Below are positions 1-34,614 of a stretch of DNA of 34,614 bases, piece by piece. The position numbers were made by a program, and so were the translations under genes. Below the pieces are notes generated by a model, which was not told the origin of the DNA, made no database searches, and saw only the letters and a list, made by a program, of their open reading frames with translations. Origin of the DNA: a virus; IMG/VR virus record IMGVR_UViG_3300027857_000044, positions 1 to 34,614 of that record; one strand, written 5' to 3'. Within the stretch, counting starts at the first letter, position 1. Every line of letters begins with the position of its first letter.

Positions 1-1
1 G

Positions 2-52
2 AGGCAGTTCGAAAAAGTCCAGGGGAACCTGGGCTCCGACCACAATAAATGA
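2..52 (+). CDS. 3' end of an upstream gene (partial)
   Basis: The second reading frame from the window edge is open and ends at a TGA at 50-52. The readable tail is RQFEKVQGNLGSDHNK. Of its 16 codons, 12 end in G or C, against 5 of 15 and 9 of 15 in the other two forward frames, which is why I prefer it. Only about 16 residues are visible, so no function can be given. Its stop lies inside the palindrome that precedes the next gene. Confidence 0.4.
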   Translation, partial: RQFEKVQGNLGSDHNK

Positions 53-60
53 TATTGTGG
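40..60 (+). promoter_or_regulatory. Inverted repeat just upstream of the first complete gene
   Basis: Two perfect 8-base arms, CCACAATA and TATTGTGG, are separated by 5 bases. The repeat ends 4 bases before the ATG at 65 and covers the weak Shine-Dalgarno-like GTGGG. It is AT-rich in a GC-rich setting. It could be an operator for a dimeric repressor or an RNA hairpin limiting translation initiation. A second short inverted repeat, CCAGG-GGAA-CCTGG, lies at 19-32. No convincing -35/-10 pair is seen. Confidence 0.5.
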
Positions 61-64
61 GATC

Positions 65-763
65 ATGACCACCGCAACCGATCCGAGCGGTCTCCGCTGT
101 CTGCTGCAGCAGGAGGCCGCTTCGGCATGGGGACTGCACTGGATGCTCAGGGGGATGGTACCGCATCCCGAAGAGCGCGGGTACCGGGAAGACGCCGGCG
201 GAGGCTCGATCGGCGGCAGCCGGCCGCCCTGGAACGCCCAGGTGGCCAACCAGGTCATGGAGTTCCATCGTCTCGTCAGGGACCTGGAGATGCACATGAC
301 CGATGAGCTCAGGAAGGTGGCCAGGTACCCCGGGGTGATGCGACAGACCGTCGTCGTCCGGAGCCTGCGTGGGGGCAGTGACGAGAACACGCGCCTGGCA
401 CTCAAGCACGTGGTGGAGCTGGGCTTCTCTCCCATCGGTGATCTCACGGTACGCCACGCCATCAAGGAGGTCACGGGCTGGACGGGCCGCGCTCGTCTCA
501 CCCTCGACCCCAGCAATGGGGTCAAGCGGGTCCCCAGGGAGCCGGGCAGGCCAGAGCCGCGTTGTCCGTGGTGTGGCTATCAGACCCTTCGATGGCTTCC
601 CGTTCGGGCCATCATCACCTGCGTGAACCCGGTCTGCAGCGATGCGACGGGGAATCGTCCCATGGGCCAGCTCGGTTTCGACGACGTCACCCTGGAGCCC
701 TATCTCAACTGGCGAGACGAGCCACCGACCGCTGGCCCCTATCAGGAAGAGGGGTCGGCATGA
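65..763 (+). CDS. Hypothetical protein with C-terminal zinc ribbon
   Basis: This 232-residue protein has no recognised enzymatic motif. The N-terminal and central part is mostly helical-looking, with a charged stretch around residues 60-90. Near the C-terminus it has a CxxC...C(x4)C arrangement (C167, C170, C186, C191), consistent with a structural zinc ribbon that binds nucleic acid or a partner protein. The ATG at 65 is the first in frame and follows the palindrome. Its TGA overlaps the ATG of the next gene in an ATGA junction, so the two are translationally coupled. Its position before the terminase genes suggests a regulatory or DNA-associated role, but this is inference. Confidence 0.75.
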   Translation: MTTATDPSGLRCLLQQEAASAWGLHWMLRGMVPHPEERGYREDAGGGSIGGSRPPWNAQVANQVMEFHRLVRDLEMHMTDELRKVARYPGVMRQTVVVRSLRGGSDENTRLALKHVVELGFSPIGDLTVRHAIKEVTGWTGRARLTLDPSNGVKRVPREPGRPEPRCPWCGYQTLRWLPVRAIITCVNPVCSDATGNRPMGQLGFDDVTLEPYLNWRDEPPTAGPYQEEGSA

Positions 764-1128
764 CCGAAAAGATCGATCCGAAGTTCCTCCTCAGTCTGAC
801 CGGCCTCACGCCGGATGACCTGAAGGAGCTGCACGAGACCAACCGCCCCAAGCAGGTCGTCCGTGCCACCACCAAGCGAGGCTGGTCGAGCGCCGGCCTG
901 CCGGTGATCTACGGTGAGGATGACCGCTTCTGGACGGTCAACGAGGCCATCGCCCAGCTGGGCAAGCCCATCCTCAGCGCCGGTCAGCTTCGATCCCTGA
1001 TCCGTCTGCACGGCCTGCAGCCGTGTGGCAAGAAGCGGACCACCAAGATCGGCACCTCGGGCCGCTACTCCAGGGTCTACAAGGCCGAAGAGCTGATCAA
1101 GCTCCACGACACTCTCACGATCAAGTAG
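760..1128 (+). CDS. Putative small DNA-binding protein (helix-turn-helix-like)
   Basis: 122 residues starting at the ATG that overlaps the previous stop (ATGA). Residues about 57-90 (from FWTVNEAIAQLG through LSAGQLRSLIRLHGLQPCG) look like two helices of a helix-turn-helix. They are followed by a basic segment (KKRTTK) and a beta/helix end (GRYSRVYKAEELIKL) like the wing of MerR or excisionase-type winged-helix proteins. This similarity is by eye only. An N-terminal motif LTGLTPDDLKEL may be an oligomerisation or peptide-binding helix. A regulator of the adjacent operon is a reasonable guess, with the nearby palindromes as candidate targets. Confidence 0.6.
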   Translation: MTEKIDPKFLLSLTGLTPDDLKELHETNRPKQVVRATTKRGWSSAGLPVIYGEDDRFWTVNEAIAQLGKPILSAGQLRSLIRLHGLQPCGKKRTTKIGTSGRYSRVYKAEELIKLHDTLTIK

Positions 1129-1136
1129 GAGAATCC

Positions 1137-1454
1137 ATGAACGGCATCATCAACGCACTCAAGGGCCTCGTTCACAAGGCCGGCGGTGACCCGTCCAAGG
1201 TCGTCACCGACGAGGTGCAGACCGTGATCAACGAGGTCGTGCAGCACCTCTCCTCCAGCATCACGTCCCTGTTCACCGCCCACCTGGTGGACGTCAAGGA
1301 CGCGCTGAAGACGGACGCGCTCCACCTGGAGACCCTGCTCAAGGAGGGCCTGCAGAAGATCGAGGACGCCCACAAGGCGGCTGCCGAGAAGCCCGCAACC
1401 GCCCCCGAGACCGCCCCGCCGGCCGAGGGTGCTGCCCCGCAGGCCGGTGCGTAA
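1137..1454 (+). CDS. Small amphipathic helical protein, unknown function
   Basis: 105 residues starting at the ATG at 1137. The preceding stop codon forms part of its Shine-Dalgarno sequence (TAGGAG). Residues 1-80 are predicted by eye to be a continuous amphipathic helix with regular hydrophobic spacing, including VQTVINEVVQHLSSSITSLF. The C-terminal 25 residues are an Ala/Pro/Glu-rich disordered tail. No transmembrane segment or signal peptide is evident. It could be a coiled-coil structural or membrane-surface protein. Its TAA overlaps the next ATG (TAATG). Confidence 0.65.
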   Translation: MNGIINALKGLVHKAGGDPSKVVTDEVQTVINEVVQHLSSSITSLFTAHLVDVKDALKTDALHLETLLKEGLQKIEDAHKAAAEKPATAPETAPPAEGAAPQAGA

Positions 1455-1744
1455 TGGGTGACTCTCACGCCCACGGGAACCGCGCCCAGCGTCGGGCGGC
1501 CGGCCAGCGAGGTGGGGACATCGCCGCGATCGTGAACGCGCCGAGGCCCCACCACAGCTGGCCGCACCGCGGCAAGCCGGGAACGGCCGGAAACCAGAAG
1601 CGCCGCCGCAAGGCCGCTGAGCGAGACATGTTCTGGCGGAAGTGGGCGGCGGACCGTCACAGTGAGCTCTGCGAGGAGCTCGACAACGAGCAGGAGCTGA
1701 GGCAGATGGAGGCCGAGCTCGGCGCAGCCATCCACCTCCGCTAG
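1454..1744 (+). CDS. Small basic hypothetical protein
   Basis: 96 residues; the ATG overlaps the previous stop. The N-terminal half is rich in Arg, His, Gly and Lys (for example NRAQRRAAGQRGG and QKRRRKAAER), which suggests nucleic-acid contact. The C-terminal half is an acidic helix (SELCEELDNEQELRQMEAELGAAI) that could form a coiled coil. I do not recognise a family. It is the last gene of the first small operon; an intrinsic terminator follows its stop within about 10 bases. Confidence 0.6.
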   Translation: MGDSHAHGNRAQRRAAGQRGGDIAAIVNAPRPHHSWPHRGKPGTAGNQKRRRKAAERDMFWRKWAADRHSELCEELDNEQELRQMEAELGAAIHLR

Positions 1745-1752
1745 GCACGACG

Positions 1753-1782
1753 AAGGCCCCCGCCATCAGCGGGGGTCTTTCG
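1753..1782 (+). terminator. Intrinsic (rho-independent) terminator
   Basis: A perfect 7-bp GC stem, CCCCCGC (1757-1763) paired with GCGGGGG (1769-1775), has a 5-base loop and is followed by TCTTTC. It lies directly after the stop at 1744, so it separates the first four small genes from the terminase operon. Confidence 0.85.
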
Positions 1783-1893
1783 CTTGCCTTGAACCCGACG
1801 AGAAAAATTTTTGCTGGCCAGCTGGTTATGGTGATCACTATGGGATACATTGATCCAGAGGGCGAGGTGTGTCCCCATCGCGGAGGTGAGACG
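1783..1893 (+). promoter_or_regulatory. Intergenic region with palindromes, likely operon start
   Basis: This 111-base gap between the terminator and TerS is AT-rich at its start (AAAAATTTTT). It holds the palindrome GCTGGCCAGC (1813-1822) and an almost perfect 14-base inverted repeat, ATGGTGATCACTAT (1828-1841, one mismatched pair). Weak -35-like TTGCTG (1811) and -10-like elements can be drawn, but none is a clear consensus match. The inverted repeat looks like a regulator site. A promoter for the long structural operon is expected here because a terminator precedes it. Confidence 0.45.
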
Positions 1894-2499
1894 ATGAGCG
1901 ACGGAATCGATGGCGAGGTCATCTTCCACCCCAACTTCAACCAGGACGGCCCGATGATGGTGCCGGCCCCCAAGAACCCCGACCGGATCAAGAAGTGGGG
2001 CCCCGACCGCGACGCTCAGGCGGCCAGGATGAAGGCCCTGGGCTACACCCTTCCGGAGATCTGCGAGGCGCTGGAGCTGGGTCCGGACACCCGCCGCGCC
2101 GGCGCGGCCATCCGCCGGGCGCTGACCAACATGGTCCGGTTCGCCCAGGACGAGATGCGGGTCATGGAGCTGATGAGCCTGGAGGAGCTGGAGGCTCAGG
2201 CCTGGCGCACCCTCCGGAACGCCCACGTGATCGTCTCCAACGGCCACATCGTTCACGACGAGACCGGCATGCCCCTCCAGGACGACCGCTACATCCTCGA
2301 GATGATCGACCGCGTCGTCCGCATCAAGGAGCGCCGGGCCAAGATGATGGGCCTGGACGCTCCCAGCCGCGCTGAGGTCATCTCCATCGACAGCATCGAC
2401 AGCGAGATCGCCAAGCTGGAGGCGGAGATCGAGCGCGCCAAGCCGGGCAAGAAGCCGGCCGACCCGCCCAAGCAGATCGAAGGCGGCCAGGAGGAGTAG
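1894..2499 (+). CDS. Terminase small subunit (TerS)
   Basis: 201 residues. TerS proteins form rings that recognise phage DNA and load the large subunit for packaging. Residues about 41-80 (AQAARMKALGYTLPEICEALELG through AAIRRALTN) read as a helix-turn-helix DNA-binding domain. The rest is helical, with an oligomerisation-type segment around residues 95-150 and a charged coiled coil near the C-terminus (SEIAKLEAEIERAK). I chose the ATG at 1894 because a very strong Shine-Dalgarno (GGAGGTGAG, 1882-1890) precedes it. In-frame upstream starts at 1789 and 1840 lie in the regulatory gap and lack one. The assignment rests on position next to TerL plus fold pattern. Confidence 0.75.
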   Translation: MSDGIDGEVIFHPNFNQDGPMMVPAPKNPDRIKKWGPDRDAQAARMKALGYTLPEICEALELGPDTRRAGAAIRRALTNMVRFAQDEMRVMELMSLEELEAQAWRTLRNAHVIVSNGHIVHDETGMPLQDDRYILEMIDRVVRIKERRAKMMGLDAPSRAEVISIDSIDSEIAKLEAEIERAKPGKKPADPPKQIEGGQEE

Positions 2500-4106
2500 T
2501 GGCGGACAGCCTGCTTGAGGTCAAGCTCGAGCGCCTGGCCTACCTTCGCAAGCTGCAGAAGGAGGCCGACCGCTTCAAGACGGGCGTGGCGAAGTACTAC
2601 AACGACCCGGTGGCCTTCGCCCACGACTGCATCGACTGGGGCAACTCCGGCGGCCTCACCGAGTACCAGCTTGACATCACCACGCTGCTGCAGAAGCACC
2701 ACCGCGTCGCCGTTCGTGGCCCCCACGGCCTGGGTAAGTCGACGATCAGCGCCTTCACCATCCTCTGGTTCGCGCTTACCAGGGACGCCTGTGGCGTCGA
2801 CTGGAAGGCGGTCTACACCGCCGGCGCCTGGCGGCAGCTGATCAACTATCTCAGCCCCGAGATCCACAAGTGGTCCAGCCGGATCAAGTGGGAGAAGGTC
2901 CGCGACCGGCCGTTCTCCAACGCTGAGCAGCTCAACCTGGCCCTCCGGCTCCAGTACGGCAGCGCCTTCGCGGCCGCAGCCAGCAACCCCGCTCTCATCG
3001 AGGGCGCGCACGCCGACAGCCTGCTGTTCATCTACGATGAGTCCAAGTCGATCAACGCCGGCACCTTCGACGCCTGTGAGGGTGCCTTCTCCGGTACCGG
3101 CGAGACGTTCGCGATGGCGCTGTCGACCCCGGGACCGCCGTCCGGCCGCTTCTACGACATCCACTCCAGGAAGCCGGGCTACGAGGACTGGCACCCGCGC
3201 CACGTGACGCTGGAAGAGGCCATGAAGGCCGGCCGGATCAGCGAGAAGTGGGCGGAGCAGCGCAAGCTGCAGTGGGGCGAGCAGTCGGCGCTGTACCAGA
3301 ACCGCGTTCTCGGCGAGTTCTACGCCGGCGACGAGGACAGCGTGGTGCCGCTCAGCTGGGTGGAGGCCGCCGTCGAGCGCTGGCACGAGTGGGAGAACCA
3401 GGGTCGGCCCGACCCGGGCAAGCCCAGGACCATCGGCGTCGACGTCGCTCGTGAGGGCTCGGACAAGACCTCCCTGGCCACCAGGGACGGCAACGTGCTC
3501 ATCGAGGTCAAGTCGTACAGCAAGAACGACACCATGACCACCGCTGGCAACGTCAAGGGCATCCTGGACGATGACCCGGAGCGCACCGCCATCATCGACG
3601 TCATCGGCATCGGCGCCGGCGTGTACGACCGCCTCCGGGAGCAGGGCTGCAAGGTCCAGGCGTTCAACGCCGCCGCTGGCAGCGGCAAGCGAGACCGCTC
3701 CAACGAGATGGGCTTCCAGAACACTCGCGCGGCCGCCTGGTGGAACATGCGAGAGCTGCTCGACCCCGCCTTCGGCTCCGACATCTGCCTGCCACCGGAT
3801 GATGACCTGCTCTCCGACCTTACCTCCCCGAAGGCTGGCGAGGTTCTCTCCGGTGGCAAGATCCGCATCGAGTCCAAGAAGGACATCAAGAAGCGGCTCG
3901 GTCGCTCCACCGACAAGGGTGACGCGGTCGTCCAGGCGTTCTGGACCGAGAAGGGCACCTGGCACGATGCCTACGGCACCATCACGTGCTCCGGCTGCAA
4001 GCGAGGGTACCTGCTCGTGGCCAACGGCACCCGTCGGTCCAACTGCCCGTTCTGTGGCACCAGCGCCATCGCCCCAATCGAACCAGGGATGGAGGAGGAA
4101 GAGTGA
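2499..4106 (+). CDS. Terminase large subunit (TerL) with C-terminal zinc ribbon
   Basis: 535 residues. This is the packaging motor: an N-terminal ATPase and a C-terminal RNase H-like nuclease that cuts concatemeric DNA. Visible motifs are Walker A GPHGLGKST (74-82), Walker B LLFIYDES (175-182, with E181 as catalytic carboxylate) and nuclease acidic residues D315 (GVDVAREGSDKT), D367 (IIDVIG) and D475 (KGDAV). After the nuclease there is an extra CxxC...CxxC zinc ribbon (C497, C500, C516, C519) and an acidic tail, not part of the core terminase fold. It starts at the GTG sharing one base with the TerS stop (TAGTG). Confidence 0.95.
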   Translation: MADSLLEVKLERLAYLRKLQKEADRFKTGVAKYYNDPVAFAHDCIDWGNSGGLTEYQLDITTLLQKHHRVAVRGPHGLGKSTISAFTILWFALTRDACGVDWKAVYTAGAWRQLINYLSPEIHKWSSRIKWEKVRDRPFSNAEQLNLALRLQYGSAFAAAASNPALIEGAHADSLLFIYDESKSINAGTFDACEGAFSGTGETFAMALSTPGPPSGRFYDIHSRKPGYEDWHPRHVTLEEAMKAGRISEKWAEQRKLQWGEQSALYQNRVLGEFYAGDEDSVVPLSWVEAAVERWHEWENQGRPDPGKPRTIGVDVAREGSDKTSLATRDGNVLIEVKSYSKNDTMTTAGNVKGILDDDPERTAIIDVIGIGAGVYDRLREQGCKVQAFNAAAGSGKRDRSNEMGFQNTRAAAWWNMRELLDPAFGSDICLPPDDDLLSDLTSPKAGEVLSGGKIRIESKKDIKKRLGRSTDKGDAVVQAFWTEKGTWHDAYGTITCSGCKRGYLLVANGTRRSNCPFCGTSAIAPIEPGMEEEE

Positions 4107-4495
4107 CGGTCCCCGTCCCGCAGATCCCTCTGCCGCTCCCCTGGGTCACCTTCTCCAACCCCGGCAGTCAGTGGTCGTACTCGTTCCAGGTTCAGAATGA
4201 TGACGGCACCCTGATGAACATCATCGGGAAGACCTTCGAGCTGGTCATCCGCACCGATCAGCGCACCAGCGGCACGCCGGCGGCCACGATCAACAGCACC
4301 AGCTCCACCGCCTCGGGAACGATCACGGTGAACACTGCAACGAGCACCGTGGTGGCGACGCTCAACCCGGTCGCCACCAGCGCGCTCGTCGCCAACACGA
4401 CCTACTCGCTGACCCTGTGGATGGATCCCGGCCTGTCGGACGCCACCGCGCTGGTCAACGGCTTCATGACGGTGAGGCCGGTGACGGCGGCATGA
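4103..4495 (+). CDS. Beta-sandwich structural protein (probable virion protein)
   Basis: 130 residues starting at the GTG that overlaps the TerL stop by 4 bases. The sequence is almost wholly Thr/Ser/Ala/Val-rich beta strand, with a pattern (GTLMNIIGKTFELVIRTD, later TYSLTLWM) like small immunoglobulin-like beta sandwiches on phage baseplates and fibres. There is no signal peptide or membrane segment. Together with the following genes it forms a set of fibre-like proteins placed unusually between terminase and portal. A head-fibre or adaptor role is plausible; I cannot assign it more closely. Confidence 0.6.
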   Translation: MTVPVPQIPLPLPWVTFSNPGSQWSYSFQVQNDDGTLMNIIGKTFELVIRTDQRTSGTPAATINSTSSTASGTITVNTATSTVVATLNPVATSALVANTTYSLTLWMDPGLSDATALVNGFMTVRPVTAA

Positions 4496-4782
4496 GACAG
4501 CGACCCAACTACCGCGAGATCCTCTCCAGCGCCGAGAAGGCCGCCGCCAAGGAGATCTTCGAGGGTGAGCTGGAGAACCGCTCAGCCTGCGTCTACTGCG
4601 CCGGCATCCACGCTCACGTGGCCAAGCTGGACGCCTACTGGCAGCCCTGTCCGAGGATCCGCCGCATCGAGCGGCATCCTGACGGCAGCATCCTGGTCCT
4701 GGAGTTCTGGCCGAACGGGGACTGGGAGCAGGAAGTGATCTTTCCGGACGACGTCTATGAGGACGAGGAGGTGGAGGAGTAA
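4492..4782 (+). CDS. Small Cys-containing acidic protein, unknown function
   Basis: 96 residues; ATG at 4492 overlaps the preceding stop (ATGA) and its own TAA overlaps the next ATG. Residues about 32-55 hold CVYCAGIHAHVA...PC, with Cys and His residues in metal-site-like spacing, followed by a short beta-rich stretch (GSILVLEFWPNGDWEQEVIF) and a strongly acidic end (DDVYEDEEVEE). This could be a small zinc-binding adaptor. No family is recognised. Confidence 0.6.
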   Translation: MRQRPNYREILSSAEKAAAKEIFEGELENRSACVYCAGIHAHVAKLDAYWQPCPRIRRIERHPDGSILVLEFWPNGDWEQEVIFPDDVYEDEEVEE

Positions 4783-5432
4783 TGGCCAACGTCATTGTCT
4801 CCTCCAACGGCCTCCAGGGCCAGCGTGGCTTCAGCTGGCTGAGTGGAGCCGGCGCGCCGACCGCCAACCAGGTCGGCTCCATCGACGGTGACTTCTATCT
4901 GGACACCACCAACGTCGGCTTCTACTACGGCCCGCGTTCCGGTGGCCTCTGGGGCACCCCGCACCCGTTCGGCAACAGCCTGAACGGTGTGCCGCTGATC
5001 AACATCACGGCCACCACCGACCCGGGCGTCAGCAACGACAACACCCAGGGGTACTCGGTCGGTTCCACCTGGGTGAACATCACCGCCGGCCGGGTGTTCT
5101 TCGCCATCAGCGTGGCCACCGGCGCGGCGGCCTGGGTGGTGCTCCCCACCCGTGGCTACCTGAGGCAGACGCCGACCACCACGTACAACATGACGGTTCT
5201 GGACCGCTACGTGTTTGCGAACGCCGTCTCAGTCGGCTTCGCGGTGAACCTGATCAGCTCCGCCACGGCCCCGAATGACGTCACGATCAAGAAGATCGAC
5301 GCCACCGCCAACCCGGTCACCGTCACTCCTCAGGCCGGCCAGACGATCGACGGGGCAGCCACGTACCTGCTGACGAGCCCCAACCAGTCGATCACCCTCG
5401 TCCCGAACGGGAGCGTCTGGTATGTCATATAG
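4782..5432 (+). CDS. Fibre-like virion protein with collagen-like/GDFYLD N-terminus
   Basis: 216 residues. The N-terminus (GLQGQRGFSWLSGAGAP, then GSIDGDFYLDTTNVGFYYGPRSGGLWG) is the kind of module found repeatedly in phage head and tail fibre proteins, where it connects trimeric stalks. The rest is beta-rich. The C-terminal part (TVLDRYVFANAVSVGFAVNLIS through QSITLVPNGSVWYVI) resembles the terminal domain of other phage fibres. Its place between terminase and portal favours a head-fibre or capsid-surface role, but a tail role is not excluded. Its 3' end overlaps the next gene by 11 bases in another frame. Confidence 0.65.
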   Translation: MANVIVSSNGLQGQRGFSWLSGAGAPTANQVGSIDGDFYLDTTNVGFYYGPRSGGLWGTPHPFGNSLNGVPLINITATTDPGVSNDNTQGYSVGSTWVNITAGRVFFAISVATGAAAWVVLPTRGYLRQTPTTTYNMTVLDRYVFANAVSVGFAVNLISSATAPNDVTIKKIDATANPVTVTPQAGQTIDGAATYLLTSPNQSITLVPNGSVWYVI

Positions 5433-6375
5433 CCCGATCACACAGTTCGCGGCGCTCTCCACCGGTGTTCTGACCGGTGGGACGATGACGATCGGCACGC
5501 TGCCCAACACGTTCAACGTCACCCAGACCAGCGCGTACATCGTGGATTGGCTCACCAATCCTGGTCATCCCTCCTACGTGCCAGTCACCATTCCAGCGCA
5601 GACGGTCACCATCTCGGGCGCTGCGGCCAACCGGGTTGTGAACTGGTGGGTGTCGGACATCAACGGCAACATCACCTCGCTCGCGACGCGCCCTACCGAC
5701 GCTCAGCGCCGCACCTCGATCCAGCTCGGGATCACCGGCTCAACGCCGCCATCCGGCAACATCTTCTCGCTTCAGGAACTGCCGGTCATTCTCCAGCAGA
5801 AGCAGTCCCAGTTCTACGACCTGATGTACAACGTGGGGCCGTTCTCCGCAACCGGGAACCTGATCTCCGGGAACGCCAACCTGACGTTCAGCAAGAGCGT
5901 GGGAACGTTTTTCGCGGCCTCGTTCGGATGGGGCAACGAGAATGGCGCCACGCCGCTCGACCCGCACGTGGTGACGGCCCCAGCCGAGAACCCGGCGCAG
6001 TTCCTGTACGCGCTTCAGACGATCAACTCGGAGACGACGACCCCGACCAGCGCCTTCGATCCGCTCAACTACGACGTGAACGGCGTGAAGACGTTGATTC
6101 CGGGTGGCACCGGCACCTCGGTGATCCACCGGGTGTGGCTGTTCGGCTCCGGCACGGTCGCGGACCAGATGATCGTGCAGTACGGGCAGACGATCTACGG
6201 TTCCCTGTCCGCCGCTCAGGCGGCGATCGGCAGCTCGGACCCGTTCATTCCGAACCCGGACTTCGTGGGCATTGGCGCCGTGTGCGCGTACATCGCTGCC
6301 ACCAAGTCCTGCACAGCACTGAACAACACCGGCTCGGCGGTCATCGCCCAGGCGTCCAAGTTCCCCCAGTTCTAG
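5422..6375 (+). CDS. Putative fibre / receptor-binding protein
   Basis: 317 residues, starting 11 bases before the end of the upstream gene. The protein is beta-rich throughout. The C-terminal segment (VIHRVWLFGSGTVADQMIVQYGQTIYGSLSAAQAAI, then NPDFVGIGAVCAYIAATKSC and the end ASKFPQF) matches from memory a C-terminal domain common in phage tail fibres, containing an IQYGQxxYxSxxxA core and ending near KFG or KFP. It is therefore probably an adhesin or part of a fibre complex with the preceding gene. Its location near the head genes is unusual for a receptor-binding protein. Confidence 0.6.
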   Translation: MSYSPITQFAALSTGVLTGGTMTIGTLPNTFNVTQTSAYIVDWLTNPGHPSYVPVTIPAQTVTISGAAANRVVNWWVSDINGNITSLATRPTDAQRRTSIQLGITGSTPPSGNIFSLQELPVILQQKQSQFYDLMYNVGPFSATGNLISGNANLTFSKSVGTFFAASFGWGNENGATPLDPHVVTAPAENPAQFLYALQTINSETTTPTSAFDPLNYDVNGVKTLIPGGTGTSVIHRVWLFGSGTVADQMIVQYGQTIYGSLSAAQAAIGSSDPFIPNPDFVGIGAVCAYIAATKSCTALNNTGSAVIAQASKFPQF

Positions 6376-6383
6376 GAGGACCC

Positions 6384-6752
6384 ATGGCTGCTGTCTTCGC
6401 CACGTCCACGGGCTCCGGGACGCCGACGACGCTGCTGGTCAGTACCGCCGCCAGCGTCCCACTGCCGGTCAACACCAGTACGAACCTGTTCCAGGGCGCC
6501 ACGACGACGATCGTTGGAACCGGTCACACGGTGGCGATCATCGGGCGCACGGTGGCTGATCTCCCGCTCTATGTGCAGGTGGACATCAGCATCGACGGAA
6601 CCAGCGTGTACAACGACCACGCCGGCCAGCAGATCGTGGTGAAGCAGGTGCTCACCGCCGCTTCACACACGATCACGTTCACGGCGACGGCATTCAACCA
6701 AGCGTGCAACATCTCAGCGGCCGGCCTCATGATCCTCGACCTCGGCCTGTAG
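6384..6752 (+). CDS. Small beta-rich virion protein
   Basis: 122 residues. The ATG at 6384 follows a strong Shine-Dalgarno (AGGAGG, 6374-6379), part of which is the upstream stop region. The sequence alternates hydrophobic and Thr/Ser residues typical of a jelly-roll or similar beta barrel, for example TVAIIGRTVADLPLYVQVDISIDG and HTITFTATAF. It has no signal peptide, membrane segment or enzyme motif. It most likely forms a structural partner of the preceding fibre-like protein or a capsid decoration; this is inferred from position and composition. Confidence 0.6.
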   Translation: MAAVFATSTGSGTPTTLLVSTAASVPLPVNTSTNLFQGATTTIVGTGHTVAIIGRTVADLPLYVQVDISIDGTSVYNDHAGQQIVVKQVLTAASHTITFTATAFNQACNISAAGLMILDLGL

Positions 6753-6785
6753 CCCACGGGCCGCCGCGCATCACCTGGAGAATCG

Positions 6786-7325
6786 ATGCGCACCACCCCC
6801 ATCAAGAGGCTCACCTCTCTCATCGCCGTCACCGCTCTCGCCGGTGTCGGCCTTACCCTCGCCACGTCCACGGCCGCCCACGCCGACACCATCAGCTCCT
6901 GCACCGGTCAGGTGCTCGCCAGCTGGAACCCCGGCCTCACCAATACCGCTCAGAACGAGCTCGTCTACGTGTACGGAGACTATCTCGCCTGTGTGGTCAA
7001 CGGCACCGCTGAGCAGGTCACGACCCACCTCACCAACGTGAGCTACAGCAACGTTTCCTGCACGTCGCTCGCCACGAGCGGCAGCGGGGACCTGACGATC
7101 TACTACCCGGATGGCAGCACCAGCCACGCGTCGGTGTCCACCACCATCAGCCTCAACCTGCTCGGTGAGGTGGTCCAGGTCGCCAGCGGGACCATCGACA
7201 CCGGCAGCTACGTCGGCAGCACCGTCACCGAGACGAACGTACTCGCCAATCTCAGCACCACCGCCTGCGCCAGCAGCAATGGTGTCCAGGGTGAATCCGG
7301 TGAGTCCGTTCTCGTCATGACGTGA
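6786..7325 (+). CDS. Secreted protein with signal peptide and four cysteines, unknown function
   Basis: 179 residues. The N-terminus is a clear Sec-type signal peptide: basic MRTTPIKR, a hydrophobic core over residues 9-29, and an AHA cleavage motif at 31-33 giving a mature start at D34. The mature part is beta-rich with four cysteines (C39, C69, C92, C161), enough for two disulfides outside the cell. Host-like secreted proteins of this style occur in actinobacteria. No lytic, protease or adhesion motif is seen. A GGAG ribosome site precedes the ATG. It is embedded between fibre genes and the portal, which is unusual. It might alter the host surface, block superinfection or be a virion-associated host-contact protein. 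All three are inference. Confidence 0.8.
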   Translation: MRTTPIKRLTSLIAVTALAGVGLTLATSTAAHADTISSCTGQVLASWNPGLTNTAQNELVYVYGDYLACVVNGTAEQVTTHLTNVSYSNVSCTSLATSGSGDLTIYYPDGSTSHASVSTTISLNLLGEVVQVASGTIDTGSYVGSTVTETNVLANLSTTACASSNGVQGESGESVLVMT

Positions 7326-7361
7326 TAATGTAACAGCTCACCAGGAAGGGGGTGGCCGGAG

Positions 7362-10322
7362 ATGCCACGCGGGTCGATTATCGGCGGTGCCAGGAACATC
7401 CCCGGCGGCGCCCGGCCCACCCCCGGCCCGCAGAACATCTACGCCGGCAACGTCTCACCGCTGCAGTCTCAGCTGGAGAGCGGCGGGGCCGGCTGGGCAC
7501 AGGCGTACCAGTCATACCTGCCGCGCTCGTCCAGGGACTTCACCGAGGGCGCCTTCGGGCCGCTGAGCCCGATCATCCCGACGCCGATCGACGCGCCGCC
7601 GCCCGGCTCAGAGTTCGCTGAGCCACGCACCCACGAGTACCAGGTCGGCTGGAACCTTCCGGTTGGCCAGCCTGGCACCGAGGGCATCAAGCTGGCGGAC
7701 TTCAACACCCTTCGCACCCTGGCGGACCTGTACTCGGTGGCCCGTGCGGCCATCCAGCTCCGCAAGGCGGAGATCCGCGGCATCGAGTGGGACGTGCTGC
7801 CCACCGTCGACGCGGCCAAGTCGATGCGCAACAGCCACGGCAAGATGAAGGACTTCGGCAGCCGCCGTGCGGAGGCCGTTCGCTTCTTCCGCCGGCCTGA
7901 CCCGGACTACTTCAGCTGGGACAGCTGGATCGACTCCGTCATGGAGGAGATCCTCGTCTTCGACGCGCTGTCGCTGCTCATGCGGCCGAAGTGGCTGAAG
8001 GGCCACGGCAAGGGCCTCCTTGGCAGTGACCTGGACAGCCTGAGCCTGATCAGCGGCCAGACCATCCGGCCACTGTTCGACCTCCACGGTGCCAGGCCGC
8101 GTCCGCCGGCCCCCGCGTACCAGCAGTATCTCTACGGCGTGCCTCGTTGTGACATCATGACGATGATCGACGAGCGCGACATCGAGAGTGGCAACCTGCG
8201 CGGCACGGAGATGGGCAAGTTCGACGTCGAGCAGCTGCTGTACCTGCCGATGGTGAACCGTCGCTGGACGCCGTACGGCTTCCCGCCCATCGAGCGTGCG
8301 CTGGTGCCGGTCATGTCCGGCCTGCAAAAGCAGGGCTTCCAGCTGGACTACTTCCGTGAGGGCACGGTCCCGGCCGTCTACATCTCCCCTGGTGGCGCCA
8401 ACGTCAACATGACGCCGAACCAGATCCGGGAGCTGCAGGACGCGCTGAACGCCATCGCGGGCGACCCGGCGTTCCACCACAAGATCATCGTTCTGCCGGC
8501 CGACTCGAAGGTGCACCCTCAGCGTCAGGCCGACCTGGCCGACGCCTTCGACGAGGTCGTCATGTCGCAGGTCTGCATGGCCTTCGACGTGCAGCCGATG
8601 GAGCTGGGCATCATGCCCAAGGTCTCCACCACGGTCACGCCGGGTGCCGCTCACCAGATGGGCAAGGCCACCCAGGGAATCCAGGAGCGCAAGGCGACCA
8701 AGCCGACGCTCATGTTCCTGGCGACGATCATGAACCGCATCCTCCAGGGCGTCTGTGGCCAGCCCGACATGCGGTTCGTCTTCGAGGGCCTGGAGGAGAA
8801 GGAGGACGAGGAGACCAAGACCAAGATGCTGGTCATGCAGGTCTCGTCTTCTCTCCGCTCCATCGACGAGGCCCGTCAGGAGCTGAACCTTCAGCCCTGG
8901 GGTCTCCCGGAGACCACCGACCCCGGCTGGGCCACGCCCGGCAACGGCTGGATTCCGCTGGCGCAGGCCGTTCAGGCTCACGCCACCGGCTCTCAGGTCG
9001 GTCCGGAGTTCGAGCTGCCGGCCGGCACCGCGCCGGCTCAGCAGACGGGTGCCATGACACCGCCGCCGGGCACCGCCCCAGCTGGTGGCGTCGCTGGCGC
9101 TCCCGCCAAGCCTGCCGCACCTGCGGCTGGGGCCGCGAAGCCGGCCGCCGGCGCGGCAAAGCCGGCGGCCAAGCCGGCGGCGAAGCCCGCCGCCAAGCCG
9201 GCCGCTGGCGCCCAAGCCAAGCCCAGCACTCCGGGTGAGTCCGCCGCCCAGGGAGCCACCGCCAAGAAGCCGGCCGCCAAGCCGGCCACCAAGGCGGAGG
9301 AGCCGACGATCGTTCGTCAGCTGGTTGACGTGGAGCGCACCAAGGCCATCCTCTCTGAGATGGACGCCCTCGGGCGCCATCTCAAGAAGGGTCGGCAGCT
9401 GGACAGCTGGGAGACCCGGCACATCACCCGGCTGGAGCTGGGGATGGTCAGCCACCAGCTGGCGCTCGGGCTCGACCCGGTGGAGGCGGTGAAGGCGGTC
9501 GCTCAGCGGCGTCTGGTCAACATGGATGGCCAGATCTACTGGGAGGACTACGTCCCGATCAGCAACGCCCAGGGCGGTGGCGGTCGGGTGCCGACGCCTC
9601 ACGATGAGGACGGCAAGGAGTACCAGAACCCGGTCGACCGTCCCTTCGATGATGGCCGTCTTCCTCCGGGTGGCAAGGCCGACTCCACGCCACCGCGCTG
9701 GGAGCCGAACCTGAACCACCCCGGTACCGGCAGCTCCACGCAGAAGAGCCACGAGTTCGGTCCAGGTGCGGCGGCGTATCAGCAGATGCTTCACAACTAC
9801 CCGCCGGACGCCATCTCCTGGATGCACGACGCGGAGTGGATGGGCCCCACCCACGTGCCATTGAGCAAGATCGACTTCGACTCGGTCCAGCACTGGGCGG
9901 CGCATCACCAGATGCACCGGGTTCAGCACTTCGCTGACGAGATCGCGGCCGGTCACGACGTCAAGCCGGCCATCGTGGTCAAGGGTGGCAACGACGACCG
10001 GTACAAGGTCGTCGATGGGCACCACCGCACCCTGGCCTACCAGCATCTCGGTCTGCCGGTTCAGGCCTACGTCGGCCTGGTCGGTGATGACGACCGTTGG
10101 ATGGAGACCCACAGCTCGCAGTTCCACCAGGGCGACGACCCTGAGAACAAGCGGCACAAGGTCACCCAGGAGTCGGTTGACTACCGGGAGTCCAGCGTTC
10201 CCGGCAAGAGCTGCGCCACGTGTTCCATGTTCAGGGCACCCCACGGGTGCACCCTGGTCAAGGGCACCATCTACAGCGATGACGTCTGTGATGAGTGGTA
10301 CCCAGCGAAGGAGAACGGCTGA
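7362..10322 (+). CDS. Portal protein fused to ParB-like domain and Cys4 C-terminus
   Basis: 986 residues, about twice the usual portal length. Residues 1 to about 560 are the portal, the dodecameric gateway for DNA in the capsid vertex; typical segments are TLRTLADLYSVARAAIQLRKAEIRGIEWDV (split near residues 113-143) and the KQGFQLDYFREGTVP region. Residues about 580-650 are an Ala/Pro/Lys-rich linker. A helical part follows, then residues about 832-900 form a ParB/sulfiredoxin-like fold with the motif VVDGHHRTLAY (DGHHR at 885-889). Residues 939-986 form a C4 cluster (C951, C954, C963, C976) of the type often ending phage portal or protease proteins, with pattern CxxC...C...CDxW. It is the first gene after a 36-base gap with an AAGGGGG ribosome site. 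Confidence 0.9.
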   Translation: MPRGSIIGGARNIPGGARPTPGPQNIYAGNVSPLQSQLESGGAGWAQAYQSYLPRSSRDFTEGAFGPLSPIIPTPIDAPPPGSEFAEPRTHEYQVGWNLPVGQPGTEGIKLADFNTLRTLADLYSVARAAIQLRKAEIRGIEWDVLPTVDAAKSMRNSHGKMKDFGSRRAEAVRFFRRPDPDYFSWDSWIDSVMEEILVFDALSLLMRPKWLKGHGKGLLGSDLDSLSLISGQTIRPLFDLHGARPRPPAPAYQQYLYGVPRCDIMTMIDERDIESGNLRGTEMGKFDVEQLLYLPMVNRRWTPYGFPPIERALVPVMSGLQKQGFQLDYFREGTVPAVYISPGGANVNMTPNQIRELQDALNAIAGDPAFHHKIIVLPADSKVHPQRQADLADAFDEVVMSQVCMAFDVQPMELGIMPKVSTTVTPGAAHQMGKATQGIQERKATKPTLMFLATIMNRILQGVCGQPDMRFVFEGLEEKEDEETKTKMLVMQVSSSLRSIDEARQELNLQPWGLPETTDPGWATPGNGWIPLAQAVQAHATGSQVGPEFELPAGTAPAQQTGAMTPPPGTAPAGGVAGAPAKPAAPAAGAAKPAAGAAKPAAKPAAKPAAKPAAGAQAKPSTPGESAAQGATAKKPAAKPATKAEEPTIVRQLVDVERTKAILSEMDALGRHLKKGRQLDSWETRHITRLELGMVSHQLALGLDPVEAVKAVAQRRLVNMDGQIYWEDYVPISNAQGGGGRVPTPHDEDGKEYQNPVDRPFDDGRLPPGGKADSTPPRWEPNLNHPGTGSSTQKSHEFGPGAAAYQQMLHNYPPDAISWMHDAEWMGPTHVPLSKIDFDSVQHWAAHHQMHRVQHFADEIAAGHDVKPAIVVKGGNDDRYKVVDGHHRTLAYQHLGLPVQAYVGLVGDDDRWMETHSSQFHQGDDPENKRHKVTQESVDYRESSVPGKSCATCSMFRAPHGCTLVKGTIYSDDVCDEWYPAKENG
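9104..9306 (+). repeat. Low-complexity Ala/Pro/Lys-rich linker repeat within the portal gene
   Basis: The DNA repeats variants of GCC AAG CCG GCC, encoding repeated AAKPA/AKPAA units (about residues 582-648). The protein stretch is basic, proline-rich and resembles histone H1 tails, so it is probably a flexible tether that might contact DNA. Such repeats are prone to length change by recombination or slippage. Confidence 0.8.
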
Positions 10323-10528
10323 TGTCCAACAACGTCGAGCACGACCTTCTCGTCACCATCGAGCGGGCGCTGAACGCGCTCAGTCGCCACGGCGCCCGCC
10401 CGATCGTCAAGTACGGTGCCGTCATGACCGACCACGGCTACGTCCTGCCGAACCAGGACGGTACCTGGGAGGCCAAGCTGAAGCTGAGCGGCGGGCCGGC
10501 CGTCGCCACTGAACTGGGGACCACGTGA
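10322..10528 (+). CDS. Small hypothetical protein between portal and protease
   Basis: 68 residues. The ATG at 10322 shares a base with the portal stop (TGATG), so translation is coupled. The sequence starts with a helix (EHDLLVTIERALNALSRHG) and continues as beta-like strands (GYVLPNQDGTWEAKLKLSG). No Cys pairs or membrane segment. I do not recognise it; position suggests a head-assembly accessory. Confidence 0.6.
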   Translation: MSNNVEHDLLVTIERALNALSRHGARPIVKYGAVMTDHGYVLPNQDGTWEAKLKLSGGPAVATELGTT

Positions 10529-10734
10529 ACACCTACAGCGTCACGTACTACATCCCTGGCACTCAGACCACCGCCCCCACGCCGGTGACCACCACCGTCC
10601 AGGCGGCGGAGGTTCTACGGCAGGACGGCTTCCTGATCTTCATCGACGCCACCCCGAACCAAGACCAGATGCTCGTGGTGCCCGTCGCCCTGAACCCGGT
10701 GGTAACCCTGACCACCCTGGGATCTACTTCATAG
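10525..10734 (+). CDS. Small beta-rich hypothetical protein
   Basis: 69 residues starting at GTG 10525, which overlaps the preceding stop by 4 bases. It is mainly beta (NTYSVTYYIPGTQ, TTTVQAAEVLRQDGFLIFID, LVVPVALNPVVTLTTL) and could be a small capsid accessory. Its last 11 bases overlap the 3' end of the oppositely directed HNH gene, so the two genes converge with overlapping stops. Confidence 0.55.
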   Translation: MNTYSVTYYIPGTQTTAPTPVTTTVQAAEVLRQDGFLIFIDATPNQDQMLVVPVALNPVVTLTTLGSTS

Positions 10735-11251
10735 CTCTCAGATACTCAATGGCCGCTTGAAGTCTCGTCACGTCATCTCGAAACATACCGAGAGCGGCGT
10801 TGCAACTGAAGCAAAGCAATCCTCGAACCGCGCCAGTCGAGTGATCGTGGTCAACAGAGAGTCGCACGCCAGATGGCCCAGATGTTGTCGCTATCTTGCA
10901 TATGGCGCATGTTCCACCTTGACGATCAAGCATCTCAAGGTACTCCACACCAGTGATCCCGTAGTGAGACACCGCCTTGTGCAGCATCTTCTCTCGACTA
11001 GGTGCCCTGCACTCCTTGCAGTGACTCACATAATGACCTGGTCGCTTGGTCCGTTTGTTAAAGGCGGATACCGGCAGCTCCCTGGCGCACTTACTGCACA
11101 CCTTGTGCGTGGCGTCGGGGTCGATGCCATAGCGACGAGGTTGATGCTCGGGATCTCCATACCTGTACCAACGCTTGTAGTGCATGTCACACATGCCAGC
11201 CACATCTGCGTTACCCTGGCAATCAGTGATCTTGCATTCAGGATTGGTCAC
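10724..11251 (-). CDS. HNH endonuclease, endonuclease VII-like (selfish/homing type)
   Basis: 175 residues from GTG at 11251, chosen because GGAG lies 5 bases upstream on this strand; a TTG at 11278 is an alternative. It has an N-terminal Cys/His zinc-binding segment (CKITDCQG...GMCDMHYKRWYRYGDPE), then CSKC...CKEC, then the catalytic core CAICK...LSVDHDHSTGAVRGLLCFSCNAALG typical of recombination endonuclease VII-family HNH enzymes (DHDH and two Cys pairs binding zinc). It is the only gene on the minus strand. The patch is roughly 50% GC (53% at 10741-10800, 47% at 11221-11280 by hand count) against 73% at 11581-11640, which indicates recent acquisition. Homing activity is inferred. Confidence 0.9.
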   Translation of the reverse strand: MTNPECKITDCQGNADVAGMCDMHYKRWYRYGDPEHQPRRYGIDPDATHKVCSKCARELPVSAFNKRTKRPGHYVSHCKECRAPSREKMLHKAVSHYGITGVEYLEMLDRQGGTCAICKIATTSGPSGVRLSVDHDHSTGAVRGLLCFSCNAALGMFRDDVTRLQAAIEYLRAMK

Positions 11252-11351
11252 GCGGTCTCCATCAGAGGCTGTTACCAATTGAGAACAGGGTACCAGACAC
11301 TGGCACGACCGGCCAACACAGCCCGTGCTACGAAAAAGACAATGGAGCTAT
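11252..11351. other. Non-coding gap between the HNH gene and the protease gene
   Basis: About 100 bases with relatively low GC at the HNH end. The only supported element is the GGAG Shine-Dalgarno at 11344-11347 for the downstream protease. No intrinsic terminator, tRNA or clear intron boundary can be seen. It probably marks the edge of the inserted endonuclease segment. Confidence 0.4.
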
Positions 11352-14300
11352 ATGGCTGCGACGCTTGGCGCACCTGCGTCCGTGGACAGCGGGCTTGTGC
11401 ACATGAGCTTCCCCATCGAGAAGACCGAGACCACAGCCGATGGTGACCTGATCGTCTACGGCAAGGCCACCGACGGCTCTGTGGACTCCGACGAGCAGAT
11501 CGTCGACCCCACGTTCTCCGGCAAGGCGATCCAGGAGTGGCTCGCCACCGGCGGCAACGTCCGCGTCCAGCACAACGCTCAGCGTGACCCGGCTGGCGTC
11601 GGCATCGAGGCCAACACCGGCCCCGACGGTGAGACCTGGGTCAAGTCCCTGGTCGTGGAGCCGGGTGCCAAGACCCTGGTCAAGGCCGGCGCGCTGCGTG
11701 CCTACTCCGTGGGCATCGCTCGACCGAAGATCGTCCGCGACAACGTGGCCAGGGGTGGCCGCATCGTCGACGGCATCATCGTCGAGATCAGCCTGGTCGA
11801 CCGGCCAGCCAACAAGAACTGCGGCATCCAGTTGGTGAAGTCCGCGAGCGACGGCACCCCGGAGCTCAGCGGCAAGGTCACCTTCCACGAGAGCCTTGTG
11901 GAGAGCAAGAGCGCGGGCCTGATCGACATGGACGAGCTGGCTCGTCGGGTCGTGGAGAAGAACGCTCAGACCACCATCACCAAGACCGTCGGCAAGACCG
12001 GCAACGCCTTCAGCCCGGCCGACCTGGCCAAGCTCCTGGAGCACCGCGAGGCCGCCGAGAAGCGCCAGATGGACCCGAACGTCGGCGGTGGGGTGGATCG
12101 GGACAAGATCCCGGCCGCTGACTTCGCTGGCCGTGACCGCAGCTTCCCGATCGTGACGCCGGGTGACGTCAGTGACGCCGCCAGCTCGATCGGCCGCGCG
12201 GGCAGCAGCAACTACAGCTCCGACGAGCTGCGTCGCCGCATCACCAGCATCGCTCGTCGCAAGGGCCCGTCCTTCGTGTCGGAGCTTCCCGAGTCCTGGA
12301 AGGCGGATCTCGCCATGGAGCTGATCGCCAAGGGCGACGTCAGCCCGGATGACGACATGGACGAGGCCGACGAGGGCGACGCTCCCGAGAAGCCGGCCAA
12401 GAAGGCTGGCAAGCCGGCCTTCAGCGGCGCCGCCAAGCCGTTCGGCTCCAAGGACGGCGAGGACGACGAGAAGGACGGCGACGCGAAGGACGCCAAGAAG
12501 GCGTTCGACGACAGCGAGGACGAGCACGTCCCCAAGGACGACGAGGCCAAGCCGGACACCACCAAGTCTGGTGGCAAGACCTGCCCCGGCTGCAAGGCCG
12601 GCTACGACGCGGACTCCAAGCTCCGTCGCTGCACCGAGTGCAACCGCAAGCTGCCGATGGCTCCCAAGAGCGGCAAGGCTGAGGTCGAGAAGAAGGCCAA
12701 GGTCATGTGCGCCGGCTGCGGTGCCAACGTGGACGCGAAGCACAGCTTCTGCCCGGAGTGCGGCAAGAGCCTCTCCGGTGCCAAGCCGTCCACCATGAAG
12801 AACCACAAGTTCACCTGTCTGACCTGCGGCAACGAGCCGCTGGACAAGGGTGAGAAGTTCTGCCCCAAGTGTGGCACTCAGAACCCGGGATACCTTCCGA
12901 TGGCCGATGCGCAGCTGAAGATCGAGAAGGGCAAGCCGGTTCCCGGTGCTGGCGTCGTCGGCGCTGGTGCCTCTGACATCGAGCCGGTGCCCGCCCACCG
13001 TGAGCCGGACGGCGAGGCGATCGAAGAGTTCGAGCACAGCGCTGGTCTTCCGACCGTTCCGGACGCCAGCGTCAAGACCGTCGACTCGGCTGAGTTCGAG
13101 GCGGTCAGGGCTGAGGCGTTCAAGAGCATCGGCGTCGCCTACGAGGTGGGTGCGCTCCACGACGCGCTCTGCTCCGCCTTCTGCCCGGGTGACGTCGTCA
13201 AGACCCACCCGAGCTACCGCCTGGAGAACCTGGACGTCAACGTCTGGGCTCAGGAGGCGCTGAAGGCCGCCGCGACCGCCCCGCTCGAGGAGGCCGGCAA
13301 GGCCACCCAGATCTGGCAGCACGCGGAGACCATCAAGTCCAGCGAGCCGGGCATGATCTCGGACATCCGTCAGGAGCTCCACAAGGAGTACACGGACGGC
13401 GCCAAGGGTCCGGGCTCCTTCCCGACGCCGACGGAGATCAACCCGACCAGCTACCGCCGTGGGCTGCTCACCGGTGATCACGCCGCGCCGTCGCCGGGCC
13501 ACGACGGCCCGAACACGCACGCGGTGCCGACCAGTCACATCTGCGCGGATGACTTCACCCGTGGCCCGCTGACGGCCGGCCAGGCCGCCGACAGCCCGTC
13601 CAACAAGGGTCAGGACATCGTTGCCGCGCCGTCGGTTCCCGGCGAGCCGACCAGGGTGTACTACACCACCGGCATGCGGGACAAGGCCAAGTCGGCGATG
13701 GCGGCCATGCACGACCACATCGCCCAGACGTTCCCGGACCTGTGCCCGAACGTCAACAACGTGAACCACGACGGTGCGGCCTCCAGCCGTCCGGTCCCGG
13801 TTCCGGTGCACGGTGCGCTGAAGTCTGAGACCGTCGAGGTGGAGGTCAAGGCCGCTGAGCCGGTCGCCACCGACACCACCATGGCCGAGGCGGCGAAGGC
13901 GGCCAAGAAGGCGCTCAAGAGCCTGAACCAGGCGCGTAAGTCTCTGGGTCTCGCTCCGTTCACCACTGACGTTCTCGTCGACGGGCAGTCGCTCGACGCG
14001 GCCGTCCAGAAGGCCGCGGCGGTGCCGCAGGTCCAGAAGGACGAGACGCTGACGATGCTCACCGGCCTTCAGCAGCAGCTGGACGCCATCTGCAAGCGTC
14101 TCGACGACCAGAACACCGTCACCACCAAGCTTCAGGCGGATGTCGAGCAGCTCGGCAACCTGCCTGACCCCGCGGTCGCCGCCTGGAAGGGCGCGGCCGT
14201 CACGTCTAACCCCAGCACCGACAACATCCACAAGACGGCCGGCCTCCCGGTGGGAGCCGCAACCGTTGCTGAGGCCGCGGAGCGGCAGAAGCTCGCGATG

Positions 14301-14399
14301 ATCAGTGCCCTCCAGATGCAGATCCGGAACAGCTCGGACCCGGCTGAGCGTGAGGCTTGCTGGAACCAGCTCGTCAAGATGACCGGCTACGCGGTCTAA
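11352..14399 (+). CDS. Capsid maturation protease fused to three zinc ribbons and a scaffold-like C-terminus
   Basis: 1015 residues. The first about 190 residues are an HK97-type (S78) prohead protease: catalytic-like H74 in NVRVQHNAQ and S119 in RAYSVGI, followed by GIIVEISLVDRPAN. A segment with DFAGRDRSFPIVTPGDVSDA (about 255-275) is common downstream of such proteases. An acidic/Lys-rich stretch leads to three CxxC...CxxC ribbons (C411/414/427/430; C453/456/467/470; C489/492/504/507). The rest contains helices, an EALKAAATAP region and a coiled-coil-like end (LQQQLDAICKRLDDQNTVTTKLQADVEQL) that could act as scaffold. ATG 11352 has GGAG 4 bases upstream; an in-frame GTG at 11325 and ATG at 11403 are alternatives. 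Confidence 0.85.
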   Translation: MAATLGAPASVDSGLVHMSFPIEKTETTADGDLIVYGKATDGSVDSDEQIVDPTFSGKAIQEWLATGGNVRVQHNAQRDPAGVGIEANTGPDGETWVKSLVVEPGAKTLVKAGALRAYSVGIARPKIVRDNVARGGRIVDGIIVEISLVDRPANKNCGIQLVKSASDGTPELSGKVTFHESLVESKSAGLIDMDELARRVVEKNAQTTITKTVGKTGNAFSPADLAKLLEHREAAEKRQMDPNVGGGVDRDKIPAADFAGRDRSFPIVTPGDVSDAASSIGRAGSSNYSSDELRRRITSIARRKGPSFVSELPESWKADLAMELIAKGDVSPDDDMDEADEGDAPEKPAKKAGKPAFSGAAKPFGSKDGEDDEKDGDAKDAKKAFDDSEDEHVPKDDEAKPDTTKSGGKTCPGCKAGYDADSKLRRCTECNRKLPMAPKSGKAEVEKKAKVMCAGCGANVDAKHSFCPECGKSLSGAKPSTMKNHKFTCLTCGNEPLDKGEKFCPKCGTQNPGYLPMADAQLKIEKGKPVPGAGVVGAGASDIEPVPAHREPDGEAIEEFEHSAGLPTVPDASVKTVDSAEFEAVRAEAFKSIGVAYEVGALHDALCSAFCPGDVVKTHPSYRLENLDVNVWAQEALKAAATAPLEEAGKATQIWQHAETIKSSEPGMISDIRQELHKEYTDGAKGPGSFPTPTEINPTSYRRGLLTGDHAAPSPGHDGPNTHAVPTSHICADDFTRGPLTAGQAADSPSNKGQDIVAAPSVPGEPTRVYYTTGMRDKAKSAMAAMHDHIAQTFPDLCPNVNNVNHDGAASSRPVPVPVHGALKSETVEVEVKAAEPVATDTTMAEAAKAAKKALKSLNQARKSLGLAPFTTDVLVDGQSLDAAVQKAAAVPQVQKDETLTMLTGLQQQLDAICKRLDDQNTVTTKLQADVEQLGNLPDPAVAAWKGAAVTSNPSTDNIHKTAGLPVGAATVAEAAERQKLAMISALQMQIRNSSDPAEREACWNQLVKMTGYAV

Positions 14400-14428
14400 C
14401 GCTCGCCAACTACCTCAGGAAGGCCATC

Positions 14429-16255
14429 ATGGCTGACATTCTCGGCTCCGAGGTCGCCCCGACCGCAGAGTCTCCGCTGAAGGACGCGGCCGCATCCGCG
14501 AACCGTTACAAGAGCACCGGCGACATGCTCTCTGCGCGCATGCCGTTCATGGTCAAGGGCGCCGGCTACGCCGGCACCGGCAACACGCCGCTCTCGGACC
14601 AGATGCAGATCACGACCAAGGCCCACCAGGCCACCCTGGACCTCCGCACGGAGACCCACCGTGGCTACGCGGACCGCGCCAGCGTCGTGAAGAGCCTCAA
14701 CCCGTCGTTCCTGGACAACTTCGGCTACCTCAAGGCCGCGCTGTCCATGCCGACCCTGGGTGAGCAGATCTCGCAGGTCTTTGGTGGCGCGGCCGCCCCT
14801 GACCTGGCCCGTAGCTTCACCGCCGGCAACCTGGGCATCGGCACCGTCAGCGGTCTCGTGCCGTTCGACCTGCTGGCGCCGTCCCGGCTGATCTACCCGA
14901 TGTACACGGTGTTCCGCAACAAGCTGCCGCGTCCGGCCGGCCAGGGCACCAGCCGCATCGAGCGCGTGTTCACCGGCATCTCCGGCACCCAGACGGGTGG
15001 TCAGAGCGTCCTGGACATCGCGATCAGCGAGCTCGTCCAGAACAACGGCTCTCTGTCCAGCTCCACCTGGCCGCTGAACATCCCGGGCACCGGCTCTCAG
15101 ACCGAGGTCCAGCTCAACGTCCCGTACCGCTTCTTCGGCCTCACCGAGTCCCTGAGCTGGCTGGCTCAGTTCGCGGGCCAGGGCTTCGAGGACATCTCCG
15201 CGCTCGCCAACCTCATCCTCCTCCAGGAGATGATGCTGGGCGAGGAGTACATGATGATCGCGGGCACCAGCACCACGCTGGCCGCGCCGACCGTCGTGTC
15301 GCTCACCGCGCGCACCGCCGGTTCCAACGAGACCACGGTTGGCGCCAACGCCAACTTCACCGTCTTCGTCACCGCGACGAACTACTACGGTGAGACCGTC
15401 TCGGTCCAGAGCTCCACCATCGCCACCTCCTCTGGCCAGGTCGTCGACCTCGTCATCGGCCCCTCCGCCGGTGCGCTGTCGTACAACGTGTACGTCAGCA
15501 CCAACGGCTCCCCGGCCGTCGCGAACGCCTTCCGTGTCGCGACCGGCGTCGGTGGCGTCAAGTTCACCGTCCAGGGCACCCTCCCGGGCTCCGGTGCGAC
15601 CCCGCCGACCACGGACACCTCCACGGGTAAGAACACCCGCATGGAGGGCATCATCCCGACCCTGGCCGGCAAGTCCGCCTCGGGCGGCATCTACCCGTCC
15701 GGGTGGCAGGGTGGCTACTACAACGGCGCCGTCGGCACCCACCTCAGCTACAACGTGATCTACACCGCGCTGCAGCAGCTGTGGGACGGCAACACCGGCT
15801 CCAACAACCCGGGTGCGTTCCGCGCCGACCCGGCTGAGATCGTCGGTGAGGGTGGCGACATCATGCGCCTCTCCAACGACGTCATCAGCCAGGGTGCGGC
15901 CACGAACTACCGCCTGTTCCTGGACCAGAGCGAGGTCCCCGGCGTTCGCGTCGGTGCCGCGGTCTCCGAGTTCCAGAACCCGATCACCCGCTCCGTCCTG
16001 AAGATGGTCGTCCACCCGTGGCTGACCCAGGGTACCGCGGCTCTGATGACCTACCAGCTCCCGCAGACGTGGTCCAACGTGGCCAACGCCTGGGAGATGA
16101 CCACGGTCCAGGACTACGTGTCCATCGCGTGGCCGGTCATCGACGCGACCTTCCGGTACTCCATCTTCCTGTACGGCGCCATGGTTGCTCACGCGCCGCA
16201 GTACAGCGGCCTGCTCCAGGGCCTCCAGGTCTCGGACACCACGCCGTTCAGCTAA
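14429..16255 (+). CDS. Major capsid protein with inserted beta domain
   Basis: 608 residues, starting at the ATG preceded by AGGAAGG (14417-14423). It follows protease/scaffold and precedes small capsid proteins, the expected position for the major shell protein, presumed HK97 fold. The N-terminal helix-rich part and the C-terminal part (FRADPAEIVGEGGDIMRLSNDVIS, then SVLKMVVHPWLTQGTAALMTYQLPQTW) are the shell core. Residues about 285-395 form an extra beta domain (PTVVSLTARTAGSNETTVG through GALSYNVYVSTNG) like a fibronectin/Ig fold, which would project from the capsid. A strong hairpin follows the stop. Conservation of the exact insertion boundary is not testable here. Confidence 0.88.
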   Translation: MADILGSEVAPTAESPLKDAAASANRYKSTGDMLSARMPFMVKGAGYAGTGNTPLSDQMQITTKAHQATLDLRTETHRGYADRASVVKSLNPSFLDNFGYLKAALSMPTLGEQISQVFGGAAAPDLARSFTAGNLGIGTVSGLVPFDLLAPSRLIYPMYTVFRNKLPRPAGQGTSRIERVFTGISGTQTGGQSVLDIAISELVQNNGSLSSSTWPLNIPGTGSQTEVQLNVPYRFFGLTESLSWLAQFAGQGFEDISALANLILLQEMMLGEEYMMIAGTSTTLAAPTVVSLTARTAGSNETTVGANANFTVFVTATNYYGETVSVQSSTIATSSGQVVDLVIGPSAGALSYNVYVSTNGSPAVANAFRVATGVGGVKFTVQGTLPGSGATPPTTDTSTGKNTRMEGIIPTLAGKSASGGIYPSGWQGGYYNGAVGTHLSYNVIYTALQQLWDGNTGSNNPGAFRADPAEIVGEGGDIMRLSNDVISQGAATNYRLFLDQSEVPGVRVGAAVSEFQNPITRSVLKMVVHPWLTQGTAALMTYQLPQTWSNVANAWEMTTVQDYVSIAWPVIDATFRYSIFLYGAMVAHAPQYSGLLQGLQVSDTTPFS

Positions 16256-16261
16256 TCGACA

Positions 16262-16287
16262 GCGGCCCCTCCGCCTGGAGGGGCCGC
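16262..16287 (+). promoter_or_regulatory. Strong hairpin after the major capsid gene
   Basis: Perfect 11-bp arms, GCGGCCCCTCC and GGAGGGGCCGC, with a 4-base loop GCCT. No T-tract follows (CGTACCGAAAGG), so it is not a standard intrinsic terminator. It may stabilise or process the abundant capsid mRNA, or cause partial termination. Confidence 0.8.
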
Positions 16288-16309
16288 CGTACCGAAAGGA
16301 TAGGGCAAC

Positions 16310-16639
16310 ATGCCCATCTTCGCTAACTCGGCGGCGACCCAGGCCACGGCCTCCGTGGGCAACACCGCCACTCAGATCTTCAACGTCAGCGCCTCCGGCA
16401 TCCCGGCCGGCGCCGTCATCGGTGACCTCATCGTGGAGAACACCGGCTCGGTCACGATGTTCGTCGGCCAGTCCGCCGTCACCGCCGTCACCGGTCTTCG
16501 TGTGCCGGCTGGTGGCAGCGTCACGCTCACCGGTTTCGCCGCCACCCAGGCTGTGACCACCGGTAACGTCTACGGTATCACCGCCAGCGGCACCACGAGC
16601 GCGCTCGTCGGGCCGGCCACGGTCGAGTACTTCGTCTAA
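16310..16639 (+). CDS. Probable capsid decoration protein
   Basis: 109 residues, ATG after AAAGGATAGGG. Beta-rich, with no Cys: repeated ITQIFNVSASGIPAGAV, DLIVENTGSVTMFVGQSAVTAVTGLRVPAGGSVTLTG. It lies immediately after the major capsid gene between two strong hairpins, the usual place for a head decoration (capsid-stabilising) protein made in large amounts. Assignment is by position and composition; a short tail-fibre-like adaptor is a less likely alternative. Confidence 0.65.
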   Translation: MPIFANSAATQATASVGNTATQIFNVSASGIPAGAVIGDLIVENTGSVTMFVGQSAVTAVTGLRVPAGGSVTLTGFAATQAVTTGNVYGITASGTTSALVGPATVEYFV

Positions 16640-16647
16640 GCACCTTC

Positions 16648-16673
16648 GTGGGGCCGTCGCAAGGCGGCCCCAC
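16648..16673 (+). promoter_or_regulatory. Second hairpin, after the probable decoration gene
   Basis: Nine-base perfect arms GTGGGGCCG and CGGCCCCAC enclose TCGCAAGG. No T-run follows (ACCTCGAACAAAGG). Like the hairpin at 16262, it sits in a short gap in the middle of the head genes and may set the relative mRNA levels of these genes. Confidence 0.75.
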
Positions 16674-16696
16674 ACCTCGAACAAAGGAAGGTAGCC

Positions 16697-17431
16697 ATGC
16701 CTGTTGGCGGCTCCGACTTCGGCACCCTGCCCCCGGCAGGTACGCGCCTCGATCTCGCGAACGTCTGGGCGGACGGCCAGTGGCAGTTCCGTCCCGGTAG
16801 CTCGGTCGCGTTCTCGAGTGGTGCTTCTCTTCCCGCGCTGACCACCGCGCCGACCGCACCGACCGGTGGTGCGATCCTGTACTCCAGCAGTGGCGGCGTC
16901 CTCTCGTTCGTCAGCTCCACCGGTCAGACCGCCGTCGTCGGCGGTGTGACGCAGTCGCAGACCAGCACGGTCACGGTTGCGAACAGCAACACCGCCACCT
17001 CGCTCCAGTCGTACACCGTTCCCGCCAACGACCCGGCGGCCGGCGCGATCTACAACATCTACGGCTACGGCGTCTACAGCGACACCGGCACGCCGACGCT
17101 GACCTTCACCCTGTACTGGGGTGGCGTCGGTGGCACGTCGCTGGCCACCTTCACCAGTGCCGCTCTCGGCTCTGGTGTCACCAACGTCCCGTTCGTGTAC
17201 GAGGCCACGCTGACGTTCCGGTCCACCACCTCGGCGGTCGCCAACCTCAACATGAACCTGGGCACCACGGCTGCCGGCGCGTCCGCGAGCTACGTGGCGA
17301 CCCCGTCCGCCCCGACGACCGGTCTCACCACGACCGCCGCCTCGGCGCTGACGGTCGGCGTCACCTGGTCCGCCGCCTCCGCCTCCAACACCATCTCCCT
17401 GCTCGGCGGCTTTGTGGAGCGAGTGGCGTAA
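16697..17431 (+). CDS. Capsid-surface or head-fibre-like protein
   Basis: 244 residues; the ATG follows AAAGGAAGG. The N-terminal about 90 residues read GTLPPAGTRLDLANVWADGQW and then PTGGAILYSSSGGVLSFVSSTGQTAVVG, a stalk or attachment-like segment. The C-terminal about 150 residues form a jelly-roll-like beta domain (STVTVANSNTATSLQSYTVPANDPAAG, IYGYGVYSDTGTPTLTFTLYWGG). No Cys. Its position in the head block suggests a decoration or head-fibre subunit. The stop overlaps the next ATG (TAATG). Confidence 0.65.
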   Translation: MPVGGSDFGTLPPAGTRLDLANVWADGQWQFRPGSSVAFSSGASLPALTTAPTAPTGGAILYSSSGGVLSFVSSTGQTAVVGGVTQSQTSTVTVANSNTATSLQSYTVPANDPAAGAIYNIYGYGVYSDTGTPTLTFTLYWGGVGGTSLATFTSAALGSGVTNVPFVYEATLTFRSTTSAVANLNMNLGTTAAGASASYVATPSAPTTGLTTTAASALTVGVTWSAASASNTISLLGGFVERVA

Positions 17432-17712
17432 TGATCACTCCCATCCCGGGCAGCGTGACCAACAGCGCTGCCAAGCTGTGCACCGTGCCGCCTGGGGTGG
17501 GCTCGGTGACCATCACGGTGGCCGCAGCCAACACCACGATCGTGTACATCGGCGTGGTCAGCACCACCACCGCGACCAACGGGGCAGCGATCGTTGGTGG
17601 CTCCAGCGTCACGATTCCGATGTACCCTGGCTCCAAGGGTACCGACCTGTACGCGATCGCAAACGTGGCCGGCCCCACCCCCGTCGGTGTTTTCATCTCT
17701 ACCGCTCAGTAG
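17431..17712 (+). CDS. Small beta-rich capsid accessory protein
   Basis: 93 residues translated from the overlapping ATG. The pattern is a short beta sandwich (KLCTVPPGVGSVTITVAAANTTIVYIGVVSTTT, then SSVTIPMYPGSKGTDLYAIANVAG). It resembles a shortened version of small phage decoration proteins. It lies directly after the larger fibre-like protein and before the zinc-binding genes; a partner role with 16697-17431 is plausible. Confidence 0.6.
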   Translation: MITPIPGSVTNSAAKLCTVPPGVGSVTITVAAANTTIVYIGVVSTTTATNGAAIVGGSSVTIPMYPGSKGTDLYAIANVAGPTPVGVFISTAQ

Positions 17713-17720
17713 GAGACGCG

Positions 17721-17996
17721 ATGCCCAAGGTTCAGCTCCCCCCTGGCTGCTATGGCTTCGACTGCAAGGACGGCACCAAGTACACCGCCAGGAAGCCTGG
17801 TGGAACGATCGAGGTGTCGGACCAGCACGCCAAGTCGATCAACGAGGGTCAGTTCGGTGACACCGGCCTGGTCTCCGCCAAGGGGGCGCTGTCCTTCGGA
17901 ACCAGGAAGGGCCGGCTCTGCCCGTCCTGCAACACCATCTGGAACGTGTGGACCAAGGTCTGCCACAAGTGCGACGTCGAGACCACCGAGGTCTAG
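17721..17996 (+). CDS. Zinc-ribbon head-region protein
   Basis: 91 residues; start ATG follows AGGAG. The N-terminus (VQLPPGCYGFDCKDGTKYTARKPGGTIEVSDQHAKSINEG) is beta-like, similar to small N-terminal domains of phage connector accessories. The C-terminus has CPSCNTIWNVWTKVCHKC (C67, C70, C81, C84), a textbook zinc-ribbon arrangement. It could bind DNA or another capsid protein. No enzyme motif is seen. Confidence 0.7.
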   Translation: MPKVQLPPGCYGFDCKDGTKYTARKPGGTIEVSDQHAKSINEGQFGDTGLVSAKGALSFGTRKGRLCPSCNTIWNVWTKVCHKCDVETTEV

Positions 17997-18008
17997 GCCA
18001 CACCGATC

Positions 18009-18024
18009 GAAAGAGGTTGCGATG
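18009..18024 (+). promoter_or_regulatory. Translation start leader, nearly repeated at 22630
   Basis: GAAAGAGGTTGCGATG including the ATG. The same 16 bases with one change (C for T at the ninth base) precede the tail chaperone gene at 22643. AAGAGG is the Shine-Dalgarno. The match may be a shared optimised ribosome site or a relic of recombination. Confidence 0.5.
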
Positions 18025-18675
18025 ACCGTTTACGCCCGCAGTGACATCGCTGCGGTTTCCATTTCCCCCGCGCATGGCGGTTGTGGCCAGAGTCACAGTC
18101 GACCGGCACCCGGTGGAGACCCGGTCCCGATCTGGGGCCTGACCTGCCACGGCGGGTGTGAGGACGTGCTCCGTGCTGACAGCATGTGGTCGAGCACCCA
18201 CACCACCATCCCGGAGACCCCCGACGAGGTCCTCCACCGCGAGGACATGGAGCGTCGCGGCGCCCTGGAGCAGCAGGAGTCGACGGCCAAGGCTCTCATG
18301 GAGCTGGCCAAGCTCGGCACCCTGCCCGAGGTGCTCGCCACGATGCTCAAGCACACCATGACCGGCGGCCAGCTGGAGAGGGCGCCCATCGTCCAGCTGT
18401 GCATGAACGGTCACCAGAACCAGGAGGACGCTCGCTTCTGCTACCAGTGCGGGGCGAACATGTCCGAGGGGGTCAAGACGGACCGTGGGAAGGCTCTCAC
18501 GCCTGCTGAGAGCCCCGTCGACGTCATCAAGGGTGTTCCTACCCCGGAGGACGAGAGCGTGCCCGAGGACAACCTCGAGAGCCTTCCGATCGGCACCCTG
18601 CGTGCCATGGTGAAGGAGCGTGGTCACTCGACGGCCGGCACCAAGAACACTCTCATCGCGCTTCTGCGCAGCTAA
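18022..18675 (+). CDS. Zinc-binding protein with C-terminal SAP DNA-binding motif
   Basis: 217 residues. The N-terminus has Cys/His residues (C21, H24, C42, C46) that could form one metal site. The central part is helical (about 68-120). A second site reads LCMNGHQNQEDARFCYQCG (C127, H131, C140, C143). Residues about 185-217 (LESLPIGTLRAMVKERGHSTAGTKNTLIALLRS) match the SAP motif, a helix-extended-helix that binds DNA. Such proteins sit near connectors in phage head modules. A role in DNA ends, portal plugging or packaging is possible. The ATG at 18022 is preceded by AAGAGG. Confidence 0.75.
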   Translation: MTVYARSDIAAVSISPAHGGCGQSHSRPAPGGDPVPIWGLTCHGGCEDVLRADSMWSSTHTTIPETPDEVLHREDMERRGALEQQESTAKALMELAKLGTLPEVLATMLKHTMTGGQLERAPIVQLCMNGHQNQEDARFCYQCGANMSEGVKTDRGKALTPAESPVDVIKGVPTPEDESVPEDNLESLPIGTLRAMVKERGHSTAGTKNTLIALLRS

Positions 18676-18694
18676 ACGACACCACGGGGACGCG

Positions 18695-18886
18695 ATGCGC
18701 GGACGGAAGACCTGCCGGCTCTGTGCCACCCGCAAGAGCGTCCCCGTGGGCGTCTGCGCCAATTGCAACGACCAGATGTGCGGCAAGCACATCACCTGGC
18801 ACCTGAATGAATGGTGGTGCTCCAAGTGCGTGAGGAAGGAGGGGTCAGATGGCGTCGCCGCTCGTGACACCCGGGATGATCACTAA
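18695..18886 (+). CDS. Very small multi-zinc (Cys/His-rich) protein
   Basis: 63 residues with seven cysteines (C7, C10, C21, C24, C29, C42, C45) and H32, H36: three CxxC pairs plus CGKH. This is enough for two zinc ions in a cross-braced or tandem arrangement over residues 7-45. The 3' part overlaps the next gene by 38 bases in another frame, so the region from codon 52 on is read twice. The Cys-rich part lies upstream of the overlap. Shine-Dalgarno-like GGGGA lies before the ATG. Function unknown; an adaptor between connector proteins or DNA is possible. Confidence 0.65.
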   Translation: MRGRKTCRLCATRKSVPVGVCANCNDQMCGKHITWHLNEWWCSKCVRKEGSDGVAARDTRDDH

Positions 18887-19802
18887 CGCGCCCACCGGCG
18901 TCTCCTGGGACATCATCCCCTTCCCACAGGCCACCTCCGCCGCCATGTTGGCGGAGCAGTACAACATGTGCTGGCGCGCCACTCAGATCGTCGACGGCTA
19001 CATCAACCAGGTGTTCCGTGCCACGATCGACACCGAGTACCGCAACGGCCCCGGTGACTATCGGATCAACATCAACCAGTACACCGGCACCACCAGGTGG
19101 ATCCTGAGCCGGTGGCCGGTGCTGCAGGTCCTGGCCGCGCAGGTCAGCAACATGTCGGCCTTCCCTCGGCAGTGGACCCAGGTGCCGGCCAACATGGTTG
19201 AGGTCGACAACCCGGTCATCGGGCTGTACAACTCCACCGTTCCTGGCGGCTCCGGTGGCGCGGGTGGTCAGTCGATCACCATCGCTCCCGGCTTCGGCAC
19301 CTGGGCGGCCGGCCGTCAGGGTCTGCGGTTCTCCGCCACCTACATCAACGGCTGGCCTCACGCCGGCCTGACCGCGAACGCCACCGCTGGCGCCACCACG
19401 CTGACCGTGGACGACGTCACCGGCTTCGCCGGCGTTACCGCGATGATCTACGACGGCATCTTCACCGAGTCCATCTCGGTGGTCTCTGTCACGGCCAACA
19501 CCAACCTCACCCTGCCGAATGGTGGCGGCACCGCTCCGGCCGGTCCAGGCACGTTGACCCTGAGCACTCCACTGCTCTTCAACCACGCCGGCAGCAACCC
19601 CGCCTCCGTCTTGGTTTCCACCGTTCCGAGCGATGTGCTCTGGGCCACGATCCTGGTCTGTGCGTCCCAGGCGCTGGAGGCTGGCATCACCTCGATCTCC
19701 ATCCAGAATCTGCCCGGCTCTCTCACCGAGGGTGGCCACGGTGTCGCGGATCTGAAGGTGGAGTATGAGGTCCTTCTCGAGCCGTACAAGCGCGTGATCT
19801 AG
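18849..19802 (+). CDS. Head-tail connector (adaptor-like) protein with inserted beta module
   Basis: 317 residues, ATG after GGAGGGG. Residues 30-125 (MLAEQYNMCWRATQIVDGYINQVFRA, WILSRWPVLQVLAAQVS) and the C-terminal helix (DVLWATILVCASQALEAGITSISIQNLPG, ending VEYEVLLEPYKRVI) fit the helical adaptor fold that docks under the portal. Between them, residues about 172-250 form a beta insertion beginning LTANATAGATTLTVDDVTGF, similar to modules repeated in the tail tube protein. Assigned by gene order and pattern. Confidence 0.7.
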   Translation: MASPLVTPGMITNAPTGVSWDIIPFPQATSAAMLAEQYNMCWRATQIVDGYINQVFRATIDTEYRNGPGDYRININQYTGTTRWILSRWPVLQVLAAQVSNMSAFPRQWTQVPANMVEVDNPVIGLYNSTVPGGSGGAGGQSITIAPGFGTWAAGRQGLRFSATYINGWPHAGLTANATAGATTLTVDDVTGFAGVTAMIYDGIFTESISVVSVTANTNLTLPNGGGTAPAGPGTLTLSTPLLFNHAGSNPASVLVSTVPSDVLWATILVCASQALEAGITSISIQNLPGSLTEGGHGVADLKVEYEVLLEPYKRVI

Positions 19803-19812
19803 GAGGCACACC

Positions 19813-19947
19813 GTGACCCGATCTCGCTTCCGCCGACACTCCAGCCGGCACCACGCTCGCAGGGCCAAGCACAGCGCCAAGGACAAGCACGTCGGCGCCC
19901 GCAGCCCCCGCTTCAAGGTCGTCAACCCGCCCCACAACATCTGGTAG
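19813..19947 (+). CDS. Tiny highly basic protein
   Basis: 44 residues, GTG start at 19813 and TAG at 19945-19947, with a strong AGGAGG Shine-Dalgarno 7 bases before. It has about 17 Arg, Lys and His residues in 44, beginning MTRSRFRRHSSRHHARRAK and ending VVNPPHNIW. It fills the whole gap between the connector and the next gene. Such a basic peptide could bind packaged DNA or an acidic connector surface. It is short enough to be missed by routine calling. Confidence 0.6.
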   Translation: MTRSRFRRHSSRHHARRAKHSAKDKHVGARSPRFKVVNPPHNIW

Positions 19948-19953
19948 GCCACG

Positions 19954-20466
19954 GTGCCGACGAACAGCATCCAGCAGTACGTCAAGGGGTTGCTGGATGG
20001 CCTCCCCCTGACCGGTCAGAACCAGCCGCTGAAGGCTTACGTCGCACCGCCGCAGTACGAGAACCTGAACGCTCCCACCGTCTTCGTCTGGGGCGCCAGG
20101 ATGCGCGGCAAGCGGCAGACCGCCCCGCGTGTCAACAACGCTGTGATCAACGGCATGGCCGGCTACAAGGAGCTGACGTGGGACGTTGAGGCGTACGTCA
20201 TGTACGAGACCGTCCCCAAGAACCCACTGACCAGCACCATCGACCAGGAGTTCCCGCTCATCCTGGACTCGGTCATGACCCGGCTCTGGACCACCACGAT
20301 GCCGATCGTGATCACCGATCCCACCACCCAGCTCACCAGCCAGGTGCTGTCGATCGGTGAAGAGTTCGAGCTCGACCAGCCACCGCCTCGGGCGCCGGCC
20401 ACGCTCCGGCTGCAGCTCTATCTGGCCAAGCTGACCTTCGTGATCAAGGAGGCGGTCCAGGCGTGA
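19954..20466 (+). CDS. Probable tail terminator / head-tail joining protein
   Basis: 170 residues, GTG start at 19954. Mixed alpha/beta pattern with a central beta hairpin (KELTWDVEAYVMYETV) and FPLILDSVMTRLWTTTMP. This is the size and order expected for a tail terminator or a stopper-like joining protein: after the adaptor and before the gp10-like protein and tail tube. No Cys-rich site. Family assignment is inferred from order; the two joining genes could be swapped in role. Confidence 0.55.
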   Translation: MPTNSIQQYVKGLLDGLPLTGQNQPLKAYVAPPQYENLNAPTVFVWGARMRGKRQTAPRVNNAVINGMAGYKELTWDVEAYVMYETVPKNPLTSTIDQEFPLILDSVMTRLWTTTMPIVITDPTTQLTSQVLSIGEEFELDQPPPRAPATLRLQLYLAKLTFVIKEAVQA

Positions 20467-20930
20467 GCATCACCATCGAGCGAAACTGGAAGGGCAGCCC
20501 GATCAAGTACACCCAGTGGATGCCGATGGCACGCCGCTGGGCGAAGGACGTCACTCCGTTCACCCAGGAGATGGTCCGAGAGCACGCCCCGGTCTATCAC
20601 GGCTACAGCCTCCGCGAGAGTGGCAAGCTGAAGCGCTCGATCGAGGCGACGGCACAGATCACCAACACCGCCGTCACGATCGAGGTCATCACCGGCGTCC
20701 CGTACGCGGAGTACGTCATGGCCGGCGTCGCCCCGCACATCATCGTCCCTCGTAAGGCGAAGATGCTGCGGTGGAACGGACCCAACGGTGAGGTGTTCGC
20801 CAGGATGGTGAACCACCCTGGGCAGAAGGCGAATGACTTCGTCAGGCGGGCCATGCTGGAGGTTGAGCCTCTCGCCATGGAGCTGTTCGCTGCTTACTAC
20901 CGAGAGAGCTTCATCATCACCAAGGAGTAG
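20463..20930 (+). CDS. HK97 gp10-like head-tail joining protein
   Basis: 155 residues starting at a GTG overlapping the previous stop (GTGA). The features of the family are visible: a helical N-terminus, then HAPVYHGYSLRESGKLKRSIEA, then VPYAEYVMAGVAPHIIVPRKAKMLRW, and a C-terminal NHPGQKANDFVRRAML. The YAEYV, HIIxPxxAK and HPGxKAxxF patterns mark gp10/minor tail joining proteins that form the neck ring. Confidence 0.8.
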   Translation: MSITIERNWKGSPIKYTQWMPMARRWAKDVTPFTQEMVREHAPVYHGYSLRESGKLKRSIEATAQITNTAVTIEVITGVPYAEYVMAGVAPHIIVPRKAKMLRWNGPNGEVFARMVNHPGQKANDFVRRAMLEVEPLAMELFAAYYRESFIITKE

Positions 20931-20936
20931 GCCGGC

Positions 20937-21182
20937 ATGCGGCTTCGCTACAAGGGGGTTCTCCCCATCACCTTCCTGCTGGAGAACATCGGAACGGTGG
21001 AGCCCGACGCTGAGTTCGACGTCAGCGATGAGCTTGCTCCCGCCTTCCTGTCCCGCAAGGACATCGAGCAGGTCAAGGTCACCAAGACCAGGAGGGCCAA
21101 GGACCCGGTGACGGAGCCGACAGCCACTGACCACATCGAGGCGGCGGCAGCGCCCACCGCTGAGACCGAGCCGACCCTCTAA
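20937..21182 (+). CDS. Small hypothetical connector-region protein
   Basis: 81 residues, ATG at 20937. N-terminal beta (MRLRYKGVLPITFLL), then an acidic/Ala-Pro-Thr-rich tail (TRRAKDPVTEP through PTAETEPTL) that looks disordered. A DELAPAFLSRKDIEQVKV segment resembles the short proteins often found before the tail tube gene in siphoviruses. No confident function. Confidence 0.55.
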   Translation: MRLRYKGVLPITFLLENIGTVEPDAEFDVSDELAPAFLSRKDIEQVKVTKTRRAKDPVTEPTATDHIEAAAAPTAETEPTL

Positions 21183-21190
21183 GGAGGTCT

Positions 21191-22627
21191 GTGGCATTCC
21201 CCACCATTCTCGAGAAGTACGGCAGCCTCAGCGCGACCGGGTTCGCCAAGGAGACGACCTTCGGCACCCCGGTCGCCGCGACGACCTTCCTGCCGATGGC
21301 CTCCAACACCATGGAGGAGGACCCGGGTTGGTTCGCGCCGCACCTGATGCAGGGCCTGCGCGACCTTCAGGTCTACAACCTCTACGGTGAGGCGAAGTTC
21401 AACGGCACCATCAACGGGCCGATCTTCCCCGCCAATGCGATCTCCACGCTGTCCGCCGCCATCGGCGCCGACAACCTGGTCGGCTACGGCATCTTCGGCA
21501 CCTACGTCACGCCGACGAGCACCACGCTCAACGGCTCTACCGTCGTCGGTGCCACCACGATCACCGTCACCTCCGGCACCGGCTTCGTCATCGGCCAGCA
21601 GGTGATCATCGACACCGGTGGCATCCAGGAGGTCCGACGTATCACCAACGTCGTGACCAACACGATCACCCTCCAGGACGCGCTGGTCTACGCGCACACC
21701 AGCGGCGTGGCCGTCGTCACCGGTGGCACCACCACCCTGTCGGCACCGAGCATCGCCACCGCGACCACCGTCACGGTCACCTCCGCCACCGGTATCGTTG
21801 CTGGCACGATCATCCAGATCGACGTCAACAGCGTGGCCGGCACCCTGACGTCCGAGGTTCGCAAGGTCACCCTGGTCAGCACCAACACGCTGACCCTGGA
21901 CCAGGCACTGGTGTACGCTCACGCCTCGGCAGCGGTCGTCACGATCGTTCAGGCGCCGTTCACTCACACCATCAACCAGCAGAACACTCTGCCGTCACTG
22001 ACGGTGGAGAAGAACGCGGGCTCGTTCCAGAGCCTCCAGTTCGCCGGCTGCCGCGTCAACAAGTACGAGGTCAAGGCACCGACGGGCAACGCCGCCGTCG
22101 ACGTCTCGATGGAGCTGATGGGCCAGTCGGTCGCGGTTCTCAACACCCCGACGGCGATCTCCGTCAGCACCGACGTCCCGTACGTCTTCGCTGAGGCCAA
22201 CCTGCTGGCCTTCGGCACGCTGCGCACCGACGTTCACAACGTCACGGTCTCCATCGAGAACGGCGTCAAGGAGACCTACACCTACTCCAACTTCCACGGG
22301 CCGTCGTTCCTGACGCCCGTCACCCTGCACGTCATGGGTGCGATGGACGTGGTGTGGTCCAGCTTCAACGACGCCACCTACGGTGACTTCAACCGTCTCA
22401 TCAACGGCACCATCGGCACCCTGATCTTCACCCTGGTTCACCCGTCCAGCGGTGGCACGATCACGTTCACCATGCCGCAGGTCGTCATCGCCAAGTACGC
22501 TCAGGACATCAAGATGGAAGACGTCATCCTGACGAACCTGACCTACGAGGCCAGCCGGCCGCTCAGCGGTCTCCAGCAGTACACCATCCAGGCACAGGTC
22601 GCGAACGCGGTCTACCTGCCCTACTAA
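21191..22627 (+). CDS. Major tail (tube) protein with two tandem beta modules
   Basis: 478 residues, GTG after AGGAGG. N- and C-terminal parts (GFAKETTFGTPVAATTFLPM; WSSFNDATYGDFNRLINGTIG; QYTIQAQVANAVYLPY) fit a siphoviral tail tube subunit. Residues about 109-177 and 187-253 are two copies of a beta module, each with ATTxTVTSxTG, EVR and LxxALVYAH; these likely decorate the tube surface. Such domains vary in tail proteins. Position directly before the chaperone genes and tape measure supports the call. Confidence 0.85.
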   Translation: MAFPTILEKYGSLSATGFAKETTFGTPVAATTFLPMASNTMEEDPGWFAPHLMQGLRDLQVYNLYGEAKFNGTINGPIFPANAISTLSAAIGADNLVGYGIFGTYVTPTSTTLNGSTVVGATTITVTSGTGFVIGQQVIIDTGGIQEVRRITNVVTNTITLQDALVYAHTSGVAVVTGGTTTLSAPSIATATTVTVTSATGIVAGTIIQIDVNSVAGTLTSEVRKVTLVSTNTLTLDQALVYAHASAAVVTIVQAPFTHTINQQNTLPSLTVEKNAGSFQSLQFAGCRVNKYEVKAPTGNAAVDVSMELMGQSVAVLNTPTAISVSTDVPYVFAEANLLAFGTLRTDVHNVTVSIENGVKETYTYSNFHGPSFLTPVTLHVMGAMDVVWSSFNDATYGDFNRLINGTIGTLIFTLVHPSSGGTITFTMPQVVIAKYAQDIKMEDVILTNLTYEASRPLSGLQQYTIQAQVANAVYLPY

Positions 22628-22629
22628 CT

Positions 22630-22645
22630 GAAAGAGGCTGCGATG
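22630..22645 (+). promoter_or_regulatory. Translation start leader, nearly repeated at 18009
   Basis: GAAAGAGGCTGCGATG, including the start codon of the tail chaperone gene, with 15 of 16 bases shared with 18009-18024. AAGAGG is the Shine-Dalgarno. Confidence 0.5.
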
Positions 22646-23074
22646 GGCTTCCTCTCCGCTTACTCCGGCACCGTCATCCTCCGTCTCGACGACAACCCGC
22701 AGGGCTACTGGGTAGAGCTCAAGCGCTACCTGAGCCAGGGCGAGAAGGAGAAGGCCGACACAGCTCTCATCAACGGCAAGCTGGTCCCCGGCTCCAAGGG
22801 CAACCAGCAGTTCGAGATGGAGCCGAACATCGGCAAGTACCGCCAGCTGATCGTCGAGGCGTCGATCGTCTCCTGGAACCTGGACGACGACAACGGTCAC
22901 GTGTGGCCGGTCGACCTGCAGCACGTCCGTCGTCTGCCGGCTGAGGTCTTCGACAAGATCTACCTGGCGATCGACGGTGAGGACCCGGAGCCCACCCCCG
23001 AGGAGCGGCGTCAGTTTCCTGATGAGCGCGTCGGGGGCGATCCGGATGGGCGGGGATGGCCCTCCATCGCTTAA
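22643..23074 (+). CDS. Tail assembly chaperone (upstream, gpG-like product)
   Basis: 143 residues, in the expected place between tail tube and tape measure. Tail chaperones coat the tape measure during tail assembly. The protein (TVILRLDDNPQGYWVELKRYLSQGEKEKADTALI, then VSWNLDDDNGHVWPVDLQHVRRLPAEVFDKIYLAI) has the typical compact alpha/beta pattern. Its last about 20 residues overlap the downstream reading frame and hold the slip candidates. The ordinary product ends at 23074 (ending RGWPSIA). Confidence 0.8.
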   Translation: MGFLSAYSGTVILRLDDNPQGYWVELKRYLSQGEKEKADTALINGKLVPGSKGNQQFEMEPNIGKYRQLIVEASIVSWNLDDDNGHVWPVDLQHVRRLPAEVFDKIYLAIDGEDPEPTPEERRQFPDERVGGDPDGRGWPSIA

Positions 23075-23237
23075 CACCTACGTCATCCTGAGCGAGTTCT
23101 GGAAGCGACTCGGCATGACCAGGGATGACATCAGGAAGATGCCGGCCAGGGAGTTCAAGGACTTCCTGACCTACATCGAGTTGATCATGCAGCAGGAGCA
23201 GGCGCAACAGAGGAGGCAGGCCAGTGGCGGGCGCTAG
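22643..23237 (+). CDS. Frameshifted tail assembly chaperone (gpGT-like fusion)
   Basis: The downstream frame, open across the whole overlap, continues to a TAG at 23235-23237 and encodes SLNTYVILSEFWKRLGMTRDD and then FKDFLTYIELIMQQEQAQQRR, like gpT-type extensions. It is displaced from the upstream frame by +1 (equal to -2), not -1. With a -2 slip at 23036-23038 the fusion would be about 198 residues. The downstream frame has no well-placed strong start of its own, which supports fusion by frameshift. The 3' end overlaps the tape measure start by 14 bases. Confidence 0.7.
23015..23039 (+). other. Candidate programmed frameshift site(s)
   Basis: Two sites can produce the needed shift. TTT-C at 23015-23018 would let a Phe tRNA slip +1 from TTT to TTC, both cognate. 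GGGGGCG at 23033-23039, read GGG GGC GAT, would let a Gly tRNA slip -2. The second resembles what I recall of the phage Mu -2 site. No stable hairpin was confirmed by eye. Confidence 0.5.
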
Positions 23238-26200
23238 GGAAGCGTTTACCATCATGGCGATCATCCGCGCGGTGGATGAGGCCTCCAAGATCATTGAGAA
23301 GATCAACGCCTCGTTCGACTCTCTCGGTGCCGCCGCCGACCGTGCGGCTGAGCAGGCCAAGGCGGCCGGCAGCGTCATCGATGAGAGCCTGTTGCAGACG
23401 GCATCAGGTGCGGATGCGTTGGCCATGGCCTGCATGCGCATGCGCGCCGCCGAGCAGGGCGTGGTGGCGGCCACCGACGAGCAAGCCGCCGCCGAGGACA
23501 ATCTCAAGAACATCATGGCCGCCTCGGTCACCACCGACAAGGCCAAGGCCGACGCGCTGGAGCGTCTTCAGATCGCCACCGACAACGTCACCAAGGCCCA
23601 GGCGGTCGAGGCGGCGGAGGTTGAGCGGTACAACACCATCCAGCGGACCCTGACGGCCCAGCGTCTGGGTGCCATCGGTGCCACCAGCAAGCTCACCGAC
23701 GTCTCTGCCAAGTACGCCAGCACCGTTGATGGCCTCTGGAACGTGTCCAAGTACGCGACGATCGGCGTGGCCGCCATCGGTTATGAGTCCGTCAAGACGG
23801 CGATGTCGTTCCAGCAGTCCATGACCATGATCCGTACCCAGGCTCACGACACCACCGACAACATCAAGGACATGGGCAACGAGCTCATCGCGTTGGCTCC
23901 CAAGGTCGGCATTGGTCCGAACGAGCTGGCTCAGTCCCTGTACCACGTCGCGTCTGCTGGCATCTTTGGCAAGCAGGCCCTTGACGCGGTTCGTCAGGCT
24001 GCGATGGGTACTCAGATCGGTGCGGGTAACCTGGAGTCCACGACCCAGGCGATGATCGCCGTCATGAGCTCTGGTATCGGCGTCATGGGTGGCATGGGCA
24101 ATGCGATGGCGTCGCTGAACGCCATCGTTGGTACCGGTGACATGCGTATGAGCCAGCTCACCGCAGCCATGGGTACCGGCATCCTGCCAGCCGCCAAGTC
24201 GGCTGGTCTCACCCTGACAGATGTCGGTGCGGCCCTGGCGACTTTGACCGACAACGCCACTCCCGCCAACGAGGCTGCCACCCGACTGAAGACCACGTTC
24301 AGCATGATGGCCGGCCCATCTCAGCAGGCACAGAAGGCGCTGCGGCTGATCGGCATGACCGGCACCCAGATGGCTGATGACATGAGGAAGCCGAACGGCC
24401 TGCTGGTCGCCCTTCAGGACCTGAAGGATCACCTCAACAAGCCGATCACAGGTAATCAGTTCACCGGCAGCGTCAAGGGCACAACCACCAGTCTCGAGAA
24501 CCTCGGACTCTCCGCCATCAAGTCCGGTGACCTCATCGGCAAGATGGGTATCGGTGGTGCCCAGGCCGTCATCCAGCTGACCAAGTTCGGCCTCACCGTT
24601 CAGCAGGCCATCGCCTTGGTCGGCAAGCTCGGCCCGAACGCCGCTCAGCAGGGCATCATCCTCTCCAAGGCGTTCGGTGGCGGCCGCACCTCGGCCAGCA
24701 TCCTGACGCTGCTCGGTGAGATGGACAAGCTCAAGGCCAAGTACCCGGCCATCACCCAGGGTGCCAAGGAGTTCGGCAGCGACTGGGAGCAGACCACCAA
24801 GACGGCCGTCTTCCAGGGGAAGTCGGTCAAGGCATCGATCGAGGCCATGGGCACCGCCCTGGGCACGGCGCTTCTGCCGATGGTGCAGAAGCTCCTGGGC
24901 TACATCCTTCAGATCCTCGGTCCGATGGTGCAGTGGGTGACCACCCACCAGAAGCTGGCCGCGCAGATCCTGATGGTCGTCGGTGCCATCGGCATGTTCA
25001 TCGGCTATCTCAAGATGGCCATGGGCATCGCCAAGGGCTTCACCGCCGTCATGGCACTGCTCGACATCGAGATGGACGCCAACCCGATCGGCCTGGTGAT
25101 CGCCGCCATCGGGCTCCTGGTCATCGGCTTCATCTATCTCTGGACCCACGTCAAGGGCTTCCGTGACTTCTTCATCGGCGCCTGGAACGTGATCAAGACC
25201 GTGACCATGGCCGTGGTTCATGCTCTGGTCGACGTGTGGAAGTTCATGGTGTCCGTGTTCAACGTGGTCTGGGGCGCGCTCAAGGTCGCCTTCAACGCGT
25301 TGGTCAGCGCGGTCAAGACGGTCTGGGATGCTCTGGTCACCGCCTGGGACGCCATCGTCAGTGTCACCACCGCGGTCTGGGACGGCATCACCGGCTTCTT
25401 CAAGAAGTGGTGGCCACTCCTTCTGCTGATCTTCGCCACGCCCATTGCGCTGCTGATCGGCCTCTGGAATCACTGTCACACCGCCATCGAGAACACCGCC
25501 AGGACGGTGTGGAACGCCATCAAGGGCTTCTTCAGCACGGTCTGGAACTTCCTGGTCGCTGCCGCCAAGTTCGCCTGGAACATGATCAAGCTTTTGATCA
25601 TCAAGCCGGTCCAGGACGTGTGGAACTTCATCCAGCCGGCCATCCACGGGTTGATGAGCTTCCTCAGCACCATGTGGAACATGGGCGTCAACGACGTCAA
25701 GGCGATCTGGGCGTTCCTCTACAAGTGGCTGGTCAAGCCGTTCGAGGACGCGTGGAACTACTTCAACGGGTTCTTGGACAAGTTCACTCAGATCGGCGTC
25801 GACATCATCAACGGCATCGTGAGTGGTCTGCAGAGCGCCTGGAACTGGCTGTCGAGCACCATCAGCAACATCGCCAACGGCGCACTGAAGATCGCCAAGA
25901 ACATCCTCGGCATCGGCTCTCCGTCGAAGAGGTTCGCTGACGAGGTCGGTAAGTGGATCCCTCACGGCATCGCCAAGGGCATCCAGGATCACGCTCACGT
26001 GGTTCACGCGGCGGTGTCCAAGCTGACCAAGGGTCTGCCGGGTGCGGCGATCAACATGGCCAGTGAGCTCGGCACGATCCAAAGCAAGGTTCAGATCTCT
26101 CCACTCACCAACACCGGCATCGGCGCTGGCGCCGGCGCCGCTCAGGGGCCGGCCGTCCTGATCGACATGCGCGGATCTCAGCTCATGAGCGACAAGGACT

Positions 26201-26280
26201 ACGACGTGCTGGCTGACCGTCTCGGCCGTCGTCTTGCCACCCGGATCCTGCCGGCTGGCGGCGTTCGAATCAGGATGTGA
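23224..26280 (+). CDS. Tail tape measure protein
   Basis: 1018 residues, GTG start with GAGGAGG upstream. It sets tail length; at about 0.15 nm per residue a tail near 150 nm is expected (inference). N-terminal coiled coil (ASKIIEKINASFDSLGAAADRAAEQAK), a central MSFQQSMTMIRTQAHDTTDNI region typical of tape measures, then hydrophobic segments about residues 560-645 and tryptophan-rich repeated helices with W...I/V spacing about 650-900. The near-C-terminal GIGSPSKRFADEVGKWIPHGI is a classic tape measure motif. No lysozyme or peptidase domain is obvious. Confidence 0.95.
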   Translation: MAGAREAFTIMAIIRAVDEASKIIEKINASFDSLGAAADRAAEQAKAAGSVIDESLLQTASGADALAMACMRMRAAEQGVVAATDEQAAAEDNLKNIMAASVTTDKAKADALERLQIATDNVTKAQAVEAAEVERYNTIQRTLTAQRLGAIGATSKLTDVSAKYASTVDGLWNVSKYATIGVAAIGYESVKTAMSFQQSMTMIRTQAHDTTDNIKDMGNELIALAPKVGIGPNELAQSLYHVASAGIFGKQALDAVRQAAMGTQIGAGNLESTTQAMIAVMSSGIGVMGGMGNAMASLNAIVGTGDMRMSQLTAAMGTGILPAAKSAGLTLTDVGAALATLTDNATPANEAATRLKTTFSMMAGPSQQAQKALRLIGMTGTQMADDMRKPNGLLVALQDLKDHLNKPITGNQFTGSVKGTTTSLENLGLSAIKSGDLIGKMGIGGAQAVIQLTKFGLTVQQAIALVGKLGPNAAQQGIILSKAFGGGRTSASILTLLGEMDKLKAKYPAITQGAKEFGSDWEQTTKTAVFQGKSVKASIEAMGTALGTALLPMVQKLLGYILQILGPMVQWVTTHQKLAAQILMVVGAIGMFIGYLKMAMGIAKGFTAVMALLDIEMDANPIGLVIAAIGLLVIGFIYLWTHVKGFRDFFIGAWNVIKTVTMAVVHALVDVWKFMVSVFNVVWGALKVAFNALVSAVKTVWDALVTAWDAIVSVTTAVWDGITGFFKKWWPLLLLIFATPIALLIGLWNHCHTAIENTARTVWNAIKGFFSTVWNFLVAAAKFAWNMIKLLIIKPVQDVWNFIQPAIHGLMSFLSTMWNMGVNDVKAIWAFLYKWLVKPFEDAWNYFNGFLDKFTQIGVDIINGIVSGLQSAWNWLSSTISNIANGALKIAKNILGIGSPSKRFADEVGKWIPHGIAKGIQDHAHVVHAAVSKLTKGLPGAAINMASELGTIQSKVQISPLTNTGIGAGAGAAQGPAVLIDMRGSQLMSDKDYDVLADRLGRRLATRILPAGGVRIRM

Positions 26281-26288
26281 GGTAGCTC

Positions 26289-27689
26289 ATGCCGATGCCG
26301 GCCAGTCCGAACCTCACCTTCACGGTCACCCCACCGAACAGTGGCTCCACCGACTACACCGCCAACCTGGTGTGGGGTGGGGCTGCCAACCAGATGACGA
26401 TCAACCAGAACTTCGGCCGCCAGGGGGACACCGCCAACTTCCCCCTGGTGGACGAGTTCACCAACACCCCGAACTTCCACATCCCGGTGATGAGCCAGGT
26501 CAAGCTGGTTGATCACACCGCGAACAAGACCCTCTTCGCCGGGGTGTGCAACAACCCCACCCTGGTGGTGGAGAGCCCGAACAAGAACGAGTGGAACCTC
26601 CAGTGCACGGACTATGCGTACTACGCGGACAACGCCATCGTGCACGGCACCTTCATCGGGTTGACGGCGGACCAGATCGTGGTCGCTCTCACCAAGCAGG
26701 CGAACTGTGGCATCACCGCCAAGACCATCGCCAACGGTGGGTTCGTCGCGCCCGGACCGGTGCTGCCCGCGTTCGTGCAGAACTACGACACCTTGTCGAA
26801 CGTATGGCGGAAGCTGGCACAGCAGGCCGGCCAGGTGACGCCGTACGGCTGGTACGTCGACGAGAACCGTAACCTCCACTTCTACGACGCCACCACGGCG
26901 ATCAGCAGCGGGGTGACGTTCACAACCAGCCCCACGACGGCCGGCCTGGGGTCCACCACCCAGGGTCACTTTCTCTACGAGAGCTTCAACTACGAGTGGG
27001 ACGGCACCAGCATCAGGAACCGTATCCTGGTTCAGGGTGCCAACCAGACGATCTACTTCGGCTCCACCACCAAGAACAAGCCCACCGACACCTGGGTCGG
27101 CAACGGCAGCCAGACCTCGTTCGCGCTCAGGTACACCGTCACCGGCTCACCTCAGCTGAGCCTGGGTGGCAAGTTCGTCAGCGTGACGGTGGTCAACGCT
27201 GGCGCGCAGTCCACCGACAAGTACCGCGTCCAGCAGAACGCGGTGGGTGGCTGGTTCTTGGTCTTCGCCAGCCCACCGTCCAACGGCACGGTGATCAAAA
27301 TCTGGTACGACTACCTGATCCCGATCGTGGCTCAGGCCAACGATCACCCCAGCCAGGTGCAGTACAACGGACCGAATGGCGGGGTGTTCACCGAGTACAT
27401 CCTGGACACCTCACTGTCCACGGTGCCGATGGCCTTCAACCGGGCACAGCGAGAGCGCCAGGAGTACGCCTTCGCCGCAGAGCGGATCACCTTCAACACA
27501 GACGAGTCATTCTTCGGCTGGGTTCGTGCTGGTGAAACGTGTAAGATCACTAACGCGCTCATCCCCGACGCCGGGAACAACTACAACCTGGGCATCACCA
27601 ACGCCACGTTCATCGTGACGGGCAACAGCGTCCAGTTCGTGGAGCAGGGTGGCTACCGTCAGTCGCAGATCACCGCCGTTCGACTGTAG
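26289..27689 (+). CDS. Minor tail protein, probable baseplate hub / tail tip
   Basis: 466 residues, ATG at 26289 after GAGGT; a second ATG six bases later is possible. A gp27-like hub layout is suggested: SQVKLVDHTANKTLFAGVCNNPTLVVESPNKNEWNLQCTDYAYYAD (a domain that binds the tape measure or tube end), TADQIVVALTKQANCGITAK, then YDTLSNVWRKLAQQAGQVTPYGWYVDENRNLHFYD. It is the first gene after the tape measure; no separate distal tail protein gene lies between them. Function from order and pattern. Confidence 0.75.
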   Translation: MPMPASPNLTFTVTPPNSGSTDYTANLVWGGAANQMTINQNFGRQGDTANFPLVDEFTNTPNFHIPVMSQVKLVDHTANKTLFAGVCNNPTLVVESPNKNEWNLQCTDYAYYADNAIVHGTFIGLTADQIVVALTKQANCGITAKTIANGGFVAPGPVLPAFVQNYDTLSNVWRKLAQQAGQVTPYGWYVDENRNLHFYDATTAISSGVTFTTSPTTAGLGSTTQGHFLYESFNYEWDGTSIRNRILVQGANQTIYFGSTTKNKPTDTWVGNGSQTSFALRYTVTGSPQLSLGGKFVSVTVVNAGAQSTDKYRVQQNAVGGWFLVFASPPSNGTVIKIWYDYLIPIVAQANDHPSQVQYNGPNGGVFTEYILDTSLSTVPMAFNRAQRERQEYAFAAERITFNTDESFFGWVRAGETCKITNALIPDAGNNYNLGITNATFIVTGNSVQFVEQGGYRQSQITAVRL

Positions 27690-27697
27690 GAGGTACC

Positions 27698-27907
27698 GTG
27701 CCTGGTGTGTTTCGGCCGTACACCCTGGTCGACGTTCTCGGAACGATCAACGGTCAGTCCACCCAGCAGACCGGTGACATCATCAACGGCCTCGGCAGCT
27801 TTGCGGAGACGGACGAGCAGGCCACGGTGACCGACAAGGCGGTGGCCACTGCCCAGCTCAACCCGACCTGGGACAACGGAACGTGGGGAACACTCATATG
27901 GAACTGA
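27698..27907 (+). CDS. Small minor tail protein
   Basis: 69 residues, GTG after GGAGG. Begins VFRPYTLVDVLGTINGQSTQQTGDIINGLGSF and ends NPTWDNGTWGTLIWN. It overlaps the next ATG region by 10 bases. A small tail-tip component is likely from position; sequence itself is not recognised. Confidence 0.6.
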   Translation: MPGVFRPYTLVDVLGTINGQSTQQTGDIINGLGSFAETDEQATVTDKAVATAQLNPTWDNGTWGTLIWN

Positions 27908-28494
27908 GGCCGGCCAGCGGGATCGGGTTCCACGGACATCTGTCCATCACCAGCGTCGACAGTGACTGGTTCTATGACCAGGACCGCACCGACGCGTTGA
28001 CCATGATGAACCCACCCGACTCGGTGATCAGTGACCGCATGGAGGGTGACAACGTGGTGACCACGAACGGCACCACCGTTCTGGTCAACTCCATCATCTG
28101 GTCCGGGATCCAGGACCAGGCGTCCAACCTGGGCGTCACCACTCCCACCTACCTGACCCCGCTCTGGGGCGCGGTCGGCAGCGGGGCCGGCACGGTAAGC
28201 GCCAGCGACACCCTGCTCTTCTCCGAGCTGGGGCGAGTGACGGTGGGCGCTGGCGCCTCGGTGCCGGCCACCCCGACGCTGCCGGCTCAGTTCACGTGGC
28301 TGTTCTACTTCCCCAACCCCACCACCACCTGGACGATCACTGAGGCTGGGGTCTTCGCCAACGGCACGAGCAGCAACGCCACGGTGGCCACGGCTGGCAC
28401 CCTGATGGACCACTGGGCCTTCACCCCCACGGTGACCGTCCCCACCACCGACACCGCGATCCTTCAGGCCACCTTCATTCTGACCGGGATGTGA
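27898..28494 (+). CDS. Minor tail / baseplate protein
   Basis: 198 residues. I chose ATG 27898 because GGGGA lies 8 bases before it; an in-frame GTG at 27883 is the other option. Beta-rich with a jelly-roll-like tail (ATPTLPAQFTWLFYFPNPTTTWTITEAGVFANG). The motif ITEAGVF with NGTSSNATVATAG resembles baseplate wedge or tip proteins that end in ITEAGLF-type motifs. Likely a tip attachment protein for the fibres that follow. Confidence 0.65.
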   Translation: MELRPASGIGFHGHLSITSVDSDWFYDQDRTDALTMMNPPDSVISDRMEGDNVVTTNGTTVLVNSIIWSGIQDQASNLGVTTPTYLTPLWGAVGSGAGTVSASDTLLFSELGRVTVGAGASVPATPTLPAQFTWLFYFPNPTTTWTITEAGVFANGTSSNATVATAGTLMDHWAFTPTVTVPTTDTAILQATFILTGM

Positions 28495-28497
28495 TCG

Positions 28498-29247
28498 ATG
28501 AGCGTCGTCCCCACCTGGCTGGCCGCCGTTGCCAAGCAGCGGGGTGACGCTGGCCTTGTCAATCAGTTCCTGGTCAACCACTCCACCAACCTGGTGTGGA
28601 GCAACGGGGTCATCCAGGACGGTCAGCAGACCGGCACCGGCACCTACATCGACACTCTCAACCAGTGGCTGGCCATCTCCACCACCACCGGAGCGAGCCA
28701 GACGGTTCTCGGCTCAGTGTCCATCCAGGTGTCGACGTTCGGTGGCTCACCGACCCTGCCACTGATCCCATCTCTGACGGTCAGCCTGTACGCGGACGCG
28801 GCCGGCCTGCCCACCGGCTCTGCCCTGGCCTCCGCCACGGTCTCCAGCAACTACGTCTACAGCGCCCCGTTCTGGGTGTCGATCCCACTGACGGCCACGG
28901 TCACCCCCTCGACCGTCTACCACTACGTGATCGCCATCACCGGAACGGCCAACCACTACTTTCTACTGCAGAAGTCGAACCAGCTCACCGGTGCCGCAAC
29001 GTCACCTGACGGCGTCACCTGGACGTCCTCGACCTTCGGATTGATGTACCGAACGTATGATGCGAGCGCTGGTGGTCAGCTCAACTCCGTGACTGAAGAC
29101 AGTGGCAACCTGCTGATCAACTACACCTACAACGCGCTGAGTCAGATCACCGGCTACACGCAGTTCACCCTGGCACAGGATGGCACGTTCCTGCAGACCA
29201 GCGGTACGATCACCTATACGAATGGCCTGCCGACGGGAGTGAGCTGA
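28498..29247 (+). CDS. Tail fibre protein, copy A of a repeated module
   Basis: 249 residues, ATG at 28498, 3 bases after the previous stop. Segments LVNQFLVNHSTNLVWSN, LTVSLYADAAGLPTGSALASATVSS and LLQKSNQLTGAATSPDGVTWTSSTFGLMYRTYD match the protein at 30986-31738 in the same order. A carbohydrate-binding-like beta sandwich is suggested. The C-terminal part (LLINYTYNALSQITGYTQFTLAQDGTFLQTSGTITYTNGLP) carries a distinct end domain. Probably a fibre that binds the host surface. Confidence 0.75.
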   Translation: MSVVPTWLAAVAKQRGDAGLVNQFLVNHSTNLVWSNGVIQDGQQTGTGTYIDTLNQWLAISTTTGASQTVLGSVSIQVSTFGGSPTLPLIPSLTVSLYADAAGLPTGSALASATVSSNYVYSAPFWVSIPLTATVTPSTVYHYVIAITGTANHYFLLQKSNQLTGAATSPDGVTWTSSTFGLMYRTYDASAGGQLNSVTEDSGNLLINYTYNALSQITGYTQFTLAQDGTFLQTSGTITYTNGLPTGVS

Positions 29248-29248
29248 C

Positions 29249-30985
29249 ATGCCGTACCTGGTGGGCTACGTCACGCCCCAGGACTTTGGGGCCGTTGGCA
29301 ACAACGTGGCTGACGACACCACCGCCGTTCAGAGCGCGATCAACGCGGTCTCTGCGAGCGGTGGCACCCTGTTCATCCCGATGGGGACGTACAAGCTTTC
29401 CAGCGCGCTCACCGGTCTGGCCGGCTGCAGCATCCTCGGTGCCGGTCCCGGCATCAGCATCCTGAACCAGACGTCCACCACGGCAAACGGCATCACGTAC
29501 AACCCGGCGTCCACTCTCCAGTACCTGTCGATCTCTAACCTGACGATCCAGGGACCGAGCTCCGGCTCCGGGGTTGGTTTGCTGCTGGAGTCCAACAGTG
29601 GGGCGGGCACCGTTCTGTCGGTGTCCGTCAACAACGTGCTGATCTACAACTTCGGCAGCCACGGTCTTCAGCTCAACAACGGGACCGCCTCTGAGATCAA
29701 CGCGTGCAACGTCACCAACGTCGGTGGCCACTGCTACTTCATCAACGGTGGCACCGGCAACGTGGTGTCGAGCTGCTACGCGGGTGGTGGCACGACCACC
29801 CAGCAGGGGTACCAGGTCACCAACGCCTCTTACGTCGCGATCGATGGCTGCAAGGCGTTCGCCACCGCCGGAGGTTACCAGGTCACCGGTGGCTCCGCCT
29901 GTCAGCTTACGAGCTGTGGAGCTGACACGATCGTCGCGGCCAACGGTCAGGACGGCTCCAGCTTCAAGATCAACGGTGGCACCGTCCACGCGATCTCCAG
30001 CTGCTACAGCAACGTCAACAGGGCGAAGGCGTTCTACATCACCGGCTCCGCCGTCGCAGCCAGCCTGTACGGTGTGCAGGAGTTCGCCCCTGGGGCCGGC
30101 GTGACGGCCGGCATCCAGGTCGACTCCGGCTCCACCGCTCTGGCAGCTGAGTGGAGCACCGTCACCGCCAACACCTTCATCGGTGGCACCACCACTCAGA
30201 TCCAGGGTGGCCAGGTAACGGCGATCGGTCCGTTCACAGTTCAGCCCACGGCGGCCGGCAACACCGTTCTCTCGTCCAACGTCAACGCCACCGACGCCTT
30301 CGACCGCCTTCGTATTCTCGGCTCCGGTCAGATCGCGATAGGCCCCGGCACCGCCACCCGCGACGTGTTCCTCACTCGCGCAGCGCTTGGCATCATGTCC
30401 GTCCAGCCCACCCTTCTGGTCGGCTCTCAGACGGCGCTGGGTGACAACGGTGTGGGTGAGATCCAGCTCGCCGACGCCACCACCAAGCCGACGTCCTCGC
30501 CCACCGCCGGCACAACGATCTTCTCGCAGTCCGGCAGCGCGCTGCCGCTGGTGGCCTTCACTCCCAACGGCCTCAAGCAGTCGCTGATCGACGCGGTGTT
30601 CGTGCTCACCGGCTCTAACACCACCTTCACCCTGGCTGCTCAGACGGCGACGACGATCGCCCTCGCGGTGGAGTCCTCGGCAACGTACATCATGGAGTCG
30701 GTGGAGATCATCTCCAACACCACCGGCAACACCACGTTCTCGTGGACCGGTCCAACCGGTGCAACCATGCAGTGGAACGACACAACGGCCAGCCTGGACT
30801 ACACCTCCACGATCGGTGGCCTCGGTTTCGTCTGGCCGTCCAACGCCGGCACCCGCATGGTCATCCACAAGGGCTACCTGGTCACCTCCTCAACGGCTGG
30901 AACTCTGACCCTGACCATCGGGGTAAGTGCCGGCACTACCACGCTGTTCACCGGTTCCTACCTCAAGCTGACCAGGGTGAAGTAG
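29249..30985 (+). CDS. Tailspike with pectate-lyase-type beta-helix
   Basis: 578 residues. Residues 12-60 (DFGAVGNNVADDTTAVQSAINAV, then GGTLFIPMGTYKLSS) are the standard start of a pectate-lyase-superfamily right-handed beta-helix, followed by repeated coils to about residue 330 with short xxxIxGxxxxxxNxI rungs. The C-terminal about 150 residues form a separate beta domain (ESSATYIMESVEIISNTTGNTTFSWTGPTG, ending SYLKLTRVK). Such spikes bind and often cut capsule or wall polysaccharide. Catalytic residues cannot be named from sequence alone. The ATG is one base after the previous stop. Confidence 0.85.
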   Translation: MPYLVGYVTPQDFGAVGNNVADDTTAVQSAINAVSASGGTLFIPMGTYKLSSALTGLAGCSILGAGPGISILNQTSTTANGITYNPASTLQYLSISNLTIQGPSSGSGVGLLLESNSGAGTVLSVSVNNVLIYNFGSHGLQLNNGTASEINACNVTNVGGHCYFINGGTGNVVSSCYAGGGTTTQQGYQVTNASYVAIDGCKAFATAGGYQVTGGSACQLTSCGADTIVAANGQDGSSFKINGGTVHAISSCYSNVNRAKAFYITGSAVAASLYGVQEFAPGAGVTAGIQVDSGSTALAAEWSTVTANTFIGGTTTQIQGGQVTAIGPFTVQPTAAGNTVLSSNVNATDAFDRLRILGSGQIAIGPGTATRDVFLTRAALGIMSVQPTLLVGSQTALGDNGVGEIQLADATTKPTSSPTAGTTIFSQSGSALPLVAFTPNGLKQSLIDAVFVLTGSNTTFTLAAQTATTIALAVESSATYIMESVEIISNTTGNTTFSWTGPTGATMQWNDTTASLDYTSTIGGLGFVWPSNAGTRMVIHKGYLVTSSTAGTLTLTIGVSAGTTTLFTGSYLKLTRVK

Positions 30986-31738
30986 ATGACCGGTGCCGTC
31001 GCTCAGTATCTGGCCGCCGCTGCCGGCCAGCCTCCGCTGGCTCAGCAGATCAACCAGTTCTTCAGCAATCACCCGACCACGTACATCTGGGCCGGCAACC
31101 TGCAGGCGAACCAGAGTACCGCTGGCACCGGCTCCACGACCAGCAACGGTCTCTACATCGCTCAGTCGTTTGCCACTGCCGCCAGCCAGACGACCATCGG
31201 CTATATCGGCGTCGACATGCAGGTCACCGTCAGCAGCGGCTCCGTCCTGGGGCCGCTGACCATCGGGATCTACGCCAACGCCGCCGGCGCTCCCACTGGC
31301 TCCGCTCTGGTCAGTAACACCTTCACGGTGGAGTACTGCTTCTCTCAGGGCACCTTCACGTACGTTCCCATGTACGTCAGTGGCCTCACTCCCAGCACCA
31401 CGTACTGGATCGTGACCAATCCGCAGGGTACCGGCGTCGGTGGCGCCGACTACCCGTGGATGAAGTCCAACCAGGCATCGGGAACCTCCACGAGTACCAA
31501 CGGCACCACCTGGACCGCACAGACGTACGGCTCCATGTACCAGGTGTACGATCAGGCAGCGACCGGCAACATCACCTTCATCTATGAGGATGGTGGCGCT
31601 CGCCAAACCTACCTGGGCTTCAATGCCAGCGGTCAGATCACCCGCTTTGACGAGTACACCACTCTTCAGGGTGGCGGATACCTGCAGAGCACAAGGGCCT
31701 TGACCTACAGCAACGGCTTTCTTCTGGCGGTGACGTAG
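30986..31738 (+). CDS. Tail fibre protein, copy B of the repeated module
   Basis: 250 residues, ATG immediately after the tailspike stop. Parallels copy A: INQFFSNHPTTYIWAG, LTIGIYANAAGAPTGSALVSNTFTV, PWMKSNQASGTSTSTNGTTWTAQTYGSMYQVYD, and a C-terminal FIYEDGGARQTYLGFNASGQITRFDEYTTLQGGGYLQSTRALTYSNGF. Copies A and B flank the tailspike, indicating duplication and diversification. Confidence 0.8.
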   Translation: MTGAVAQYLAAAAGQPPLAQQINQFFSNHPTTYIWAGNLQANQSTAGTGSTTSNGLYIAQSFATAASQTTIGYIGVDMQVTVSSGSVLGPLTIGIYANAAGAPTGSALVSNTFTVEYCFSQGTFTYVPMYVSGLTPSTTYWIVTNPQGTGVGGADYPWMKSNQASGTSTSTNGTTWTAQTYGSMYQVYDQAATGNITFIYEDGGARQTYLGFNASGQITRFDEYTTLQGGGYLQSTRALTYSNGFLLAVT

Positions 31739-32205
31739 TGACCTTCACGGGTGATGTTCTCAACGCCGCCTGGGCCTCATTCTATCTCAACCACCCGGTC
31801 TTCCAGGTGACCCAGAACGTCGCTCAGACCTACACCACCGGCGTTACGACCACCGTCAACTGGACCAACCTCCAGTTCGACAACTACACCGGTGGCAGTC
31901 TGGTGAACAACAACTACGTCATCCAAATTCCGGGTTGGTACCGTTGCTCGGTGCTTTATCATTTCACCGGCAACACCGCTGGTGTTCGCTACGTTGATGC
32001 CGTCAAGAATGGCGTCGCTCAGATCTTCTTCGCCAACCGCACTGGCATGGCCGGCGTTTCCTCGTGTGGCATGGATGGTCTGATCCAGTGCGTTGCTGGT
32101 GACGTCATCTCGATCGAGGCTCAGCAGAACAGCGGCGGCAACCTGGCCTCATTCATCAGTGCCAGCTACGTCCCATCTTGGACGTTGGAGTGGATCAGGA
32201 GCTGA
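31738..32205 (+). CDS. Jelly-roll tail fibre, tandem copy 1
   Basis: 155 residues, GTG sharing a base with the previous stop (TAGTG). FQVTQNVAQTYTTGVTTTVNWTNLQFDNYTGG, IPGWYRCSVLYHF, GVRYVDAVKNG and MDGLIQCVAGDVISIEAQQNSGG are the framework of a C1q/TNF-like jelly roll, used by phages as host-binding tips. The two following genes are paralogues. Confidence 0.75.
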   Translation: MTFTGDVLNAAWASFYLNHPVFQVTQNVAQTYTTGVTTTVNWTNLQFDNYTGGSLVNNNYVIQIPGWYRCSVLYHFTGNTAGVRYVDAVKNGVAQIFFANRTGMAGVSSCGMDGLIQCVAGDVISIEAQQNSGGNLASFISASYVPSWTLEWIRS

Positions 32206-32206
32206 C

Positions 32207-32683
32207 GTGCCAGAGGGTCTGACGCTGTTCAACCAGCTCGATATCCAATTCCATAACACAAAGCCGCTGTTCCAGGTGAAGCAAACGGTGACCCAGTCGG
32301 TGACAAACAACACGGTCACCACCGTGGCGTTCGACACCGTGGTCTATGACAGCCACAGCGGCTTCAACAACATCACCGACACCTACACGGTGCAGGTGGC
32401 CGGCTGGTACTGGGTGTCGGTGCTGCTGGAGTACCAGACCAACAGCACCGGCATTCGCACCGTCAGGGTGAACCAGAACGGCACCGGCAGCAGTCTGCTC
32501 ATTCACACCATGACCCCGAACGCCGCTGGCAACTCCGCTGGCTGCTACATGACGGGGCCGATCAAGTGTGCGATCGGTGACACCATCAAGATCGAGACGG
32601 TGCAAACGAGTGGCGGTGCCCTGGGAACTCAGGTGACGGGTGGCTACATCAACAGCTTCTCGTTGGATTGGATGCACCGATGA
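32207..32683 (+). CDS. Jelly-roll tail fibre, tandem copy 2
   Basis: 158 residues. GTG at 32207 (VPEGLTLFNQLDIQF) is preferred because it follows the upstream stop by one base and gives a start matching its paralogues. FQVKQTVTQSVTNNTVTTVAFDTVVYDSHSG, VAGWYWVSVLLEYQ and IRTVRVNQNG align with copy 1; GPIKCAIGDTIKIETVQTSGG aligns with the later part. Confidence 0.75.
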   Translation: MPEGLTLFNQLDIQFHNTKPLFQVKQTVTQSVTNNTVTTVAFDTVVYDSHSGFNNITDTYTVQVAGWYWVSVLLEYQTNSTGIRTVRVNQNGTGSSLLIHTMTPNAAGNSAGCYMTGPIKCAIGDTIKIETVQTSGGALGTQVTGGYINSFSLDWMHR

Positions 32684-33189
32684 GCAGCCTGCTGGCACTG
32701 GCCACCGCCGCACAGATGGCGTTTGTTTCCAACCCACCGATGCTTCTGGTGAGTCAGACCGTCGCTCAGTCGGTCCCCAACAGCACGTTCACGACGATCA
32801 CTCTCACCAACGTGATCTACGACAACTACAGCGGCTACAACACCGGCACCAGCCAGTACACCTTCCCGGTGAGTGGTTGGTACCGGGTCTCGTACACGGT
32901 TCAGTGGTCTGCCAACGCCACGCCGGCTCGCTTCGGTGGCACCGCCAACGGTGGCAGCGTCAACATGAACAACACCACCACCGCCAACGATCTGCCCACC
33001 GCGTCCGGTGTCACCAGCTCGGTGTCCATCAGTAGCGTCATCTCGGTCAACCAGGGGCTGACGGTGATCGACGTGCTCGGTGACCAGAACAGTGGTGCGG
33101 CATTGAACACCCAGGTGGGTACCTCTAACCTGACGGGCTACAACAGCTACCTCAGTGTACGCTGGATCAACCAGCTGACCCCGAACTAG
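32680..33189 (+). CDS. Jelly-roll tail fibre, tandem copy 3
   Basis: 169 residues, ATG overlapping the previous stop (ATGA). MLLVSQTVAQSVPNSTFTTITLTNVIYDNYSG, VSGWYRVSYTVQWSANATPARFGGTANG and ISSVISVNQGLTVIDVLGDQNSG match copies 1 and 2. The stop at 33187-33189 is followed by GGAG, the ribosome site of the next gene. Confidence 0.75.
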   Translation: MSSLLALATAAQMAFVSNPPMLLVSQTVAQSVPNSTFTTITLTNVIYDNYSGYNTGTSQYTFPVSGWYRVSYTVQWSANATPARFGGTANGGSVNMNNTTTANDLPTASGVTSSVSISSVISVNQGLTVIDVLGDQNSGAALNTQVGTSNLTGYNSYLSVRWINQLTPN

Positions 33190-33198
33190 GAGACCGCC

Positions 33199-34614
33199 AT
33201 CGCCGTCAACCTCCCGGCCCCCGGTCAGGCGGCCATCAACGGGCTCCCCGGTAACACTGACGCGGTGAATGAGTCCGCGCAGATCAACCAGCTGCTGAGC
33301 ACCGGCTCCATGAACGCGGTCTACCACTACGGTGCGTTCCTGGCGGCCACCGACGCCGGCAACCATCTGACCTTCGTTGACGGCGACAACACCATCGACT
33401 ACAGCCAGCCGTTCGTGGCCAGCGGCACGAGCATGAGCCGCATCAAGCTGCCGCTTCAGGCCAATGGCAACGGAGCCGACGTGTTGATCAGCCTGTACCC
33501 GGACAACGGCAGTGGCAGTCCCAACACCTCGTCTGCGCCCCTGGCCGCGACCAGGCTGACGGCCGCCTATCTCGACCAGGTGTCGGCTCCCAACGGCCTG
33601 GAGAACGCCACCTCACCGCTGCAGACCACCCAGAACGCCACCTACTTCTGCACCGGCGGCGTCAACGTCAACAGCACCTGGTCCGGTGGTGGCAACTTCG
33701 TCGGCAACTCCTACGCCTACGACAATGGGTGGGCCATCTGGACCGGCGGCTCAGCGACCGGTACCACCAACTTCACCCTGGTCAACACCTCGCAGTATGT
33801 GGGCGGCACCGCCCCCATGAGCCCACCGATCAACCAGCCAGCGCTGACGTACTCGTCCAACTCCGGTGCGCTGGCTGTGGTCGGCACCGTTCTCGTGCAG
33901 ACCGGCGGCTTGAGCACCCAGGCAACCAACACCGCTCAGACGACGGTCAACGCCGCCTCGTGGAACTCCGCGACCGGCGTCATCGGCTCCTGGTCTCTCC
34001 AGCAGCCACTGCCCGTCGCGCTGTGGGACCACGGAACGGCCGGCAACGCCGCCACCAGCAGCGTGTACGTCGTTGGTGGACTGCTCAGCGGTGGCACCAC
34101 TCCTCAAACCAGCGTCTATTGGGCGTCGGTGCAGTCGAGTGGCCAGCTCACCCAGTGGAACACCGCCACCCCGCTGCCTACCGGGCTCGCTCTGCCGTTT
34201 GTGGCGTGCATCGCCGGCTGGCTCGTCGTTTGTGGCGGTCAGCTCAGCATCGGCAGCAACACCGGTTCCGGCTTCATGTACTACGCCAAGATCAACAGTG
34301 ACGGTTCCTTGAGCTCTTGGCAAAATGGCTCCAGCATGGTCTACGGCATGACCCCACTGAGCCAGGGACAGAACCAGTGCACTCTCAGCAACGCGCTCTG
34401 TCTCATGGGCGGCAGCGATGGTTCCGGCACCAGCAGCAACAAGATGCAGGTGCTGACGGTTACCGCCGCTGACGGGCCGGCCACCGCCTGGACGGCCGCC
34501 GTTCTCGACTTCACGTATGAGTCGGCCTGGATACCGGTGTCTCTCGGAACCGGTGGCCAGTGGGCGGCAGTTGCGCTGTTCCCCGGTACTGGTGGTATTC
34601 AAGGCATCACTCGT
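33199..34614 (+). CDS. Beta-propeller (kelch-like) tail fibre, 3' partial, possible ATC start
   Basis: At least 472 codons run to the window edge without a stop. AGGAG at 33188-33192 lies 6 bases before ATC 33199, the best-placed start, though ATC is a rare initiator. In-frame GTG 33265 and ATG 33310 lack good ribosome sites. Residues 1-130 share features with copies A and B (AQINQLLSTGSMNAVYHYG, ISLYPDNGSGSPNTSSAPLAATRLTAAY). From about residue 150 onward there are blade-like repeats: VYVVGGLLSGG...VYWASVQSSGQLTQWNTATPLP, GWLVVCGGQ...YYAKINSDGSLSSWQNG, ALCLMGGSDG. This is a kelch-like propeller, a likely receptor-binding head. Confidence 0.7.
   Translation, partial: MAVNLPAPGQAAINGLPGNTDAVNESAQINQLLSTGSMNAVYHYGAFLAATDAGNHLTFVDGDNTIDYSQPFVASGTSMSRIKLPLQANGNGADVLISLYPDNGSGSPNTSSAPLAATRLTAAYLDQVSAPNGLENATSPLQTTQNATYFCTGGVNVNSTWSGGGNFVGNSYAYDNGWAIWTGGSATGTTNFTLVNTSQYVGGTAPMSPPINQPALTYSSNSGALAVVGTVLVQTGGLSTQATNTAQTTVNAASWNSATGVIGSWSLQQPLPVALWDHGTAGNAATSSVYVVGGLLSGGTTPQTSVYWASVQSSGQLTQWNTATPLPTGLALPFVACIAGWLVVCGGQLSIGSNTGSGFMYYAKINSDGSLSSWQNGSSMVYGMTPLSQGQNQCTLSNALCLMGGSDGSGTSSNKMQVLTVTAADGPATAWTAAVLDFTYESAWIPVSLGTGGQWAAVALFPGTGGIQGITR

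Follow-up and report, generated by a model that had tools for sequence, protein, structure and literature searches.

A phage head module with several separate predicted metal-binding sites and a putative head-matched docking tail on TerL

The window, that is, the whole stretch of 34,614 nucleotides analysed here (IMG/VR record IMGVR_UViG_3300027857_000044), encodes packaging and head proteins with a series of Cys-rich sites (Table 1). Its capsid lineage, defined on the tree of the major capsid protein, consists of uncultured tailed phages, mostly from soil samples. No close cultured relative was found, the capsid reaching at best only about 25% identity; with the protein annotated as major head protein in phage MMB025 it shared about 24%. 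No tblastn match of g4492, g18022 or g18695 was obtained in 50,697 phage records, and a prophage search by capsid (first genome scan) gave no match. The gene in the TerS position, which has no Cys site, is presumably, from that position, the small terminase.

Table 1. Coordinates of the packaging and head genes and of their predicted domains.
Feature	Coordinates	Strand	Matches, motif or remarks
Gene with C-terminal Cys4 site, upstream of TerS	65..763	+	C167-x2-C170-x15-C186-x4-C191
Gene in TerS position, no Cys site	1789..2499	+	phrog_645 (annotated RNase E there)
TerL, window-type core	2499..4106	+	phrog_2 E=1.1e-34, phrog_5902 E=3.6e-25; relatives L002-L058
TerL C-terminal tail with predicted zinc ribbon, aa 485-535	3951..4103	+	W-x2-AYG-x3-C-x2-C-x15-C-P-x-C, Cys invariant
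Small gene g4492, CCHC site	4492..4782	+	C-x2-C-x3-H-x12-C
Portal protein, long C-terminal extension	7362..10322	+	PF04860 E=1.2e-10; phrog_2662 E=1.9e-42
ParB/Srx-like domain of portal, aa 796-938	9747..10175	+	phrog_1033 E=1.3e-7
HiPIP-like domain, portal C-terminus	10143..10319	+	C951-x2-C954-x8-C963-x12-C976
Head maturation protease fused to long scaffold-like region	11325..14399	+	phrog_3270, phrog_9427, phrog_80; phrog_21715 E=3e-15
Three predicted Cys4 zinc-ribbon modules of protease, aa 420-516	12582..12872	+	DZR PF12773 E=1.3e-9, above gathering
Major capsid protein, no Cys	14438..16255	+	phrog_13692 (function unnamed there)
g17721, 91 aa, predicted ribbon	17721..17996	+	C-x2-C-x9-C-x2-C (CPSC...CHKC); homologs in dozens of lineage loci
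g18022, N-terminal H/C site and C-terminal half ribbon	18022..18675	+	Zn_Ribbon_1 and SAP below gathering
g18695, 63 aa, predicted cross-brace zinc finger	18695..18886	+	ligands C7 C10 C21 C24 C29 H32 C42 C45

It was counted that the packaging and head proteins held 15 CxxC pairs in 5,523 aa, a count that leaves out g17721, which would add two. The chance level was a mean of 1.5 and a maximum of 6 in 2,000 per-protein shuffles, and 0.8 in a pooled shuffle; the connector and tail proteins, counted in the same way, held 0 in 4,940 aa. The richness of the head module in Cys sites, claimed in the initial annotation, was therefore borne out, and the clusters listed there were all present at roughly the given places and showed deep conservation. 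Because the Cys positions were conserved across independent contigs, a coding artefact was ruled out.

Several of the sites lie on small proteins. In the gene at 65–763, for which no confident Pfam or PHROG family was obtained, the four Cys were present in 6/6 homologs. A CxxC-type cluster had been assigned to g4492; the site is indeed conserved and of metal type, but it contains a single CxxC, completed by a His and another Cys. The four ligands were kept in all homologs listed, with the spacing from His to the last Cys written x(n). The ribbon Cys of g17721 were likewise kept among the homologs listed. For g18022, the N-terminal ligands (H18, C21, H25, C42 and C46) were kept in 31/31 sequences, and the C-terminal ribbon (C127, C140 and C143) in 17/31.

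All eight ligands of g18695 were found in 29/29 sequences, in the cross-brace order CxxC-CxxC-CxxH-CxxC. For its structure model (pLDDT 80.8), the best structural rows were Rab-effector and FYVE fingers with Z of 6.3 to 5.1, and VPS27 FYVE aligned with a Z of 5.7 and an rmsd of 2.0 over 52; these Z values, 6.3 at most, are in a range that may mean merely a common arrangement. LIM, RING and PHD rows ranked below, without excluding those folds. The sequence match to rabphilin had E=0.0065. Since the FYVE signature motifs (the basic RKHHCR and WxxD) were not seen by eye in the g18695 sequences, the protein was not filed as FYVE.

A triple cluster spanning C411–C507 had been described in the protease. 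Three Cys4 modules were found, and those residue numbers denote this very region if counting begins at a start further downstream. With the GTG at 11325 as the first codon, the pairs are C420/423, 436/439, 462/465, 476/479, 498/501 and 513/516. DZR (PF12773) matched aa 462–517 with 38.5 bits, compared with a gathering threshold of 27.3. Relatives carried 0 to 8 CxxC pairs in the protease, and the ribbon was absent throughout one distant clade of relatives.

A zinc ribbon had also been proposed for the portal C-terminus. The profile of this end (A4), however, matched only HiPIPs in PDB (6xyv, PioC, E=2.5e-6; 3h31, E=8.5e-6), and judged by these profile matches the portal site is a member of the HiPIP [4Fe-4S] family, not a zinc ribbon. 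The idea that all sites are zinc ribbons was rejected for the portal on this ground. The four Cys were invariant in 24 sequences. No PF01355 match was obtained for the window portal in Pfam, a standalone homolog matched PF01355 at E=0.002, below gathering, and the AlphaFold2 model of the region was poor (pLDDT 49). The HiPIP was found in 18/39 lineage records; in the near group it is fused to the portal, and the distant group encodes a standalone form between portal and protease. It was missing from one portal (L060) that is 84% identical to that of the window. Most portals of the lineage carried the ParB/Srx-like domain.

Fusions of portal and MuF proteins to enzyme domains have been described as injected polyvalent proteins (PMC5512222), and the C-terminal portal modules (ParB-like, HiPIP, NUDIX and, in some relatives, MuF) might be cargo of this type delivered into the host. 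In keeping with this, NUDIX and MuF were found fused to the same portal in relatives, and the HiPIP is optional and, in Bordetella phage PBb001, has a ParB-like gene as its neighbour. But portal subunits form a ring that is normally retained at the vertex of the virion, and no sign of cleavage or ejection was found in this analysis; cargo delivery is considered possible, though on the doubtful side. This reading applies to no part other than the portal modules and does not conflict with the proposed TerL docking discussed below.

The TerL tail lies behind the nuclease domain and follows the zinc-ribbon pattern of two CxxC knuckles (C497-x2-C500 and C516-x2-C519) with a variable loop between them and every Cys invariant (4/4 Cys kept in 9/9 aligned sequences). 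No curated zinc-ribbon model scored above cut-off, DUF5817 and Zn_ribbon_FGT1_1 of Pfam being sub-threshold, so the tail was named ribbon-like by pattern and left out of the curated families.

Two types of TerL core occur with the capsid lineage, and the ribbon is present on both. The two cores are 21–30% identical and their ribbon tails 29–56%. Between cores, the mean tail identity was 0.43, compared with 0.35 for motif-keeping shuffles; because these shuffles already average 35%, the excess is modest, and tail identity was not claimed as proof of a tail transfer between cores. On the capsid tree the core type showed 8 changes, at least 6 of them forced by starred branches. The ribbon was carried by every readable lineage TerL of both cores but one, L217, in which the lineage capsid is present and the ribbon Cys are lost. 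Among TerLs with the window-type core, 49/63 had no ribbon, and the lineage capsid was absent from every searched record of these 49. For the second core, the ribbon was found in 7/8 records with the lineage capsid, and most capsid-less records end without it; a ribbon was also seen on some second-core TerLs whose contigs gave no capsid match, almost all of these contigs being short fragments. In one distant clade the tail bears two predicted zinc ribbons in tandem. A prophage search by TerL yielded 13 loci in Streptomyces, Chloroflexota, Calditrichota, Spirochaetes and Gaiellales, and the ribbon was absent from those that were classified.

The retention of the ribbon on both cores with this capsid, together with its absence from same-core TerLs in records without this capsid, is evidence of a link between the TerL ribbon and the head lineage. 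As the ribbon TerLs of the window-type core fall into two groups only, common descent explains part of the pattern. The tail is kept despite the swap of the motor, which suggests that its role is probably to couple the motor to heads of this type. Zinc ribbons often bind nucleic acid, and the predicted zinc sites of TerL and the small proteins might have DNA instead of protein as their partner, with a part in starting packaging, in cleavage or in the control of early genes. The weak SAP match in g18022 and a piggyBac cross-brace DNA-binding finger among the structural rows of g18695 would fit such a role, but the TerL ribbon tracks the capsid lineage and not the TerL core, which would not be expected from a DNA role alone; DNA binding appears quite unlikely.

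The initial annotation had envisaged a shared zinc-ribbon network through which TerL, the portal, the protease and proteins of the connector region contact one another, perhaps to order assembly or to bind packaged DNA. The concentration of Cys clusters in head genes, with none in tail genes, and the conservation of several sites over the lineage (TerL, g18695 and g18022) are in line with this, but the portal site is of HiPIP type, and the TerL ribbon is kept where the protease carries none. On the capsid tree, 10 changes were found for the HiPIP, 5 for the protease ribbons and 6 for g18695, and no co-variation of the three was observed in independent pairs, which were too few for significance. 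One co-varying network is therefore not supported by this low-power test, and a single zinc network seems very improbable; it is for the TerL ribbon that there is evidence of a tie to the capsid lineage. Alternatively, the sites could be structural staples of small domains without a common role, enriched through small-protein stabilisation and common descent. Their different fold classes agree with this, as does the part of their co-occurrence in the capsid lineage that comes from common descent. But neither the tail on both cores with this capsid nor its lack in the closest same-core clade, which has other heads, is accounted for, and the staple explanation is regarded as unlikely.

Partly from observation and partly by inference, we favour, at about an even chance, a head module with several separate metal-binding adaptor domains in which the TerL ribbon is a head-matched portal-docking tail. 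The small metal-binding domains would act as separate protein adaptors. The predicted zinc ribbon would extend the TerL C-terminal arm behind the nuclease domain and, given its co-occurrence with the capsid, would most likely dock the motor on the portal or prohead of the lineage; if so, any TerL serving this head would need the ribbon. The protease ribbons lie in the scaffold-like region and not in the protease domain; they probably serve as contacts during assembly and are lost together with the scaffold. The putative [4Fe-4S] domain of HiPIP type beside the ParB-like domain of the portal would be optional and may be structural or redox-active, and g18695 would be a small cross-brace zinc finger gene adjoining likely head-tail connector genes. 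These metal-site pieces would share one head lineage, not one co-varying network.

The capsid co-occurrence could also come from a shared gene pool or host instead of contact; the ribbon TerLs on contigs without a found capsid, L217 and the partial common descent likewise speak against docking. It is conceivable, albeit unlikely, that the TerL ribbon is a portable plug setting the prohead served and that, at the packaging vertex, the HiPIP of the portal acts as a redox-active [4Fe-4S] domain. In the plug half of this joint reading, motors of different origin were repeatedly recruited into the capsid lineage, only with the plug.

Recognition of its own prohead by a motor is known in few phages only. 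The repeated alternation of cores under a kept zinc tail amounts to a natural domain-swap experiment pointing to a recognition element, which would be testable with short constructs. An iron-sulfur domain on the portal, if a cluster is bound, would bring a new cofactor to the packaging vertex.

Compared with known systems, the protease resembles DZR (PF12773) proteins in its above-gathering segment and differs in that this segment belongs to a head maturation protease, inside its scaffold-like region. g18695 shares the number and order of ligands with FYVE/rabphilin-type cross-brace fingers, and its model aligns to VPS27, but it is a phage head gene in which the signature motifs were not seen and which has a weak rabphilin match. 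With PioC of Rhodopseudomonas palustris, from the HiPIP family (PF01355), the portal end shares the spacing C-x2-C-x8-C-x12-C, the last Cys being followed by an aromatic residue. The difference is that the domain here is joined to a phage portal or has a gene of its own between those for portal and protease; no paper on HiPIPs in connection with phage portals was found in the literature searched. As in the polyvalent MuF/portal fusions (PMC5512222, in which the term "iron-sulfur" is absent), ParB-like and other domains are fused to a portal, but the window portal adds a HiPIP and gave no MuF match in Pfam. No comparable zinc tail on TerL was found in the literature searched. The C-terminal domain of T4 TerL (gp17) docks on the portal, and a C-terminal arm of D6E TerL was proposed to contact it (PMC5727402). 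The TerL tail described here is likewise a segment after the last nuclease-domain helix, but in the window lineage it ends in a predicted Cys4 zinc ribbon.

The 34.6-kb IMG/VR virus record has a GC content of ~61–68%, and its packaging, head and tail genes, those of a tailed phage, lie on the plus strand. The closest relatives of the window were uncultured contigs. The capsid protein was found at 80 loci, several of them in records of 104–135 kb, and the best match in a cultured phage was that of Thermoanaerobacterium phage THSA-485A (~25% identity). Records were assigned to this capsid by profile matches and ORFs were called mechanically; because viral contigs are often incomplete, the absence of a feature is weak evidence.

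All Cys clusters listed in the initial annotation were confirmed in the window sequence. The packaging and head proteins contained 15 CxxC pairs in 5,523 aa, with 1.5 (shuffling per protein) or 0.8 (pooled) expected, and none was found in the 4,940 aa of connector and tail proteins. This count excludes the 91-aa ribbon gene, which has two more. Five cultured phages with related portals had one CxxC each in the head module, located in the portal gene, which was MuF-like where the sequence was inspected. The head module of the cultured Streptomyces phage TurkishDelight had seven, in small side genes.

These sites had been regarded as zinc ribbons. This held for the protease modules, which matched DZR above the gathering score, but not for the portal site. 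A profile of the latter (24 sequences) had no PDB matches other than HiPIPs (PioC at 2.5e-6, with identical Cys spacing), and a standalone homolog matched PF01355 at 0.002, below gathering, suggesting that this site is of HiPIP type, unlike the ribbon sites. Structure prediction of the small HiPIP-like domain gave no usable model. Where HiPIP occurred in the near group, it formed part of the portal protein, mostly following a ParB-like domain; HiPIPs of the distant group were mostly encoded separately, by a gene lying between those for portal and protease. Of 69 HiPIP loci in viral contigs, 35 encoded the domain in the same reading frame as the portal, the ParB-like domain or both. These HiPIP and ParB-like modules may play a structural part or act like cargo, the latter by analogy with polyvalent portal/MuF fusions (PMC5512222). 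In Bordetella phage PBb001, neighbouring genes showed the same pairing as the window's portal tail. A small gene with a CLSCGC motif, conserved in several relatives, was not seen in the window.

Features in the window and in other phages (L-numbers, loci of relatives and of cultured phages)
Location	Feature	Remark
2499–4106 (+)	TerL	C-terminal Cys4 ribbon, C497–C519
6786–7325	gene between g4492 and portal	apparent signal peptide, unusual for a head module
7362–10322 (+)	portal	C-terminal HiPIP-like domain
11325–14399 (+)	protease	three Cys4 modules
14438–16255	major capsid protein	
17721–17996	91-aa ribbon gene	
L155:8151–8998	three small Cys-rich genes, TurkishDelight	six CxxC; between portal and protease
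L187:7024–8207	HiPIP-like hypothetical gene, PBb001	directly after ParB-like nuclease gene
L068:1635–6005	portal	C-terminal NUDIX, E=8.7e-17
L125:844–5988	portal	C-terminal NUDIX, E=9e-13; MuF-like match and C2H2-like finger
L153:7056–7220	CLSCGC gene	between portal and protease
L072:9122–9298	CLSCGC gene	between portal and protease
L062:13624–13860	CLSCGC gene	between portal and protease
L116:5461–5781	CLSCGC gene	between portal and protease

The number of CxxC pairs in the protease was six in the window and ranged from 0 to 8 among relatives; the proteases of a distant clade lacked them altogether. Positioned outside the protease domain, the ribbons would probably serve as scaffold contacts. 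Among the small head genes, g18695 kept its eight ligands in 29/29 sequences, and its confident model (pLDDT 80.8) looks like the cross-brace fingers of FYVE and Rab effectors, the Z values supporting a statement on arrangement only. In g18022 the N-terminal H/C set was present in 31/31 and the C-terminal ribbon in 17/31; in g4492 C-x2-C-x3-H...C was conserved.

The proposal of one shared network of metal sites was tested by placing features on the capsid tree, where protease ribbons changed 5 times, HiPIP 10 and g18695 6. They did not co-vary in independent pairs (5–9 pairs, too few for significance), and of the 39 lineage records searched over their full length, 18 contained HiPIP. Thus, at this low power, there was no sign of one co-varying network.

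The TerL ribbon had four invariant Cys in nine sequences and a variable loop; it showed the ribbon pattern but scored below every curated cut-off. This capsid was paired with two TerL cores, 21–30% identical to each other: one of window type (phrog_2/5902) and a second matching Terminase_6N/6C and phrog_979. On the capsid tree, built by a quick method and with some long branches, core type changed 8 times, and well-supported branches require at least 6 of these changes. The ribbon was nevertheless on all lineage TerLs with readable ends except one (L217), with two ribbons in tandem in the distant clade. Window-type cores carried it in 14 cases and lacked it in 49; the sister clade to the window's ribbon-bearing clade was ribbonless, and the lineage capsid was in none of the ribbonless records searched. 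The TerL core of TurkishDelight was 53% identical, yet without ribbon. Among records with the second core, a ribbon was present in 7 of the 8 that had the capsid, and the majority of those without capsid ended without it; ribbon-bearing records without capsid were nearly all fragments <14 kb, so that the capsid gene might lie beyond the contig end. TerL frames of ~800–1030 aa, with the TerL match interrupted or shifted, were observed in L027, L044, L005, L020, L045, L203 (G020), L200 (G023) and L204 (G010) and may represent inteins or fusions.

TerL of phage T4 docks on the portal through its C-terminal domain, a role also proposed for the arm after the nuclease domain in D6E (PMC5727402). The ribbon tail occupies the same place as these segments, is conserved and co-occurs with this capsid. 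Because it follows the head rather than the type of motor core, it is best read as a docking part for this head, one that would bind zinc and contact the portal.
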